From Lachnospiraceae bacterium (GTDB lineage Bacteria; Bacillota; Clostridia; Lachnospirales; Lachnospiraceae): a stretch of 64,000 nucleotides of DNA. Below are positions 1 through 64,000 of this stretch, in pieces. A program made the position numbers and the translations under genes. The stretch covers positions 62,001-126,000 of the forward strand of contig JAAUZD010000043.1 of assembly GCA_014804785.1 (NCBI GenBank). Reading direction: 5' to 3'. Below the pieces are notes generated by a model. That model saw only the letters and a program-made list of their open reading frames with translations, searched no databases and was not told where the DNA came from. Positions within the stretch are counted from its first letter, which is position 1. Every line of letters starts with the position of its first letter.

Positions 1-1105
1 ATATAGCCGCAATTTAGGTGTAAAAAACGCAAAGCATGACTATCTTCTTTTTCTTGATGGAGATGTATATTTTTATGATGATAGTATCGAACAATTGCGA
101 ATGAAACTAAATGATCCGAGAATCGTATGTACGACTGCTTTTGCAGACGGCATGCACATTGCACCATTGCAGTTAGAACTTGTTTATAAAGAAGACTTTA
201 TGCTACATATTAAAAATGATTCCATACAGGCATTTGGGCAAAAATATTTCGTAAGGGATCATCGGAGAGATTTGCCAATGTCTGCATTGCAAGGAGAGCA
301 TAATTGGACTCATTTCTTTGGGGTATGTCTGGCAGTAAAAAGGGAAGCATACTTGGCAGCCGGAAAATTTGATGAAAGTCTCACCGGATGGGGAATAGAA
401 GATATTGATTTTACTTTTCGGTTAAGGGAATATGGAAGGCTCTTACTTGTTCCTGAAGCGCAATTGTTACATATTCCACATATTCGCAACCGATACAAGA
501 ACTATTGTGATAATGCATATAATAACATGGAATGTGTAAGAAAATATGCCGGCAATCTGGAATGGGAAATAAACTATAAATTTTCCGATTTATATAATAC
601 GATGAGCATAATTGATTTAATCAGATATCATCATAAAGGACTTGATTATCAGCTGGAATTTATCAATAAGTGTAGGATTGTATATATCAATGCTCTTTCA
701 GATTTATTTCCCAATGGCGATATAACTGCCTTTAATGAAGAGGGAAAGAAATTTCATTTTCAGCACTTGGGAGTGTGCATTCCTTTTCAAAATAAGCAAT
801 TCCATACATGCTATTTATCAGTTTATATCTTGAATTACCCAGCGCCTCTTCTGGCAATGGTATTGCAAGAAGCATGTCGGATTGCACAAACTGTATTTAT
901 CCCTAAAGTCAATCTTATTCCCGCGATTAAATGGGGGAAAGATGCAGAGCGAAAATGTCGTACACATACATTAAGATTTGAAACGTATCCCGTGAAATTA
1001 TCTGATTTTATATTTACCGATGACGGAGACTGCTACCAAATAACAACCAGCTTACCAGATTCTCCCTATGAGAATATAAGAAAGGTTTTCTATGAACTCG
1101 TATGA
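1..1105 (+). CDS. Family 2 glycosyltransferase, 5'-truncated by window edge
   Basis: The reading frame is open from base 2 with no start, so the gene begins left of the window. The first visible residues contain LLFLDGDVYF, the DxD-type metal and nucleotide-sugar motif of GT-A enzymes (about bases 44-73), and GWGIEDIDFTFRL follows at about 386-424, the acceptor-side motif of GT2/GT7-C enzymes. A TTG at 95 could be called as a start but would cut off the DxD, so it is not the real start. The C-terminal 200 residues match nothing I recognise. It overlaps the next glycosyltransferase by 14 bases, implying translational coupling. The enzyme should act in the cytoplasm on a lipid-linked glycan; the sugar is unknown. 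Confidence 0.9.
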   Translation, partial: YSRNLGVKNAKHDYLLFLDGDVYFYDDSIEQLRMKLNDPRIVCTTAFADGMHIAPLQLELVYKEDFMLHIKNDSIQAFGQKYFVRDHRRDLPMSALQGEHNWTHFFGVCLAVKREAYLAAGKFDESLTGWGIEDIDFTFRLREYGRLLLVPEAQLLHIPHIRNRYKNYCDNAYNNMECVRKYAGNLEWEINYKFSDLYNTMSIIDLIRYHHKGLDYQLEFINKCRIVYINALSDLFPNGDITAFNEEGKKFHFQHLGVCIPFQNKQFHTCYLSVYILNYPAPLLAMVLQEACRIAQTVFIPKVNLIPAIKWGKDAERKCRTHTLRFETYPVKLSDFIFTDDGDCYQITTSLPDSPYENIRKVFYELV

Positions 1106-2201
1106 AATTTTAGTTCCATTTCACAGTAATAAATTTTTTCTGAATAATTGTATTGAAAGTCTGCTTGCAACGACGCCTGACGATGTGCCAATTACAATTA
1201 TTGCTAATAATGAGAATAAAGATGAAATATCGATACATTTTTCAAATAGCAGAATACAAGTTATTAAAGTGGACCACAGCTTATATTATCCGCTATGTAT
1301 CAATTATGGAATGCAATTTATCAAAAGCCCGAATGTGTTTGTGATTGACGCAGATACATATCATTTACCGGGCTGGTTTGAAAATATGGTAGATTTATAT
1401 GAAAGCGATAACAATATAAGTATTATCGGCTCTGCTTTGATTGAAATGACCTCTAATGCAATCAAGGATTTTGGACTGGGCTTTACCGGTTATAATTGGG
1501 TGCAGATTTACAAAGGACAGAAAGCTTCTTCACCATTAATTAAAACAGGACCTTTTCAGGCTGTTTGTACTGCAAGCTGTTTAATTAACAAAACGGCATT
1601 CCAGGAGATTAATGGCTTTTCTGAATACTGTAATATTTCTTATTCAGATATTGACCTATGCATCCGCCTGGCAGACAAAGGTTATAAAGTCCTTGGATGC
1701 GCCGAATCCAAAGCCTATCATAAAGGAAATGCATCACAGCGCATAGTTCCATTACTGAAAAAAGACTGTTTTGCAATGTTTATGGCAAAATCCTATGATA
1801 AAATGAAGACAGATATCAATATTTATCTGGAAGCCAGCTATAAAGAATACAAGAATAAATCTACATTTGCCTCGCAATATATCATGCTTAACTTTTCATC
1901 CATTATTAATTACAAATGGTATAAGGAACAGATAGAAGCAATTATGGGTATTCGCATTGTCGAGATTTATGAATATCCATCTTTGACCCGGGATGAAAAT
2001 GCAATCAATCTGGTTTCAATAATTCATACAGATATTTATCGAAATCATTATCCGTTCATATATTTTGTAGATTGGTTCATTGCTCTAAAAGAAAACCAGT
2101 TATGGAAAAAGCTGCGCAGTCCTAATATTGATAAGGATTTAGTGATAGACCGTCACGGTACAATATGCAGTTTATCACGGTTGCTTGAAGAGAATCAATA
2201 A
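1092..2201 (+). CDS. Family 2 glycosyltransferase
   Basis: A 369-residue GT-A protein. The N-terminus EILVPFHSNKFFLNNCIESL is a typical GT2 opening strand and helix, FVIDADTYHLPGW at about residues 83-95 carries the DxD motif, and SYSDIDLCIRLADKG at about 183-197 is the ED-type acceptor loop. The last 140 residues are a family-specific tail without membrane segments. It starts inside the end of the preceding glycosyltransferase and stops 1 base before the stop codon of the convergent ATPase gene, leaving no room for a separate terminator. Sugar and linkage cannot be predicted. Base composition is AT-rich like the neighbours to its right and unlike the region after 7.7 kb. Confidence 0.9.
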   Translation: MNSYEILVPFHSNKFFLNNCIESLLATTPDDVPITIIANNENKDEISIHFSNSRIQVIKVDHSLYYPLCINYGMQFIKSPNVFVIDADTYHLPGWFENMVDLYESDNNISIIGSALIEMTSNAIKDFGLGFTGYNWVQIYKGQKASSPLIKTGPFQAVCTASCLINKTAFQEINGFSEYCNISYSDIDLCIRLADKGYKVLGCAESKAYHKGNASQRIVPLLKKDCFAMFMAKSYDKMKTDINIYLEASYKEYKNKSTFASQYIMLNFSSIINYKWYKEQIEAIMGIRIVEIYEYPSLTRDENAINLVSIIHTDIYRNHYPFIYFVDWFIALKENQLWKKLRSPNIDKDLVIDRHGTICSLSRLLEENQ

Positions 2202-2202
2202 A

Positions 2203-5200
2203 TTATAGCCTGGGGAATTTTATTTTTTGCCCGCGGCTTTTTAAAGGCATGGCAAATTGTATGGAATTATTTTTATAAACAAATTGTATTTTCTCTCTTT
2301 TCCTGCTTAAATATTGTTCTGACAGTAAACGTGAACTAGTCTTTCCATAGTCTTCTTCCAGATATAGAATCCATTTGTCTATTTCTCGTAATGTAGGAAG
2401 ATATTTTTGAATCATAATATCAGAATCCATATCAAAACCCATAATTTCCTTAAAGGTAATTTGAAAGTTTTCATATGCTTTCTCGTATTCTTGTTTAAAA
2501 AACAGGAAATAAATTGCTTTTAAGTAAAAAACCTTATAGTATTCTCTGACTGTACCATTAAAAATACACTCATCTTCTACCCTGTCAATAAGCATGATTA
2601 TTTCGTCAAGATCTGCCTTAACGGGGTTCTTGCTTTTGAGCATTTCCAAAACGATATTCATAAATATTATCTTCATTTTATAGTGCCCTTCTGTCTCACC
2701 CCAATATAATGATTTGTATTCTTTTAGCAAACGGTCTGCTTTTCTATATTTATGCTGGAGCAAAAATACATATATTTTATGATAGTAGCATTTGGGCATT
2801 AAATATTCGTATCTTTCCCCTTTTGTTTTTTTATACAGGGAAAATAATTTATTCCAATATTTATATGTTTTTCTGATTTTCCCCTTTTTATCGTAATAGA
2901 GGGAGCCATAATCAGAATAAGCTTCAATTATTTTATATTTATCACCCGTTTCACGTCCTAATTTTAAAGCCAAACGTAAATAGCTGTCAGCCTTAGCGAC
3001 GTTATTATAAGTAGTGTAGATTACACCAAACCTATTATACAAAGCAGATTGTATATTTTTACGTTTGTTTTCATTGCAATCAAATTCAGGAATATGTGAT
3101 TCGAATGATTCTAATATTTCCAATGCGCTTTCGTTTAAATGTAACTGAATCAGCGCGTTTACGCAGGTCAAAGTGATTCGCCAGCTTAATTCCGCATAGC
3201 CTTTGTATTTTTTAGTATTTTTAATTAAATCGTGTACCTTTTTTTCATATTCTGATATTTTATAGCGGATTCCTTTATGGCGTTGTACAACTCTATAATA
3301 ACACTCCATAACTTTCAGAAAATCTTCTTTGCTGATGTTAAAATCATTTATCCGTGAAAATATGGCAGTAACAAACCGATACTCAATACCATACTCAACC
3401 GTATCAATGCAGAGAAGGGCCTGTTCAAATTCATGTTGTGAAATTTCATCGAGTTTTTCAGATATAACAAACTTTTCAATAAAAAAATTGTTTGGAATCC
3501 GTTCAACAAATTCTTTAATATTTGTACCATTTAACTCATTTGATGGAAATTCATAATAAAAGATTTCTAACTTCTGATGATAAAAAGTCAAGTCTCCATC
3601 ATCATTATATTTTATAAGTCCCAAAGTAAGTAATTGATGCAAATATTCTTCAGATTCACCCGTAAATAATGAATAATACATTTTCGGCGTGATTTTTCTG
3701 AATACCGATAAGATTATCATAAAAGTAAGATAGTGTATATATGCATTGCTTGAAAAATTTTCTTTAATTAATTTATGTCGTTCTCTTAATACATCACGCA
3801 ATTCCGGGGTTAATGTCTGAATGATTTGATGAAATACTTCAATATCTGAAACAAAAAAACTATCCCCCACTTTTTCTAATATTCTTTTTTGCTCAAGGTA
3901 TAGAATGGTCTGATGTAACACCAACGGATTCGTTCCGCAGTTTTGGACAAATAAATCAATTGTTTTTTCCAAGCGGTTATTATACAGCAGATTTCTATCC
4001 AGACAATTATTAATATATTCCTTGGCAATGGTGGAATCGAAATTGCCCAATTCAATGTTTTGATTATATTCTGTATTTGCGTATGCTTTTATAGTTTTAA
4101 ATAACTGATCTGCGTTTGTTCCGCTAAATAAATAGTCTTTATTGAATCCAGTAATCATAACAAGATTACGATTTGCCGTTCTCAAAATGTTTTTTACGGC
4201 TTTAATTAACAGAGAGTCTCCAAATTGTAAATCATCTATTGCAACTATGATCTTTTGCTTTCCCTCCAATGCTTTATGTATAAAAAAGAAAATTTCTTCA
4301 AAATTCTTCTCCATATCATATTTGCTGTTATACAATATTTGATATACCAATTCTTTGCTGTTTACTTGAATGTTTTCACCAGGCAAATAGGGCAGATTCT
4401 TGATTAAAGATACTAATTTTCTGATAAACACCTTTCCGTTATCTGATGTGTTCTGTACAGGAATAAATATAATTTTTTTATTAAGATCTTCATATGTGTT
4501 TCTGATTTCCCTTATTAATCTGCTTTTTCCTACACCGCTATTCCCATAAACGTTTATCAATGAAAGTTCATTTGATTCTATAAAATGTTCTCTGAGATTT
4601 TGCAGATGCTGCCGACCTTCCCCTAAGAGAGGAACCTCTGCAATCCATTCGCATTTTATGTTTTTCCCCCGCAGAAAATAAGTCTCGCCATTAATTGAAT
4701 AAGATACCCCAAATAAACAAAGGTTTTGACGGAAATTGATAATACGAAAAGTATAAGAACGTTTGACATAGCTTCCAGCCTCTATTGTCAGCATAGTATC
4801 TTGAAGATCTGCCATGTCTGTTATCAATAATAATTCTTCTGGAATCTGACAATCCTTCATGCAAAGCGTAACATCAATTGCGTGGTCGGTATTATTTTTA
4901 AAATAGAATGTATAGGTAAGTAAATCACCTATACAAAAAAAGCTTTCTGCAGATTCGTTTTGATAATTATTTTTAATTACACTTGAGAAAACAGTAAGTT
5001 GACTTTCAGCATGATAGGAAAGCTGAAATTTCATTTTGAAATCATCTGATAAATTTATTTCATTTATGTACTGAAACATCAATGCATTTAATGCAGCTCC
5101 ATCATAAAGCTTTATTTCATAATTGATTTTTTCAGTGTAACTGCTTATCTCCTGAATTGCTATTTCGGTAAATGGGGAAACTGAAAACAACATAACTTTT

Positions 5201-5457
5201 TTAACATCTTCAGCAATTGCCATTACAAAAGTCTTTGCGACGTCACTGGTAGCAAGATTAGACTCATAATTTTTGCATTCCGCCCAATATTCTTCATGGT
5301 TTTGCGTGATACAAACAAAATCTTTTCCGCCATCTCTTGTTTTTTTGGTATGTACATATTTTTCCGTGGGAAACATTACTTTCAATAACTCATCAATGAT
5401 ATCCTCAAATGCAAAACCGTCTCCAATAATATCTTCCCAGCATTGTAACCGATCCAT
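2203..5457 (-). CDS. Mrr-like nuclease - STAND/AAA ATPase - TPR protein, probable defence gene
   Basis: 1084 residues, multidomain. Residues 1-120 look like an Mrr-type restriction endonuclease fold: FEDII with Glu18, GGKD with Asp46 and AECK with Glu60 and Lys62 form a PD-(D/E)xK site. Residues 150-270 look like a beta-sandwich. A Walker A, GNSGVGKS, lies at 305-312 and a Walker B, IIVAIDD, at 403-409, in the style of AAA_16/STAND ATPases. The last 400 residues are helical, TPR-like repeats. Nuclease-STAND-TPR is the layout of AVAST-type anti-phage sensors, although those are usually longer; a role in phage sensing is inference. It is a single gene, convergent with the glycosyltransferases and divergent from the AAA-ATPase gene. 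The start at 5457 is the only one that keeps the whole nuclease domain. Confidence 0.85.
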   Translation of the reverse strand: MDRLQCWEDIIGDGFAFEDIIDELLKVMFPTEKYVHTKKTRDGGKDFVCITQNHEEYWAECKNYESNLATSDVAKTFVMAIAEDVKKVMLFSVSPFTEIAIQEISSYTEKINYEIKLYDGAALNALMFQYINEINLSDDFKMKFQLSYHAESQLTVFSSVIKNNYQNESAESFFCIGDLLTYTFYFKNNTDHAIDVTLCMKDCQIPEELLLITDMADLQDTMLTIEAGSYVKRSYTFRIINFRQNLCLFGVSYSINGETYFLRGKNIKCEWIAEVPLLGEGRQHLQNLREHFIESNELSLINVYGNSGVGKSRLIREIRNTYEDLNKKIIFIPVQNTSDNGKVFIRKLVSLIKNLPYLPGENIQVNSKELVYQILYNSKYDMEKNFEEIFFFIHKALEGKQKIIVAIDDLQFGDSLLIKAVKNILRTANRNLVMITGFNKDYLFSGTNADQLFKTIKAYANTEYNQNIELGNFDSTIAKEYINNCLDRNLLYNNRLEKTIDLFVQNCGTNPLVLHQTILYLEQKRILEKVGDSFFVSDIEVFHQIIQTLTPELRDVLRERHKLIKENFSSNAYIHYLTFMIILSVFRKITPKMYYSLFTGESEEYLHQLLTLGLIKYNDDGDLTFYHQKLEIFYYEFPSNELNGTNIKEFVERIPNNFFIEKFVISEKLDEISQHEFEQALLCIDTVEYGIEYRFVTAIFSRINDFNISKEDFLKVMECYYRVVQRHKGIRYKISEYEKKVHDLIKNTKKYKGYAELSWRITLTCVNALIQLHLNESALEILESFESHIPEFDCNENKRKNIQSALYNRFGVIYTTYNNVAKADSYLRLALKLGRETGDKYKIIEAYSDYGSLYYDKKGKIRKTYKYWNKLFSLYKKTKGERYEYLMPKCYYHKIYVFLLQHKYRKADRLLKEYKSLYWGETEGHYKMKIIFMNIVLEMLKSKNPVKADLDEIIMLIDRVEDECIFNGTVREYYKVFYLKAIYFLFFKQEYEKAYENFQITFKEIMGFDMDSDIMIQKYLPTLREIDKWILYLEEDYGKTSSRLLSEQYLSRKREKIQFVYKNNSIQFAMPLKSRGQKIKFPRL

Positions 5458-5493
5458 AGCTATTTCCTTTATATCTCAACACAAAATAATCTG

Positions 5494-5521
5494 ATATTAT
5501 CCTGTATTAGATTTCGGGCAA
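5494..5521 (-). promoter_or_regulatory. Candidate sigma-A promoter of the nuclease-STAND gene
   Basis: On the minus strand TTGCCC (5516-5521) is followed after 16 bases by TAATAT (5494-5499), about 40 bases before the start codon. The match is imperfect but well placed. Confidence 0.4.
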
Positions 5522-5665
5522 CCGTCGAATATTAATAGAAAAGAGTTCTATACATTTGAGAAGAGAAGATAGAAAACTGATGAAAAAATATATCAGGGAA
5601 TTTCCCTAAAATTATAATGAGTTAGAATTAAGGTGTCTTTCAATGCTGCTGCGAGAACGAGTTTA

Positions 5666-5694
5666 TTGACAAAGTGAGTATATTACAGTAACAT
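5666..5694 (+). promoter_or_regulatory. Candidate sigma-A promoter of the AAA-ATPase-like gene
   Basis: TTGACA (5666-5671), a 17-base spacer and TAACAT (5689-5694) lie upstream of the start at 5749, with AAAGGAG at 5732-5738 as ribosome site. The divergent region 5458-5748 holds this promoter and the opposite one; I see no gene in it. Confidence 0.55.
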
Positions 5695-5748
5695 GATAAA
5701 AAGAATACAAAATCTTGAAAGAATGAAATGTAAAGGAGCCATACGAAT

Positions 5749-7293
5749 ATGGGGATGTATTTAAACAGCAAGGCACCATATGAGATGTATAAAAAAGTAA
5801 TACAGAATCCGTATTTTATTGATAAATCGTTGTTGTTAACTGAATTAATCCCATCGTTCGATAGTATAAATTGTTATTGCTGCATCACGAGACCCCGCCG
5901 GTTCGGCAAAACGGTAATGGCGAATATGATAGGGGCATTCTTTGGAAAAACAGATAGGAAAGATAGGATATTTGATAATTTGGCGATTTCAAGGAAGCCG
6001 GAATATAAATCACATTTAAACAGGCATGATGTTATCTATATAGATTTTAGCAGAGCGCCAAAAGGGTGTAAAAATTACGCGCAGTATATTGCCCGCATTG
6101 AGAACGGAGTCATAGAAGATTTGATTGCAGCTTATTCGGATTGCAGCTTAAGCAAAGAGGACTCTATATGGGATGCCTTACATAAGATTTATGAACAGAC
6201 AGATGGTAAATTTCTATTTGTGCTGGACGAATGGGATGCTGTTTTTCATATGCCATTTATTTCCAGAAAGGAGCAGCAGGAGTACCTTTTGTTCTTAAAA
6301 TGGCTTCTCAAAGATCAATCCTACGTAGAGTTTGTATACATGACAGGTGTTCTTCCAATTGCAAAGTATTCCAGCGGATCTGAATTGAATATGTTCGCAG
6401 AATATGACATGGCGACATCAGAGAAATTCAGTGAATATTTTGGGTTTTCCGATATAGAGGTGGATTGCCTTTACGAAATTTATCAAAAGAAAGAAATGAT
6501 TCCCAAATTTAGCCGTGAAGAATTGCGTATTTGGTATGACGGGTATTACACCACTACAGGGCTTCAGCTTTACAACCCTCGTTCTGTTGTTTTGGCACTG
6601 ACGGATAATCAGCTCCGGAATTATTGGACCAGTTCCGGACCATATGATGAGTTGTTTTATTATGTCCGTCATGATATCGAAGATGTAAGAGATGACTTGA
6701 TACTTTTGGTATCAGGTGAGCGTATTTCAACCGATATTGGACAGTTTTCAGCTGCCTCAATGGAAATTAATACCAAAGAACAGATTTATTCAGCAATGGT
6801 AGTGTATGGTCTTTTGACTTATGAATGTGGAGAGGTTCTGATTCCGAACAAGGAATTGATGGATAAATTTAATGAACTGCTATTATCCAAGGATTCTCTT
6901 GGATATGTTTATAATCTTGCAAAAAAGTCGGAGCAAATGATTCAGGCGACGATAGCCGGTGACACGAAAATAATGGAAGAAATTCTTCAGTTTGCACATG
7001 ATACAGAGGCCCCCATTCTGTCATATAATAACGAAGTTGAACTGTCAGCCATAATAAATTTGTGTTATCTTTCTGCACGAAATAAATACTGGGTTGAGCG
7101 AGAAGATAAGGCTGGAAAAGGATTTGTAGATTTTATTTTTTACCCTAAGCATAAAAATGGGGACTGCATTATTCTTGAATTGAAAATCGATAGTACACCG
7201 GAAGAAGCAATTGCTCAAATTAAGAGTAAGAACTATGCTTTAAGGGAAAATTGGGGGAAGAACCCCAATATACCGGACGGATATTGGCTGTAG
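5749..7293 (+). CDS. AAA-ATPase-like / PD-(D/E)XK nuclease family protein, C-terminal frameshift
   Basis: Belongs to the family with an AAA-ATPase-like domain (PF09820-type) and a C-terminal PD-(D/E)XK nuclease domain (PF08011-type), multicopy in gut Clostridia and Bacteroidetes; function unproven. TRPRRFGKT at 47-55 is the characteristic P-loop, FLFVLDEWDAVF at 155-166 the Walker B, and GFVDFIF followed by IILELKI (about 457-481) the nuclease core with E-x-K. The annotated end GKNPNIPDGYWL is abnormal: in the -1 frame (codons from 7242) the DNA encodes GKLGEEPQYTGRILAVGICY and continues to a stop at 7353-7355, which is how this family normally ends. An indel near 7240-7250 has therefore replaced the conserved tail. 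It may be inactive or a base error. Single-gene unit with its own promoter. Confidence 0.85.
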   Translation: MGMYLNSKAPYEMYKKVIQNPYFIDKSLLLTELIPSFDSINCYCCITRPRRFGKTVMANMIGAFFGKTDRKDRIFDNLAISRKPEYKSHLNRHDVIYIDFSRAPKGCKNYAQYIARIENGVIEDLIAAYSDCSLSKEDSIWDALHKIYEQTDGKFLFVLDEWDAVFHMPFISRKEQQEYLLFLKWLLKDQSYVEFVYMTGVLPIAKYSSGSELNMFAEYDMATSEKFSEYFGFSDIEVDCLYEIYQKKEMIPKFSREELRIWYDGYYTTTGLQLYNPRSVVLALTDNQLRNYWTSSGPYDELFYYVRHDIEDVRDDLILLVSGERISTDIGQFSAASMEINTKEQIYSAMVVYGLLTYECGEVLIPNKELMDKFNELLLSKDSLGYVYNLAKKSEQMIQATIAGDTKIMEEILQFAHDTEAPILSYNNEVELSAIINLCYLSARNKYWVEREDKAGKGFVDFIFYPKHKNGDCIILELKIDSTPEEAIAQIKSKNYALRENWGKNPNIPDGYWL

Positions 7294-7355
7294 GTATTTG
7301 TTATAATAAAAAAACGAAAGAACACAGATGTAGAATAGAAATATTGAAGAAGTAG

Positions 7356-7592
7356 ATTTGTTGGACATTTTCCTCATCCATCAATTCTATACGATGCGGA
7401 GCTTGTAGACTTGGCAATTGCCAGTTATGACTCATTTGTGAAGAAAAAATTATCGGGGACGTATATGATTAGGCAATCGTATACGTCCTTAAACTATCCT
7501 GTACTAGATTCTCATGTTCAAAAGTGTTTGGGATTGTGGGTTAAAGCGGGGTTTGTTATAATTAGAGATATGTTAAGAACGGAGTGCGCGCC
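7356..7592. other. Intergenic stretch with hairpin and short unassigned reading frame
   Basis: Between the displaced tail of the ATPase gene and the remnant at 7593 there is an open stretch from about 7354 to 7596 (visible peptide piece LVDLAIASYDSFVKKKLSG) that I cannot match to a family and that lacks a ribosome site. It contains an inverted repeat, 14-base arms at 7457-7470 and 7475-7488 with one wobble pair and a 4-base loop. It is probably gene debris. Confidence 0.35.
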
Positions 7593-7700
7593 ATGAATAA
7601 GAAAAAACTTGCAATCGGAGTAGAAAATTATAAAGAGATAATAGACAAATCATACTATTAGGTGGATAAAACACTATTGATTAAAGAACTGCATGGTAAA
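7593..7700 (+). pseudogene. N-terminal stump of a second AAA-ATPase-like gene
   Basis: From ATG 7593 the frame reads MNKKKLAIGVENYKEIIDKS, then YY, a TAG, and VDKTLLIKELHGKDRIK. Read through the stop, this is the standard N-terminus of the AAA-ATPase-like/PD-(D/E)XK family (consensus ending in YYYVDKTLLIKEL), the same family as the gene at 5749. The TAG at codon 23 replaces an aromatic residue, and the P-loop that should follow is missing. Homology fades out near 7700, shortly before the PAP2-GDPD gene. It is the remains of a tandem paralogue cut off by deletion or recombination. Confidence 0.7.
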
Positions 7701-7749
7701 GATAGAATAAAAAGTAAAATGGGCAGCCACAAGAGAGGATGACAATAAA

Positions 7750-10281
7750 ATGGATATACAATATCTCTTATTTCTACAAAATATCAGAGAAATGTTCGGC
7801 GGAGTGCTGGATTCGTTTATGTTGGAAGCAACAGAGCTGGGTGAGCAGACCATCACTTTTCTGATACTGGCATTTATCTACTGGTGCGTGGATAAGCATG
7901 CGGGAGTGCTGATGGCATTCAATGTGTCGATTGCGTGCACATGGAATCAGTTCCTAAAATGGAAATGCAGGATAGACCGACCCTGGGTCAGGGATGAGCG
8001 GATTATGCCTGTGCAGGAAGCCATAGCAGGAGCCGGGGGCTATTCTTTTCCCAGCGGTCATACCAGCAGGGCAACTGCTGTATGGGGAGCGATGGGGGCT
8101 TCTTTGTGGAAAGGAAGGAAACGTGCCCTTTCTGTTGTATGCTGGGGGATTTTGGCGGTGATTGCTTTTTCGCGTAATTACCTGGGAGTGCATACGCCGC
8201 AGGATGTGTTGGCAGCTTTGGCGATAGGGATCTTGCTGATTTTCTTTCTGGAAAAAGTTTTGTGCTGGGTGGAAAATGGCAGGAACAGGGATATTCTGGT
8301 GGCAGTGGTGGGCTGCCTTTTATGCTTTTGTCCTATGCTCTTAGCGGGCTGTCTTTCAAACGCGGGCGCCGGAATGGGATTTTTTATTGGATGGGTGTTG
8401 GAGAGACGTTTTGTGCGGTTTGAGACGGAGGGAACAAGGACGCATAAGTGTGTCCGGTTTGTTGTAGGCGGAACAGGGATTGTTTTTATTCTGACCGTGC
8501 TTCTTTCTGCACTGCGAATGGCAGTGGGAAGTAAATACGCAGGATTTTTTACATCATTTACGCTGGCAGTTTTCATTATAGCAGTATATCCGTTTTTCTT
8601 TTCTAACAAAGCGCGTTACAAAGCAGGTATTGTCATGCTGGCGATACTTCTTGCAGGCATTTTAGGATTTTCAGCGTGGAAGGGTCAGGTGCAGAAGGAA
8701 GTTGAAAAGGAAGCACAGGGGATAGAACAGCAGGAAGTGCAGGGAGAATACAGTAGTAATATGCCGGAAGTTGTTGCTCATAGGGGATATTCCTCTGTAT
8801 TTCCCGAAAATACACTGGCGTCTTTTGCCGGCGCTATGGATATAGGGGCTGATTATATTGAGCTGGATGTGCAGTTGTCCAAAGACCGACAGGTGGTGGT
8901 TTTCCACGATAATGACCTGAAGCGGATTACAGGAGTGAAGGGCGCAGTTTCTGATTATACGCTTGAGGAACTCTCCGCACTGGATGCAGGAAGCTGGTTT
9001 TCCCCTTCTTTTGCAGGAGAGAGGATTCCGACTCTTAAAGAGGCGTTGGAACTGATTGGCACGTCGGAGTGTAAGGTTTATCTGGAATTAAAGGATATCG
9101 GTGAAGTAGAAGGATTTGAAGAGGCAGTGCTTGAGGTGGTACAGCAGTGTAATATGAAGGACAAGTGTGTCTTTGCATCTTTTCGGTACAATTATCTGGA
9201 GCATTTCAAAGAACTGGATTCCGACTTACAGACGTTATACAATACCTACTCTGGAAAAACTACACTGCCGGAAGAGTTCCCGGCGGATTATTATGGGCTT
9301 TATACAGAGTCTGTGAGACCGGATACGGTAAGTGCGATTCATACGGCCGGAAGGAAGGCTTTTGTATGGACGGTAAATACACCTGAGGGAATGCAGAATG
9401 TACAAGCTATGGGAGTGGACGGTATCGTGACCAATTATCCGGGGGTGGCAAAAGTGATACGCCAGCCGGAGTACTGCTATCTGGCACAGAATTTTGAAGG
9501 CTCTGTTCCGATGCCTGGTTTGTATGGCGCTGATGTTCCGGCAGAATGCGAGGATATGGTAGTGCAGGGACTGACGCAGGCGGGGAACAGGCTGGTTGTT
9601 TCAGCTTACAGTCGCTCGGGAGAAAGAAATAGTATTCTGTATATTATGGGTATCAACGGAGAGCTGCAGAAAATGGTGGATCTGGGATTTAAAGCCCATA
9701 CCGGGGGAATTGCTTATGATGAAGAGCATGATCTTTTGTGGGTGACAGGACCGTCGGGAAAGGTATATGCTGTTTCGTGGTCTGATATTCTGGGGGATAC
9801 TTATCAGGGAGAAATACAGGTAAGCTTTGATGCAGGACTGGTTAATCAGAATGAATCAAAGGTTGCGTCCTTCCTGACACTGTCGGAAGAGGAGCTGTTT
9901 GTAGGTTCTTATGTGAAGGGGGCAAGCGGTGTCCTAAACCGGTATAATCTGTCAGATATTCAGAACCCACAGCTTATATCGAGCGTCACAATACCGGAAG
10001 AAATTCAGGGGATAACTTTTAAAAGAGACGTGCTGGCAGGTGAGCGATATATGCTGTTGAGTCAGAGTTGTGAGACGGAAGATTCCCATCTGCTCGAATT
10101 TTTGTATGATGATCAGAGGACGGAATATATAGAACCTGCCAAGACGCATACACTTCCTGAAGGGGCGGAGCAGATACAGATGACAGCCCGGGGAATGTAT
10201 ATTTTATTTGAATCCGCATCCCGTCCGTACAGAGACACGGCGAGAATTCCAAACGATCAGATTTATCTGATCCGGGAGTAA
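7750..10281 (+). CDS. PAP2 phosphatase - glycerophosphodiester phosphodiesterase fusion
   Basis: 843 residues. The N-terminus is a multi-pass PAP2 phosphatase: Lys70-x6-Arg77-Pro78, PSGH at 101-104 and SRNYLGVHTPQD at 141-152 give all three catalytic motifs, with further hydrophobic segments to about 315. Residues about 338-575 are a GDPD domain: AHRGYSSVFPENTLASF, then IELDVQLS and FHDNDLKRITG carry the usual His, Glu, Asp and His, and it ends in DGIVTNYPG. Residues about 590-843 have repeated beta-strand character like a propeller; I do not recognise the family. The topology suggests a lipid-linked pyrophosphate or phosphate hydrolase in the membrane with an outward-facing phosphodiesterase, suited to recycling carrier lipid or trimming glycerol-phosphate polymers. 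It precedes the GDP-mannose genes. Confidence 0.85.
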   Translation: MDIQYLLFLQNIREMFGGVLDSFMLEATELGEQTITFLILAFIYWCVDKHAGVLMAFNVSIACTWNQFLKWKCRIDRPWVRDERIMPVQEAIAGAGGYSFPSGHTSRATAVWGAMGASLWKGRKRALSVVCWGILAVIAFSRNYLGVHTPQDVLAALAIGILLIFFLEKVLCWVENGRNRDILVAVVGCLLCFCPMLLAGCLSNAGAGMGFFIGWVLERRFVRFETEGTRTHKCVRFVVGGTGIVFILTVLLSALRMAVGSKYAGFFTSFTLAVFIIAVYPFFFSNKARYKAGIVMLAILLAGILGFSAWKGQVQKEVEKEAQGIEQQEVQGEYSSNMPEVVAHRGYSSVFPENTLASFAGAMDIGADYIELDVQLSKDRQVVVFHDNDLKRITGVKGAVSDYTLEELSALDAGSWFSPSFAGERIPTLKEALELIGTSECKVYLELKDIGEVEGFEEAVLEVVQQCNMKDKCVFASFRYNYLEHFKELDSDLQTLYNTYSGKTTLPEEFPADYYGLYTESVRPDTVSAIHTAGRKAFVWTVNTPEGMQNVQAMGVDGIVTNYPGVAKVIRQPEYCYLAQNFEGSVPMPGLYGADVPAECEDMVVQGLTQAGNRLVVSAYSRSGERNSILYIMGINGELQKMVDLGFKAHTGGIAYDEEHDLLWVTGPSGKVYAVSWSDILGDTYQGEIQVSFDAGLVNQNESKVASFLTLSEEELFVGSYVKGASGVLNRYNLSDIQNPQLISSVTIPEEIQGITFKRDVLAGERYMLLSQSCETEDSHLLEFLYDDQRTEYIEPAKTHTLPEGAEQIQMTARGMYILFESASRPYRDTARIPNDQIYLIRE

Positions 10282-10392
10282 AAGGATGATGGAAGATAGT
10301 GTGCAGATAAGTAAATTATGCGCTTTTCTTCTATTCACATTCGTGTTATCCTTAAATAATAGCAGAATTACGAGAAAGGTATGGTATCAATT

Positions 10393-11706
10393 ATGAATAT
10401 TGTTTTATTGTCTGGAGGTTCCGGCAAGCGTCTGTGGCCGTTGTCGAATGATATCCGGTCCAAGCAGTTTATCAAGATCTTCAAAAAAGAAGATGGCTCT
10501 TATGAGTCAATGGTGCAGCGGGTTTTCCGTCAGATATGTAAGGCAGATCAGGATGCCAATGTGACCATTGCTACATCCAAAACGCAGGTATCCGCGATTC
10601 ATAACCAATTAGGGGATAGCGTGGGCATTTCGGTGGAACCCTGCCGAAGAGATACTTTTCCGGCGATTGCACTGGTGAGCGCCTATCTGCGTGATGTGAA
10701 GAAGATTGCAGAGGAAGAGTCTGTAGTGGTCTGCCCTGTTGACCCCTATGTGAATGATGATTATTTTCAGAAACTGGTGGAGCTTAGCGAGCGTGCAGCT
10801 TCAAGTGAGGCGAATCTGGTGCTGATGGGGATTGAGCCTACCTATCCCAGTGAAAAATACGGTTATATTATTCCTGAGAGCAGTGCAGAGGTCAGCAAAG
10901 TATCTTCTTTTAAGGAAAAACCGGATGTGAAAACGGCTGAGGAATATATTGCGCAAGGCGCTTTATGGAATGGAGGCGTGTTTGCCTATAAATTAAAATA
11001 CGTGCTGGACAAGGCGCACGAACTGATTGATTTCACGGATTATCAGGATTTATTTTCCAAGTATGATACTCTGACGAAGATCAGCTTTGACTATGCTGTT
11101 GTGGAGAAGGAAGATAACATAGAAGTCATGCGCTTTAAAGGTCAGTGGAAAGACCTTGGAACCTGGAATACGCTTACGGAAGCAATGGAAGAGTCCTGCG
11201 TAGGCGAGGCGATGATGAATGAAGAATGCGGTAATGTCCATATTATCAATGAACTTAATGTGCCGGTGCTGGCAATGGGGCTCCATGATGTAGTGATATC
11301 TGCAAGCCCGGAAGGGATTCTTGTTTCCGATAAGGAGCAGTCAAGTTATATCAAACCTTTTGTGGACCGTATCGATCAGCAGATTATGTTTGCGGAAAAG
11401 TCATGGGGAAGCTTCCGGGTTTTGGATGTGGAAGAGGAAAGCATGACGATTAAAGTGACGTTAAACCCCGGACATCAAATGAATTATCACAGTCATAGGA
11501 ACAGAGATGAGGTGTGGACGGTCATCGCAGGTAAGGGACATACAATTGTGGACGGTATGGAGCAGGAGGTCGGCGTAGGGGATGTGATTACCATGGAGGC
11601 TGGCTGCCGTCACACAATCATTGCAGAAACGGAATTAAAATTAGTTGAGGTTCAGCTTGGCAAGGAGATAAGCGTCCATGACAAACAGAAGTATCCACTT
11701 GAATAG
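10393..11706 (+). CDS. manC: Mannose-1-phosphate guanylyltransferase (GDP), with MPI-type cupin
   Basis: Makes GDP-mannose from mannose-1-phosphate and GTP. The start MNIVLLSGGSGKRLWPLS carries the GxGxRLWP pyrophosphorylase loop, FKEKPD is the sugar-binding region, and the C-terminus (about 325-437) is a cupin with MNYHSHRNRDEVWTV, the type II mannose-6-phosphate isomerase fold. An ATG at 10381 is in frame but sits 1 base after the AGAAAGG ribosome site (10373-10379); ATG 10393 gives the canonical N-terminus. It overlaps the next gene by 29 bases. With the separate type I isomerase downstream, the cupin may be redundant or regulatory. Confidence 0.92.
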   Translation: MNIVLLSGGSGKRLWPLSNDIRSKQFIKIFKKEDGSYESMVQRVFRQICKADQDANVTIATSKTQVSAIHNQLGDSVGISVEPCRRDTFPAIALVSAYLRDVKKIAEEESVVVCPVDPYVNDDYFQKLVELSERAASSEANLVLMGIEPTYPSEKYGYIIPESSAEVSKVSSFKEKPDVKTAEEYIAQGALWNGGVFAYKLKYVLDKAHELIDFTDYQDLFSKYDTLTKISFDYAVVEKEDNIEVMRFKGQWKDLGTWNTLTEAMEESCVGEAMMNEECGNVHIINELNVPVLAMGLHDVVISASPEGILVSDKEQSSYIKPFVDRIDQQIMFAEKSWGSFRVLDVEEESMTIKVTLNPGHQMNYHSHRNRDEVWTVIAGKGHTIVDGMEQEVGVGDVITMEAGCRHTIIAETELKLVEVQLGKEISVHDKQKYPLE

Positions 11707-12682
11707 TCCTTTTTTGTTAAAGCCTTGTGGGAAGAATTACTTATGGGGCGGCAGTCGGCTGAATGATGATTTTGCCAAAGGAATCGATTTATTTCCGTTG
11801 GCGGAAACATGGGAGTGTTCCACGCATCCTGATGGTCCGAGTATCGTTTCAGGCGGGGAGCATGATGGACATACATTGACAGACGTATTGCAGCATCACC
11901 CTGAATATTTAGGAGCCAACCATCAGGAAAAAGGGGAACTGCCTATTCTAATAAAATTTATTGATGCGAAAGAGGATCTTTCTGTGCAGGTGCATCCGGA
12001 TGATGAGTATGCAATGAAATATGAGCATGGTTCTCTTGGAAAGACGGAATTCTGGTATGTGCTGGACGCGTCAGAAGATGCACAGTTGGTGTATGGTCTT
12101 TCACACGATACAGACGCCAAAGATTTAAAAAAGAGTATTGAGCAGGGAACCGTTGCAAGATATCTTCAGAAGGTGCCAGTTAAGAAAGATGACGTGTTTT
12201 ATATCAAAGCAGGGACGATTCACGCCATCGGAGGCGGCGCGTTGATTGCGGAAATACAGGAAAGCTCGAATCTGACTTATCGCTTATATGATTATAACCG
12301 TGTGGACGACCAGGGAAGGAAGAGGGAGCTTCATGTGGATAAGGCGCTTGAAGTGGCAGATTTAACGGGAAATACACCGCCTGGTCAGATCCTTCGGGTT
12401 TTAAAATTCCGTCCCGGGTGTGCAACTGAATTCTTATGCCGCTGCAAATATTTTCAGGTAGAGAGGATGCTGGTCAATACAGAACGGCTGCGGGAGATGG
12501 TCAGTTTTCACACCACTGCACTTTCTTTTCAGGTATTGCTGTGTACAGGAGGATGTGGAACGATTTTCTTTGGAAATCATGAGGCGATTCATTTTTTTAA
12601 AGGAGACTGCATCTTTGTCCCAGCTGATTCTGTTATAATCAAGATTCACGGTAAAGCGCAGTTCTTAAAGGTAAGCTGCTGA
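11678..12682 (+). CDS. manA: Mannose-6-phosphate isomerase, class I
   Basis: Interconverts fructose-6-phosphate and mannose-6-phosphate, feeding ManC. 334 residues, the size of the short Bacillus-type class I enzymes. LKPCGKNYLWGG is the family opening, QVHPDDEYA supplies the Gln and His zinc ligands, GKTEFWYVLD the glutamate, and AGTIHAIGGG the last histidine. It starts inside the end of manC, so the two are coupled. The phosphomannomutase needed between them is not in the window. A 73-base gap follows before the aldolase gene. Confidence 0.92.
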   Translation: MTNRSIHLNSPFLLKPCGKNYLWGGSRLNDDFAKGIDLFPLAETWECSTHPDGPSIVSGGEHDGHTLTDVLQHHPEYLGANHQEKGELPILIKFIDAKEDLSVQVHPDDEYAMKYEHGSLGKTEFWYVLDASEDAQLVYGLSHDTDAKDLKKSIEQGTVARYLQKVPVKKDDVFYIKAGTIHAIGGGALIAEIQESSNLTYRLYDYNRVDDQGRKRELHVDKALEVADLTGNTPPGQILRVLKFRPGCATEFLCRCKYFQVERMLVNTERLREMVSFHTTALSFQVLLCTGGCGTIFFGNHEAIHFFKGDCIFVPADSVIIKIHGKAQFLKVSC

Positions 12683-12755
12683 ATAGACGTTACCGTTCGG
12701 AACACATTATGCACGATGCTGCATGATGTAAAAATCGTTTGGAGGAGGCATTGCT

Positions 12756-14348
12756 GTGAATGACATTCAATTGCTGGATTGTACCCTGCGGGATGGGGGC
12801 TATGTGAATGACTGGAATTTCGGACACGATAATCTTGTCAGCATTTTTGAAAGGCTGGTAGATGCCAATGTAGATATCATTGAAATAGGATTTTTGGATG
12901 AGCGCAGACCCTTCGATATTAACCGCAGTATCATGCCGGACACAGACAGCGTTGTCCGGATTTATGGAAAACTGGACAGGAAGCAGGCGATGGTCGTAGG
13001 AATGATCGACTATGGCACATGCTCCATGGAGCATATCAGACCTTGTAGTGAAAGTTTTCTGGACGGCATTAGGGTTATTTTTAAAAAACATTTAAGAGAA
13101 CCGGCTTTTGCCTTTTGTAAGGGGCTGAAAGAGAAAGGATATAAGGTTTTTGCGCAGCTGGTATCAGTCACCAGTTATGATGATGAAGAAATGATGGATG
13201 TGGTCAGACTGGCAAATGAGGTCAAACCTTATGCTGTTTCCATGGTAGATACTTACGGGTTGATGCATCAGAATAATCTGCTTCACTACTTTCATCTGTT
13301 AGATGCGCACCTTGATGCAGAAATCGGGCTCGGCTACCATGCTCATAATAATTTTCAGATGGGTTACGCAAACTGTATCGCCATGCTTTCCAACCGGATT
13401 GACCGTCTGATGATCGTGGACGGCAGCATTTACGGAATGGGGAAAAGTGCGGGGAATGTGCCAATTGAACTGGTAGCCATGCATATGAACAATGCCCTTG
13501 GAAAGCACTATCACATCAGTCAGATCCTGGAGGCGATAGATGCCAACATATCACAGTTCTATCATCCGGCAACATGGGGATACAACATGTTTTACTATAT
13601 AGCGGCCTTCAATGACTGCCATCCTGAATATGTGTCATATTTGATGCACAAGCGTACACTTTCCATCAAGTCGATGAATGAGATCCTGGGAAAGCTGCGG
13701 GGGGAAGAGAAGCTGCTCTACGATAAGAGTGTGATAGAAGCGCTTTATGTGGAATACCAGAAAAAGGATGTAAATGACGCAGATGATAAGGCGAGGCTGG
13801 GGAAAGAATTAAGCGGCAGAAAGATTCTTCTGATTGGACCGGGAGTCACAGTAAAGACGCAGAGGGAAAGAATTCGTGGATTTATAAAAGATAATAGTCC
13901 CACAGTTATTTCTATCAATTATGTGCCTGAAGAATTTGCGCCGGATTATATTTTCTTAAGCAACTCAAAGCGGTATGTACAGTTGGCGACCAGGCTCAGC
14001 CAGGAGAAATTTGCTCTGATTGCGACATCGAATCTTACGGGGACAAGGGAAGCAGCTTTTGATTATGTTTTGAACTTCAGTTCCTTGATGGATAGCGAAG
14101 CAGAAATTGTGGACAATTCACTGGTGATGCTGCTCAAAGCGCTGGTCGGGCTGGGATGCAGAAAAGTCACATTGGCAGGATTTGACGGGTATTCCAGTGA
14201 AGCGTCAAACTATTATAACAGCAACATGGAATATGATTTTGCAAAAAATATGGCAGAATATCTGAATCAATATACCAACGCTTTTTTGAAAGAGGTTCGT
14301 GACAGGTTGCAGGTTACATTTTTAACAGATTCCCGATATGAGGGATAA
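12756..14348 (+). CDS. HMGL/DRE-TIM-type aldolase with extra C-terminal domain
   Basis: Starts at GTG, 7 bases after a strong GGAGGAGG. LLDCTLRDGGYVNDW is the DRE-TIM metallolyase metal-binding signature of HMG-CoA lyase, homocitrate synthase and 4-hydroxy-2-oxovalerate aldolase; GYHAHNNFQMGYAN supplies the later histidines. The barrel covers about 1-300. Residues about 345-530 (opening SGRKILLIGPGVTV) form a separate Rossmann-like domain that I cannot name. The next gene is a ThDP-dependent acetolactate-synthase-like enzyme, then an SDR and CDP-glucose 4,6-dehydratase, so I infer C-C bond chemistry on a small acyl unit or a CDP-ketosugar rather than central metabolism. Confidence 0.85.
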   Translation: MNDIQLLDCTLRDGGYVNDWNFGHDNLVSIFERLVDANVDIIEIGFLDERRPFDINRSIMPDTDSVVRIYGKLDRKQAMVVGMIDYGTCSMEHIRPCSESFLDGIRVIFKKHLREPAFAFCKGLKEKGYKVFAQLVSVTSYDDEEMMDVVRLANEVKPYAVSMVDTYGLMHQNNLLHYFHLLDAHLDAEIGLGYHAHNNFQMGYANCIAMLSNRIDRLMIVDGSIYGMGKSAGNVPIELVAMHMNNALGKHYHISQILEAIDANISQFYHPATWGYNMFYYIAAFNDCHPEYVSYLMHKRTLSIKSMNEILGKLRGEEKLLYDKSVIEALYVEYQKKDVNDADDKARLGKELSGRKILLIGPGVTVKTQRERIRGFIKDNSPTVISINYVPEEFAPDYIFLSNSKRYVQLATRLSQEKFALIATSNLTGTREAAFDYVLNFSSLMDSEAEIVDNSLVMLLKALVGLGCRKVTLAGFDGYSSEASNYYNSNMEYDFAKNMAEYLNQYTNAFLKEVRDRLQVTFLTDSRYEG

Positions 14349-14363
14349 AGGCAGGAGCAGGAA

Positions 14364-16190
14364 ATGAAAATCAAGGTTGCAAAATATATAACTGAGTTCA
14401 TGGTGAAACAAGGAATCAGAGACTGCTTTATGGTCACAGGCGGGGGAGCCATGCATCTGGATGATGCGTTGGGACATCAGGAGGGACTTCACTGTGTGTT
14501 TAACCACCATGAGCAGGCATGTGCGATTGCCGCAGAAGGTTATACAAGGATGACTGGAAAACTGGCGGCGGTCTGCGTCACCAGCGGTCCCGGAGGAACC
14601 AATGCCATCACCGGAGTGATGGGCGGATGGCTGGATTCCATTCCCATGTTTGTCCTTTCAGGGCAGGTAAAAAGAGAGACCACCATTTGGTCATGTCCAG
14701 AGCTTGGACTGAGGCAATTAGGGGATCAGGAATTTAATATTATAGGATCTGTTTCCAATATGACGAAGTATGCTGTGATGTTGACGGAGCCAAAGGAAAT
14801 CGCTTACCATCTGGAAAAAGCATTGTATCTTGCAAAGGAAGGCAGAAAAGGACCGGTATGGCTGGATATTCCGCTGGATGTGCAGGGAGCAGTGATAGAA
14901 ACAGAAGAACTTATCCATTTCGCCCCTGATACAGAAAGGGTGCGGGCGGTACCGAATGTGAAAAAAGAAACTGCCCAGATGATCCTTAAGAAAATCAAAG
15001 AGGCAAAGGCACCGCTGATACTTGCAGGAACCGGAATACGGCTGGGAGATGCGCACAGCGAATTACTTCAGTTGATTGAAAAATTGCATATTCCGGTGGT
15101 GACTGCATGGAATGCAAATGACACGGTGGCTTATGACAATCCCTATTTTGCGGGCATGCCGGGAACTGTTGGCACCAGGGCGGGAAACTTTGCCGTACAG
15201 AATTGTGATTTGCTGCTTAGCCTCGGATGCCGGATGAATATCAGAATGATTGGATATAATCACTTTGATTTTGCTAAAAATGCGTATAAAATCGTAGTTG
15301 ATATCGACCCGGTTGAATTGGCAAAGCCTACCATCTGTCCGGATCTGCCGATTCACGCGGATGTGAAGACTTTGATGAACGCGCTTCTTGCAGAGGATTA
15401 CTGTCCCCAGAAACAGCATGAACCATGGGTTCTTTGGTGCCGGGAGCTTGTGAGAACCTATCCTGCTGTGGAGGAAAGCTATCATAAAAAGGGAAACGAA
15501 CCGATGAACCCGTATGTGTTTATAGACAGGCTGTTTGCACATCTTGGAGAAGAAGAACGTATCATCTGCGGTAACGGAAGCGCCTGTGTCGTGACATTCC
15601 AGGCATGTAAAATCAAACAGGGGCAGAGGATGTTCACCAATTCCGGCTGTGCGGCAATGGGATATGGTCTTCCCGCTGCGCTGGGCGTTGCGGTTTCGGA
15701 TAATAGCCGAAGGGTGATATGCCTTGACGGCGATGGAAGTGTGATGATGAATCTCCAGGAACTGGCGACGATAGCCCATAATCATCTTGAACTCAAGCTT
15801 TTTATATTAAATAATAACGGATATCATTCCATTAGGCAGACGCAGACGAATCTTTTTAAGCCTCCTTTTATTGGGATTGATGGGGAAAGCGGTGTAGGAT
15901 TCCCGGATTTTGGAAAACTGGCAGATGCCTTTGGGCTCAAGTATTTTCTTTTAAGAAGCGAAGAAGAATGTGATTTGGTGCTGGAGGAAATGCTTTGCTG
16001 TGAGGGTCCTTGTATGTGCGAAGTTTTGATAGATGAAAAGCAGAATTTTGCACCGAAATCTTCGTCAAAGGTGATGCCTGACGGAAGAATTACATCACCA
16101 TCTCTGGATGATATGGCGCCTTTTTTAGAAAGAGAAGAATTTGAGAAAATCAGGTATATGCCGGAACAGCAGGGTGAAAACGAATCATGA
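14364..16190 (+). CDS. Thiamine diphosphate-dependent enzyme, acetolactate-synthase-like
   Basis: 608 residues with the three-domain ThDP layout. FNHHEQACAIAAEGYTR has the catalytic Glu of the PYR domain, TSGPGGTNAITG follows, and the PP domain has GDGSVMMNLQEL ending in NNNGY, the GDG-x-NN cofactor motif. Ribosome site GCAGGAG. It overlaps the next gene by 4 bases (ATGA). In CDP-sugar loci, relatives such as YerE transfer a two-carbon unit from pyruvate to a CDP-4-keto-deoxysugar to make branched sugars; the neighbours here make a similar role plausible (inference). True valine-pathway acetolactate synthase is less likely because no ilv gene is near and the context is glycan synthesis. Confidence 0.85.
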   Translation: MKIKVAKYITEFMVKQGIRDCFMVTGGGAMHLDDALGHQEGLHCVFNHHEQACAIAAEGYTRMTGKLAAVCVTSGPGGTNAITGVMGGWLDSIPMFVLSGQVKRETTIWSCPELGLRQLGDQEFNIIGSVSNMTKYAVMLTEPKEIAYHLEKALYLAKEGRKGPVWLDIPLDVQGAVIETEELIHFAPDTERVRAVPNVKKETAQMILKKIKEAKAPLILAGTGIRLGDAHSELLQLIEKLHIPVVTAWNANDTVAYDNPYFAGMPGTVGTRAGNFAVQNCDLLLSLGCRMNIRMIGYNHFDFAKNAYKIVVDIDPVELAKPTICPDLPIHADVKTLMNALLAEDYCPQKQHEPWVLWCRELVRTYPAVEESYHKKGNEPMNPYVFIDRLFAHLGEEERIICGNGSACVVTFQACKIKQGQRMFTNSGCAAMGYGLPAALGVAVSDNSRRVICLDGDGSVMMNLQELATIAHNHLELKLFILNNNGYHSIRQTQTNLFKPPFIGIDGESGVGFPDFGKLADAFGLKYFLLRSEEECDLVLEEMLCCEGPCMCEVLIDEKQNFAPKSSSKVMPDGRITSPSLDDMAPFLEREEFEKIRYMPEQQGENES

Positions 16191-17107
16191 AAAGGATAAT
16201 CATAACAGGTCCCACAGGCGCAATTGGTATGGCGCTGATACAAAAGTGTATTGCAGAAAATATTGAGGCAGCAGTTATATGTCACCGTGAATCTGCAAGA
16301 ATTGCGCAGATTCCGGTTTCTGACAAAGTAAAGATCATAGAGTGTAATCTGGATGAACTGCGGACTTTGCCGGAAGTCTTAACAGGTACCTATGATACTT
16401 TTTTTCATCTGGCATGGGCATGTACATCGGGAGAGGGGAGAAATGATGTTTATGCTCAGAGCAGAAATATCCAATTTGCATTAGATGCTGTGGAAGCCGC
16501 CAAAAAGCTGGGATGTGAATGCTTTGTGGGAGCGGGGTCCCAGGCGGAATATGGACGTTTTGAAGGAAAATTAAATTCCACGGTCCCGACATTTCCCGAA
16601 AACGGCTACGGAATCGCAAAACTCTGCGCAGGGCAGCTTAGTCGGCTCCGCTGCAGCCAGCTTGAAATAAGACATATCTGGTTTCGGATCTTAAGTGTAT
16701 ATGGTGAATATGACGGCGAACAGACGATGATTATGTCCAGCATCCGAAAGATGCTTGCGGGAAAGTCGCCGGAGTATACGCCGGCAGAGCAGATATGGGA
16801 CTATCTGCACAGCGCAGATGCAGCGGAAGCGCTTTTTCTGGCAGCGAAGCAGGGTAGGGATGGCGCAGTCTATTGCCTGGGAAGCGGGCAGGCAAGACCT
16901 TTAAAGGAATATATAGAAATCATGCGGGATGAGATACAGCCGGGACTTTTGCTGAAGCTGGGAGTAAAGCCATATGCACCCAAGCAGGTGATGTATCTGT
17001 GCGCAGATATTTCGGAGTTACACGAAGATACTGGATTCTTGCCTCGATATTCATTTGAAGAAGGCATAAGGAGGACGATTGCCAGGGTGCAGTCTGTGGG
17101 AGAATAA
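16187..17107 (+). CDS. NAD(P)-dependent epimerase/dehydratase (extended SDR)
   Basis: 306 residues. IIITGPTGAIGMALIQ is the glycine-rich NAD(P) motif (TGxxGxxG type) and ENGYGIAKLCAG contains the YxxxK catalytic pair; FRILSVYGEYD is the substrate-side strand of sugar-nucleotide SDRs. It is coupled to the ThDP enzyme by a 4-base overlap and followed at once by CDP-glucose 4,6-dehydratase. By analogy with YerF-type reductases it could reduce a keto group of the branched intermediate, but it could equally be an epimerase. No signal peptide or membrane segment. Confidence 0.85.
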   Translation: MKRIIITGPTGAIGMALIQKCIAENIEAAVICHRESARIAQIPVSDKVKIIECNLDELRTLPEVLTGTYDTFFHLAWACTSGEGRNDVYAQSRNIQFALDAVEAAKKLGCECFVGAGSQAEYGRFEGKLNSTVPTFPENGYGIAKLCAGQLSRLRCSQLEIRHIWFRILSVYGEYDGEQTMIMSSIRKMLAGKSPEYTPAEQIWDYLHSADAAEALFLAAKQGRDGAVYCLGSGQARPLKEYIEIMRDEIQPGLLLKLGVKPYAPKQVMYLCADISELHEDTGFLPRYSFEEGIRRTIARVQSVGE

Positions 17108-17111
17108 GAAA

Positions 17112-18206
17112 ATGCAATGGTTTGATTTTTATAAAGGGAAAAAAGTTCTTGTAACAGGACATACCGGCTTTAAGGGAGCATGGATGAGCAGTCTGCTTGT
17201 AGAAGCAGGGGCAGATGTAACCGGCTATGCACTGGATGCCCCAACCAGCCCTTCTCTCTTTGAATTATGTAATCTGAAAGATAGAATGCATTCCATAGAA
17301 GGAGATGTGAGGGATCTGGCACACTTGAAAAAGGTGTTTGAGGAGACCAGCCCGGAAATCGTGATTCATATGGCAGCCCAACCGTTGGTGAGGGAGTCCT
17401 ACAAAGACCCGGTTTACACCTATGAGGTTAATGTCATGGGAACGGTAAATGTGCTTGAATGTGTGCGGCAAAGTCCCGCGGTGCGTTCTGTGATCAATGT
17501 CACCACCGATAAGGTTTATAAAAACAAAGAATGGTGCTGGGGGTACAGGGAGGATGAAGAGCTAAACGGCTACGACCCCTATTCTAACTCCAAATCCTGC
17601 TCAGAATTAGTTACTTCAAGTTACAAAGATTCCTTCCTAAAGCCGAAAGGAATCGCAGTTTCCACACTTCGTGCGGGAAACGTAATCGGAGGAGGCGATT
17701 TCGCAAAAGACCGTATCATTCCCGATTGTGTGCGTGCTGCCTCAAAGAAAGAGGATATTATCCTTAGAAATCCATATTCGGTAAGACCCTATCAACATGT
17801 GCTGGAGCCTGTTGTTGTGTACCTGATGCTTGCAAAGGAGCAGTATGAAAATCCCTCACTTGCAGGAAACTATAATGTGGGACCGGACGAAGCAGACTGC
17901 CTTTCCACGGGAGAGCTGACCAATCTGTTTTGCGAGAAATGGCTGGAAAGGACTGGGGATAAGCTGGTCTGGGTCAATCAATATGACGGCGGTCCTCATG
18001 AAGCGGGTTTTTTGAAGCTGGACTGTTCCAAACTGAAAGCGGTTTTTGGTTGGAAGCCGGTGTGGAATATTGAAAAAACCATGGAAAAATTAGTAGAGTG
18101 GTACCATGTTTATCTGACTTGTGGTAATATAAAGGAATGTATGGAAAGTCAGATGCATGAATTTTTAAATGCAGGAAGCAGGGCACGGAGACAGGATCAT
18201 GCGTAA
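17112..18206 (+). CDS. rfbG: CDP-glucose 4,6-dehydratase
   Basis: Converts CDP-glucose to CDP-4-keto-6-deoxyglucose. VLVTGHTGFKGAWMSSLL is the distinctive RfbG version of the Rossmann motif (TGHTGFKG), NVTTDKVYKNKEW and YDPYSNSK carry the catalytic Thr/Asp/Lys and YxxxK, and GGGDFAKDRIIPD follows. I start it at ATG 17112, 9 bases after GGGAG and giving 364 residues, the normal length; a longer frame from 17079 would overlap the SDR. The usual partner, glucose-1-phosphate cytidylyltransferase (rfbF), and the dideoxy enzyme rfbH are not in the window. Confidence 0.93.
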   Translation: MQWFDFYKGKKVLVTGHTGFKGAWMSSLLVEAGADVTGYALDAPTSPSLFELCNLKDRMHSIEGDVRDLAHLKKVFEETSPEIVIHMAAQPLVRESYKDPVYTYEVNVMGTVNVLECVRQSPAVRSVINVTTDKVYKNKEWCWGYREDEELNGYDPYSNSKSCSELVTSSYKDSFLKPKGIAVSTLRAGNVIGGGDFAKDRIIPDCVRAASKKEDIILRNPYSVRPYQHVLEPVVVYLMLAKEQYENPSLAGNYNVGPDEADCLSTGELTNLFCEKWLERTGDKLVWVNQYDGGPHEAGFLKLDCSKLKAVFGWKPVWNIEKTMEKLVEWYHVYLTCGNIKECMESQMHEFLNAGSRARRQDHA

Positions 18207-18226
18207 TTAGTTTATAGGAAAAAGAG

Positions 18227-18853
18227 ATGAGCATAATGAGTAAGTCTACAGAGAAAAAAATAGCAACAGGGCTTGCGGCAGGAAGCGCGGCTTTTATTTT
18301 ACTGATTTTTATAACCAATCTTTTTCATTATAATTATCATATGAATGCAGATATTGCTTCTGAAACCATTCTTGGAGAAGTGATATGGAAGAGCAGACAG
18401 ATCATACCAGATACATGGTATCCCTCTACAGAGGTAAGGATTATCAGTATTCCCAACTTGGCATCACTTTTCTATGGTTTAACTGGTAATATGATATTGT
18501 CATCTGGTCTGGCATGTTGTATGATGTCGATATTGGTTTTGATTGCCATATTGCTATTTATTAAGTCGGTGGAGATGACAAAGGCAGGCGGACTGATGAT
18601 GGTCTTTTTATGTCTAAGCATCCCGTCCGGGCTCACTATGTTGGAGCTGCTTTACTTATATGCCGGTTATTATGCGATTCATGTTGTAATCCTTTTTGTG
18701 ACGCTGGCAATGTATGCCTCACTTATAAAGGAACGGAATATAGTCTATAAATTTATCGGGGGGGGGTATTTTGCTTGCCTTCCTGCTTGGTTTACAAGGG
18801 GTAAGAGGAATTCTTGTCACTTATGGACCGCTATTTGGTATAGAATTGATTAG
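18227..18853 (+). CDS. Membrane protein, N-terminal part of a gene frameshifted at a G9 tract
   Basis: The first 180 residues read as an integral membrane protein: a hydrophobic segment at about 17-35, a polar loop NADIASETILGEV with acidic residues, then more membrane helices. After the run of nine G at 18758-18766 the frame produces polar nonsense and stops at 18853, while the hydrophobic reading continues in the next frame. With eight G the two halves join into about 514 residues, the size of the neighbouring membrane protein at 19812. The layout recalls polyprenyl-phosphate-sugar-dependent (GT39/GT-C-like) glycosyltransferases. It is either off by slipped-strand change or a sequencing error. 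Confidence 0.6.
   Translation: MSIMSKSTEKKIATGLAAGSAAFILLIFITNLFHYNYHMNADIASETILGEVIWKSRQIIPDTWYPSTEVRIISIPNLASLFYGLTGNMILSSGLACCMMSILVLIAILLFIKSVEMTKAGGLMMVFLCLSIPSGLTMLELLYLYAGYYAIHVVILFVTLAMYASLIKERNIVYKFIGGGYFACLPAWFTRGKRNSCHLWTAIWYRID
18758..18766 (+). repeat. Poly-G tract (G9) at the frameshift point
   Basis: Nine consecutive G inside the coding region of a membrane protein. Loss of one G restores a continuous frame (I-G-G-G-I-L-L-A-F). Such tracts are classic slipped-strand phase-variation sites and also common assembly errors. Confidence 0.75.
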
Positions 18854-19772
18854 AAATTTTTATTGTATTTTTCAGAAGCATAAGAGGAGTAGGCATGATT
18901 TTTATATAAGCTTGTGGACGTTGCTTCTGCTTTTTTTCAGTTATCTGGGAACAAAGTTTCCATTTTCCGTAGAGCAGGAGTTATCTACTAATATACGAAA
19001 AGGACTCCAAAAGCTGTTCATGGTAGTCATACCGGATATAGGGCGTGCCGTTGGATTTGAAAGCGCTGCTCTTCCAGGGAAAATATGCCTTGGGTTATTG
19101 TTGCTTATGACTTTGTATGTACTGGGGGATGTCTTGTATAGGATGTGGAAGCGAGAGGAAATAGAGCCAGCTTATTGGGCGTGGTTGGTAATGTGTGCAT
19201 CCCCGATCCTGACGGCGCTCATTGTGGCCTTTACAACTGTAGAAAGTACGGAAAGATATTACTTTATCCTGCTGTTTCTGTTGCCATTTACAGCAGCTTT
19301 GTTATGGAAAAGGAGCGGCAATGCGATAAAATGTATGTTAGGAGTGTTGGGGGTTGTTCTTGCGTTGTCAAACCTGATACAGATTTATCTGCCGATACTG
19401 CAATCTAATGAGCCGCCGCTTACCGAGGAACATCAGGTGACAGAGTTTTTAGAGGAACGGGAATTGTTCACAGCATATGCGACATTTGAAAATGCGAACA
19501 CCATGACGGTGCTTTCAAACGGAACTGTCCGTGTGCGTCCGGTGGCGACAGTGGAAAAGATGGATATCTGCAAATGGCTTGCGAGTGCAGACTGGTATTG
19601 TCCTAATGTGCCGTTTGAGCAAAAAACGGCATATATCATAACAGATGCCGAACAAGACAGTTTTGACATCTTTCTAACAGGAAAAGATGAACTTGTAAAT
19701 GAAGTGGGGAAAATAGGAAAATACACAATCTATGTTTCTGACTACAATTATTCTAATCTGGGAACAGATTAA
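18771..19772 (+). CDS. Membrane protein, C-terminal part of the frameshifted gene
   Basis: Continues the protein begun at 18227 in the next frame. It opens with LAFLLGLQGVRGILVTYGP, has several membrane helices to about residue 220, and ends in a soluble domain of about 110 residues, the usual build of GT-C type glycosyltransferases with a C-terminal extracytoplasmic part. No convincing ribosome site precedes 18771, so it is probably not translated alone. The next gene follows after 39 bases. Confidence 0.6.
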   Translation: MLAFLLGLQGVRGILVTYGPLFGIELIRNFYCIFQKHKRSRHDFYISLWTLLLLFFSYLGTKFPFSVEQELSTNIRKGLQKLFMVVIPDIGRAVGFESAALPGKICLGLLLLMTLYVLGDVLYRMWKREEIEPAYWAWLVMCASPILTALIVAFTTVESTERYYFILLFLLPFTAALLWKRSGNAIKCMLGVLGVVLALSNLIQIYLPILQSNEPPLTEEHQVTEFLEERELFTAYATFENANTMTVLSNGTVRVRPVATVEKMDICKWLASADWYCPNVPFEQKTAYIITDAEQDSFDIFLTGKDELVNEVGKIGKYTIYVSDYNYSNLGTD

Positions 19773-19811
19773 ATACCGCAAAGATGGACAGCGGTATACA
19801 GAGGTATAAAC

Positions 19812-21332
19812 ATGAAGGAACCAAAAGTAATAAAAAATCTGACTCTTTTTTATTTAATACCGTTTGCGTTCATGATTGCATTCAACACCGTCAACAGTCT
19901 TCTTCGGACAACCTATTTTGACCTTTATCAGGTGATGGAAACTGCCAGATATAAGTGGGACAATCCGCTCACCGTGCTGATCGCGACAGCCGTAATGTTA
20001 ATATGTTTTTACTTCCTCATGCGGACAAAATGGATGAAGAAGATTCCGGTTGAGAGGGTGGCGCTAGTTTACAGTGCGGTCCTGTGTCTGTTCATCGTCC
20101 TCCTTTTCAGATGCGTTGTCACCTGTGACAGTGGATTGATCAGTGATATTGCAATCGAATTTCTCCAGAAGAATTATCATGCATTTGAGCAGGGGGAATA
20201 TCTTTACCGATATTCCTTCCAAATTGGTTTTGCAGCGCTTCTTGAGTTGATTTATCAGATTTTCGGGGTGGAAAACTTCATTGTGTTTCAACTGGTCAAT
20301 ATTTTATGCATTGTTATTATCCTTAAAATGCTGGGAAAGATTACAAGGGAGCTGTTTGAGGAAGAAAGCGTAGATAGAATAGAAGCCCTTTTATCCATGG
20401 GGATGCTTCCATTGTTTCTTTTTTCCACGTTTGTTTACGGCGATATAATAGGATGGAGTTTTGGGGTGAGCAGTATTTACTTCATCATCCGGTATCTGAA
20501 AACAGATAGGTGGCAGAATATCTTAAAGGCAGCGCTGCTACTGTCAGCTGGTATTGTTGTGAAATCCAATATCAATATTTTAGTGGTGGCAGCAGTTATT
20601 GCCGTTATCCTGCATTCCATCAGGAACAAGAAATATAAAATTCTGGTCTGGGTGGTGGGAATCGTGCTGATATCTCAGGTCGGCACATGGATTGTAAACG
20701 GCGTGTATACAGCGCGGGCAGGTCTTTCTGAATTTCCGAAGGGCATTCCTAAGATTGCCTGGATTGCAATGAGTATGCAGGAGGCTGATGAAGGAGGGTA
20801 TGCATGCGGTTGGTATAATAGCTATAACTGGAACGTTTACGGAGATAATAACTTTGACCGGGAATTGACGACACAGGCATGTGTGGAGAATTTAAAAGAG
20901 TCTTTGAGCAGATTCGCCCATGAACAGCGATACGCGCTGGACTTTTTCTACAAGAAATATACTTCCCAGTGGAATGCGCCCACTTTTCAGGCAATGATCA
21001 CCAATGAATGGAACAGCAGGCACGTGGAGAACCTGTCTTCGTTGGCAGAGTTTTTTATCTATGGAACAGGAAGGAATGTGCTCTACTGGTTAATGAACGT
21101 TTACCATTTCTTTATGTTTTTATGTACAGGAGCGTATTGCCTTTTCCTGCGCAAGGAGTGGACCCTGGAATGTGCTTATTTCGTGCTGAATATTTTCGGG
21201 GGATTTTTATTCCACATGATATGGGAAGCGCAGGCAAGATACATTTTAGGGTATTTTGTCCTGATGCTCCCGTTAGCAGCATTCGGACTAAATAAGATAT
21301 TACTGAAAATCAATTTAAAAAATAAGTTTTAA
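19812..21332 (+). CDS. Polytopic membrane protein, GT39/GT-C-like glycosyltransferase
   Basis: 506 residues with about ten hydrophobic segments. An early extracytoplasmic loop with FRCVVTCDSGLISDIAIEF provides the acidic residues expected near the active site of polyprenyl-phosphate-sugar-dependent transferases; family membership is by overall shape. The soluble loop at about 300-400 (with SMQEADEGGYACGWYNSYNW) faces outside. It lies between the G9 membrane gene and ugd and ends 50 bases before ugd with no terminator. The likely job is transfer of one sugar to the growing or exported glycan outside the membrane. The sugar is unknown. Confidence 0.7.
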   Translation: MKEPKVIKNLTLFYLIPFAFMIAFNTVNSLLRTTYFDLYQVMETARYKWDNPLTVLIATAVMLICFYFLMRTKWMKKIPVERVALVYSAVLCLFIVLLFRCVVTCDSGLISDIAIEFLQKNYHAFEQGEYLYRYSFQIGFAALLELIYQIFGVENFIVFQLVNILCIVIILKMLGKITRELFEEESVDRIEALLSMGMLPLFLFSTFVYGDIIGWSFGVSSIYFIIRYLKTDRWQNILKAALLLSAGIVVKSNINILVVAAVIAVILHSIRNKKYKILVWVVGIVLISQVGTWIVNGVYTARAGLSEFPKGIPKIAWIAMSMQEADEGGYACGWYNSYNWNVYGDNNFDRELTTQACVENLKESLSRFAHEQRYALDFFYKKYTSQWNAPTFQAMITNEWNSRHVENLSSLAEFFIYGTGRNVLYWLMNVYHFFMFLCTGAYCLFLRKEWTLECAYFVLNIFGGFLFHMIWEAQARYILGYFVLMLPLAAFGLNKILLKINLKNKF

Positions 21333-21381
21333 CAAAATAAATTTTAATTAAAAAAAATTATGAATCATAAGGAGGCAGAAT

Positions 21382-22692
21382 ATGAAAATTGCAGTTGCGG
21401 GAACCGGTTATGTAGGCTTAGTTGCAGGTGTATGCTTTGCAGAAATGGGGTATCAGGTAACCTGTGTGGACATTGATGAGAAAAAGGTTGAGATGATGCG
21501 TCAGGGAGTATCCCCCATCTATGAGGAGGGGCTGGAAGAGTTGATGCAGAAGAATAATGCCCGGGGAACCTTGCATTTCACCACAAGTTACGCGGAGGCA
21601 TATAAAGATGCGGATGCAATCTTTATCGGTGTTGGAACACCGGAGATGCCGGATGGAAGTGCGAACCTAAGCTACATAGCGGAGGTGTCCAGACAAATTG
21701 CAGAGACTGTGGAGAAGGACTGTCTGGTAGTTGTTAAATCCACCGTTCCGGTAGGAACCAATGATAAGGTGGAACAATTCATTAAAGATTTCCTTGTGCA
21801 TGATGTAAAGGTGGAGGTCGCTTCCAACCCAGAATTTCTGGCACAGGGCACAGCAGTCCATGATACTCTTCATGCTGCCAGAATCATCATCGGTACAGAA
21901 AGCAAGGAGGCGGAGGCGCTCCTTCAGAAGATTTATGAACCCTTTGGTCTGCCCATCGTTTCCGTAAAACGTCGTTCCGCCGAAATGATTAAATATGCCT
22001 GCAACGATTTTCTGGCACTTAAGATTTCCTACATGAATGACATTGCAAACTTATGTGAACTGGTAGGCGCTGACATAACAGACGTGGCAAAAGGCATGAG
22101 CTATGACGAGAGAATAGGTGCACGCTTTTTAAATGCCGGTATCGGCTTCGGCGGAAGCTGTTTCCCCAAAGATACCAAAGCATTAAAATTCCTTGCAAGA
22201 GAACATGGCTATCAATTAAAAACAGTAGAAGCTTGTGTGGACGTAAACAGTGCCCAGAAGACCCGCCTGTTCGAGAAAGCAAAAGAAAGAATGATTTCGT
22301 TCAACGGTTTGAAGGTGGCAGTGCTCGGTCTTACCTTCAAGTCCGGCACAGACGACCTGAGAGAAGCCCCGTCCATCGACAATTTGAAACTCCTTCTTGC
22401 AGCAGGCGCCGAAGTTCATGCCTATGACCCCAAGGGAACAGAACGCTCCAAATATCTCTTCCCCGAAGGAAAAATCGACAAAGGCTCCATAACCTACGCC
22501 GCCTCGCCCGAACAAGCCCTGACCGGAGCCCATATATGCTTCATCTTCACCGAATGGTCCGAAATCAAAGCGATAACGCCAGAGAACTTTAAGGAAAAAA
22601 TGCACACCCCCCTAGTCTACGACGGACGAAACTTATACACCCCATCCGAAATGAAAACTGCCGGCGTAGAATACTACAGCATAGGAAGATAG
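21382..22692 (+). CDS. ugd: UDP-glucose 6-dehydrogenase
   Basis: Oxidises UDP-glucose to UDP-glucuronate with two NAD. The N-terminus IAVAGTGYVGLVAGVCFAEM is the Rossmann motif, GFGGSCFPKDTKAL carries the catalytic Cys, and LTFKSGTDDLREAPS is the C-terminal UDP-binding domain. 436 residues, normal length, with a perfect AAGGAGG ribosome site. UDP-GlcA would feed the epimerase at 26847. The second half of the gene has a different base skew: C-ending codons and C over G, while the first half is G-rich. A hairpin follows between it and the convergent glycosyltransferase. Confidence 0.95.
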   Translation: MKIAVAGTGYVGLVAGVCFAEMGYQVTCVDIDEKKVEMMRQGVSPIYEEGLEELMQKNNARGTLHFTTSYAEAYKDADAIFIGVGTPEMPDGSANLSYIAEVSRQIAETVEKDCLVVVKSTVPVGTNDKVEQFIKDFLVHDVKVEVASNPEFLAQGTAVHDTLHAARIIIGTESKEAEALLQKIYEPFGLPIVSVKRRSAEMIKYACNDFLALKISYMNDIANLCELVGADITDVAKGMSYDERIGARFLNAGIGFGGSCFPKDTKALKFLAREHGYQLKTVEACVDVNSAQKTRLFEKAKERMISFNGLKVAVLGLTFKSGTDDLREAPSIDNLKLLLAAGAEVHAYDPKGTERSKYLFPEGKIDKGSITYAASPEQALTGAHICFIFTEWSEIKAITPENFKEKMHTPLVYDGRNLYTPSEMKTAGVEYYSIGR

Positions 22693-22706
22693 CGTGAATG
22701 TGAAGA

Positions 22707-22735
22707 GAAGAATGCCCTCACTACGGGCATTCTTC
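22707..22735. terminator. Hairpin between convergent ugd and GT2 genes
   Basis: Perfect 11-base arms (22707-22717 and 22725-22735) with a 7-base loop, between two convergent stop codons. The T-tracts are weak, but the position suits a bidirectional terminator. Confidence 0.65.
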
Positions 22736-22783
22736 ATCATGACTTGAGTTTCCGTCCAACGGGAACGAGGCACCACTCACAAA

Positions 22784-23713
22784 TCAACACCCGCACCTCT
22801 TACTTATAATATACCGCGGTCTTGCTTTAATCTCATCATAAATCCTTGAAATATAATGTCCAATAAATCCCAGACTGATCATAAGTACACTCCCAATTAC
22901 CAACTGTAGAAGGATCACGGTCGTGAAGCCTTCCAAAGCATTGCCGCTGAAATACTGGTAAAGGGATTGAACCCCAAGAACAATAGAAGCAAAAAACATA
23001 ATCCAGCCAAGCAGTGAAATCAACTGTAGCGGCGCGCTGGAAAAGGAAGTAATATTCCGAATGGCATATCTGATAAGACTCCACAGCGACCACTTGGAAG
23101 CGCCAATTTCCCGATCCTGTACTTCAAAAGGAAGGGTGGTGGTCTTAAATCCAACCCAGGAGGACAGAGCGCGGAAAAAGGGAGCGCGTTCCGGCATAAT
23201 AAGAAGCGCATCTACAGCTTTCCGATCCAGAAGTTTAAAATCAGAAGCCTGTGACATATCAATGGCGGTTACTTTGCTGATAATACGGTAAAAGGTTTTT
23301 GCACATAACGTGTGCAGGGGATTTTCTTTTCCGCGGGAGGATTTGACTCCCTCCACTACCTCAAACCCCTCTTTCCAAAGGCGGTACATTTCAGGAATCA
23401 AGGAAGCAGGATGCTGTAAGTCGCAGTCCATAATCAGACAGCAGGCGCCTTCGGCAACTTCCAGACCGGCGAAAATGGCAGCTTCTTTGCCAAAATTTCT
23501 TGAGAAGGAGATTCCCTTTGCCTGTGTATGCTGGGAAGATAATTCCTGTATACGAACATAAGTTAAATCTTTAGAACCATCATCCACAAAGATAATCTCA
23601 AAAGGGATTTGATTCGCAGTCAGTATCTCGCAAATGGTGTGAAAAGTCCGTTGTATATTGTCCTGCTCATTGTAAGAAGGGATGATGATGGATAGCTTTT
23701 CTTCGACTGGCAT
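22784..23713 (-). CDS. GtrB/DPM1-like polyprenyl-phosphate glycosyltransferase
   Basis: 309 residues. LSIIIPSYNEQDNIQ, IIFVDDGSKDLT and LIMDCDLQHP give the GT2 core with its DxD, and NFGKEAAIFAGLE is typical of the dolichol/undecaprenyl-phosphate sugar transferases. Two membrane helices (about 225-250 and 262-290) end the protein, as in GtrB. It likely loads one sugar onto undecaprenyl phosphate for use by the GT39-like membrane enzymes around it. Ribosome site GAAGGAG. It is a single gene, convergent with ugd and divergent from the membrane protein at 23875. Confidence 0.9.
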   Translation of the reverse strand: MPVEEKLSIIIPSYNEQDNIQRTFHTICEILTANQIPFEIIFVDDGSKDLTYVRIQELSSQHTQAKGISFSRNFGKEAAIFAGLEVAEGACCLIMDCDLQHPASLIPEMYRLWKEGFEVVEGVKSSRGKENPLHTLCAKTFYRIISKVTAIDMSQASDFKLLDRKAVDALLIMPERAPFFRALSSWVGFKTTTLPFEVQDREIGASKWSLWSLIRYAIRNITSFSSAPLQLISLLGWIMFFASIVLGVQSLYQYFSGNALEGFTTVILLQLVIGSVLMISLGFIGHYISRIYDEIKARPRYIISKRCGC

Positions 23714-23874
23714 TTATATAAAACTCCTTCATTATGATTGAAATAATTATTCCGATAGTTATTACAGCTTAAGTATATATGAGAAACTAAGGGTTGGCAA
23801 GATTGGAAAACGGATTTGACGAAATAGAACGGCGAGTATACAATAAGAGCATTATAAGAATTTGCAGGAAAGGC

Positions 23875-25437
23875 ATGGGTATTAAAATGAAAGCAGATTT
23901 GGAAAAGAAGATTGATCAAGTAGGAGAAAGGTGGAGCAGGCAGCTGCGGAAACTGATTACACCGAAGACCTTTGCCGTTTTTACTACAGTTGTTTATGTA
24001 TGCAGTCTGATTCCGCTTCTGTGGATTGCATGGTATAATTATCCTAGTGCTGATGATTACTCCATTGGCAGCAACTGCCATCAGACATGGATGGCAACAC
24101 ACAATGTATTTGCGGTCATCTGGCAGGGAATTGTGAGAGCAGCAGATGACTGGGCGAACTGGATGGGATATTTCACCTCCAATTTTCTGATGGCGGTGCC
24201 TCCAAGCGCTTTTGGAGAGCGGTGGTATGTTCTGACCACATGGATCATGCTGGGAATGCTCAGCTTTTCCGTGATGTATCTGTTCCATGCCATTTTTGTA
24301 AAAGCATTTAAGGCAGATAAGCTGATAAGCCACAGTGCTGCCATGCTGGTACTCTTTGCATCTGTGCAGTGCATGTGCCCGGCAGGACGCTGCGAGGCTT
24401 TTTACTGGTACAGTGGAGCGGCAAATTACATTTTTGTGCACAGTATGTCTTTGTTCTATTTCGGACTGCTGATTTCGGCGATTTATGACACCGGGAAAAA
24501 AAGAATATGGGATTTATCCGCTGCTTCCTTTTTGGGATTCCTGACAGGAGGCGGAAATCAGATGAGCGCGCTGAATGCGGCGATTGTTCTTTTGGCGGCA
24601 GCCTTGCTGATCGGTCTTTGTAAAAAGTGGAACAGATGCAGAACTTTAGGTATTCCCATCGCAATATTCTATGCGGGATTTCTTCTCAATGTGGCTGCTC
24701 CCGGAAACTGGGTGCGGGCAGAGGGGGCAAATGGGATGAATCCGGTTAAGGCGGTGCTGGTCTCTTTTTACGATTGCCTTGACCGGGCAATGAATGAATG
24801 GACCACATGGTCCGTTATTCTCATTATGATTGCGCTGATACCCTTATTCTGGCATATGGCGGAAAAGGTTTCGTTCCGTTTTCCGTATCCGCTGATTGTG
24901 CTGCTTTTTGGCTTCTGTCTTACATCAGCCATGATAACGCCGCCGGTATTTGCGGTAGGGAACATGGAAGCGGGAAGATTACAGGCGCTTACTTATCTGA
25001 TGTATATCCTAGTGCTTTCTTTGTGCGTAGGATATGTGACCGGATGGGTGAGACAAAAGTGGATAAGCAGGCAGACGAAAGTTGATATAGCAGATTCTCA
25101 CGGTTTTTCGGCGGAAAGCTGCTGGTGTCTTGTCGGATGCATTCTCTTTCTGGTATTAGGGTCGGTGCTTACCGTTATACCGGAGCCCTATTATTACACG
25201 TTTTCATCAGCATGTACAGATTTATTAAATGGCAGTGCGGCTGCTTACGGAGATGCGCTGAAAGAACGCATGGAAATTTATCGCAGCGGAGGAGAAGGTG
25301 TGATAGAAGTGGAACCCCTGCCGACACAGCCTGTATTGCTATATTTTTCGGACATAAAAGAAGATCCTGAAGATTGGGAAAACAAAGGATTGTCGAGATA
25401 TTATGGGTTTGAAGGGGTAGCTGTCAGGAAAAAATAA
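23875..25437 (+). CDS. DUF6056-like polytopic membrane protein
   Basis: About 520 residues with ten or so membrane helices. The first outer loop has SADDYSIGSNCHQTW and then DWANWMGYFTSNFLM, and later GRCEAFYWYSGAANY, features I associate with DUF6056 proteins of surface-glycan loci, which resemble GT-C glycosyltransferases with an acidic pair in loop 1. No enzymatic activity is established. A TTG at 23794 opens a longer frame, but AGGAAAGG at 23866-23873 places the start at ATG 23875 or, less likely, 23887. It is divergent from the GtrB-like gene, which could supply its donor, and ends at a strong terminator. Confidence 0.7.
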   Translation: MGIKMKADLEKKIDQVGERWSRQLRKLITPKTFAVFTTVVYVCSLIPLLWIAWYNYPSADDYSIGSNCHQTWMATHNVFAVIWQGIVRAADDWANWMGYFTSNFLMAVPPSAFGERWYVLTTWIMLGMLSFSVMYLFHAIFVKAFKADKLISHSAAMLVLFASVQCMCPAGRCEAFYWYSGAANYIFVHSMSLFYFGLLISAIYDTGKKRIWDLSAASFLGFLTGGGNQMSALNAAIVLLAAALLIGLCKKWNRCRTLGIPIAIFYAGFLLNVAAPGNWVRAEGANGMNPVKAVLVSFYDCLDRAMNEWTTWSVILIMIALIPLFWHMAEKVSFRFPYPLIVLLFGFCLTSAMITPPVFAVGNMEAGRLQALTYLMYILVLSLCVGYVTGWVRQKWISRQTKVDIADSHGFSAESCWCLVGCILFLVLGSVLTVIPEPYYYTFSSACTDLLNGSAAAYGDALKERMEIYRSGGEGVIEVEPLPTQPVLLYFSDIKEDPEDWENKGLSRYYGFEGVAVRKK

Positions 25438-25480
25438 GAATTTGACAGAAATAAGTATAAAAAGAAAAAGGAGTGATTAA

Positions 25481-25508
25481 GAGGAAGCCGGTGAGCTTCT
25501 TCTTTTTT
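25481..25508 (+). terminator. Rho-independent terminator after the DUF6056-like gene
   Basis: Arms of 8 bases (25481-25488 and 25495-25502, one wobble pair), a 6-base loop, then six T. Confidence 0.8.
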
Positions 25509-25524
25509 GCATTTTTTACGGTGT

Positions 25525-25539
25525 GTCCTGTTACAGGAC
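25525..25539. promoter_or_regulatory. Perfect palindrome, candidate operator
   Basis: GTCCTG-TTA-CAGGAC, 58 bases before the XRE-type regulator gene. A 15-base dyad is the size XRE dimers bind, so autoregulation is plausible but unproven. Confidence 0.4.
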
Positions 25540-25596
25540 GAGAAAAGAAAGGAAGTGTAATAAAATATTTGTGTCATTTTTTTATGGAGATCAGTC

Positions 25597-25836
25597 ATGG
25601 CGCGAATCATTGATTACGAAACGCAGAATGTTGTGGGAGAAAAAGTCAGAAAATATAGAATAGAAAGGAAATTAAGCCAGAAGGAATTATCGGAGAAACT
25701 GGAGATGTATGCAATTTATATATGCCGGGGTTCCATCTCAAGAATAGAGAGCCATGAGCGGACTGTAACCGATTTTGAACTACGGGCAATGGCGGAAATC
25801 CTTAAAGTATCAATTGAGGAACTATATGAAGACTGA
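25597..25836 (+). CDS. XRE-family helix-turn-helix regulator
   Basis: 79 residues, almost only the DNA-binding domain. KVRKYRIERKLSQKELSEKL is helix 1-2, GSISRIESHERTVTDFEL the recognition helix and the conserved Ser-Arg-Ile-Glu pattern, and EILKVSIEELYED the closing helix. No sensor domain. A perfect dyad lies just upstream at 25525, and a secreted protein gene starts 64 bases downstream, so it could control itself and that gene. It is the only clear transcription regulator in the window. Confidence 0.88.
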   Translation: MARIIDYETQNVVGEKVRKYRIERKLSQKELSEKLEMYAIYICRGSISRIESHERTVTDFELRAMAEILKVSIEELYED

Positions 25837-25899
25837 TTCAATCAAGACAAGCGCCGGACAACACAAGATCCAGTTAAGGAGAAAGGAAAGAGAAAACAG

Positions 25900-26799
25900 A
25901 TGAAGAGAAAAGAATGGAAAAAGCAGCTGCTGGCAGGGATGACAGCAATCAGTATGATTTGGGGAATGATGTTGGGAACAGGGGCATCGTCTGAGGTACA
26001 GGCGGCAGAGGCACCGGTGATTGTAAATCTACAGGTCGCAGCATCGGAGGATGGGACACAGATTATGGCACAGTGTGATTATCAGAGTTATGATGCCCAG
26101 AGCGGGTGTGTAATGACACTGTATTTATATCGGATGGAAACAGATGGAGAGACTTCTATTGCGGCACACAGAAAACTCCCTTATGCCGGAGAGGGAAAGG
26201 AGACAGCAGTGTCAGCCTCTGCGACGGATGGAATTTATCTTGCATCTGTAGGAATGGATTACAACGGCAGGATCACACAGATTAATTCCAAATACTATTA
26301 TCAGGTGACGCAATCGGGAGATAAAATGGAAGTTGCGGAGGTGACGGATGCAGAGCAAAATGAAGTGTCAGGTAAGGAACTGCAAAGGGAGAATGGCACA
26401 TGTACCCATAATCTGGATTATGAATTGATAAGAACTGCAACAGCAGAGCGGGATGCGCTTATGGCGCAGCAGTGTACCCTGTGCGGCGAGGTTTTTCATT
26501 ATGTGGAGGTGCCTAATTCAGCCTATGCGGCATTTCAGCAGGAAGCAATTAAGGCGATTGAAAATACCCAGACGAATGAAGTGCTCATCAGCACCCGGCA
26601 ATGGATCAGTTTTCATCAGTCAGTGATTGATGCCATTTCCCAAAGACCGGATGTGACAGTCATCATCCACTATCAATATCAGGGAGAGATGCATGAGGTG
26701 ATTATTCCGGCAGGGGCGGACGTGAGCAGCTTGACGGATGAAGGCGGATTTTTCGGATTTCTATATCTGAATCAGATATTTGACGAAACCTCTTTATAA
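25900..26799 (+). CDS. Secreted protein of unknown function
   Basis: 299 residues with a clear signal peptide: KRKEWKKQL, a hydrophobic core, and cleavage likely after EVQAAEA (about residue 32). The body starts as a beta-rich domain (about 35-150). After that QQCTLCGEVFHYVEVPNS has a CxxC pair that, with an earlier CTHNLDYE, could bind a metal or form a disulfide. The end (about 215-299), with SFHQSVIDAISQRPDVTVII, is a compact alpha/beta unit that I do not recognise. It lies between the XRE regulator and the epimerase, without a terminator on either side. It probably acts outside the cell. Confidence 0.7.
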   Translation: MKRKEWKKQLLAGMTAISMIWGMMLGTGASSEVQAAEAPVIVNLQVAASEDGTQIMAQCDYQSYDAQSGCVMTLYLYRMETDGETSIAAHRKLPYAGEGKETAVSASATDGIYLASVGMDYNGRITQINSKYYYQVTQSGDKMEVAEVTDAEQNEVSGKELQRENGTCTHNLDYELIRTATAERDALMAQQCTLCGEVFHYVEVPNSAYAAFQQEAIKAIENTQTNEVLISTRQWISFHQSVIDAISQRPDVTVIIHYQYQGEMHEVIIPAGADVSSLTDEGGFFGFLYLNQIFDETSL

Positions 26800-26846
26800 G
26801 TATAAAATAGAAGCATTAAAATCGAAAGAATCATAAAGGGGAGCGT

Positions 26847-27845
26847 ATGAAAACACTAGATCCATCCAAACGTTATCTGATTACCGGCGGCGCTGGGTTT
26901 ATCGGTTATTATTTGTCGAAGGCATTACTGGAAAAAGGCGCGGAGGTAATCGGATTTGACAATCTGAATGATTACTATGAAGTTTCACTGAAAGAGGAGC
27001 GTCTTTTTATTTTAAGAAATGAGCCAAAGTATCGCTTCATTAAGGCCGATCTGGCAGACAAAGATGCGGTATTTGCAGCTTTTGAGACTTATAAACCGCA
27101 GATTGTGGTGAATCTGGCGGCACAGGCAGGAGTTCGCTACAGCATCGATCATCCAGATGCCTATATTCAATCCAACATCGTCGGATTTTTTCACATCTTG
27201 GAGGCATGCCGTCATTATCCGGTAGAGCACCTTGTCTTTGCCTCATCCAGCTCCGTTTATGGAGGAAATAAGAAGGTGCCATTTTCCACGGATGATAAAG
27301 TGGACAAACCGGTAAGTCTGTATGCAGCGACCAAGAAATCTAATGAGTTGATGGCATATTCCTATAGCAAGTTGTACCGAATCCCCTTAACGGGGCTTCG
27401 GTTCTTCACTGTGTACGGACCTATGGGAAGACCGGATATGGCATATTTTAAGTTTGCAAAGAAGATTATGGCAGACGAACCGATCCAAATCTACAACAAC
27501 GGAGATATGATGCGTGATTTCACTTATATTGACGATATTGTGAAAGGGGTGGAAAACATTCTTTGTAATCCGCCTGTTGAAGACGAAAATGGCGCTGCAT
27601 ACAAAGTTTACAATATAGGAAATAATAAGCCTGAAAAACTGATGGATTATATAGCAGTGCTTGAAAAGTGTCTTGGCAAAGAAGCTAAAAAGGAATATCT
27701 GCCCATGCAGCCGGGAGATGTCTACGAAACTTATGCGGATGTGCAGGATCTGATGGACGATTACGGTTTTAAACCGGCAACGACCATAGAAGAGGGGCTT
27801 AGCAGGTTTGCAAAATGGTTTTTGGAATATAATCAGAAAGGATGA
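26847..27845 (+). CDS. UDP-glucuronate 4-epimerase-like NAD-dependent epimerase
   Basis: 332 residues. YLITGGAGFIGYYLSKAL is the NAD motif, GFDNLNDYYEVSLKEERL is characteristic of the UDP-glucuronate epimerase branch, FASSSSVYGGNKKVPF and YAATKKSNELMA give the Ser and YxxxK, and FFTVYGPMGRPDMA is the family's substrate loop. The likely product is UDP-galacturonate from the UDP-glucuronate made by Ugd at 21382. Other NAD epimerases of this branch cannot be excluded. Cytoplasmic. A 159-base gap with no clear gene or promoter follows. Confidence 0.87.
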   Translation: MKTLDPSKRYLITGGAGFIGYYLSKALLEKGAEVIGFDNLNDYYEVSLKEERLFILRNEPKYRFIKADLADKDAVFAAFETYKPQIVVNLAAQAGVRYSIDHPDAYIQSNIVGFFHILEACRHYPVEHLVFASSSSVYGGNKKVPFSTDDKVDKPVSLYAATKKSNELMAYSYSKLYRIPLTGLRFFTVYGPMGRPDMAYFKFAKKIMADEPIQIYNNGDMMRDFTYIDDIVKGVENILCNPPVEDENGAAYKVYNIGNNKPEKLMDYIAVLEKCLGKEAKKEYLPMQPGDVYETYADVQDLMDDYGFKPATTIEEGLSRFAKWFLEYNQKG

Positions 27846-28004
27846 ATAAACTATAATGAAATGAGTAAGTTGTTAAGAATTGTTTAAGGTTCATGAAAAA
27901 AATCTTAATATGCTTCTTATGATGTGCATTTCAAGAAAAAATATGATATTCTTTGTTAGAACGATTTATCTGTATGAGCAGTAGAAGGTGGAGGAGTGCA
28001 GAAC

Positions 28005-29036
28005 ATGAGAACAATTCATAGAAAGGGAAGTGTCAGTCTGTTTTTGGCAGCAGTTTTGGCAATATCAGTACTGACTGGATGCGGTAGAAAGGCAGAAGAA
28101 AGAACGAATGAGGAAATCCTGCCTGAAAATATAGTCATTACTGAAACCGGAGAGGTGCTGGAGGAAGAGGAGCTCTCTTCAAAGGAGCAGGTTCCGGCAG
28201 CGACCGCCACACCGGAAATCATTATGCCGGAGATTCCGCTTCAGGAACCAGAGCAGGAACAGGTGATTACCGAAGAGGATCAGAGAGAGCCGCAAGGAAG
28301 AGGATTGCAGCTTGTATTCTTAGGGGACAGTATCTTTGATTCCAATAGGGATGGGACTGGCGTTCCGTATTTGACATCTGTTGCATGTGAGGCAGATGTG
28401 TTCAATCTTGCCATTGGCGGAACCTGCGCAGCCCTTGAATATGAGGAATCGGCAGAAGCCAGCAAGTGGACATCGACAAGCCTGGTAGGTGTAGTCAGGG
28501 CGATTATGGGCGATATATCCACAGATGTATTTGAGGGAAAAGTCGTGAAGGACATTTTAGACAATCCTAATATTGATTTTTCACAGACAGACTATTTTAT
28601 CGTAGAGTATGGCATGAATGATTTCTTCAGGGCAACTCCTCTTGACAGTACAGACAAGGAACTTTATGATTTGAAGACCTATGCCGGAGCGCTGCGTTAT
28701 GCAGTGGACAATTTGAGGGATATTGCGCCGGATGCGACTATTATTTTATGTGCCCCCAATTATGCACAGTTTTATGACGGAACATGGATGATTGGCGATG
28801 GAAACATTGTCAACAATGGATATGGCACCTTATTTGACTATAAGGGAATATGCAATTATGTGGCAAATGAAAAGCAGACCTTATTCTTTAATGCCTATCA
28901 GGATCTTGGAATTGACGGTTATACGGCGGAAGAATATCTGGAGGATGGGGTTCACTTGACAGAAGCGGGCAGAAGACTTTATGCGGATGCTCTTGCGCAG
29001 ATGATTTTAAGTTATGAGGAGACAAAAAATAATTAA
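28005..29036 (+). CDS. SGNH/GDSL-hydrolase lipoprotein
   Basis: Lipoprotein signal with lipobox LTGC (Cys about 28), a Glu/Pro-rich linker to about 100, then an SGNH hydrolase: LVFLGDSIFDS (nucleophile Ser), IGGTCAALEY (Gly block), EYGMNDFFRA (Asn block) and DGVHLTEAGRRLY (Asp and His). All catalytic blocks are intact, so it should be an active esterase or acyltransferase outside the membrane, possibly removing or moving acyl groups on the glycan. GTG 27996 could start it, but GGTGGAGGAG at 27987-27996 points to ATG 28005. The related protein at 56434 has lost these residues. It ends at a strong terminator. Confidence 0.87.
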   Translation: MRTIHRKGSVSLFLAAVLAISVLTGCGRKAEERTNEEILPENIVITETGEVLEEEELSSKEQVPAATATPEIIMPEIPLQEPEQEQVITEEDQREPQGRGLQLVFLGDSIFDSNRDGTGVPYLTSVACEADVFNLAIGGTCAALEYEESAEASKWTSTSLVGVVRAIMGDISTDVFEGKVVKDILDNPNIDFSQTDYFIVEYGMNDFFRATPLDSTDKELYDLKTYAGALRYAVDNLRDIAPDATIILCAPNYAQFYDGTWMIGDGNIVNNGYGTLFDYKGICNYVANEKQTLFFNAYQDLGIDGYTAEEYLEDGVHLTEAGRRLYADALAQMILSYEETKNN

Positions 29037-29060
29037 ATCATTTATAATGGTGTAAAATAT

Positions 29061-29091
29061 ACGTCGGCACGCTTTGCGTGCCGGCGTTTTT
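29061..29091 (+). terminator. Rho-independent terminator after the SGNH lipoprotein
   Basis: GC-rich 12-base arms (29061-29072 and 29076-29087, one wobble), a TTT loop and a run of T. Confidence 0.88.
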
Positions 29092-29101
29092 ATGGTATGA
29101 T
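29074..29101 (+). promoter_or_regulatory. Candidate promoter overlapping the terminator
   Basis: TTGCGT (29074-29079), 16 bases, TATGAT (29096-29101), upstream of the membrane protein at 29148. The -35 lies in the descending arm of the terminator hairpin. Confidence 0.45.
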
Positions 29102-29147
29102 AAAACATGTGTGAAAAGAAATATAGCCTGCGGCGATGGAGGCAAAA

Positions 29148-30653
29148 ATGATAGATATAAATAAAAAGCAAAAAACAGACAGGGTCATTTTGACAGCAGT
29201 ATTTCTGGGATATTTGATTTTTAATGGGATTTTACTTGCACGGCACGAATTATGGAGAGATGAAGCAAATGTATGGCTGATGGCAAAGTATCTTTCTCCC
29301 TTGCAGCTATTTGCGGAAATCAAGTACCAAGGGCATCCCTGCCTATGGTATCTGCTGATTATGCCCTTTGCCAAGGCGGGGCTGCCTTTTCGGACCATCA
29401 GTTTTATCAGTTATCTGATTATGGCAGTGAGTGCAGGTCTGTTCCTGTTTAAGGCGCCTTTGAGCAAAATTATAAAAGCGGCAGCTGTATTCAGTCCCAT
29501 ATTCACTTACTACTATGCGGAAATAGCCAGGAATTATTGCCTTATTGCCTTGCTGCTTGTTTTATTGGCATTGTGTTATCCGAAGAGAAATGAAAAATGT
29601 GTTTTATATGGACTGCTTTTAGGGCTTCTGGTGCAGTCGGATGTGGTGATTCTGATGGCGGCAGGGATGATTTCCCTGATGTGGCTTTGCGAGAATCTAT
29701 GGAAGTGTTTCAGGGAAAGGACTAAGGCTCCTTTTTTCAATATTTTAAAGGGAATTTGGATTCCGTTGTTTAGCTTGTTTTTGTTGGTCCTGCAGTTTTA
29801 TCATGTCTCTGACAGCCCTGTATTTCAGGTCAACAGTTATGGAGTTATGGATCTGCTTAAGGAAATACGAAATTATTCCTGCTGGATTTTGATACGGCTG
29901 ACAGGAAGAGGTGAAACCTTTTGTAAGCTCTTTCTGTGCTTGTTTGCAGTTCTTTTACTGGTAGTATCTGTCAGGCTGAAGAACGTGTGGGCAGCAGTCG
30001 TGATGGCAGCCGCCTATCTGTTTGAAGCACTTTTCAGTGCAGTGATTTACCAACTGCATATCTGGCACTTTATAGCACTTTGCTTTGTAATGCTCTGGAC
30101 GGTGTGGGTCCTGCAGCTTCAGGTGAAAGAAAAAAGACCTGCTGGAAAGGCAGCAGGAATCGCACTTTGGGGAATGCAGGGGTTGATGCTGATATTATCC
30201 GTTTGTATGTTCATGCGGTGGAACGACAGGGAGGAGGCGTCCAGTCTTGAAAATGCTCTCTATGGAGTCTATTCGGATGGAGTCTATGCGGCGGAATACA
30301 TCAAGGAAAATATAGCGCCGGATGCGTTGATAATTTCTGTGAATGTGCCTTATGCCTCTACAGTGCTTGCCTATCTGCCGGAGTATTCCTTTTATTTTGC
30401 AGGAAACGGACAGAAAGAAAGCTATGCAGACTGGAGCGATGATCAAGAGAGAAAGATTAGCTTTGAAGAGCTTCTTGAGTGGATAAGAATAAGTTTTCCG
30501 GGGGAATCGTCATTTTATCTTCTGGATTCAGGGGAAAGCTGTTTGACGGAGACAGATGGACTATCAGAGTGTGAAGTCTTGTATCAGACTGTGGGGGAGA
30601 CTGCCAGGAGAGAAGAGTATACAATTTATCAGGTTATACTGCGAAAGGATTGA
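29148..30653 (+). CDS. Polytopic membrane protein, GT39-like glycosyltransferase
   Basis: About 501 residues, ten or so membrane helices to about residue 370, then a soluble C-terminal domain. ARHELWRDEANVWLMAKYL in the first outer loop has the acidic residue pattern of GT39/RgtA-like enzymes, and the next loop has KYQGHPCLWYLL, also typical. The start is ATG 29148, 5 bases after GGAGG; the in-frame ATG 29136 lies upstream of that site. It probably transfers a sugar from a polyprenyl-phosphate donor outside the membrane. The stop is only 5 bases from the next start, so the genes are co-transcribed. Confidence 0.78.
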   Translation: MIDINKKQKTDRVILTAVFLGYLIFNGILLARHELWRDEANVWLMAKYLSPLQLFAEIKYQGHPCLWYLLIMPFAKAGLPFRTISFISYLIMAVSAGLFLFKAPLSKIIKAAAVFSPIFTYYYAEIARNYCLIALLLVLLALCYPKRNEKCVLYGLLLGLLVQSDVVILMAAGMISLMWLCENLWKCFRERTKAPFFNILKGIWIPLFSLFLLVLQFYHVSDSPVFQVNSYGVMDLLKEIRNYSCWILIRLTGRGETFCKLFLCLFAVLLLVVSVRLKNVWAAVVMAAAYLFEALFSAVIYQLHIWHFIALCFVMLWTVWVLQLQVKEKRPAGKAAGIALWGMQGLMLILSVCMFMRWNDREEASSLENALYGVYSDGVYAAEYIKENIAPDALIISVNVPYASTVLAYLPEYSFYFAGNGQKESYADWSDDQERKISFEELLEWIRISFPGESSFYLLDSGESCLTETDGLSECEVLYQTVGETARREEYTIYQVILRKD

Positions 30654-30658
30654 TTTTT

Positions 30659-31807
30659 ATGTCGGGACAGTATGATAAAATAATAATCGGTGCTGGTTTA
30701 TATGGTTTATATGCTGCTGATTTTTGCGCGCAAAAGGGGCAGCATATTCTGGTGCTTGAATATGACAGTGCGCCATTTATGCGCGCTACCTACATTAATC
30801 AGGCAAGAGTCCATATGGGATATCATTACCCCAGAAGTCTGACCACAGCGGTAAAATCCGCTGGATATTTCAGACGGTTCGTGGAGGATTTTGGATTCTG
30901 CATTCATGATAAATTTGATCAGATTTATGCCACTTCGGATAAATTTTCATGGACCAGTGCAAATCAGTTTAAGGAATTTTGCAAAGCGGCAGGTATCAAA
31001 TGTGAAGAAGCGCCGATTTCCAGATATTTTAAACAGGGCATGTGCGACGGGGCATTTTTGACGGAGGAATATACCTATGATGCAAAAATCCTGCAGAAAT
31101 ATTATGAGGACAGGCTGTATGGCAATTCAGCCGTTCAGATGATCTTTGATGCGCGCATAGACAGAATTTTGAAACAGGATAGGACCTTTTTGGTACAGAT
31201 GGAGGATGGCAGCAGCTATGAAGCGCCTTATCTGCTCAATGCATCGTACGCGTCTGTAAATCAGATTATTGATAAGGTGGAGGGCATAGAAAAGGAATTG
31301 TTCGACATCAAATATGAGTTGTGTGAGATTATATTATGTAAGCCTTCTGACGCGTTGAAAGATATTGGAATAACGGTTATGGACGGACCGTTCTTTTCCA
31401 TCATGCCGTTTGGACGGACAGGATTGCATTCTCTTACGGCGGTGACATTTACACCCCATGTGACCAGCTATGACTTAAAACCAACCTTCTCCTGCCAAAG
31501 CGGCAGCGGAATGGAGGGAAGAGGATGCACGCCGGATTACCTTGGGAATTGCAGTGAATGTATGCATAAACCGGATTCGGCATGGCCATACATGTCCCAT
31601 CTGGCTGATAAGTATATGAAACCGGAATATACTTACTCTTATGAGAAATCCTTGTATTCCATGAAGCCGATTCTGAAAAGTTCAGAGGTTGATGATTCCC
31701 GTCCAACAGCAATTAAGGTCATGAGCAGGCAGCCGATGTTTGTCAGCGTTTTATCCGGGAAGATCAATACAGTGTATGATCTGGATGAATATCTGATGTT
31801 GGAATAG
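30659..31807 (+). CDS. FAD-dependent oxidoreductase (DAO-like)
   Basis: 382 residues. KIIIGAGLYGLYAADFC is the dinucleotide-binding GxGxxG and LVLEYDSAPF its closing acidic residue. TYINQARVHMGYHYPRS is a motif I associate with FAD oxidoreductases of polysaccharide loci, distantly like UDP-galactopyranose mutase and amino-acid oxidases. The substrate is unknown. A TTG at 30650 would add three residues, but ATG 30659 lies about 10 bases after GAAAGGA. It sits between a membrane glycosyltransferase and two GT2 genes, so a role in sugar or lipid-linked intermediate oxidation is likely (inference). Confidence 0.8.
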   Translation: MSGQYDKIIIGAGLYGLYAADFCAQKGQHILVLEYDSAPFMRATYINQARVHMGYHYPRSLTTAVKSAGYFRRFVEDFGFCIHDKFDQIYATSDKFSWTSANQFKEFCKAAGIKCEEAPISRYFKQGMCDGAFLTEEYTYDAKILQKYYEDRLYGNSAVQMIFDARIDRILKQDRTFLVQMEDGSSYEAPYLLNASYASVNQIIDKVEGIEKELFDIKYELCEIILCKPSDALKDIGITVMDGPFFSIMPFGRTGLHSLTAVTFTPHVTSYDLKPTFSCQSGSGMEGRGCTPDYLGNCSECMHKPDSAWPYMSHLADKYMKPEYTYSYEKSLYSMKPILKSSEVDDSRPTAIKVMSRQPMFVSVLSGKINTVYDLDEYLMLE

Positions 31808-31847
31808 CAGCTTGCGGGCTGGGTTAGAAAGGAGATGAACAGAAGTT

Positions 31848-32795
31848 ATGAATAAAAAGGAAAAGAAATTCATATCGCTGGTGGTCTATCTGCATGATGT
31901 GGCTTCATATGTAAAATATTTTCTGGATACGGTTCTTCCGGTATGTGAAGAAAATTTTGAACAGTATGAGCTGGTATGTGTGGATGATGCCTGTCAGGAT
32001 GGGACGATAGAGGTCCTGCGGGGTTATGTGGAAAGCAGACAGCTTAAGATGATGGTCAATGTAGTTCATATGAGTTTTTTCCAAGGACTGGAGAGCGCCA
32101 TGAATGCGGGGAGGGATATTGCAATCGGAGATTTTGTGTTTGAATTTGATGATATCTTTGTGGACTATGACCCTGCTGTATTAATGGAAGTATATCGCAA
32201 ACTGCTTGAAGGGAACGATATTGTGGCGGCGAGCAGCAAAGGGAAACTCCGCCTGACCTCTAAAATGTTTTACTCTCTTTATAACAGCACGAGCAGAGGA
32301 AATGGAAGGATTGGACCGGAGACCTTCAGGATTGTTTCCAGAAGAGCAATCAACAGGATCAAGTCTATGGGGCAGTATATTCCATACCGTAAAGCAGTTT
32401 ATATGAATTGCGGATTAAAGGCGGATACGATTTTTTATAACAGCAAGGATGTGAATGTAAGGGTAAAAAATAAGACGGTGACATCGGAGCGCACAGCGCT
32501 GGCGCTTGATTCTTTTATATACTTTACCAATGTACTTGAGCGGGTATCCGCAATCATATGCGGGGTATTTTTGATGGTCATCATAGGAATGGGTATTTAT
32601 ATTATTTCTGATATCTTCAACAATACAAAACCAGTGGAGGGCTGGCTTTCTACCATGGGTTTTCTGGCACTAGGATTTTTCGGCGTTTTTGCACTGCTTA
32701 CGATTATCCTAAAATATCTGTCGGTACTGCTTAATCTGATTTTCAAGCAGCAGAGGTATTTGGTTTCAGATATAGAAAAGGTGGTAAAACGATGA
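31848..32795 (+). CDS. GT2-family protein with C-terminal membrane anchor
   Basis: 315 residues. ISLVVYLHDVASYVKYFLDT and LVCVDDACQDGT are the GT2 beginning, and FEFDDIFVDYDP stands where the DxD should be (FDD). Two membrane helices at about 237-262 and 272-297 resemble the GtrB/DPM1 tail. The DxD is atypical and the acceptor motif weak, so activity is less certain than for its neighbour. It overlaps the next GT2 gene by 4 bases, so the two probably work together, perhaps as one loading a carrier lipid. Confidence 0.8.
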   Translation: MNKKEKKFISLVVYLHDVASYVKYFLDTVLPVCEENFEQYELVCVDDACQDGTIEVLRGYVESRQLKMMVNVVHMSFFQGLESAMNAGRDIAIGDFVFEFDDIFVDYDPAVLMEVYRKLLEGNDIVAASSKGKLRLTSKMFYSLYNSTSRGNGRIGPETFRIVSRRAINRIKSMGQYIPYRKAVYMNCGLKADTIFYNSKDVNVRVKNKTVTSERTALALDSFIYFTNVLERVSAIICGVFLMVIIGMGIYIISDIFNNTKPVEGWLSTMGFLALGFFGVFALLTIILKYLSVLLNLIFKQQRYLVSDIEKVVKR

Positions 32796-33535
32796 AGGGA
32801 GAAGAATTATCGATTAATCTTTTGTTTCCGGTGCTGAATGAAAGGCTCCGGCTCCAAAGCGGCATTGACAGAACCATGGCTTACCTTAGGGAAAATGTTT
32901 CCATTCCTTATTGTCTTACGATTCTGGACAACGGTTCGGAGGACGAAACACCTGAAATCGGAAAGGCATTGGCGGAGAAGTATCCCGAGGTGACTTATGT
33001 CAGAGTGGGAGAGAGAGGAGTAGGTGTTGCCTTCCGGAAAGGGATTGCCTTAAATGAATGTGCACTTGTGGGATATATGGATATCGACTTATCCACTGAT
33101 ATCAAGTATCTTGGGCGGACCATAGAGCTTTTTTCTAAAAGACCGGAACTGGAATATGTGAATGGAAGCAGGTTCAGCAAAGAGTCCGATACAAAAGGGC
33201 GTAAATGGTACCGGAAAATTACTTCCATGGGGCTGGTGTTTCTGTTGAAGACCATTTTTCATATGAAGGCAACGGATGCAGTGTGCGGATTCACTTTCTT
33301 ACGAAAGGAAACGGCGGAAAAGCTGGTGGCTGCAAGCGGTAACGACAATGGCTGGTTCTATACTATAGAATTTCTGCTCCGGGCGGAACGTATGGGAGTG
33401 GTGATTTATGATATGCCTGTTGAATGGCAGGAAGACTACAACACGACTGTAAAAGTGTGGAAGACCATTAAAAATTATCTGGTGCAGATTTACAGGTTAA
33501 AAAAGACGTTCAGACAGGAGAAGAAACACAAATGA
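32792..33535 (+). CDS. Family 2 glycosyltransferase
   Basis: 247 residues, a compact GT-A domain with no membrane segment. INLLFPVLNERLRLQSGID and ILDNGSEDETPEI open the fold, VGYMDIDLSTDIKYL carries the D-x-D, and DAVCGFTFLRKE is the acceptor-side strand typical of the dolichyl-phosphate-sugar synthase subgroup. Translationally coupled to the preceding GT2 gene. The likely partner arrangement is a soluble catalytic subunit with a membrane-anchored homologue (inference). Confidence 0.87.
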   Translation: MKGEELSINLLFPVLNERLRLQSGIDRTMAYLRENVSIPYCLTILDNGSEDETPEIGKALAEKYPEVTYVRVGERGVGVAFRKGIALNECALVGYMDIDLSTDIKYLGRTIELFSKRPELEYVNGSRFSKESDTKGRKWYRKITSMGLVFLLKTIFHMKATDAVCGFTFLRKETAEKLVAASGNDNGWFYTIEFLLRAERMGVVIYDMPVEWQEDYNTTVKVWKTIKNYLVQIYRLKKTFRQEKKHK

Positions 33536-33598
33536 GTTCGCGATGTAAATAAATTGACGACATAAATAAATCTGTAGTGTTTTGGAATGGAGGATGGC

Positions 33599-34696
33599 AT
33601 GTTAAAAAGAATTGATTTGACAAGGGATTACAAGAAGCATCAGAAGGAGTATAGAGAGGCAATTGAAGCAGTCTGCGAAGAGACGGCGTTTTCAGGGGGG
33701 CGCTTTGCAGAGCAATTTGACAAAGAGTTTGCAGCATACTGTGGTGTTCCTTATGCAGCAGGGGTAAATAACGGGACTTCTGCCCTGCATTGTGCGATGA
33801 TGGCACTTGGAATCGGGGCAGGGGATGAGGTAATCGTACCGGCAAATACGTATATTGCAACAGCCTGGGGGGTTACTTACACTGGCGCTGTACCGGTTTT
33901 TGTTGATTGTACGCCGGACACGTGGGAGATCGACCCTGACAGGATTGAGGAGAAGATTACGGACAAGACCAAAGCGATTATAGGCGTGCATTTGTATGGT
34001 CAGCCGTTTGAATTTGGCAGGGTGAAGGAGATTGCCGATAAGCATGGACTTTATGTGGTGGAGGACTGTGCACAGGCCCATGGAGCGCTGTATGAAGGGA
34101 AAATGGCGGGAAGCCTGGGCGAATTGGGATGCTTCAGCTTCTATCCCGGAAAGAACCTGTATGCGTTTGGAGAAGGAGGAAGCGTCACCTGCTATAAAAA
34201 GGAATACTATGATGCCATCACAACATTTAAAAATCAGGGATGTCAGGTCAGATATTATCATGATGTGATAGGATACAATTACAGACTGGAAGGAATACAG
34301 GGGGCGGTCTTAAGTGTGAGTCTTAAGTATCTGCCGGAATGGACTGCGCGGCGCCGGGAAATCGGCAGACGCTATATCAGGGAGATTACCAATCCGCTGA
34401 TTACCATGCAGGCGCATCCGGAAAATACGGATCCGGTATTCCATTTGTTTGTAATCACCGTGCCGGATCCGGATGACTTTATCGCTTATATGGAGCAGAA
34501 AGGGATGGAGTGCAATAAGCACTACCCGGTTCCCTGCCATCTGCAAAAGGCCTATGCGCATTTGGGATATCAAAAGGGAGACTGCCCTAACGCAGAATAT
34601 CTGGCAAGCCACTGCGTAACGCTGCCGCTGTTCCCAGAGATGGCGGATGAAGAAGCAGGCATGGTGATTGAAGCCTGCAATACTTATGAAGAATAG
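33599..34696 (+). CDS. DegT/DnrJ/EryC1/StrS sugar aminotransferase
   Basis: About 365 residues, a PLP enzyme adding an amino group to a keto sugar nucleotide. GVNNGTSALHCAMMALGIG binds the phosphate, EDCAQAHGA has the Asp that contacts the pyridine ring, and FYPGKNLYAFGEGG carries the PLP lysine. The SFYPGKNL version is typical of the 3-aminotransferases FdtB/QdtB, which use dTDP-3-keto-6-deoxysugars; rmlA and rmlB at the right end could supply the precursor, but no ketoisomerase is present. The start is ATG 33599, 5 bases after GGAGG (33589-33593). It ends its operon at a terminator. Confidence 0.9.
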   Translation: MLKRIDLTRDYKKHQKEYREAIEAVCEETAFSGGRFAEQFDKEFAAYCGVPYAAGVNNGTSALHCAMMALGIGAGDEVIVPANTYIATAWGVTYTGAVPVFVDCTPDTWEIDPDRIEEKITDKTKAIIGVHLYGQPFEFGRVKEIADKHGLYVVEDCAQAHGALYEGKMAGSLGELGCFSFYPGKNLYAFGEGGSVTCYKKEYYDAITTFKNQGCQVRYYHDVIGYNYRLEGIQGAVLSVSLKYLPEWTARRREIGRRYIREITNPLITMQAHPENTDPVFHLFVITVPDPDDFIAYMEQKGMECNKHYPVPCHLQKAYAHLGYQKGDCPNAEYLASHCVTLPLFPEMADEEAGMVIEACNTYEE

Positions 34697-34730
34697 ATGA
34701 AGTAAGTTTTAATAGTTTCTTAATTTTGGA

Positions 34731-34759
34731 AAAGAAGCCTATAAAAGGGCTTCTTTTTT
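34731..34759 (+). terminator. Rho-independent terminator after the aminotransferase
   Basis: Arms of 9 bases (34731-34739 and 34748-34756), an 8-base loop, then T-rich sequence to 34759. The rest of the gap to 34961 shows no gene. Confidence 0.85.
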
Positions 34760-34961
34760 GTTATACTAATACCAGATGCAGCGAGTTCTGATTTTGGGGA
34801 AATCAGTTTGTGTTAAAGCCAAGCTTTTAAAAGAGCAGTTTTTGCGTGTAAGATGCGTGATGCTAAGGAGCATGACGGCAGCATACGGAAATCCGGTTCC
34901 TGTGAAAAGACGGGCGGCATGAAGAAGAACGTGAGAAATGAAAACAGAATGATGGGAGGCA

Positions 34962-36404
34962 ATGGTCTTGTTTGTGTCAATGATTTTTCCCGCTTTTTTG
35001 GGAGTGGTTGTGGCATTGTTCTTTTTGCTACCTGTAAAATGGCGTCCAACTATTCTTCTCTTTGCAAGTTATGTGCTTTGTGCATGGATCGATCTATGGG
35101 CATTACTGGTTCTCGTAGTGTTTTCCTTCAGCACCTGGGTGGCAGGAAGAAAGCTTAAAAAGCTGCTGATGATGGGGAAGAAGAGAGCAGGGAAGATTTA
35201 CACGGGAATCGTGGTTGGATTTTATATTTTCATATTGTGTTCTTATAAATATGTGCCATATTTTATGAAATATGCCGGTTTCACTCAGCTGTCGCAGGTA
35301 GGTCTGTTAAGAAATATGGTAATGCCCGTGGGGCTGTCTTTCTATTTGTTTCAGGCAATCGGTTATCTGACAGATATTTACAAAGAAAAAAGCCAGGCGG
35401 AAAAAAACTTTATATACCTGAGTTGTTATCTTGCGTTTTTTCCCAAACTTGTGAGCGGACCCATCCTGCGGGAACAGGATTTTCTGCCACAGCTTAGAAT
35501 GCTTGATAAAGTGACATTTAAAGACAGGGGCAGACTGTCCACTGCATTTACTTATATGCTATGGGGCTACTTTATGAAAATGGTGGTTGCTGACAGGCTG
35601 GCTGTGATGGTAAACCAGATTTTTGCAAGTCCGGAATTGTTTGACAGCTTCTGGCTTATCATAGGAGTCTTCTTCTACACAATTCAGATTTATTGCGATT
35701 TTGCGGGGTACTCTTATATTGCAATAGGCTGTGCCAGAATCTTTGGAATTCATCTGACGGAAAACTTCAGGGCGCCTTATCTTGCATCGGATATTACGGA
35801 GTTCTGGCGGAGATGGCATATTTCTTTAAGCACATGGCTCAGGGACTACATTTATATCCCATTAGGAGGCAACAGGAAAGGGGTTGCCAGAAAATGCATC
35901 AATACCATGATTGTATTTCTGGTATGCGGGATGTGGCATGGAGCTGGATTCCATTTTGCAGCATGGGGACTACTGCATGGTATCTATTCGGTAATTGAGG
36001 CATTCGTGAGACAGAAAGGATGGAAAGTGAGGGGAGGAAAAGCCATTACGTTTGTAGAGGTCGCTTTCGCCTGGATTTTCTTCAGGGCAGATGACTTTGG
36101 AGCAGCGGTTCTTTATATTATCCAGATGTTTACTTCTGGTTTTCACCCGGAAGGGTGGAGCCAGATAATGGAAATTTTACAGCTGAGCACAGTGGAGATT
36201 ATTTTGATTATTCTGGGGATTACAGTGATATGGCTGGTGGATGAATTTTGCGGCAGGAAGAAACTTCAACTGCCAGTGCTGATACAGCATAAAGAAAATG
36301 CAGTAAGATATTTGGTTTTTTATCTGCTCATCATCACAATCTTTGTATTTGGAATATATGGACCCGGGTACCATGCGGAACAGTTTATTTATATGCAGTT
36401 TTAA
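34962..36404 (+). CDS. MBOAT-family membrane O-acyltransferase (first copy)
   Basis: 480 residues, about ten membrane helices. The AlgI/DltB/PatA-like signature is clear: SFYLFQAIGYLTDIY, KLVSGPILREQDFLPQ, FAGYSYIAIGCARIFGI, FWRRWHISLSTWLRDYIYIP and CGMWHGAGFHFAAWG with the catalytic His. It moves acyl groups across the membrane onto a glycan through an extracytoplasmic partner, here probably the SGNH-like protein 24 bases downstream. GGGAGG at 34954-34959 is close to ATG 34962; TTG 34968 is a possible alternative start. It opens the first acylation/CotH/VTC/DUF4956 group. Confidence 0.92.
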   Translation: MVLFVSMIFPAFLGVVVALFFLLPVKWRPTILLFASYVLCAWIDLWALLVLVVFSFSTWVAGRKLKKLLMMGKKRAGKIYTGIVVGFYIFILCSYKYVPYFMKYAGFTQLSQVGLLRNMVMPVGLSFYLFQAIGYLTDIYKEKSQAEKNFIYLSCYLAFFPKLVSGPILREQDFLPQLRMLDKVTFKDRGRLSTAFTYMLWGYFMKMVVADRLAVMVNQIFASPELFDSFWLIIGVFFYTIQIYCDFAGYSYIAIGCARIFGIHLTENFRAPYLASDITEFWRRWHISLSTWLRDYIYIPLGGNRKGVARKCINTMIVFLVCGMWHGAGFHFAAWGLLHGIYSVIEAFVRQKGWKVRGGKAITFVEVAFAWIFFRADDFGAAVLYIIQMFTSGFHPEGWSQIMEILQLSTVEIILIILGITVIWLVDEFCGRKKLQLPVLIQHKENAVRYLVFYLLIITIFVFGIYGPGYHAEQFIYMQF

Positions 36405-36427
36405 ACGGCAGGACAGGGAGCGGTAAA

Positions 36428-37447
36428 ATGAAAAAGAATTTACTGAGGGCAGGATTTGTAGTGCTGTTGGCGGTAACAATTTATATTTGCGTAAGCATTC
36501 TGAGCATAAAGTCCCAGCATGGAGTGAACCAGAGTGCCGGAATGTACTGGCAGCCCAAGAATTCCATTGACGTAGTGATGATGGGAACCAGCCATGTCCA
36601 CTGCGGTATTAATACTGGGCTTTTATGGGAAAAATATGGTATTGCTTCTTATGATTATAGCTGCGCGGAACAGCCCCTCTGGATGACTTATTACTATTTG
36701 AAAGAACTGTATAAATATCAGACGCCGGAAGTCATTGTGCTGGATGTATATGCACCTGCCAGATTTAAGGATGATTACCAGTATGACTGGATGGCAGAGA
36801 ATGTTTATGGAATGAGATTTTCCATCAACAAAGCGCAAATGCTGTCCGTCAGCGTGGAGCCGAAAAGAATTTCTCAATATTTTCCTGATTTTGCAGTGTA
36901 CCACAGTAGATATGATGATCTGGAAGAGGAGGACTTTAATAGCTTTTTCTGGGACAGTCATGAGAAAGAAGCTTTTAAAGGATATACACCTTATTGGGAT
37001 AGAAGACCGCAGCGGGAGGTTGAGGTCTCTGAAGAGCGGAATGATGGGATGACAGATAAATCCGAGAAGTACTTGCGGGAAATTATTTCTTATACAAAGA
37101 AAAAGGGCAGTGAGTTGGTGCTGATTGTGACACCTTATATTATGACGGCTGATGATAAACGGACTTATAACAGGATCGTAGAAATTGCGGCGGAAGAAGG
37201 GATTACGTTTATCAACTACAACGAATATTATGAGTCAATTGGTCTTGATTTTGAAACCGATTTTAATGATGAGTCACATCTGAACTATTGGGGAAGCTGC
37301 AAATTTACGGATTATCTTGGAGAGTTCTTAAGCTATTATGGTGAAATACCTGACCGAAGAGGACAGGAGGAGTATGAATCATGGGATGATAATGCACGGA
37401 TGATACGGGAAGAACTAAAAAGGTATGAAGATGGGACGTTGGAATAG
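36428..37447 (+). CDS. Membrane-anchored SGNH-like (AlgJ/AlgX-type) protein
   Basis: 339 residues with an N-terminal signal anchor (about 7-27). DVVMMGTSHVHCGINTGLLW matches block I of the SGNH/AlgX fold, with Ser followed by His as in AlgJ/AlgX proteins, and FNDESHLNYWGSCKFTDYLG near the C-terminus carries the Asp and His. It lies directly after the MBOAT gene, the classical AlgI-AlgJ or PatA-PatB pairing, so it likely transfers the acyl group to the glycan outside the membrane. No lipobox. The acceptor is unknown. Confidence 0.8.
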   Translation: MKKNLLRAGFVVLLAVTIYICVSILSIKSQHGVNQSAGMYWQPKNSIDVVMMGTSHVHCGINTGLLWEKYGIASYDYSCAEQPLWMTYYYLKELYKYQTPEVIVLDVYAPARFKDDYQYDWMAENVYGMRFSINKAQMLSVSVEPKRISQYFPDFAVYHSRYDDLEEEDFNSFFWDSHEKEAFKGYTPYWDRRPQREVEVSEERNDGMTDKSEKYLREIISYTKKKGSELVLIVTPYIMTADDKRTYNRIVEIAAEEGITFINYNEYYESIGLDFETDFNDESHLNYWGSCKFTDYLGEFLSYYGEIPDRRGQEEYESWDDNARMIREELKRYEDGTLE

Positions 37448-37470
37448 GAGTTTTTAGTGGTTATCCGGAC

Positions 37471-37503
37471 GCGCTGACAAGATAGTTATTCTCCTGTCAG
37501 CGC
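37471..37503. terminator. Hairpin after the SGNH-like gene
   Basis: Perfect 9-base arms (37471-37479 and 37495-37503) with a 15-base loop and no T-tract. It may be a weak terminator or RNA processing site between two units. Confidence 0.4.
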
Positions 37504-37538
37504 TGCACTTCTGGTTAGGCTGGTAAAAATAGCAAAGG

Positions 37539-37567
37539 TTGCCTTTTCGTGGTGCATACTTTATAAT
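37539..37567 (+). promoter_or_regulatory. Sigma-A-type promoter of the first CotH-VTC-DUF4956 unit
   Basis: TTGCCT (37539-37544), 17 bases, consensus TATAAT (37562-37567), 33 bases before the CotH start. Confidence 0.7.
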
Positions 37568-37600
37568 AAGTGAAGCAGATGGAAGGTGGTTTATTGCGGG

Positions 37601-39487
37601 ATGCATCATAAGAAAGGAACGGGGAACAGAATACATGTGTTTGTGATTGTAAGTGCTTGTCTTATGCTGGTATTGCTGTTGGCAGGTTCTTATTTACAGA
37701 CAGATCATGAAAAGGAATTTATAGACGGACTATTCTTTGAATGCACATTAGATGGGCAGAAAATACAGATTGGATTGTGGCAGGACGAAGAAGATGAAAT
37801 GTATTATCTTTTCCTGCCTTCCTGTTTTGCGGGGAGAGATAAGGAATTTACCTTGGCGTATAAGGGAAGTAAGGGAAGAATGAAAATAGATGGAATATCC
37901 TATAAAGCAGGTGAGGTCTTTACAGAAGCAGGTGAGGAAGAAGTCCATCAGATAGAACTGATAGGTCTGTTTGGAAATACTTTTATGGACAAATCTTTCA
38001 GGGTGCTTGTTTCTGAAAATCTTCCGGTTATGATGTTTACGGTGGAAGATGAGGAAGATTTATTGGATATGAATGAATTTGAGAATAAGAAATACATTGA
38101 AACCGGTGCCATGATGATGTTGGATGCTGAAGGAAAATCCGTGTGCAGTGAAAAGCTGGATAAATTCAGGGTAAGGGGAAATCTGACTGCGACCTTGGAT
38201 AAAAAACCCTTTACTTTTTCTTTTGAGCAGCCGATCGGTTTATGCGGGATGGATCCGGCAGTCAAGTGGAATCTGCTGGCAAATGCAACAGATGGATCTT
38301 ATATCAGAAATAAAGTGGTGCTGGATCTGGCGAATAAAAGTATAGATTCTTATGAGCCGGATGGAGAATTTGTTGAAGTGTACTTAAATGGACAATACAT
38401 GGGGCTGTATTTATTGACAGAGGCAGTGGAAATTGGGGAGAACCGGATAGAAATTGAGCCTGAAAGCAGCTGGTTTTTAGAAATGGAGCTGGATTTCCGT
38501 CTGGAAAAGGATGAGCCTTATGTGGTGTCGGAGAGAGGACAGATATTTGTAATCAAGGATACAGAGGAAGTGTCGGAAGATGAAAAGGAACAGATTCAGA
38601 ATATGGTGGATGATGTTGAGAGCGCTTTGTTTGCAGAGAATGGTGTCAGCAGCATAAGTGGGAAAAAGCTATCTGAACTGCTTGACATAGAATCCTGGGC
38701 AGAGTTGTGGTTGATTCAGGAAATATCGGGAAATCATGATACGGGGATAGCCAGTACGTTTGCATATGTGATGGATAAGGGAAAACCGCTTTTGTACGCC
38801 GGTCCGGTATGGGATTTTGACGGGACAATGGGAAATGTCAATACAGCCATGTTTGGGAATCCGGCGGCGCTTACAACTTCTATTGAAGAATCACGCCCAC
38901 GGGGAAATGCCAATCAGAATAGATGGCTGGCAGCCATGTATCAAAATGATGAATTTAAGATGGCGGTAGAAAATAAATACACCAGCCTGTTCCGGGAAAA
39001 TCTGGAGGAAATGCTGAATGTAGAAATAGATGTCTTAGCAGAAAAAATCAGCCGCCCGGCAACGTTGGATGCCTTTCGATGGCATGACGAGCGGCTTGGA
39101 TGGATGTTCGTTTTGCCGGAGGACTATTCTATTCCTGATGAAGGCGGCTATCGCCGATTTGCAGGGCTGGAAAGACAGATCGATATGGTAAGGAATTTCC
39201 TGGCGGAAAAGAAAGATTTTCTTGACAAGCTTTGGGTAGAACATGCTGATTTTTGTATTGTAGAAGTGAAAAATGAGTCGGTTATATTAAATCAGGATTA
39301 TAATCAGACGGTTTATTTCTGGGTGGAAAGAGGAACCCCGATTTTGGGACTTTCGCAATTTGAATCAATAAGCGGGGAGAATTTTTATTACGTGGATGCT
39401 GACACGAAAGAAATCATCACAGACGGCACCGTCGTTTGGGAGGACCGGGTGCTGGAAGGCATTTGGGAACAAGAAGGAGAACCATAA
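37601..39487 (+). CDS. CotH-family kinase-like protein, membrane-anchored (first copy)
   Basis: About 628 residues. A signal anchor (about 10-32) is followed by a beta-rich region and then the CotH fold: VRGNLTATLDKKPFTF, NATDGSYIRNKVVLDLANK, VEVYLNGQYMGLYLLTEAVE and GPVWDFDGTMGN, the last with the metal-binding Asp. CotH is an atypical protein kinase known from Bacillus spore coat; family members here probably face the outside. GTG 37586 overlaps the ribosome site GGAAGG, so I use ATG 37601 with moderate certainty. Its stop codon directly abuts the TTG start of the VTC gene. A second, shorter copy is at 47268. Confidence 0.88.
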   Translation: MHHKKGTGNRIHVFVIVSACLMLVLLLAGSYLQTDHEKEFIDGLFFECTLDGQKIQIGLWQDEEDEMYYLFLPSCFAGRDKEFTLAYKGSKGRMKIDGISYKAGEVFTEAGEEEVHQIELIGLFGNTFMDKSFRVLVSENLPVMMFTVEDEEDLLDMNEFENKKYIETGAMMMLDAEGKSVCSEKLDKFRVRGNLTATLDKKPFTFSFEQPIGLCGMDPAVKWNLLANATDGSYIRNKVVLDLANKSIDSYEPDGEFVEVYLNGQYMGLYLLTEAVEIGENRIEIEPESSWFLEMELDFRLEKDEPYVVSERGQIFVIKDTEEVSEDEKEQIQNMVDDVESALFAENGVSSISGKKLSELLDIESWAELWLIQEISGNHDTGIASTFAYVMDKGKPLLYAGPVWDFDGTMGNVNTAMFGNPAALTTSIEESRPRGNANQNRWLAAMYQNDEFKMAVENKYTSLFRENLEEMLNVEIDVLAEKISRPATLDAFRWHDERLGWMFVLPEDYSIPDEGGYRRFAGLERQIDMVRNFLAEKKDFLDKLWVEHADFCIVEVKNESVILNQDYNQTVYFWVERGTPILGLSQFESISGENFYYVDADTKEIITDGTVVWEDRVLEGIWEQEGEP

Positions 39488-40183
39488 TTGGAACAGAAGC
39501 ATTACAGGCATGAATATAAATATCCTTTAACGCATGGACAAATCATGATAGAAGATGCTAAAATAAGCGCAGTCGCTATGAGAGATGTGCACGCAGGGAA
39601 GGACGGTTTTTATAACATCAGAAGTTTATACTTTGATGATTATGAGAATAGTTGCTACATGGACAATGAAAATGGTGTGGACAACAGAGAGAAGTATAGG
39701 GTGCGTATCTATAATCATCAGACAGAGCGGATCAGCTTGGAATTGAAGCAGAAAATACGTGGAAAGACAAGTAAGAGTTCCTGTCTGATTACAGAGTCCC
39801 AATGCAGGCAGCTTATGAGCGGCATTATGCCGAATGATATACAACCAGATCAGCAGGTGCTGCGCAGACTGTCGCTTCTGATGGCAGTGCGCATGATGAA
39901 GCCCGTGATCATTGTGGATTATGACAGAGTTCCTTATGTGTATAGGCAGCAGGATGCCAATGTCAGGGTCACTTTCGACAGTAATATTACTTCCGTGAGC
40001 AATGTGCAGTCATTTCTGGATGAAAAAATATGCGGAAGGGGAGTACTGCCGATAGGATGGGCGCTTATGGAAGTGAAGTTCGACAGTTTTTTGCCGGATG
40101 AAATATATAATCTTCTGCAGCTTGACGGGTTGTCGGCAAGTACATTTTCAAAATACTATCTTTGCAGAAAATTTAAAGGATGA
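39488..40183 (+). CDS. VTC-domain (polyphosphate polymerase-type) protein, first copy
   Basis: 231 residues starting at TTG, 8 bases after AAGGAG and immediately after the CotH stop. RHEYKYPLT, RSLYFDDYEN, REKYRVRIYN, SLELKQKIRGKT, VTFDSNI and LMEVKFDS line up the basic and acidic tunnel residues of the VTC/CYTH-like fold, which in yeast Vtc4 polymerises ATP phosphate into polyphosphate. The bacterial protein has no SPX or membrane part, so the following DUF4956 protein may supply the membrane component. Polyphosphate or another phosphate polymer as product is inference. Confidence 0.9.
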   Translation: MEQKHYRHEYKYPLTHGQIMIEDAKISAVAMRDVHAGKDGFYNIRSLYFDDYENSCYMDNENGVDNREKYRVRIYNHQTERISLELKQKIRGKTSKSSCLITESQCRQLMSGIMPNDIQPDQQVLRRLSLLMAVRMMKPVIIVDYDRVPYVYRQQDANVRVTFDSNITSVSNVQSFLDEKICGRGVLPIGWALMEVKFDSFLPDEIYNLLQLDGLSASTFSKYYLCRKFKG

Positions 40184-40234
40184 CGCAGTGCTGTTGCGCA
40201 TAAAGGAAATACCATAGAAAGGCAGGATAATAAA

Positions 40235-40909
40235 ATGAGTTTTTCGGATATATTTAAAAAGGATTTTCTGGCATCTTATACCAGTGAGAATATCAGCGTA
40301 CTGCATATAGCCTCCGTGCTTCTGATTACGGCAATCATTGCATGCTATATTTTTATGGTCTACAGGATTATCACTAAAAAGACATTCTATTCAAAAAATT
40401 TTAATATTTCATTGGCGGCACTTGCCGTGATTACAGCAGGGATTATTCTGGCAGTGCAGTCCAGCATTGTTATTTCTTTAGGTATGGTAGGCGCCCTTTC
40501 CATTGTGCGTTTTCGCACAGCCATTAAGGAACCCATGGATTTGTGTTTTATGTTCTGGTCTATTGCAGTGGGAATCTGCTGTGGAGCTCATATGACTGAG
40601 GTTGCGGTGGTACTTTCTCTGGTACTCACTATTTTGGTAATGATACTCGACAGACTGCCTGTAGGACGTGCGCCAATGATTCTGGTGGCGAATTTGAATG
40701 AATCAAAAAAAGAGCCGGTGTTTACGCAGAAAGTTGGCGAATATTGCAAATACTATAAAGTGAAATCGAGAAATGTTGTTTCGGGAAAGTGCAATCTGGT
40801 TATAGAGGTCCGTGCCTTAAAGGAATATGAAATGATGCAGGAACTTGAAAATCTGGAAGGGGTGGAGAGTGTTTCCCTGGTGTCACATGACGGAGAGGTG
40901 ACCTTTTGA
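40235..40909 (+). CDS. DUF4956 membrane protein, first copy
   Basis: 224 residues. Three or four membrane helices fill about 20-145; the core SSIVISLGMVGALSIVRFR and then TAIKEPMDL is the DUF4956 hallmark, with conserved Arg residues inside an otherwise hydrophobic region. The last 75 residues form a soluble alpha/beta tail. Function is unknown; the constant pairing with a VTC protein suggests a channel or membrane partner for a phosphate polymer (inference). The paralogue at 49521 is almost identical in the core. Confidence 0.88.
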   Translation: MSFSDIFKKDFLASYTSENISVLHIASVLLITAIIACYIFMVYRIITKKTFYSKNFNISLAALAVITAGIILAVQSSIVISLGMVGALSIVRFRTAIKEPMDLCFMFWSIAVGICCGAHMTEVAVVLSLVLTILVMILDRLPVGRAPMILVANLNESKKEPVFTQKVGEYCKYYKVKSRNVVSGKCNLVIEVRALKEYEMMQELENLEGVESVSLVSHDGEVTF

Positions 40910-40941
40910 TTGACGCCCTGTTTATAAAATGATACTATAAT
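40910..40941 (+). promoter_or_regulatory. Possible promoter of the radical SAM gene
   Basis: TTGACG (40910-40915) directly after the DUF4956 stop, with overlapping -10 candidates TACTAT (40933-40938, 17-base spacer) and TATAAT (40936-40941, 20-base spacer). Confidence 0.4.
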
Positions 40942-40993
40942 ACAGTTAGGAATTCATTTGAGAACATTATGTTTGAGATAAAGGAGACGAATC

Positions 40994-41974
40994 ATGTCAG
41001 TTAAATTTCACAATTTTGGCGGTACGCTCGGATGGAATTTGCAGAAAAGATTTCCTAAACTTTCTTCTGAAAGTTATTTGAAGCTACAGTTCCTTACCAG
41101 AAACAAACTTCAGGAAAAATATATTGATTACTTTTTCCATGGTGAAGAGGTACCCATGCCGCTTGTAGTCAATTTAGAAACAATCAATCGCTGCAACAGC
41201 ACCTGCTCTTTCTGCACGGCGAACAAGAATGCAGAGAAGCGCCCCTACAAGCGCATGGAGGACGAGCTGTTCTACAGCATTATTGACCAACTTCGTGACT
41301 GGGGATATAAAGGGCATCTGACCTTATACGGAAATAACGAGCCTTTTCTGGATACAAGAATCGTGGAATTCCATAAATATTGCAGAGAACAGCTTCCGGA
41401 TTGCTTTATCTTCCTTTCTTCCAACGGTCTTTTGCTCACTGTGGACAAAGTAAAGGAAATCATTCCTTATGTAGACCAGCTGATTATCAATAATTATTGC
41501 CGCGATATGAAGCTGCATGACAACGTACAGGAAATTTATGATTACGCGAAAGCACACCCTGAAGAATTTAAGGACGTAGAACTGCTGATCCAGATGCGCT
41601 ACATGGATGCTGTATTGACGAACCGTGCCGGAAGCGCACCCAACAAGCAGAACACCCAGAAAATCATCAAAGAAACCTGCCTGATGCCCTACACAGACAT
41701 GTTCATCTTCCCTGACGGAAGAATGGGAATCTGTTGCTGCGACAATTTCGAGGCAACCACTTTGGCAGACCTCACCAAGACCCCGCTAAAGGAAGCCTGG
41801 AACAGTGAAGAATACAAAAAACTCCGCCAGGCAATCAAAAAAAGCCGCGGAGATTACAACTTCTGCAAATACTGTGACTTCATCGACGCAGGACTACGCA
41901 TGGATGCAGTAGACGACACCTTAAAGAACAGAGATGCCAACCACGGTGCAAGACAGTCACTTTTCAGGAAATAA
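40994..41974 (+). CDS. Radical SAM/SPASM-domain enzyme
   Basis: 326 residues. NRCNSTCSFCTANKNAEKR holds the CxxxCxxC iron-sulfur motif, HLTLYGNNEPFLD the SAM-binding region, and the C-terminal third has a SPASM-type auxiliary cluster: MPYTDMFIFPDGRMGICCC and FCKYCDFIDAG. Such proteins modify peptides, small molecules or, in glycan loci, amino sugars; the substrate is not predictable. It has its own promoter candidate and ends before a long inverted repeat. Like ugd, its 3' half is richer in C than its 5' half. Confidence 0.88.
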   Translation: MSVKFHNFGGTLGWNLQKRFPKLSSESYLKLQFLTRNKLQEKYIDYFFHGEEVPMPLVVNLETINRCNSTCSFCTANKNAEKRPYKRMEDELFYSIIDQLRDWGYKGHLTLYGNNEPFLDTRIVEFHKYCREQLPDCFIFLSSNGLLLTVDKVKEIIPYVDQLIINNYCRDMKLHDNVQEIYDYAKAHPEEFKDVELLIQMRYMDAVLTNRAGSAPNKQNTQKIIKETCLMPYTDMFIFPDGRMGICCCDNFEATTLADLTKTPLKEAWNSEEYKKLRQAIKKSRGDYNFCKYCDFIDAGLRMDAVDDTLKNRDANHGARQSLFRK

Positions 41975-41993
41975 TTGAAATACAGGTAATGAG

Positions 41994-42084
41994 GGAGCGG
42001 AAGGCACTGTCAAGGCGCTCTGCAGCCCGGCACAGATAAAAACTATGTCGGGTTGCAGAGCGCCTTGACAGTGCCTTCCGTTCC
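41994..42084. repeat. Long near-perfect inverted repeat between convergent genes
   Basis: Arms of 37 bases (41994-42030 and 42048-42084) pair with only G:U-type differences; the 17-base middle can extend the stem by a few pairs. It lies between the stop codons of the radical SAM gene and the convergent oxidoreductase. It could be a bidirectional terminator, but the length is far above normal and T-tracts are missing, so a small dispersed element (MITE/REP-like) is possible. Confidence 0.8.
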
Positions 42085-42105
42085 TTGCGAAGACTATTCA
42101 TATAA

Positions 42106-43680
42106 TCAGTCTACTTCTGCCTCGTTTTTGGAGCTCTCTTCGTGGTATTCTTTTTCGGTGTTAACGTTCCAGATGTTGGTCTTGTCCTTTTTGCCGCTTA
42201 GGATATTTTTGACGGATTCGAAGGATGTTACCATGGAATGGTCGATGTTGTTGTAGCGGTGCTGACCGTTGCGGCCTACACAGTAGAGATTGTCGATGGA
42301 GCTTAGGTATGCTACCAGGGTATCGATCTCGTCGTAGGTGTCAAAGTAAGCAGGGTATGCTTTCTTTACCTTTTCCATGTGGGTATCGATGACAACGTCG
42401 GGGGTGTCGATCAGACCCAGTTTAATCATTTCTTCTATGCCGATTTTGGAGAATTCTTCTTCGGTCATGTTCCAGAAGTTGTCTCCCTCGTTTACGAAGT
42501 ATTCAAGACCGATCCATACAGTGTGTTCCAAGTCTTTGATCATGTAGGGGGACCAGTTGTTGTAAATTTGGAAACGTCCCAGTTTTACGTGTCTGTCCTG
42601 AACGTAGACCCAGCAGTCGGGAACGATGTTGCTTACGGTCTTTAATTTGGTCTTGTTCTTTAGGTTGATTTTGGGAACAAGAACGCCCAAAGTCATATAG
42701 TCGCGATAGGGAAGTCCTGCAGCAATCCTTGCGGGATCAGCGGGAACATCGTTCATGCCGTTTACCAGATCCTTTACTGGCATGGAAGATATAAAATAGT
42801 CGCCTTCCATGGTGTATTCCTGCCCGTCCTTTTCGTAGGTGAGGGAGGTAATGATGTTGTTCTCATTTTTGTGGACTTTCGTTACTTTTGCATTTTTGAT
42901 AATGGTTCCGCCCAGTTTTTCGACTTCGGAGGCGGTCACATCCCATAACTGACCGGGACCAAGTTTGGGGTATTTGAATTCCTCAATCAAAGAGGTTTCA
43001 ACTTTACGGTTTTTCTTTTTGAATTTTTTTTCAAATACATCCTTAATGATTGCCATGATGGATAATCCTTTGGTACGCTGTGCGCCCCAGGATGCGTCGA
43101 TTTCGCTGGGATGGCGTCCCCAGAGATTTTCGGTGTAATATTCAAAAAACATGGAATACAGCTTGCGTCCATAACGGTTGATGTAAAAATTCTCAAGATT
43201 ATCATCTGGCCTTTTGTGAAGCAGGGAGGCAAGATAGCTGAAGCCGACCTTCATGGTGGTCAGAAATCCAAAATTTTTAAAGGTTTCCAACTTTAAAGAA
43301 ATGGGATAATCGTAGAATTTGGAGTCAAAGTAAATACGTGATACGCGGTGTCTGGTCAGCATGACCCGATCTTCCTTTTCGGGATCGGGACCACCCTTTG
43401 TAAGGGGCATGGGTCTGTCCAAAAGAATGTCATCATAAGAGGGGGCACCCTGCATAGGGAGCATCTTGTCCCACCATTCGTTTACCTCGGGAATTTTGGA
43501 AAAAAAGCGGTGACCGCCCATGTCCATGCGGTTTCCCTTATAATTTACAGTTTTAGAAATGCCGCCAAAGCAGTCGCTTTCTTCAAATACGGTAACTTCG
43601 ATCTCCTTTGATTTGGTCAAAAGTTCATAAGCGGCGGTAAGACCCGCGGGACCTGCACCTATGACAAGAGCTTTCTTCAT
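42106..43680 (-). CDS. FAD/NAD(P)-dependent oxidoreductase, HemG/Glf-like
   Basis: 524 residues. [20 protein letters not shown] is the FAD motif, [18 protein letters not shown] is typical of the protoporphyrinogen-oxidase and UDP-galactopyranose-mutase-like group found in polysaccharide loci, and the C-terminus [18 protein letters not shown] closes the flavin site. The substrate is not known; a mutase-like or desaturase-like reaction on a sugar nucleotide or lipid carrier is possible. The frame is open to 43773, but AAAGGTGG 10 bases before ATG 43680 and the canonical N-terminus fix the start. It is the only minus-strand enzyme among plus-strand units here. Confidence 0.9.
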
Positions 43681-43824
43681 GTTGTTAAATCCACCTTTCC
43701 TGTATGAAATCATATTTGAAATGAAGTCATTATATATTGTTTCATTGTAACATAGTTTGGAAAATGTGTCCACTTATGCATGGGGTGTGTTGCAAAAAAG
43801 GTTATAGTTCATCCCTGATAAGTC

Positions 43825-43853
43825 TTGAGATGTGTATACAATTTTGATATGAT
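43825..43853 (+). promoter_or_regulatory. Sigma-A-type promoter of the rhamnosidase operon
   Basis: TTGAGA (43825-43830), 17 bases, TATGAT (43848-43853), 42 bases before the rhamnosidase start. Confidence 0.6.
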
Positions 43854-43894
43854 TGTGAAGATATACAACCAAAGAGAAAACAGGGTCTACCAGG

Positions 43895-46800
43895 ATGAAA
43901 AACGTAAAGAAAAGAAAAATTGCAGGTATTAGTGTGGGAAGTTTCCTAATTGTTTTTGCCTTGATTTGGTTATGCCAGGCAGTTACCAAAAATGTGGCAG
44001 TTATGAATACACAGGATGGAGAAAAAGACTCCTTTGTCATTTATAATTTGAAGGTGTGTCATGTGCAGAATCCTATAGGGATTGACGAAGAGACGCCTGT
44101 GTTCAGCTGGTGTATGGAAAGTGAGAAAAGAGGGGCGGCGCAGAGCGCGTATCGTATTTTGGTGGCAGATGGCAGGGAGAACCTTGATGGTGGGCAGTTC
44201 CTTTGGGACAGCGGTAAAATTATTGACTCGGTGTCGGCAGGGATTTTGTATGAGGGGGAAAGACTTGAGCCCAGGAAGAGGTATTTTTGGCGGGTGGAGG
44301 TCTGGAACGAAGATAATCAATCGTATGTGTCAGGAGAAGAGGCATGGTTTGAAACCGGGCTTATGGGCGAAGGAATGCCGGGGGCAAAATGGATTTCTGC
44401 AGAGCAGGAGAAAATAGATGAGGCAGTGGACGAGGAGGCGTTGGCCTACGCTATTAATTATCAGATGGAGGTAGACGGCACAACGGCGGGCTTTGTTTTT
44501 GGGGCTGGGCAGGGGCGCTATGGAGATTTGTATTTATGTGAGATTAAGAACCAGCAGGAGGAGGTCTGCTTTCGCCTGAAGCATATGGATGGAGGGACAT
44601 TTCTTTCGGAGGAGGAAGTGGATATTTCCCATTGCATTCCGGCGGGGGAGATACTTTTTGATGTGAGAATCATGGTAGAGAAGGAAAAGGCGGAGGTAAT
44701 CATCAATGGAACACAGGCAGGAGAATTCGTAATCGAGCCTACCCCGGTAGAGAGCATCGGCTATTACAAGAGCAGAGGTGTGTCCTATGCATGGATTGAT
44801 GATATCAGTGTCTGTGCTGGGACAGGCGAGATGATTTATGAAGAAGACTTTGAAGATGAAGATACAATTTTTGCACCTTATCATGTAGCAGTAGAGAGTG
44901 GAAGACTGAAGGTTGGGAGCGGTCTTATGCTCACCGGGGGATTTGAAGAACCGGCGCCTTTATTTAGGAGAGAGTTTATTTTGCAGGATAAAGAAGTGGA
45001 CAGTGCCAGAGTATATATGACGGCGCTGGGAAGTTTTGCACTGTCGATAAACGGAGAGAGGGTTTCGGAGGATTATTTCAGCCCTGGCAAGCTTGCTTAT
45101 AACAGGCAGCTTTCTTATGTGACTTATGATGTGACAGAATTGCTGAGGAAGGGAGAAAATAATGCCATGGGAATCATCCTGCTGCATGGCTGGTATGACA
45201 GGGCAGTGGGATATCCGGAGATATGGAATCCCTGGGGAGATAAAAATGCGCTTTTGGGTAAGCTGGTGATAGAATACGAAGACGGCAGTGTGGAGGAAGT
45301 CGTGACAGATGAAGAGTTTTTATATTGTCTGGACGGTCCTGTAAGGACGGACGATCTGTACCAGGGGGAATTTTATGATGCCAACTGTGAAAAGGAGGGA
45401 TTTGACACGGCGGGATTTTCGGAAGAGGGATGGCAGCAGGCAGAAGAAAATGCAGTGAGGGAGGAATACTTATCCATTCCCCTTGTAGGTAAGAAGAATG
45501 AATCGATTGCCTGCGTGGAGGTCCTTACGCCGGTCAGCGTTTCTGAGCCGGAAGAAAATATCCTTGTGTATGATTTTGGACAGAACTTTGCGGGAACATG
45601 CAGAATCAAAGTGAAGGGAGACGCGGGCAAAGTCATTACCCTTAGGTATGGAGAGGCAGTTAATGAAGAAGAACTGAAAAATAAGGACGATGAGGTTGGA
45701 ACTATCTGGACGGAGAACCTGTTTACTGCGGAAGCAACTGATTATTATGTTTTGAAGGGAGATGATAAGGGGGAGATTTTTGAACCCGAGTTCGTCTTTC
45801 ATGGATTTCGGTATTTGCAGGTCAGTGGCATTGGTGAAGGCATTTCGATAGAAGATGTGGAGGGACTTGTCTTATCCTCCGATCTGGAACAGACGGGAAG
45901 TTTCAGCTGCTCTAATAAAATGCTGAACAGGTATTATCAAAATACCATTTGGAGTCAGAGAAGCAATTTCATGGATAACCCTATGGACTGCCCACAGCGG
46001 GATGAGCGCCATGGATGGGCTGGGGACGCACAGATCTTTTCCCTTACTGCGTCCTATCATATGGACACTTACAATTTCTACGAAAAATATCTGCGGGAAT
46101 TAAGGCTGCTCCAATCAGAGGGCGGTTCGTTTACAGATATGGCGCCCAGAAATTTCGGCACAGATTGGGATGGCACTGGTGGTGCATCAGCGAATAACTG
46201 TTGGGGAGATGCCGCAGTGGTCATTACCTGGAATCTTTATACCCAGTATGGCGATAAAATTATCCTGAGAGAAAATTATGAAGCGCTTTGCAGCTGGGTA
46301 GATATGCTGGCTGCTACCAGCGAGGACTATATCAGGGACTGGGGAGGTTATGGAGATCATCTGTCGCTGGAGGATACGCCCTCTGATTTGTCGGATACGG
46401 CATGGTGTGCGCACGCAGCAGATTTGCTTTCCCGCATGGCAAAAGTGCTGGGAGAGGAAGAAGATGCAGTGTATTATGAGCAGATATATGAAGAATTTAG
46501 AAAGGCATGGCAGGGGCGGTATATCCTTTCTGATGGGACGACTACATGCGATACACAGACTTCTTATGTGTTGGGACTTGCATTTTCACTGTTTCCCGAG
46601 GAACTGGAAGGGGCAGCCGCAGAGCGTCTGCATCTGCTTGCACAATACAGTGACTATCACATCAAAACAGGTTATTCGGGGATTGGCTATTTACTGCCGG
46701 TTCTTTCGCATAACGGTATGAAGGAGACCGCCTATGAAATGCTGCAGAATGAAGAAGGTCCCTCTTTGCTTTATGCGGTGGCGCAGGGAGCAACTACGAC

Positions 46801-47242
46801 ATGGGAATCTTTTTTTGCATATCAGGAGGAAGAGGGAGGCTATCGGCTTGACGGCTCGTTAAATCATTATGCTTATGGAACACCGGCAGGATGGCTTTAC
46901 ACGGATGTGCTTGGAATACAAAGCGATGAAGCAGACCCCGGATTTAAGCATATACTTCTTGAGCCGCTGACCGGTGGAGGATTAAGTTTTGCAGAAGGAA
47001 GTTATACTAGTACTTATGGAAAAATTAGTGTAGAATGGAAAGAAACAGAAACCGGATATGAATACCGGTTTGAAATTCCTGCTAATACGACGGCAACTTT
47101 GAGCTTGCCCAGCAGTGAAAATATGTATTTTGTAGATGAAAAGCCGGCAGAAGATGCGGACGGCGTGGTATTTCTTGAAAGAGATGAAGAAAAGGTCAAG
47201 TATGAATTGGTATCAGGAACCTATTGCTTTGTCTCAAAGTAA
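43895..47242 (+). CDS. Alpha-L-rhamnosidase (GH78), N-terminally anchored
   Basis: 1115 residues. A signal anchor (about 12-30) is followed by the Fn3-like N-domain (PIGIDEETPVFSW), a lectin-like insert, the Bac_rhamnosid_N domain (about 345-430, ARVYMTALGSFALSINGERV), the next beta-domain (VYDFGQNFAGT) and the (alpha/alpha)6 barrel. DCPQRDERHGWAGDAQIF at about 697-714 is the GH78 catalytic-acid signature; TTTWESFF and NHYAYGTPAGWLYTDVLGI near the C-terminus complete the site. It cleaves terminal alpha-rhamnose. Finding it anchored inside a rhamnose-making locus suggests trimming or turnover of the cell's own polymer, or scavenging. The CotH gene follows after 25 bases. Confidence 0.92.
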   Translation: MKNVKKRKIAGISVGSFLIVFALIWLCQAVTKNVAVMNTQDGEKDSFVIYNLKVCHVQNPIGIDEETPVFSWCMESEKRGAAQSAYRILVADGRENLDGGQFLWDSGKIIDSVSAGILYEGERLEPRKRYFWRVEVWNEDNQSYVSGEEAWFETGLMGEGMPGAKWISAEQEKIDEAVDEEALAYAINYQMEVDGTTAGFVFGAGQGRYGDLYLCEIKNQQEEVCFRLKHMDGGTFLSEEEVDISHCIPAGEILFDVRIMVEKEKAEVIINGTQAGEFVIEPTPVESIGYYKSRGVSYAWIDDISVCAGTGEMIYEEDFEDEDTIFAPYHVAVESGRLKVGSGLMLTGGFEEPAPLFRREFILQDKEVDSARVYMTALGSFALSINGERVSEDYFSPGKLAYNRQLSYVTYDVTELLRKGENNAMGIILLHGWYDRAVGYPEIWNPWGDKNALLGKLVIEYEDGSVEEVVTDEEFLYCLDGPVRTDDLYQGEFYDANCEKEGFDTAGFSEEGWQQAEENAVREEYLSIPLVGKKNESIACVEVLTPVSVSEPEENILVYDFGQNFAGTCRIKVKGDAGKVITLRYGEAVNEEELKNKDDEVGTIWTENLFTAEATDYYVLKGDDKGEIFEPEFVFHGFRYLQVSGIGEGISIEDVEGLVLSSDLEQTGSFSCSNKMLNRYYQNTIWSQRSNFMDNPMDCPQRDERHGWAGDAQIFSLTASYHMDTYNFYEKYLRELRLLQSEGGSFTDMAPRNFGTDWDGTGGASANNCWGDAAVVITWNLYTQYGDKIILRENYEALCSWVDMLAATSEDYIRDWGGYGDHLSLEDTPSDLSDTAWCAHAADLLSRMAKVLGEEEDAVYYEQIYEEFRKAWQGRYILSDGTTTCDTQTSYVLGLAFSLFPEELEGAAAERLHLLAQYSDYHIKTGYSGIGYLLPVLSHNGMKETAYEMLQNEEGPSLLYAVAQGATTTWESFFAYQEEEGGYRLDGSLNHYAYGTPAGWLYTDVLGIQSDEADPGFKHILLEPLTGGGLSFAEGSYTSTYGKISVEWKETETGYEYRFEIPANTTATLSLPSSENMYFVDEKPAEDADGVVFLERDEEKVKYELVSGTYCFVSK

Positions 47243-47267
47243 AAGACCTTTGAAAGGCTGACATTAC

Positions 47268-48815
47268 ATGAAAAAAGTGTGGATGATTGCAATATCTGTA
47301 ATCTTTTTGTGCATTTACTTATTGAGTGATAAAATAGCAGATAAGTTCAGCAGTGAGGTGATGAGTGCAGAAGTGCTTTCCATGGAAGAAATCGATCTTC
47401 TGTGTGAGGGGAAAGAGGATGCATTCATGGAACCGGAGATTACCTTAAATGGTGGGAAGATTGCCTATGACAGTGAGCAGAATTTATTGCTGGTACCGCA
47501 GAACTTGGGAGAAGAGCGCTTTGACGGCATTTTGCAGGTGCCGGACGGAAAGCTGTACTTTCTCAAAGACGAAGCGCTGGATGACAGAGAGAGTACCTTA
47601 AGGGATAGCAGGATGCTTCATCTGTTCTGGATCAGGGACACACAGTGCTGGATGTACAATGTATATTTTACCGGAATGCCTGTTGTATCCATTACAACCG
47701 GGCAGGAGGCAGATGCGGATGGAATTTCAAGGGGAGAAATGTGGGTATATGACCAATATCACAGCGCGGCTCAGTATCAAAGTGCAGAGTGCTCCTGGCA
47801 TTTAAGGGGTGCAACGACTTTAAACTATGAGAAATCCAGTTACCGTCTGACACTTACCGACAGAAAATTGTCCTTTTTGGGGATGCGTAAGGATGATGAC
47901 TGGATCCTCCATGGGCTTTATGATGATGACGGATTGATTCATAATAAATTGTCCTATGCCGTGTGGCAGGAAATTGCCGCCAGTAATCATGTGGATTATG
48001 ATGAGGGAATCCACATGGAATACGTGGAGCTGTTTATGGATGACAGTTATCTTGGGGTGTATGGACTGTCGGAGAGAATAGATAAAAAAGCGTTGCAATT
48101 AGGGAATGGAGATATTCTGTATAAGTGCCGTGACCAGGAGAATCCGGGCGGGGATGATTTTTACAGTGAACTTACGGAGGATATGAATCCTACTTTTGTT
48201 TTAAAATACCCCAAGGAATTTGATATGGAGGACTGGGAGCCTTTAAAACAGTGGACATCCATGTACTGTTTCGGAGAGATTGAGGATTATGAAACGGCAA
48301 AGGCAATCCTGAATATGGAAAATGCAGTTGACTACAATTTGTTTAATCTGCTGACATGTGGTATGGATAATATCATGAAAAATATATATTTCCAGGCTGA
48401 TTATCAGGGAAACGACAGCTTCCAGTTCATTAAAATCCCGTGGGATCTCAACATGACATGGGGAAATTCATGGATTGACGATTATGATTGTAATTTCAAC
48501 CGGTATCAGGAAAAGAATCTTGACAGCATAGGGGGCTGGACGCCGGATATGGAGGAATTGTATAAGTTGAATCCGGAAGAAATCGGTACACTTTTGGCGG
48601 ACAGGTGGCAGGAACTGCGAGAGAATATTATTACGAAAGAAAAATTGTGTGCAAAGGTGGATGCAGAGCTTGCATATCTCTATGCTTCTGGGGCGTATGT
48701 AAGGAACCAGCAGAAGTGGCCGCCTAAGGGGGATTATTGGCAGAATGATTATATTTATGAATATATCGACAAGAGGATTGATTTCCTGGATGAGTATATT
48801 GGACAGATGAGGTAA
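47268..48815 (+). CDS. CotH-family kinase-like protein, membrane-anchored (second copy)
   Basis: 515 residues, about 110 shorter than the copy at 37601, mostly at the C-terminal end. A signal anchor (about 3-20) precedes the CotH core: HLRGATTLNYEKSSYRLTL, LYDDDGLIHNKLSYAVW, VELFMDDSYLGVYGLSERID and KIPWDLNMTWGN. The last motif has Asn where the first copy has Asp (WDFDG), a variation also seen in the wider family as I recall it. It is probably extracytoplasmic. It shares an operon with the rhamnosidase upstream and the VTC and DUF4956 genes downstream. Confidence 0.88.
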   Translation: MKKVWMIAISVIFLCIYLLSDKIADKFSSEVMSAEVLSMEEIDLLCEGKEDAFMEPEITLNGGKIAYDSEQNLLLVPQNLGEERFDGILQVPDGKLYFLKDEALDDRESTLRDSRMLHLFWIRDTQCWMYNVYFTGMPVVSITTGQEADADGISRGEMWVYDQYHSAAQYQSAECSWHLRGATTLNYEKSSYRLTLTDRKLSFLGMRKDDDWILHGLYDDDGLIHNKLSYAVWQEIAASNHVDYDEGIHMEYVELFMDDSYLGVYGLSERIDKKALQLGNGDILYKCRDQENPGGDDFYSELTEDMNPTFVLKYPKEFDMEDWEPLKQWTSMYCFGEIEDYETAKAILNMENAVDYNLFNLLTCGMDNIMKNIYFQADYQGNDSFQFIKIPWDLNMTWGNSWIDDYDCNFNRYQEKNLDSIGGWTPDMEELYKLNPEEIGTLLADRWQELRENIITKEKLCAKVDAELAYLYASGAYVRNQQKWPPKGDYWQNDYIYEYIDKRIDFLDEYIGQMR

Positions 48816-48820
48816 GGTGC

Positions 48821-49501
48821 ATGGATTACAGGCATGAACTGAAGTTTTTGGTTTCGGATGCAGAACTGGAATTGATACGGTATCGGTTAAAGCTGTTGAT
48901 GCGGCAGGATATTCATCAGAAGGAAGGCGGATATGCAGTAAGAAGTCTGTACTTTGATGATTTTTATGACTCCTGTATGCAGGAAAACGAGAATGGAATC
49001 GACAACAGGAGAAAGTACCGGATTAGGATTTATGACGGTGATGATACCGTTATTAAACTGGAAAAGAAAATAAAATGTCGGGGTATGACCAGAAAGATCA
49101 GCAGGGAGATTTCCCGGGAGGACTGCCAGACATACATGTCCGGCAGAGCGCCCTGTTTAAATCAGGGCAGTACGCAGCTGGAAAAGGAATTGTACGCGGA
49201 AATAAAAATGTGCGGTATGCACCCCGTAACGGTTGTGGAATATGAGAGGACGGCTTTTGTAGAGCCGAGGGGAAATGTCAGGATCACATTTGACAGAAAC
49301 ATCAGCTGCAGTGAGAATCTGGAACATTTTTTGGATCAGAAGATTTTGACAGTACCTCTTCTGCCGGAAGGGAATCATGTACTGGAAGTGAAATATGATG
49401 AGCTGCTTCCCGATTATATTGCACAAATACTAGAATTGGGGACGCTTCAAAGAACCGCTTTTTCTAAATACTATTATTCAAGAAATTACAAACATAATTA
49501 G
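48821..49501 (+). CDS. VTC-domain (polyphosphate polymerase-type) protein, second copy
   Basis: 226 residues, paralogue of 39488. MDYRHELKFLVSD, RSLYFDDFYDSC, RRKYRIRIYDGD, IKLEKKIKCRGMTRK, VRITFDRNI and VLEVKYDELLPDYI carry the same tunnel residues, including the E-x-K near each end. Five bases separate it from the CotH stop. With CotH and DUF4956 it repeats the order of the first module exactly. Product and substrate are not established for bacterial copies in this context. Confidence 0.9.
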   Translation: MDYRHELKFLVSDAELELIRYRLKLLMRQDIHQKEGGYAVRSLYFDDFYDSCMQENENGIDNRRKYRIRIYDGDDTVIKLEKKIKCRGMTRKISREISREDCQTYMSGRAPCLNQGSTQLEKELYAEIKMCGMHPVTVVEYERTAFVEPRGNVRITFDRNISCSENLEHFLDQKILTVPLLPEGNHVLEVKYDELLPDYIAQILELGTLQRTAFSKYYYSRNYKHN

Positions 49502-49520
49502 GAATCCGGAGGATATCAAA

Positions 49521-50195
49521 ATGAACTTTAGCGATGTGATTAAAAAATCAGTTTTGGAGGGTTTTTCTTACGCAGATCTTTCAACTACCAAAATCATTAC
49601 GACTTTACTGATTACGTTTCTGATTGCAGTGTATATCTTTTTTGTATATAAAATGATAACAAAGAGCGCTTTTTACTTTAAGAGCTTTAATGTTTCCATG
49701 GCGATCATTTCTGTGGTGACGGCGGGTATTATTCTTGCCATGCAGTCAAGTATCGTTATTTCCTTAGGTATGGTGGGTGCACTTTCTATCGTGAGATTTC
49801 GTACTGCAATTAAAGACCCCATGGATCTTTTGTTTTTGTTCTGGTCTATTGGGACAGGCATCATCTGCGGGGCAGGCTTATACAAGATTGCGATTATTTT
49901 GGCAGTCCTTGTGACGGTAGGGCTCCTTATTTTGGATATGCTGCCAGTCAGATTAAGTCCGTATCTTTTGATCATCAATGCTGATACGAAAGAAGTGGAA
50001 GAGGAGATTATGGATGCTGTGAAGAAACTGGCAGGCGCATACAAGTTGAAATCAAAGAATATCACGAAAGACGGAATGGATCTGATTCTGGAAGTAAGAG
50101 CGGGAAAAGAAAAAGAACTTGTAGACAAGCTTTCAGAAATGAAAGGAATCACGGCGGTATCCCTGCTTGCCCATGACAGTGAGGTTAAGGGATAA
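49521..50195 (+). CDS. DUF4956 membrane protein, second copy
   Basis: 224 residues, the same length as the copy at 40235. The core SSIVISLGMVGALSIVRFR and TAIKDPMDLLFLFWSIG is identical over long stretches, while the N-terminus and soluble tail differ more, so the duplication is old. Three or four membrane helices. CCGGAGGAT lies before the start. The following gene, a membrane glycosyltransferase-like protein, begins 35 bases later, so the second module runs into glycan genes rather than ending as the first does. Confidence 0.88.
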   Translation: MNFSDVIKKSVLEGFSYADLSTTKIITTLLITFLIAVYIFFVYKMITKSAFYFKSFNVSMAIISVVTAGIILAMQSSIVISLGMVGALSIVRFRTAIKDPMDLLFLFWSIGTGIICGAGLYKIAIILAVLVTVGLLILDMLPVRLSPYLLIINADTKEVEEEIMDAVKKLAGAYKLKSKNITKDGMDLILEVRAGKEKELVDKLSEMKGITAVSLLAHDSEVKG

Positions 50196-50230
50196 AAGTT
50201 TTAAGCGGTTGTAAAAACAGGAGGTCGTAA

Positions 50231-51793
50231 ATGACTGAAAAAGTAAAAAAAGGGATTTGCAGGAAGAATGACATTTTGGCAATAGTATATCTGATTGTAG
50301 CAGCATTTCTGCTTATGATGACAGCTACCCGGTCTTCTTTTCTCTATCCATGCAATAACTGGAATGATGCCAACAGCTATTTCTCTGTAGGAAAGGCGCT
50401 TTTCAATGGAAGAATGCCTTATCGGGATGTGTTCGATCAGAAGGGAATGTATCTTTATTTCTTTTACGGATTATGTTACCTGATTTCCCACACAACCTTT
50501 ATAGGAGTCTTTCTTTTTGAAGTGATTCTTGCTTCTTTTGATCTGCTGGGCATTTGCCGGATTTTGCGGCTTTATGTGAAGGAAGAAACGGCGCTTGTTT
50601 TAAGCCCGCTGGTTCTTGCGGTGATTGTAAGTTCTTTCAGCTTTTATTGGGGAGGAAGCGCGGAGGAAGTCTGTCTTCCCTTTTTAATCTGGGGCTTGTA
50701 CTTTTCATTGGACTATTTTCATAATAAATATCCAAAGGAGGCAATGAGCTGGAAGGTGATTTTGATAAACGGCATTCTGGCGGGAATGGTGGCAAACATC
50801 AAATTTACCGTTCTGGGATTTTTCTTTGCGTGGATGATGTGCATTGCCTTTTCCTTTTTGGCAAAAAAAGATTTCTTTGGAGCGGTAAAAGGATGTTTTG
50901 TTTTTCTGGGAGGAATGGCGGTTCCGTTTATACCATGGGTGATTTACTTTGCTTGGAATCATGGTCTGTATGAATGGTATTGGGGATATGTGTATATCAA
51001 CGTGTTTGTATACAGTGATTTAAACGAAGAAGGACCAGGGCTATTTGAGCGGATTTACACTCTGAGCAAACTGCTATACTGGGTCATCAGAAAAAATATG
51101 ATTTATTTCTGTTTCCTGATACCCGGTGTGATATGGAATGTGCTGGGCGGGGGTAAAAAATGGCTGGAGCGTTTTAACACGCTGGCGCTTTGTTTTTTCC
51201 TGTTTTTAGGAATCTATGTGGGGGGCTCGGAGCTGCCTTATTATGCATTTCCGCTGGCAGTGTTTACGGTCTTTGGATTTGCACTGCTGGGAAGAATTTT
51301 TGAGTGGGGTATTCTGCGTATCCTTGAAGGAAGAAACGAGCAAAGGCAAAGAACGGGAAAAGGAAAAATAGCGGTATATGCCGCGGAAATTGTCTCCATG
51401 GCGTTGGGAATCGGGATTGTCTTTGTATATTCCATGAATATTCCTTATATGTCTGAGAGGAAAGAGGACATCTTTTTATACAAATTTAAGGAGATCGTGG
51501 AGGAGGTGCAGGATCCAACTCTTCTCAACATTGGATGTCTGGATGCAGGGCTTTACACGGTGTGTGATATTGTTCCCAGCTGTAGGTGGTTTCAGACCCA
51601 GACCCTGGCGATTGATGATGTACTGAAGGAGCAGGAGCGATATATCAGGGAAGGACAGACGAGTTTTGTGATTGCAAGGGATGATTATCCGCAGGTGATT
51701 TTTGAAAAGTATGATTTGGTAGCAGAAGAACCCTGGTATCATGAGGGACAGGAGTTCACCTATTATCTGTTCAGACTGAAGGAAAATGAGTAG
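50231..51793 (+). CDS. Polytopic membrane protein, GT39-like glycosyltransferase
   Basis: 520 residues, about ten membrane helices and a soluble C-terminal part of about 120 residues. The first outer loop NWNDANSYFSVGKALFNGRM followed by PYRDVFDQKGMYLYFFYG is characteristic of GT39/PMT-like membrane transferases of Gram-positive bacteria that use polyprenyl-phosphate sugars. Ribosome site AGGAGG. It follows the second DUF4956 gene and precedes the two-part membrane protein in the same operon. Confidence 0.78.
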   Translation: MTEKVKKGICRKNDILAIVYLIVAAFLLMMTATRSSFLYPCNNWNDANSYFSVGKALFNGRMPYRDVFDQKGMYLYFFYGLCYLISHTTFIGVFLFEVILASFDLLGICRILRLYVKEETALVLSPLVLAVIVSSFSFYWGGSAEEVCLPFLIWGLYFSLDYFHNKYPKEAMSWKVILINGILAGMVANIKFTVLGFFFAWMMCIAFSFLAKKDFFGAVKGCFVFLGGMAVPFIPWVIYFAWNHGLYEWYWGYVYINVFVYSDLNEEGPGLFERIYTLSKLLYWVIRKNMIYFCFLIPGVIWNVLGGGKKWLERFNTLALCFFLFLGIYVGGSELPYYAFPLAVFTVFGFALLGRIFEWGILRILEGRNEQRQRTGKGKIAVYAAEIVSMALGIGIVFVYSMNIPYMSERKEDIFLYKFKEIVEEVQDPTLLNIGCLDAGLYTVCDIVPSCRWFQTQTLAIDDVLKEQERYIREGQTSFVIARDDYPQVIFEKYDLVAEEPWYHEGQEFTYYLFRLKENE

Positions 51794-51810
51794 GAGAAAA
51801 GAGGAAGCAG

Positions 51811-52896
51811 ATGATTGTATTAAAAGTTTTGAGTTTGGTCGTATGGCTTCTGGCAGTTCCTTTTTGTATAGGACTTTTGCCGATGCCTTTACTAAAAAAA
51901 TGTTTCCGGACACCGGGGGCGGTATTGGCGGCAGGATATATTCTCCTGTTCACGATCCTGGAACTGGTGGGGATACCGGTAGTGCTTCTGGCGGTCTATA
52001 ACGGATTTACTACCTTCGTGAAGGTGTTCACACCTGTGACAGCGCTGTGTGCGATTGCCGGGATCTTGCTCACATGGCGGAAAAGAAAAAAAGGATATGA
52101 ACTTAATTTCCATGGAATCACAGCGCTTAAGGAAAAATCCTGGGAAGAAAAAGTGATGCTGATTTTATTCCTGATTATAGTGGGATTTCAGCTCTATATG
52201 TCATTTACCAGAGCCTCTTTTGACGGGGATGATGCTTATTATGGGGCGCAGGCAGTAGCGGCACAGCAGCTTGACACTATGTATCGGGTAAATCCTTACA
52301 CGGGGCGGAGCGCGCCTTTTGATGTGCGCCATTGTCTGGCATTGTTCCCCATATGGGAAGCCTATATCGGAAGCATGAGCGGCATTCATGCTACGATCAT
52401 ATGCCATAGTGTGATACCCCTTGTCCTGATTCCGCTCACTTATATTTTATATTACCATCTTGGGAAAACGCTCTTGAAAGAAAAGAAGGAACTTCTGCCC
52501 ATGTTCATGGTACTCGTCAGCTTATGGCAGATGTTTGGAAATATTTCTATTTTTACTACGGAAACTTTTTTCCTGACAAGGACCTGGCAGGGGAAATCTT
52601 TTGCGGGAAATTTTGTGATACCGGCGGTGCTGTGGATTTTACTGTGCCTTGTGCAGGAGGATGATACCGGAAAGAAAGGATTCTGGATTTTGCTTTCCTG
52701 TCTGAATCTGGCAGGCGGGGCGAGCAGTTCCCTTGCCATTTTACTCAGCTGCCTGATGACGGCAGGGTTATCTGTGCTGTTTTCTGTCAGGGAGAGGAAG
52801 CTGGGCATACTGATAAAAGCAGCATTTAGCTGCGTGCCCGGAGGAATTTATATCTTGCTTTATGTGGCTTTGACACATGGGCTGCTGGCTTTCTGA
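51811..52896 (+). CDS. Polytopic membrane protein, DUF6077-like N-terminal part
   Basis: 361 residues with about nine membrane helices. RASFDGDDAYYGAQAV in an outer loop has an acidic cluster as in GT-C type transferases, followed by VNPYTGRSAPFDVRHCLA. It resembles the first two thirds of DUF6077-type proteins, but I hold that loosely. It stops 17 bases before the next gene, which continues with more membrane helices and a soluble tail; the two together would have the normal length of one such protein (about 630 residues). Confidence 0.65.
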   Translation: MIVLKVLSLVVWLLAVPFCIGLLPMPLLKKCFRTPGAVLAAGYILLFTILELVGIPVVLLAVYNGFTTFVKVFTPVTALCAIAGILLTWRKRKKGYELNFHGITALKEKSWEEKVMLILFLIIVGFQLYMSFTRASFDGDDAYYGAQAVAAQQLDTMYRVNPYTGRSAPFDVRHCLALFPIWEAYIGSMSGIHATIICHSVIPLVLIPLTYILYYHLGKTLLKEKKELLPMFMVLVSLWQMFGNISIFTTETFFLTRTWQGKSFAGNFVIPAVLWILLCLVQEDDTGKKGFWILLSCLNLAGGASSSLAILLSCLMTAGLSVLFSVRERKLGILIKAAFSCVPGGIYILLYVALTHGLLAF

Positions 52897-52913
52897 TTTG
52901 GAGGAGAAAATTT

Positions 52914-53720
52914 ATGTATGGAATATTTATGGAAAGTCTGGTCATCTTGAAATTATATACAGGACTGAAATTTCTGCTTCTGCTTACTGCAATTGCGTGG
53001 CTTTTTCTTTTCATTACAGAGAAAGACAGAAAAATTCGTATTCTTCTGGTGTATGCGCCGATCATAACGATTTTGCTGTTCCTTTTTCCGGTGAGCAGAA
53101 AGGTGTTTGTCGCCACAGGACTGGACGGGGAAACGTACTATCGTATCTTGTGGACGATTCCCATGGGAATTATTTTTGTCTATGCCGCATGCCGTCTTTT
53201 TGCTGCACATAGAAGGATTGGGCTGATTATTTCAGCAGCCCTTATTATGCTGTGTGGAAGCCTTGTATATAAGAGTCCCTATATTTCTAAAGCAGAAAAT
53301 CTATATCACATACCGGATACAGTAGTCAGAATCTGTGATCTGATTGAACCGGATCATGAGGGGGAAAGGGTATCGGCAGTGATGCCTGCCGATTTGATTC
53401 ATTTTGTAAGACAATATAGCGCTGCCATCAACATGCCTTATGGAAGGGAGATGCTGGTGGGACAGTGGGATTATTATAATGCAGTATACGAAGCAATGGA
53501 AAAGCCGGAAGTAGTCAATATGAGAGAACTGCTTGAGGCAACCAGAACGGAGAACTGCAGGTATATTGTTATGGCAGAAAATAAGCAGACGGATGTAGAT
53601 CCGGTATCCTGTGGTCTGTTGCTTCTGGACAAAATCGATGGCTATCGTGTTTATGAGGATCCAGTCACGGCGGAGGCGTTAGAGCAGCAGCGGCAGGAAC
53701 ACTATGGGGATGAGGAATAA
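52914..53720 (+). CDS. Membrane protein, likely second part of the DUF6077-like pair
   Basis: 268 residues, five or so helices to about 115, then a soluble domain of 150 residues outside the membrane. GGAGGAG lies 6 bases before ATG 52914, so it has a proper start; no single-base change obviously joins it to 52896. The topology, helices followed by a soluble end, is the missing C-terminal part of the preceding protein, so they may form one split enzyme. The stop overlaps the next start by 1 base (TAATG). Confidence 0.65.
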   Translation: MYGIFMESLVILKLYTGLKFLLLLTAIAWLFLFITEKDRKIRILLVYAPIITILLFLFPVSRKVFVATGLDGETYYRILWTIPMGIIFVYAACRLFAAHRRIGLIISAALIMLCGSLVYKSPYISKAENLYHIPDTVVRICDLIEPDHEGERVSAVMPADLIHFVRQYSAAINMPYGREMLVGQWDYYNAVYEAMEKPEVVNMRELLEATRTENCRYIVMAENKQTDVDPVSCGLLLLDKIDGYRVYEDPVTAEALEQQRQEHYGDEE

Positions 53721-55174
53721 TGCTGTTTAATTCTTATGATTTTATATTTCTATTTTTCCCGATCACCCTTTTGGGATTTTTCATCCTGCAAAGGGCGGGG
53801 AGACGGCTTTGGAATGACACGCGCCGCATCAGCCTTGAAAATGCATTTCTGTTAGCGGCATCTTTTGTGTTCTACGGATGGTTGCACCCGGAGTATATAC
53901 CGGTTCTGATAAGCAGTATGGCAGTGAATTACGGACTTTTTGTGCAGATGGAAAAAACACAGCATAAAAAAAAGATGCTGGCAGCAGGACTTGTATTCAA
54001 CATAGGTGCGCTTGCCTTATTCAAATATGTGGGAACAGGCGATTTTCTACCTCTGGGCATCAGCTTCTTTACCTTTACCCAGATTGCGTTTTTGATGGAA
54101 AGTTACCGGGGAAATCTGAAAGAGGTGAGTGCCCTTTCCTATGGATTGTATGTAAGCTTTTTCCCAAAGATAATTCAGGGGCCGATTGCACTGCCGGGGG
54201 AGATGCTTCCCCAGTTTGAGAAGGCAGAAAAAAGGGTGGATTGGGAGAGGATTTACAGGTGCCTTTACCTGTTCGTGCTGGGTCTGTTCAAAAAAGTGCT
54301 GCTGGCGGATACGCTGGGAAGGGCTGCGGATTTCGGCTATGCCAATCTGCCTTCCTTGAACTCAGTGGACGGTATAATCGTCATGCTTTCTTACACGCTA
54401 CAGCTTTATTTCGACTTCAGCGGATACTGCGATATGGCGATGGGGATTGCCGGCATGCTTGGAATAGACCTGCCTCTTAATTTTGACTCGCCCTATAAAG
54501 CATCCAATATCATGGAATTTTGGAAAAGATGGCACATCACCTTGACCCGCTTTTTCACCAGATATCTATATATCCCCCTTGGAGGAAATCGAAAAGGAAG
54601 GGCAAGAACCTACCTAAACTGCCTGATTATCTTTCTGGTAAGCGGCATCTGGCACGGCGCTGGATGGCAGTTTATCATCTGGGGACTTTTACATGGAGTA
54701 CTCTATGTATTTACCAGGGCATGGATGGATTGGCGTGCAGGTAAAGGAGAAAAACGTCAGGGAAAGAGCAGAGTCCTGCATGACATCAGCGTATTTCTGA
54801 CCTTTTTGTATGTAAACATTGCCTGGGTTTTCTTCAGAGCGCCTTCCGTCGGAGATGCGCTGGGACTACTTAGAACCATCTGTTCTTTTCGCTTTGGCAG
54901 AGTCAACTGGGACTTGGCGAGTTGCTTCAATTTAGATGAGTTCTGGTATGTAATCAAAGTGGCTGGGATAGACAGCTGGCAGTATGCCCATTACATTCTC
55001 ATGGCAGTTATCATAGCCGCAATGTTGGCTTTAGTGTTTTTGGGTAAAAATTCAGTCGAGGCAGCAAAGAAGGTAAAACCGGGAGTAGCAAATACAATAT
55101 TTATGGCAGTCTTGTTTGTATGGAGCGTCCTCTCCTTCACGGGGGTAAGTTCCTTCTTGTATGTGAATTTTTAA
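53720..55174 (+). CDS. MBOAT-family membrane O-acyltransferase (second copy)
   Basis: 484 residues. The N-terminus MLFNSYDFIFLFFPIT is the AlgI/PatA start; GISFFTFTQIAFLMESYRG, PKIIQGPIALPGEM, FDFSGYCDMAMGIAGMLGI, FWKRWHITLTRFFTRYLYIP and GIWHGAGWQFIIWG (catalytic His) give all family blocks. It is a paralogue of 34962 in a different sub-branch, judged by the N-terminus. It is coupled to the membrane protein before it, and its likely acceptor-side partner is the SGNH-like protein 69 bases downstream. Confidence 0.92.
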   Translation: MLFNSYDFIFLFFPITLLGFFILQRAGRRLWNDTRRISLENAFLLAASFVFYGWLHPEYIPVLISSMAVNYGLFVQMEKTQHKKKMLAAGLVFNIGALALFKYVGTGDFLPLGISFFTFTQIAFLMESYRGNLKEVSALSYGLYVSFFPKIIQGPIALPGEMLPQFEKAEKRVDWERIYRCLYLFVLGLFKKVLLADTLGRAADFGYANLPSLNSVDGIIVMLSYTLQLYFDFSGYCDMAMGIAGMLGIDLPLNFDSPYKASNIMEFWKRWHITLTRFFTRYLYIPLGGNRKGRARTYLNCLIIFLVSGIWHGAGWQFIIWGLLHGVLYVFTRAWMDWRAGKGEKRQGKSRVLHDISVFLTFLYVNIAWVFFRAPSVGDALGLLRTICSFRFGRVNWDLASCFNLDEFWYVIKVAGIDSWQYAHYILMAVIIAAMLALVFLGKNSVEAAKKVKPGVANTIFMAVLFVWSVLSFTGVSSFLYVNF

Positions 55175-55242
55175 CCTCCGCGGGCGACAGACTAGGGGAG
55201 GGGGAAGGTGTTTCATTAAGGGACAGTAATTGAAAGAAGAAA

Positions 55243-56364
55243 ATGATGAAGAATGATTATGCAGAGCAAAACATTAGGCCGAGAAAGAATACGTTTAGGC
55301 GGGCGGTCATGGGATTTGCAGCGCTGGTGGTTATGGCGTGCATTTTAGTGACGGCGCTGGTGGTTTATGTGGATCCCTTTTTCCATTACCATGCTCCTTT
55401 GGAAGGTTTCCCATATCTGGTGGACAATCAGTTGTCTCAGAATCCAGGAATGGCGGCGCATATGGAGTATGACAGCGTGATTCTGGGGTCATCTATGACG
55501 GTGAACTTCCAGACGGACTGGTTTAAGGAATTGATGGGGCTTCATACGATTAAGCTGAGTTACAGCGGGGCATTTCCCAAGGATCAGGCTAATATCATGG
55601 AAATTATATTTAAAAGTGATAATAACCAGGGAGAGAAACGAATTAAGAAGGTTTTTCTGGGTGTGGACGTCATTACTTATACGGGCAGTGTGGATGAGAC
55701 CAAATATCCCATTCCGGAATATCTGTATGATGACAGTTATTTTAATGATATTGCTTATGTGCTCAACAAGGATGTCGTGTTAAATTATGTTTTGCGTCCC
55801 ATAGCAGATCCGGATCCAACTGATTTGTCCAATGTGTATGCCAGTTGGTGGACGGAGGAATATTATAGTGAAGAGTGGGTGCTTCACAATTATACTTCTC
55901 CGCAGCAGGTAGCAGAGGAGACCCCGCCGGAAGCTTATTTGGAAGCAGCAAGGGTAAATTTGGAGACAAATATCTGCCCATATATAGAGCAAAATCCGGA
56001 AACCGACTTCGTGATTTTTTTCCCGCCTTACAGTATTTTGTTCTGGAATGATGTTCTGAAAGAAAATCATTTTGAGGCAACCATTGAGGAATATAGATAC
56101 ATTGCAAACAGGCTGAATGATTATGAAAACGTAGAGGTATATTTTTTCCCTGATCAGGAAGAAATCATCTGTGATTTAAATCATTATGCGGATTACAGCC
56201 ACTATCATCCCCGATATAACCGGTATATGGCGGAATGTTTTACAGATAAGAACTGTCTGGTAGCCAAGGAAGGGCAGGAGGGAATAGGAATAGATGAATA
56301 TCTTTTACACATGAGGGAAATTGCAGAAAGCTTTAATTACGAGGAACTGCTGTCGCGGAAATAG
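55243..56364 (+). CDS. Membrane-anchored SGNH-like (AlgX/DHHW-type) protein
   Basis: 373 residues. A signal anchor (about 20-43), then YDSVILGSSMTVNFQTDWF (block I Ser in GSS), VFLGVDVITYT, and ADYSHYHPRYNRYMAECF near the end with Asp and His. The layout matches the partner proteins of MBOAT enzymes. It is only distantly similar to the first partner at 36428. It should act outside the membrane on the exported glycan. The end of the gene forms one arm of a hairpin (56344-56382). Confidence 0.78.
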   Translation: MMKNDYAEQNIRPRKNTFRRAVMGFAALVVMACILVTALVVYVDPFFHYHAPLEGFPYLVDNQLSQNPGMAAHMEYDSVILGSSMTVNFQTDWFKELMGLHTIKLSYSGAFPKDQANIMEIIFKSDNNQGEKRIKKVFLGVDVITYTGSVDETKYPIPEYLYDDSYFNDIAYVLNKDVVLNYVLRPIADPDPTDLSNVYASWWTEEYYSEEWVLHNYTSPQQVAEETPPEAYLEAARVNLETNICPYIEQNPETDFVIFFPPYSILFWNDVLKENHFEATIEEYRYIANRLNDYENVEVYFFPDQEEIICDLNHYADYSHYHPRYNRYMAECFTDKNCLVAKEGQEGIGIDEYLLHMREIAESFNYEELLSRK

Positions 56365-56382
56365 GATTCGCGGCAGCAGTTC
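56344..56382. terminator. Hairpin overlapping the stop codon, between convergent genes
   Basis: 14-base arms (56344-56357 and 56369-56382, one wobble) enclose the TAG at 56362-56364. No T-tract. It lies 52 bases from the convergent SGNH-like gene end. Confidence 0.5.
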
Positions 56383-56433
56383 TCGCTATACATAAGTGGG
56401 TACACAAAATGCGATGCCCATCTGTTTCAGATT

Positions 56434-57474
56434 TTATTCAGCTGTAGTGGAATTTACGGTGCTCATTCGGTTATTGATGATATCTGCAATGCGGTCAGCC
56501 AGTTTTTCGCGTCCGGCATCATTATAATGCATGTAGTCCGTCATATATTCCTCATAGTTATCTTCATTGATGGTTCCGAAATAATTATCGATAAAAGAAA
56601 CACCGCAGTCCATAGCTGCATCAGACTCTTTTACCAGATAATGGTTCAAAGTGCCGTTTCCAAGATCTGTGGTTGTCCCGTTATGAAGCTCGCCGTCTTC
56701 ATCCATGTATTGGGCGTAGGTGGGGGACATGACAAAAATGCGGATGTAGGGCCAGGTACTTTTGATGTTATTTATGGTGGTGCGAAGTCCTCCTGTAAAT
56801 GCCGTTACGTCATAAGGATTGTCCGGGTTATCGGAGGGCGTGCCCTGGTTGTAATCCGTGCTGTCATACATGATGATGATGATATCAACCTTATCCATAT
56901 CGACGGTCTTCATGACTTCCACAGTCTCCGCATAAATAGGCTCAGGTTCATCATTGGCAATGGAGGCGATGGCAGTGAATTCATTGTTGCGGAAACACTC
57001 TGTCACATAGTAAAGATTAAAGTGGTCTCTGGTATACTCCGGATTGTATATGGAATATTTGCAGGCAGCAGAGGAGTTTGGAAAGGCGCAGTCATAAACG
57101 GTGGAATCCGTTTTGGAAGCAATCAGGGAAGAGAGCCCTGTATCGCTTCTGTCGTCTGTAAAGGGATTGTTTCCCAGGCAAAGAATCGTAGTCACACCGT
57201 CATCTTCGCGTCCTTCGAAAAGTGAGGAATCCATGGGAATAATCATATCAAGGGGCTCAACGTCAAACTGTGAAGAATCTATCTCATCCATGTCGATGTC
57301 AAGAGGGACGCCTTTGTTCCATACATACAGTCTATAAACAGATACGATTGCAATCAGTAAAATGGCAGCGATCAAAATAATATGAAGATTGATGCGGAAG
57401 CCGGATTTCGTCGGAGTCTGGGATTCCTGGCTATTTAAATCATTTTCCGGGGGTAATTTTTTATTGTTGTCCAT
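56434..57474 (-). CDS. SGNH-like membrane-anchored protein with degenerate active site
   Basis: 346 residues: a polar cytoplasmic tail, an anchor (about 27-46), then an SGNH fold homologous to the lipoprotein at 28005. Where that one has FLGDSIFDS this has CLGNNPFTD, so the nucleophile Ser is Asn; where it has GMNDFF this has MYDSTDY, losing the Asn of block III. MSPTYAQYMDEDG and TDYMHYNDAGREKLAD (Asp and His) remain. It is probably a non-catalytic binding protein, or uses another mechanism. It is a single gene facing the MBOAT operon. Confidence 0.8.
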   Translation of the reverse strand: MDNNKKLPPENDLNSQESQTPTKSGFRINLHIILIAAILLIAIVSVYRLYVWNKGVPLDIDMDEIDSSQFDVEPLDMIIPMDSSLFEGREDDGVTTILCLGNNPFTDDRSDTGLSSLIASKTDSTVYDCAFPNSSAACKYSIYNPEYTRDHFNLYYVTECFRNNEFTAIASIANDEPEPIYAETVEVMKTVDMDKVDIIIIMYDSTDYNQGTPSDNPDNPYDVTAFTGGLRTTINNIKSTWPYIRIFVMSPTYAQYMDEDGELHNGTTTDLGNGTLNHYLVKESDAAMDCGVSFIDNYFGTINEDNYEEYMTDYMHYNDAGREKLADRIADIINNRMSTVNSTTAE

Positions 57475-57656
57475 AAGGTTCTCCTTTGATTTATCTACGT
57501 TACGTTAAAAACAATTATTGTTATTCTACTATTATCTGAACAAAAAATCCATATATTCATGAAAATTTAATATACATTAGTAACAGTTAAGCCCTCAATG
57601 TCATTTAGATTAGGGATGACACAGTCAGGAGCGTGATAAAACTCCTCAATTGAAAA

Positions 57657-57677
57657 GGACCGGGGAAACCCCGGTCC
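57657..57677 (-). terminator. Rho-independent terminator after the zinc-ribbon gene
   Basis: Perfect GC-rich 9-base arms (57657-57665 and 57669-57677), a 3-base loop, then TTTT on the minus strand. Confidence 0.85.
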
Positions 57678-57686
57678 GGAAACTTG

Positions 57687-58022
57687 TTAATGCATCTGGT
57701 GTACATTGCATCCCTCAACGTTTTGATGAGCCATGGCGGCTAGCAAAGTTGTAACAGGGAGGTTGTCTTTGTTGTGTGCCTGAAGCTCCTTGTACCATTT
57801 GCTGTATTTATACATGCGGTAGCTGGATTTCATTTTACACAATTGATTTTCGTCTGCACAGGCATTTTTGAAGGCTTCCCGTTCGTCCATGTCCATATCG
57901 ACGTAATCCAGATATGAAATCTGGAGTTCTGCCAACGGATTTGTACATTTCGGGCATATTAATCTATGCCCGTTCAACATAAAAATACGGTGACAGGGTT
58001 TGCAATAATGCATGTACATCAT
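57687..58022 (-). CDS. Small zinc-ribbon-like protein, unknown function
   Basis: 111 residues. HYCKPCHRIFMLNGHRLICP and KCTNPLAEL contain two CxxC knuckles about 16 residues apart, a zinc-ribbon layout; the remainder is helical and basic, ending in a His-rich tail. Frames extend to 58046, but AAGGGG 7 bases before ATG 58022 sets the start. It has its own strong terminator, lies divergent from the GH25 gene and is probably not part of the glycan pathway. I do not recognise the family. Confidence 0.7.
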   Translation of the reverse strand: MMYMHYCKPCHRIFMLNGHRLICPKCTNPLAELQISYLDYVDMDMDEREAFKNACADENQLCKMKSSYRMYKYSKWYKELQAHNKDNLPVTTLLAAMAHQNVEGCNVHQMH

Positions 58023-58209
58023 AATAATTCCCCTTTTCTTAAACAAGCATAATCGTAATGTTGTAACTCAGTTTAATGTTTTTAGCGAAAATGTCAATAA
58101 CTTATAGGTAATATAGAAGAGATTCGAACGACAGGATTTGATAAATATTTATGTAAACTACGAGGAATCGAAATATTAAGCCTTTATAACAGATGAAATT
58201 ACAAAGAGA

Positions 58210-58238
58210 TTGTACTTATTACGGATAGATGTTATAAT
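58210..58238 (+). promoter_or_regulatory. Sigma-A-type promoter of the GH25 gene
   Basis: TTGTAC (58210-58215), 17 bases, consensus TATAAT (58233-58238). With a 70-base leader it lies in the otherwise gene-free stretch 58023-58307. Confidence 0.7.
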
Positions 58239-58307
58239 ATCAACTGACGCAAAGAAATACCACATAGGAGAGTATTACAAAATTATTAATATGGAGGGTT
58301 AACATAA

Positions 58308-60716
58308 ATGGGAAGGCTTTTTCGGAGTTTGAAAAGCCCTGCAAAGGGAAAGCAATATGAAGGCGATGAAGAATTAGAGTGGATGGATTTTGATGAAGAG
58401 TACGATGAAATAGACGATGAAGATGAATACTACGAAGAAGATGATGAAATAGATGATGAAGATGAATACTACGAAGAAGATGATGAAGAGTATGATGAAA
58501 TAGACGATGAAGATGAATACTACGAAGAAGATGATGAAATAGATGATGAAGATGAATACTACGAAGAAGATGACGAAGAGTATGATGAAATAGATGATGA
58601 AGATGAATACTATGAGGAAGACGATAAAGAGTATGATGAAATAGACGATGAAGATGAATATTACGAAGATGATGAGGAAGAGGATTCTGAAAGCGGAGTA
58701 AGGAGAATCGTTTATAAGATTACACATATGTCTACTGTGGACCGGATCATTACCTTTACCGGCGCAGCGGTCCTTTTGTTGGCAGTGGCCGCAGGTACCA
58801 TGTACTTTAGTGTAAGGAATAATCAGGCGCAGATTGAAACTTTTGCTGAGATAGGGACAGAAATGGAAGGCATTACAATGATTGGTGAAAGCGGTCTGGT
58901 AGCCATTTCCGATGCGCAGTCGGCGAAACTTATGGCAGCAGCTTTGGAAGAGCAGACGGAAGAAGAGTCGGAGGAAAGCACGGAAGGAAAAATAGAGGTC
59001 ACCATGGATCTAACTTCGATCCAGAAGGATCTGAAGATCAAATTCATCAATTCAAAATCAGGCAAACTGATTCCCAATATTGAATTTGAGGTAGAAGTTG
59101 AAAAGCCTTCAGGGGGGAAATTTACCTTGAAGGATGATGATAAAGACGGGATTATCTATCAGACAAACATGGAACCGGGCAGGTACCAAGTCAGGATGAC
59201 AGCCCCAGTATCGGATGATACCTATCGTATTTCTGATGAGACTACAGCAATTACGGTAAGAGACACCATTGAATATAAAAAGGTGGATGTATCCAACGAA
59301 GTGAAAACGGAAGCACAGGTAAATGTAGCGGTGGAAGACACTAAGGTCAATGAGACAGTGGTTGAATCTGTTAACACGGATACTGTAGAATGGGTGGAAT
59401 CCACCAAAACGCTGATAGAAGGAACAGGGACCACAGAATACAGCTATGAAAAGGTTGATAAGAGCCAGATAGCGGATCCGGGGAATGTGGCATCTTTGTC
59501 CTTCCGACTCCTTGCAGCGCCAGATGAAGGGGAGGATTTCGGAACAGAGGATGGAAGCGGAACTTCTGCCGATAAGACTCCGGAGCCTGCAGAACCAACG
59601 GCAGAGCCGACTGCAGAACCAACAGCAGAACCGACTGCAGCGCCTACACCTGAGCCGACTGCGGCACCTACGCCTGAACCGACTGCGGCACCGACACCGA
59701 CACCGGCACCGACACCTACGCCTTTACCGACTGCAGCGCCTACGGCAACGCCGCTCCCCACAGCAACGGCACAGCCCACCCCGACTTCTTCTGCGCAGCC
59801 GACAGCTTCACCCACGGCAAAACCGAATGATGCAAAGAATGACACGACAAGTACCTTAAAGACTACCAGCGGTGAAACTTTATGGGTGAAAGATTCCGAT
59901 GGAAAATACAGGGAAGCAAAGTATGCAGACTACTATACGGCAAGCGAATTTTACCGCAGGGTAGATAAAACTACCGGAGAATACAGATATACGGGATGGC
60001 AGGTGCTGGACGGAGTAACTTACTTTTTCGATAAAAATGGAGACAAGGTTACAGGTGAGCAGGTCATCCAGGGGGCAAAATACAATTTCAACAGTGACGG
60101 TTCCCTCAATACCGGATCAGGGCATATGGGGATAGACGTTTCCAAATGGAATGGAAATATAGATTGGAATGCAGTGAAGAACAGTGGTGTATCCTACGTC
60201 ATTATTCGCTGCGGTTACCGTGGTTCCACAACAGGGGCACTGATTGAAGACCCCATGTTCAGAAGTAATATTCAGGGAGCTTCCAATGCTGGTCTTAAGG
60301 TTGGCGTTTACTTCTTCACCCAGGCAGTGAATGAAGTGGAGGCTGTAGAAGAAGCTTCTATGGTATTAGGGCTGATTAAGGGGTATAATATCAGTTATCC
60401 GGTATTTTTAGACGTAGAACCCAGTAACGGACGTGCGGACAGTATCAACTCATCTACCAGGACTGCGGTATGTAAGGCGTTCTGTCAGACCATACAGAAT
60501 TCCGGATACAAAGCCGGTATTTATGCGAACAAGACCTGGCTGAACAGCTATGTGGATGCACCCAGTCTTACAGGTTATAAAATTTGGCTGGCACAGTATG
60601 CGGCAGCTCCTACTTATAACAAGACTCGGTATGATATGTGGCAGTATTCCTCCAAAGGAAGCGTTGCGGGAATCAAAGGTAATGTTGACATGAATATCAG
60701 TTATATGGGATATTAA
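58308..60716 (+). CDS. GH25 muramidase-like surface protein with acidic cytoplasmic repeat
   Basis: 802 residues. Residues about 20-130 are six acidic units around EIDDEDEYYEED and are cytoplasmic; a membrane helix follows (about 143-168). Outside lie an Ig-like region (about 225-330), a Pro/Thr/Ala stalk (about 430-505), choline-binding-like repeats (YTGWQVLDGVTYFFDKNGDK) and a GH25 domain from about 605: GIDVSKWNGNIDW, IIRCGYRG, VFLDVEPSNG with the catalytic acids and MWQYSSKG. It should cut peptidoglycan at the cell surface while tied to the membrane. It precedes rmlB by 35 bases without a terminator. An acidic cytoplasmic tail of this kind is unusual for the family. Confidence 0.9.
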   Translation: MGRLFRSLKSPAKGKQYEGDEELEWMDFDEEYDEIDDEDEYYEEDDEIDDEDEYYEEDDEEYDEIDDEDEYYEEDDEIDDEDEYYEEDDEEYDEIDDEDEYYEEDDKEYDEIDDEDEYYEDDEEEDSESGVRRIVYKITHMSTVDRIITFTGAAVLLLAVAAGTMYFSVRNNQAQIETFAEIGTEMEGITMIGESGLVAISDAQSAKLMAAALEEQTEEESEESTEGKIEVTMDLTSIQKDLKIKFINSKSGKLIPNIEFEVEVEKPSGGKFTLKDDDKDGIIYQTNMEPGRYQVRMTAPVSDDTYRISDETTAITVRDTIEYKKVDVSNEVKTEAQVNVAVEDTKVNETVVESVNTDTVEWVESTKTLIEGTGTTEYSYEKVDKSQIADPGNVASLSFRLLAAPDEGEDFGTEDGSGTSADKTPEPAEPTAEPTAEPTAEPTAAPTPEPTAAPTPEPTAAPTPTPAPTPTPLPTAAPTATPLPTATAQPTPTSSAQPTASPTAKPNDAKNDTTSTLKTTSGETLWVKDSDGKYREAKYADYYTASEFYRRVDKTTGEYRYTGWQVLDGVTYFFDKNGDKVTGEQVIQGAKYNFNSDGSLNTGSGHMGIDVSKWNGNIDWNAVKNSGVSYVIIRCGYRGSTTGALIEDPMFRSNIQGASNAGLKVGVYFFTQAVNEVEAVEEASMVLGLIKGYNISYPVFLDVEPSNGRADSINSSTRTAVCKAFCQTIQNSGYKAGIYANKTWLNSYVDAPSLTGYKIWLAQYAAAPTYNKTRYDMWQYSSKGSVAGIKGNVDMNISYMGY
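58407..58680 (+). repeat. Tandem repeat encoding acidic units
   Basis: Copies of a 36-base core begin at 58407, 58446, 58497, 58536, 58587 and 58638. Spacings alternate 39 and 51 bases, giving a 90-base higher-order unit (58407-58496 and 58497-58586) almost identical in both copies. All spacings are multiples of 3, so copy-number change would keep the frame. Confidence 0.9.
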
Positions 60717-60751
60717 TAGAAAAGATTTATAAAAGAATTGGAGAAAAGAAA

Positions 60752-61834
60752 ATGAGAACTTATTTGGTAACAGGCGGAGCAGGATTTATCGGTTCCAATT
60801 ATATTCATTACATGTTCAAAAAGTATGATAATGAAATCCGTATCATCAACGTGGACGCGCTGACTTATGCAGGGAATCTTGAGAATTTGAAGGATATTGA
60901 GAGCAGGGAGAACTACACATTTGTAAAAGCAGATATCTGTGATAAGGAAGCAATTGCAAAGATTTTTGCAGAAAATGATATTGACAGAGTCGTTCACTTC
61001 GCGGCAGAAAGCCATGTGGACAGGAGTATCAAGACGCCTGAAGTATTCGTCCAGACCAATGTGTTAGGAACGGCAGTCATGCTTAATTGTGCAAAGGCAG
61101 CATGGGAGAACCCGGACGGCACTTTTAAACCTGATAAAAAATTCCTCCATGTATCAACAGATGAAGTATATGGTTCCCTTGAGGAGGATGGCGGTTATTT
61201 TTATGAAACAACACCCTACGCGCCTCACAGCCCCTACTCAGCAAGTAAGGCAAGCTCGGACATGCTGGTGAAAGCATACATGGATACCTATAAGTTCCCA
61301 GCAAACATTACCAATTGCTCTAATAACTACGGACCGTATCAGTTCCCTGAAAAGCTGATTCCCCTTATTATCAATAATGCGCTTATGGGAAAGAAACTTC
61401 CTGTTTACGGGGACGGCAAAAACGTCCGAGACTGGCTTTATGTGGAAGATCATGCCAAAGCCATCGATATGGTGCAGGAAAAGGGAAGACTGTTTGAAAC
61501 TTACAATATAGGCGGGCATAATGAGAAACAGAATATAGAAATCATTCATATTATCCTGGACACCTTACAGGAAATGCTGCCAGAGCAAGATCCTAGAAAA
61601 GAGCTGGTTAGTGAAAAGCTGATTACTTATGTAGAGGACCGGAAAGGACATGACAGAAGATATGCCATTGCGCCTGACAAGATTAAGGCGGAAATCGGCT
61701 GGGAACCAGAGACGATGTTCAAGGAGGGAATCAAACGCACTATTGCATGGTTCTTTGAACATGAGGACTGGATGAAAAACGTGACCAGCGGCGATTACCA
61801 GAAATATTATGAGGATATGTACAAGGAACATTGA
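60752..61834 (+). CDS. rmlB: dTDP-glucose 4,6-dehydratase
   Basis: 360 residues. TYLVTGGAGFIGSNYIHYMF is the NAD motif, HFAAESHVDRSI is diagnostic for RmlB, HVSTDEVYGSL has the Thr-Asp-Glu triad and YSASKASSDMLV the YxxxK. It makes dTDP-4-keto-6-deoxyglucose from RmlA's product for RmlC and RmlD, and possibly for the aminotransferase at 33599. A terminator and a new promoter separate it from rmlA, an unusual split of the rml genes. Confidence 0.96.
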   Translation: MRTYLVTGGAGFIGSNYIHYMFKKYDNEIRIINVDALTYAGNLENLKDIESRENYTFVKADICDKEAIAKIFAENDIDRVVHFAAESHVDRSIKTPEVFVQTNVLGTAVMLNCAKAAWENPDGTFKPDKKFLHVSTDEVYGSLEEDGGYFYETTPYAPHSPYSASKASSDMLVKAYMDTYKFPANITNCSNNYGPYQFPEKLIPLIINNALMGKKLPVYGDGKNVRDWLYVEDHAKAIDMVQEKGRLFETYNIGGHNEKQNIEIIHIILDTLQEMLPEQDPRKELVSEKLITYVEDRKGHDRRYAIAPDKIKAEIGWEPETMFKEGIKRTIAWFFEHEDWMKNVTSGDYQKYYEDMYKEH

Positions 61835-61860
61835 TGATAATGTACCAGTGAAGTCTTGAG

Positions 61861-61889
61861 TGGGAGTGATTTACAATCACTCCCATTTT
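61861..61889 (+). terminator. Rho-independent terminator after rmlB
   Basis: Perfect 11-base arms (61861-61871 and 61875-61885), a TAC loop and TTTT. Confidence 0.85.
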
Positions 61890-61899
61890 ATGGTATACT
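61870..61899 (+). promoter_or_regulatory. Candidate rmlA promoter overlapping the terminator
   Basis: TTTACA (61870-61875), 18 bases, TATACT (61894-61899), 46 bases before rmlA. The -35 lies at the hairpin loop. Confidence 0.5.
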
Positions 61900-61944
61900 A
61901 AACAAAGGTATGCGCACAAAAAGGTATTTTGGGAGGTGTCTTAA

Positions 61945-62814
61945 ATGAAAGGGATTATATTGGCGGGAGGTGCCGGAACGCGGCTTTATCCTCTGACAAA
62001 GGCTATCAGTAAACAGATTATGCCGGTTTATGACAAACCGATGATTTACTACCCACTGTCTACGCTTATGTTGGCAGGGATCAGGGAGGTAATGATTATA
62101 TCCACCCCAAGGGATCTTCCGGTCTTCCAGGAACTATTAGGGGACGGAAGTCAGCTTGGAATGGAGTTCTCCTATGCAATTCAGGATAAGCCCAGAGGAC
62201 TGGCGGATGCATTTATTATAGGTGCAGAATTCATTGGAAAAGATCGTGTGGCGCTGGTGCTCGGCGACAATATTTTTTATGGACAGAGTTTCTCCAGAGT
62301 ACTTCGGGAAGTGGCAGCAAGAGAAAAAGGAGCAACGATTTTTGGATATTATGTCCGTGACCCCAGAGAATATGGTGTGGTTGAATTTGACGAGACAGGA
62401 AAGGCTCTTTCCATAGAAGAAAAGCCGGAAAATCCAAAGAGCAATTATGCGGTGCCGGGACTGTATTTTTACGACAATGATGTAGTCAGGATTGCTGAAA
62501 ATGTAGAACCTTCTGCAAGAGGAGAGATTGAGATTACCAGTATCAATAATGAATATTTAAAAAAAGGCACCCTGCATGTGGAAACTCTAGGGAGAGGGTT
62601 TGCATGGCTGGATACGGGGAATCATGATTCATTACTGGATGCTTCAGACTTTGTGGCGGCTTTCCAGAAGCGTCAGGGATTATATATCTCCTGTATTGAG
62701 GAGATTGCTTATAAGAGAGGATTTATCAATAAGGAACAGCTTCTTAAGCTGGCAGAGCCGCTTATGAAGACTGAATATGGAAAATATATGAAGGAAGTTG
62801 CGGAAGGTTTATAA
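61945..62814 (+). CDS. rmlA: Glucose-1-phosphate thymidylyltransferase
   Basis: 289 residues, standard length. [20 protein letters not shown] is the nucleotide loop, [20 protein letters not shown] the signature of the thymidylyl branch, [10 protein letters not shown] and [15 protein letters not shown] the metal and sugar sites, [16 protein letters not shown] the C-terminal motif. First step of dTDP-rhamnose synthesis. Ribosome site GGGAGG. rmlC follows after 78 bases. Confidence 0.96.
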
Positions 62815-62892
62815 CTGCAGTTCCAGCTAAAAAGCATTTAATCCTGGCAATGCGCGGAAAGCAGTGTTTTATAAGGTGAGAATGGAGGAAAT

Positions 62893-63459
62893 ATGGGAAA
62901 AATAACAGTAGAGACATGTGAAATTGAAGGACTAAAGGTGATTACCCCTGCCGTTTTTGGGGATACAAGGGGCTATTTTATGGAAACTTACAATTATAAT
63001 GACTATAAGGAAGCCGGCATTGATCAGGTATTCGTGCAGGACAACCAGTCCGCCTCCGTAAGGAATGTTTTAAGAGGACTTCATTTTCAGATTAATTATC
63101 CACAGGATAAGCTGGTAAGAGTGATATCCGGGGAAGTATTCGATGTGGCGGTGGATTTAAGACCCGGTTCAGCAACTTACGGAAAGTGGTATGGCGTCAC
63201 ACTTTCAGCAGAGAATAAGAAACAGTTTTTCATACCGAAGAACTTTGCCCACGGATTTGTGGTTCTTTCGGATTATGCAGAATTTGCATATAAATGTACG
63301 GATTTTTATCATCCCAATGATGAGGGAGGAATCAGATTCGACGATCCGGATATCGGAGTTGAGTGGCCGATTGAGCCGGGAACAGATTTGATTATGTCGG
63401 ATAAGGATAAAAAGTGGGGCGGCATCAAAGAATACACGGAAAGCAGAAAGAACGGATAA
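62893..63459 (+). CDS. rmlC: dTDP-4-dehydrorhamnose 3,5-epimerase
   Basis: 188 residues, a cupin. DTRGYFMETYNYNDYKEAGI, FVQDNQSASVRNVLRGLHFQ with the catalytic His, VDLRPGSATYGKW and FFIPKNFAHGFVVLSD are all typical. It epimerises C3 and C5 of the RmlB product. The reductase rmlD, needed to finish dTDP-L-rhamnose, is not in the window and may lie to the right or elsewhere. The ABC permease starts 3 bases after the stop. Confidence 0.96.
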   Translation: MGKITVETCEIEGLKVITPAVFGDTRGYFMETYNYNDYKEAGIDQVFVQDNQSASVRNVLRGLHFQINYPQDKLVRVISGEVFDVAVDLRPGSATYGKWYGVTLSAENKKQFFIPKNFAHGFVVLSDYAEFAYKCTDFYHPNDEGGIRFDDPDIGVEWPIEPGTDLIMSDKDKKWGGIKEYTESRKNG

Positions 63460-63462
63460 AAT

Positions 63463-64000
63463 ATGAACGGTGACGTGAAAGAGAAAAAGCAGTTTCAACT
63501 AAAAAAGCTGCCTAAGCCTTTAGGGATTGGAATCTTTTATGGGATTTGTATTCTGGTAGCAATCATGGTACTTGTCCATAACAATCCCCTGGCGCCTGAC
63601 CAGCATACAGAAAATCTGAAAAAATTTTGTGCCTGTGCGCTTCTTACGCTTGCATGTATCATTTTTGGTCTGTATTATGACAGAATGTTCATCATTCCAA
63701 AGGAATTATTTCAAAGCCGGGAATTAATCTGGAAATTATCCAAAAATGATTTTAAGAAGCGTTATGCCGGTTCCTATCTGGGTTTTTTGTGGGCATTGGT
63801 ACAGCCTGTGGTGACGGTGCTCATGTACTGGATTGTATTTGATAAGGTCTTTCAGACGCGCAGTCAGTTGGTGGCAAGCGGTGTTGAGGTGCCATACGTT
63901 CTATACCTTACAGCGGGATTAGTGCCATGGTTCTTCTTTTCTGAGGCAATCACAAATGGAACAAATGCGTTGTTGGAGTATAGCTATCTTGTGAAAAAGG
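63463..64000 (+). CDS. ABC-2 type polysaccharide export permease, 3'-truncated by window edge
   Basis: An open frame of 179 codons from ATG 63463 to the edge. A polar start, two membrane helices (about 23-40 and 58-77), then LIWKLSKNDFKKRYAGSYLG and FLWALVQPVVTVLMYWIVF, the conserved N-terminal block of TagG/Wzm/RfbA-type permeases (amphipathic helix plus first ABC-2 helix), and LYLTAGLVPWFFFSEAI. It exports lipid-linked glycan with an ATPase expected just downstream. It is spaced 3 bases from rmlC, so co-translated with it. Confidence 0.9.
   Translation, partial: MNGDVKEKKQFQLKKLPKPLGIGIFYGICILVAIMVLVHNNPLAPDQHTENLKKFCACALLTLACIIFGLYYDRMFIIPKELFQSRELIWKLSKNDFKKRYAGSYLGFLWALVQPVVTVLMYWIVFDKVFQTRSQLVASGVEVPYVLYLTAGLVPWFFFSEAITNGTNALLEYSYLVKK

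What the first reader, a model, noticed from the sequence alone, without database searches (positions are those of the whole stretch)
34962..56364. Duplicated MBOAT / SGNH / CotH / VTC / DUF4956 suite
Five families occur twice: MBOAT (34962, 53720), SGNH-like (36428, 55243), CotH (37601, 47268), VTC (39488, 48821), DUF4956 (40235, 49521). CotH-VTC-DUF4956 keep the same order in both modules, while the acylation pair is upstream of one and downstream of the other. From family knowledge, VTC proteins make polyphosphate, CotH is an atypical kinase and MBOAT/SGNH pairs O-acylate glycans. I infer an undescribed envelope system that phosphorylates or attaches a phosphate polymer to a glycan, with DUF4956 as membrane component. 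The paralogues have diverged outside their cores, so the copies may serve two polymers.
Basis: partly seen in the sequence, partly recalled or inferred. Interest (0 to 1): 0.82.

Follow-up and report, generated by a model that had tools for sequence, protein, structure and literature searches.

The report
Duplicated polyphosphate-linked exported-kinase module
A gut bacterium carries two diverged copies of a three-gene module (a polyphosphate-making type of enzyme inside the cell, a membrane protein, and a kinase-like protein outside), described before beside one biofilm polymer but found here in many other settings, raising the testable idea that polyphosphate serves reactions at the cell surface.

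Summary
Four of five duplicated families are there: MBOAT, CotH, VTC, DUF4956, with CotH-VTC-DUF4956 in the same order twice. The fifth ("SGNH") is not confirmed: the two proteins resemble neither each other nor any Pfam family above threshold. MBOAT/SGNH is not part of the system. The triplet is in print beside Gram-positive Pel operons; in Streptococcus intermedius, deletions of DUF4956 and CotH had effects, none being mentioned for VTC. New here: (1) in 299 genomes VTC and DUF4956 occur in the same 46, adjacent at 53 of 57 VTC genes, while PelF is found in only 4 of 155 fetched neighbourhoods, against a published statement that the trio was not found outside Pel loci; (2) CotH is one of several partners (Cthe_2159, LRR-LTD), often beside a two-component system; (3) CotHs in these loci carry an N-terminal export/anchor segment, four intact spore-type CotHs do not; (4) all 22 DUF4956-bearing spirochaete genomes hold VTC or PPK1, a link that weakens after tree correction. 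Best reading: polyphosphate made by cytosolic VTC is coupled through MgtC-like DUF4956 to exported proteins. That CotH uses it as phosphate donor is untested. The copies are not a recent tandem duplication.

The parts
37586..39487 (+). CotH1: N-terminal hydrophobic anchor, beta-rich 49-144, CotH kinase fold about 145-554, C-terminal beta domain 555-631
39488..40183 (+). VTC1: polyphosphate-polymerase-type triphosphate tunnel protein, cytosolic by prediction
   Evidence: PF09359 130 bits; 16 invariant columns in 47 sequences; profile hits yeast Vtc4 crystals at 1.7e-19
40235..40909 (+). DUF4956-1: MgtC-like membrane protein with C-terminal ACT/ferredoxin-like domain
   Evidence: PF16316 46 bits; AF2 pLDDT 84, pTM 0.66; hhalign to MgtC Prob 96.9, E 1.4e-10, controls negative
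47268..48815 (+). CotH2: CotH with N-terminal hydrophobic segment, WDLN motif
   Evidence: PF08757 112 bits; N-terminal 17-mer hydropathy 2.5; motif
48821..49501 (+). VTC2
   Evidence: PF09359 134 bits
49521..50195 (+). DUF4956-2
   Evidence: PF16316 42 bits; NCBIfam MgtC/SapB NF007431 at 5.1e-5, 23 of 214 bits, below cut-off (DUF4956-1 had no such match)
34962..36404 (+). MBOAT1: neighbour, not counted as part of the module
   Evidence: PF03062 102 bits; LTA_dltB 153.7 of 375 bits needed; survey
36428..37447 (+). SGNH-like 1: neighbour, fold not established
   Evidence: no Pfam match at 0.001; GDSL E 0.18
53720..55174 (+). MBOAT2: neighbour, not counted as part of the module
   Evidence: PF03062 115 bits
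55243..56364 (+). SGNH-like 2: neighbour, fold not established, not similar to 36428
   Evidence: no Pfam match at E 10
43895..47242 (+). alpha-L-rhamnosidase directly upstream of module 2, same direction, 25 bp gap (possible operon partner)
   Evidence: PF17389 315 bits; gap

Best explanation
The window carries two anciently diverged copies of a DUF4956-centred module. VTC, in the cytosol, makes polyphosphate from ATP (inferred from a complete set of conserved residues). DUF4956, an MgtC-like membrane protein with a basic, probably cytosolic face (RFRxxxK) and an ACT-like domain, works with VTC, by analogy as its membrane partner or exit (inferred). An exported partner (CotH kinase in this window, elsewhere Cthe_2159 or LRR-LTD proteins) acts outside on envelope material; here the likely target belongs to the surface-glycan locus around it (inferred from context). 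MBOAT and SGNH-like genes are neighbours from that locus, not parts. Shown: composition, conservation, co-occurrence, predicted topology. Inferred: polyphosphate synthesis, coupling across the membrane, substrate.
For: VTC and DUF4956 in the identical 46 of 299 genomes, DUF4956 within 1.5 kb and on the same strand at 53 of 57 VTC genes; VTC within 5 kb at 75 of 80 named DUF4956 loci. VTC residues complete. DUF4956 related to MgtC (controls 85); loops 44-56 and 92-100 net +3.1 and +2.1, the two others uncharged. 119 of 121 CotHs of 430 aa or more in these loci have an N-terminal hydrophobic segment, as have 22 of 27 Cthe_2159 proteins and 5 of 5 LRR proteins of one cluster; 4 of 4 intact spore-type CotHs do not. 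Spirochaetes: VTC or PPK1 in 22 of 22 DUF4956 genomes against 39 of 127 others; tree-paired 5.9 to 0, median p 0.03. Glycan genes near the window's clade; Pel genes at L163 and three more loci, one with PelG and CotH in one reading frame.
Against: In S. intermedius no effect on aggregation is mentioned for deletion of the VTC gene (SIR_1593), while DUF4956 (SIR_1592) and CotH (SIR_1594) deletions had one, with opposite effects on Pel amount (PMC12345266, passages only). 14 of 22 DUF4956 spirochaete genomes lack VTC, and its replacement by PPK1 is not significant on the tree (1.8 to 0 of 5 pairs, p 0.5). 5 of 80 named DUF4956 loci have no VTC within 5 kb, one of them at a contig edge. D385 and W409 of CotH are not among the conserved columns of the looser alignment. 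No transport by DUF4956 is shown; MgtC itself is not an established transporter (recalled). VTC-type folds can also hydrolyse triphosphates (recalled).
Confidence: 0.45

Rival explanations
1. Regulatory module: DUF4956 works as MgtC is reported to, as a regulator of phosphate or ATP physiology that reads polyphosphate or nucleotides through its ACT domain; CotH and other exported proteins are outputs, and nothing crosses the membrane through DUF4956.
For: MgtC homology and ACT-like C-terminus; neighbours outside the window's clade rich in response regulators (20 of 120 proteins) and histidine kinases (HisKA in 10 of 120); the S. intermedius DUF4956 mutant makes more Pel.
Against: No regulator gene was found among the window genes beside the two modules; DUF4956 tracks VTC one for one in the phylum sample and tracks CotH in spirochaetes, closer than a general regulator needs.
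Confidence: 0.25
2. One reading: one envelope system of MBOAT, SGNH, CotH, VTC and DUF4956 that decorates a glycan with acyl groups and a phosphate polymer.
For: All lie in one polysaccharide locus; in L072 an MBOAT-like/DHHW fusion sits beside VTC; Pel link in L163 and a PelG-CotH frame in L156.
Against: MBOAT within 10 kb at 2 of 53 VTC loci outside this genome and 1 of 80 named DUF4956 loci; this genome has 9 MBOATs; many loci lie beside a two-component system instead.
Confidence: 0.08
3. DUF4956 and CotH are the working pair (a membrane protein that positions an exported kinase or scaffold on the polymer machinery); VTC is a dispensable tuner.
For: DUF4956 and CotH (22 genomes each) share 19 of 149 spirochaete genomes; tree-paired 8.0 to 0, median p 0.008; directly adjacent without VTC in L166, L167, L168 and L182; S. 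intermedius phenotypes mentioned for these two genes, not for VTC.
Against: In the window's phylum sample VTC is never missing where DUF4956 is present (46 of 46 genomes), while CotH is missing in 9 of the 46.
Confidence: 0.22

Closest known systems
Gram-positive Pel accessory genes cotH-PPP-DUF4956 (PMC7112168; SIR_1594-1592 of S. intermedius, PMC12345266; passages read)
   Same: Same three families; the locus-tag order SIR_1594-1593-1592 is CotH-VTC-DUF4956. L163 (Cytobacillus) shows the Pel genes followed by this triplet.
   Different: None of 43 window proteins scanned matches PelF, PelG or DUF2194; two copies; the mBio 2025 authors did not find the synteny outside Pel loci, whereas a PelF model hits only 4 of our 155 fetched neighbourhoods.
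Yeast VTC complex (Vtc4 catalytic domain plus membrane parts)
   Same: VTC domain with the same conserved basic motifs; paired with a small membrane protein.
   Different: Pfam finds only the VTC domain in the window VTCs, no SPX; DUF4956 is MgtC-like, not of the Vtc1 type (yeast facts recalled).
Bacillus CotH spore-coat kinase (5jd9)
   Different: N-terminal hydrophobic segment and extra N- and C-terminal domains; the four intact spore-type CotHs examined are 352-364 aa, lack that segment and are not adjacent to VTC.
MgtC/SapB family
   Same: Membrane helices plus C-terminal ACT-like domain; profile homology over 193 columns. Already noted for SIR_1592 in PMC12345266.
   Different: Below the cut-off of the MgtC models; own conserved stretch SLGMVGALSIVRFRTAIK.

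Membership tests
Pel accessory triplet (cotH-PPP-DUF4956) | three genes contiguous, same strand, same order | tested here: met
Pel accessory triplet (cotH-PPP-DUF4956) | contiguous with pelDEADAFG | tested here: not met
   43 window proteins scanned with Pfam, no PelF (DUF3492), PelG or DUF2194 match; local PelF, PelG and PelADA models hit nothing in the window
VTC polyphosphate polymerase | Pfam VTC above cut-off and conserved basic tunnel-type residues | tested here: met
VTC polyphosphate polymerase | makes polyphosphate from ATP | not testable with these tools
   needs purified protein
CotH kinase | PF08757 above cut-off and CotH fold | tested here: met
   (fold modelled for CotH1 only)
CotH kinase | conserved catalytic-type residues D385 and WD410 | tested here: inconclusive
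   all invariant in 29 CotHs; in a looser alignment of 36 only D410 is. Their catalytic role is recalled, not from a call
CotH kinase | phosphotransfer activity | not testable with these tools
   substrate unknown
DUF4956 (PF16316) | above curated cut-off | tested here: met
   46.1 and 42 bits against 30.6
MgtC/SapB (PF02308, NF007431) | above curated cut-off | tested here: not met
   only sub-cut-off matches; distant homology by hhalign
DltB (TIGR04091) | above 375 bits | tested here: not met
   153.7 and 175.4 bits
SGNH/GDSL hydrolase | PF13472 above cut-off | tested here: not met
   36428: 12.8 of 32.9 bits; 55243: none; fold not tested

The most novel reading that the evidence does not exclude
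An extracellular kinase fed by polyphosphate: VTC (or PPK1 in some spirochaetes) makes polyphosphate inside, MgtC-like DUF4956 passes it through the membrane, and exported CotH uses it outside, where ATP is scarce, to phosphorylate envelope glycans or proteins. This would explain why genomes with a long CotH (frame over 450 aa) nearly always hold VTC-DUF4956 (36 of 37 in the phylum sample, my hand count, exception G072, one sub-cut-off match with a stop left out; VTC or PPK1 in 21 of 22 CotH spirochaetes) while spore-type CotH, in an ATP-bearing compartment, need not.
Probability: 0.2. Interest if true: 0.88.

Novelty: new variant of a known kind. Interest (0 to 1): 0.6.

Why it matters
How kinases outside the bacterial membrane obtain phosphate is an open question (recalled), and in the listings I saw no title or abstract assigning a role to bacterial VTC proteins (those papers were not opened). 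A module that ties a polyphosphate-polymerase-type enzyme to an MgtC-like membrane protein and an exported kinase makes both questions testable, and may be a clue to what MgtC-type proteins handle. It also widens the published view that the trio belongs to Pel loci.

Tried and rejected
Chance or annotation artefact: rejected by E-values and order. MBOAT/SGNH as parts: rejected by the surveys (the local MBOAT model was built from 5 sequences and may miss some, one search used Pfam; many contigs end within 10 kb). Recent tandem duplication: rejected; in the DUF4956 tree the copies sit in different supported subclades of a 53-row clade. Solved structure for the DUF4956 membrane part: no convincing match by sequence (best E 0.64); the Foldseek and VIA-align rows cover residues 145-224, so no statement on the membrane fold. 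VTC2 by single-sequence search of the PDB gave nothing; the profile did. Promoter/terminator scan: terminators 8 against 7.9 expected, promoters 30 against 23.7 +- 4.0; not used. A PelG model iterated drifted into CotH (through the L156 frame) and its counts are discarded; single-sequence PelG BLAST finds the same four loci as PelF. PPK1 as replacement for VTC in spirochaetes: 14 of 14 VTC-less DUF4956 genomes have PPK1 against 37 of 127 genomes without DUF4956, but on an rpoB tree of 130 of 149 genomes only 1.8 to 0 of 5 independent pairs, p 0.5; kept as a lead only. For that tree 7 genomes had no rpoB match (two of them DUF4956 genomes) and I left out 12 others (none with DUF4956, VTC, CotH or PPK1) because of the fetch cap; the first run held ten wrongly oriented rows and is replaced. 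In these counts one DUF4956 genome (G348) and one VTC genome (G449, without DUF4956) rest on sub-cut-off matches at E 0.001 or better. Rows left out of alignments as fragments, N-bearing, unparsed or near-copies: A1 uses 42 of 52 fetched DUF4956, A2 45 of 55 VTC, A3 27 of 33 CotH, each plus the two window copies; A4 uses 63 of 69 plus two.
Full report
OBSERVATION. Pfam assigns MBOAT, CotH, VTC and DUF4956 twice each, all above curated cut-offs. The copies are 40% (MBOAT), 41% (VTC) and 50% (DUF4956) identical; the CotHs are barely alike (24% over 96 residues, E 7e-4). The 'SGNH' pair is not confirmed: no Pfam match at E 0.001, a sub-threshold GDSL hint for one (E 0.18), and no similarity between the two. 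Inside the triplets genes are 0-51 bp apart. The second run begins with an alpha-L-rhamnosidase, and three genes (two without a Pfam family, one DUF6077) stand between DUF4956-2 and MBOAT2.

SURROUNDINGS. The window is a surface-polysaccharide locus: glycosyltransferases, nucleotide-sugar enzymes, a UDP-sugar dehydrogenase, NAD-dependent sugar dehydratases/epimerases, a PMT_2-type protein and DUF6056/DUF6077 proteins. None of 43 window proteins scanned is PelF, PelG or DUF2194. The genome has four VTC genes, three CotHs and nine MBOATs, five of these on this contig. A third CotH-VTC-DUF4956 set lies on contig C32 and a VTC-DUF4956-Cthe_2159 set on C20, whose DUF4956 was not found by the family search but clusters with the others.

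THE MODULE ELSEWHERE. In 299 genomes of the phylum, VTC occurs in 46 and DUF4956 in 46, the same ones (hypergeometric 2.8e-55, not corrected for kinship; 35 of 215 genera). DUF4956 lies within 1.5 kb on the same strand at 53 of 57 VTC genes. The four others: one with CotH in between (2.0 kb), one with both genes at contig ends, the C20 case above, and a shortened VTC in G270 with none found. CotH lies within 4 kb at 34 of 57. Cthe_2159-type proteins (16 in 15 loci) and an LRR or LRR-LTD cluster (5 loci) stand at many of the others. Of the VTC loci outside this genome, 2 of 53 have an MBOAT within 10 kb. PelF and PelADA models hit 4 of the 155 fetched neighbourhoods (L035, L156, L163, L164), which include 20 spirochaete stretches and many cut by contig ends.

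TWO KINDS OF CONTEXT. Neighbours of loci in the window's clade match glycosyltransferase 2 most often (10 of 120 proteins), with a few sugar-nucleotide and sugar-transferase genes; neighbours of the other loci match response regulators (20 of 120) and HisKA (10 of 120) most; in the phylum set response-regulator and histidine-kinase clusters occur in 25 and 24 of the fetched loci. L163 (Cytobacillus) is a Pel operon followed by CotH-VTC-DUF4956, and in L156 (Paenibacillus caseinilyticus) one 1035-aa frame matches PelG over 1-471 and CotH over 517-1034 (a single case, an assembly error is not excluded). So a glycan link is real for part of the family, not general.

COPIES. In a DUF4956 tree of 123 proteins both window copies fall in a 53-row, mostly Lachnospiraceae clade (support 100/99), but in different subclades: 49521 in an 8-row group (95/88), 40235 in a 32-row group (98/96). 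They are two old lineages, not a recent duplication. The relative L104 (96% identical at the query) has the same layout in the 12 kb held.

VTC. 16 columns are invariant in 47 sequences, among them K8, R67, R69, E81, K83, R143, R154, E189, K191 and S215, and the profile matches yeast Vtc4 crystals at 1.7e-19 over the same motifs. 2 of 126 VTCs have a membrane-like segment by my hydropathy rule, so VTC is taken as cytosolic.

DUF4956. The model (pLDDT 84, pTM 0.66) has helices of membrane length followed by a beta-alpha-beta-beta-alpha-beta domain that resembles ACT/ferredoxin-like domains (the MgtC C-terminal domain 7qa5 is Foldseek rank 32, E 0.013; no row reached E 0.001). Profile comparison with 17 MgtC proteins gives Prob 96.9, E 1.4e-10 over 193 columns and 96.2, E 2.8e-9 over 140; reversed, shuffled and unrelated profiles give Prob 4.2 or less. 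The MgtC Pfam model reaches 5 DUF4956 genes below its cut-off. R92, R94 and K98 are invariant in 65 sequences; loops 44-56 and 92-100 carry net +3.1 and +2.1, the other two loops none, which by the positive-inside rule places both basic loops and the ACT domain in the cytosol (inference). The MgtC/ACT reading was already made for the S. intermedius protein (PMC12345266).

SPIROCHAETE TEST. In 149 genomes: DUF4956 22, VTC 10, CotH 22, PPK1 55 (one DUF4956 and one VTC genome rest on sub-cut-off matches). 14 of 22 DUF4956 genomes lack VTC, which speaks against VTC being essential; all 14 have PPK1 (against 37 of 127 genomes without DUF4956; Fisher 2e-7). VTC or PPK1 is present in 22 of 22 DUF4956 genomes against 39 of 127, and in 21 of 22 CotH genomes against 40 of 127. 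On an rpoB tree of 130 genomes the link of DUF4956 to VTC-or-PPK1 holds at 5.9 to 0 pairs (median p 0.03), to CotH at 8.0 to 0 (p 0.008), to VTC alone at 5.0 to 0 (p 0.06), but PPK1 alone (2.9 to 0.3, p 0.4) and PPK1 among VTC-less genomes (1.8 to 0, p 0.5) do not reach significance.

LITERATURE (passages only, no paper read whole). PMC7112168 names cotH, polyphosphate polymerase, DUF4956 and DUF4832 as accessory genes of streptococcal and clostridial Pel loci. PMC12345266 deletes them in S. intermedius: the DUF4956 and CotH mutants aggregate over 50% less in 10% artificial sputum medium, the first with more Pel and the second with less; no change is mentioned for the VTC mutant; the authors did not find the trio outside Pel loci. 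PMC2879425 and PMC11677781 list VTC and CotH genes in a C. perfringens locus. In the listings of eight searches (open-licence PMC only; searches list 15 of 21 and 15 of 18) no title or abstract proposed polyphosphate as donor for CotH; most of those papers were not opened.

VERDICT. A real and widespread module in a setting not described in what I read, partly in print. The mechanism proposed is cytosolic polyphosphate synthesis coupled through an MgtC-like protein to exported partners (0.45). The bolder reading, polyphosphate as fuel of an extracellular kinase, is at 0.2 and directly testable.

Noticed in passing
G000 contigs C32 (L031) and C20 (L032): Third CotH-VTC-DUF4956 set followed by ABC-transporter-like genes, and a fourth VTC-DUF4956 pair with a Cthe_2159 gene, in the same genome.
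   Followed up: partly
L156:6152-9259: One 1035-aa frame in Paenibacillus caseinilyticus matches PelG (1-471, 40%) and CotH (517-1034, 46%): a possible natural fusion of the exopolysaccharide exporter with CotH, beside VTC-DUF4956.
   Followed up: partly
L116:4389-10364: IMSAGC_005, a near relative, carries VTC-CotH-DUF4956-CotH-VTC-DUF4956 in tandem; L120 likewise holds two triplets plus an extra DUF4956.
   Followed up: no
L072:4739-7252: An 837-aa protein with an MBOAT-like part (26.9 bits, just under the cut-off of 27) and a DHHW domain sits beside VTC: a possible one-piece acylation partner.
   Followed up: no
PMC2879425, CP4_0460-0465: Genes there called 'tubulin/FtsZ' (222-226 aa, membrane) beside VTC and CotH are probably DUF4956 proteins misnamed (inference from size and place).
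   Followed up: no
window 58308-60716: GH25 lysozyme-type protein with an acidic N-terminal repeat (EYDEIDDEDEYYEEDD) and a Pro-Thr linker.
   Followed up: no
window 27996-29036 and 56434-57474: Two GDSL-like proteins are paralogues (26%, E 1.5e-18): a true duplicated pair, unlike the SGNH pair of the finding.
   Followed up: partly
L171, L172, L173 (spirochaetes): DUF4956 directly beside CheR/CheD-like genes (my reading of the sequences) and arrays of three or four CotH genes, without VTC.
   Followed up: no
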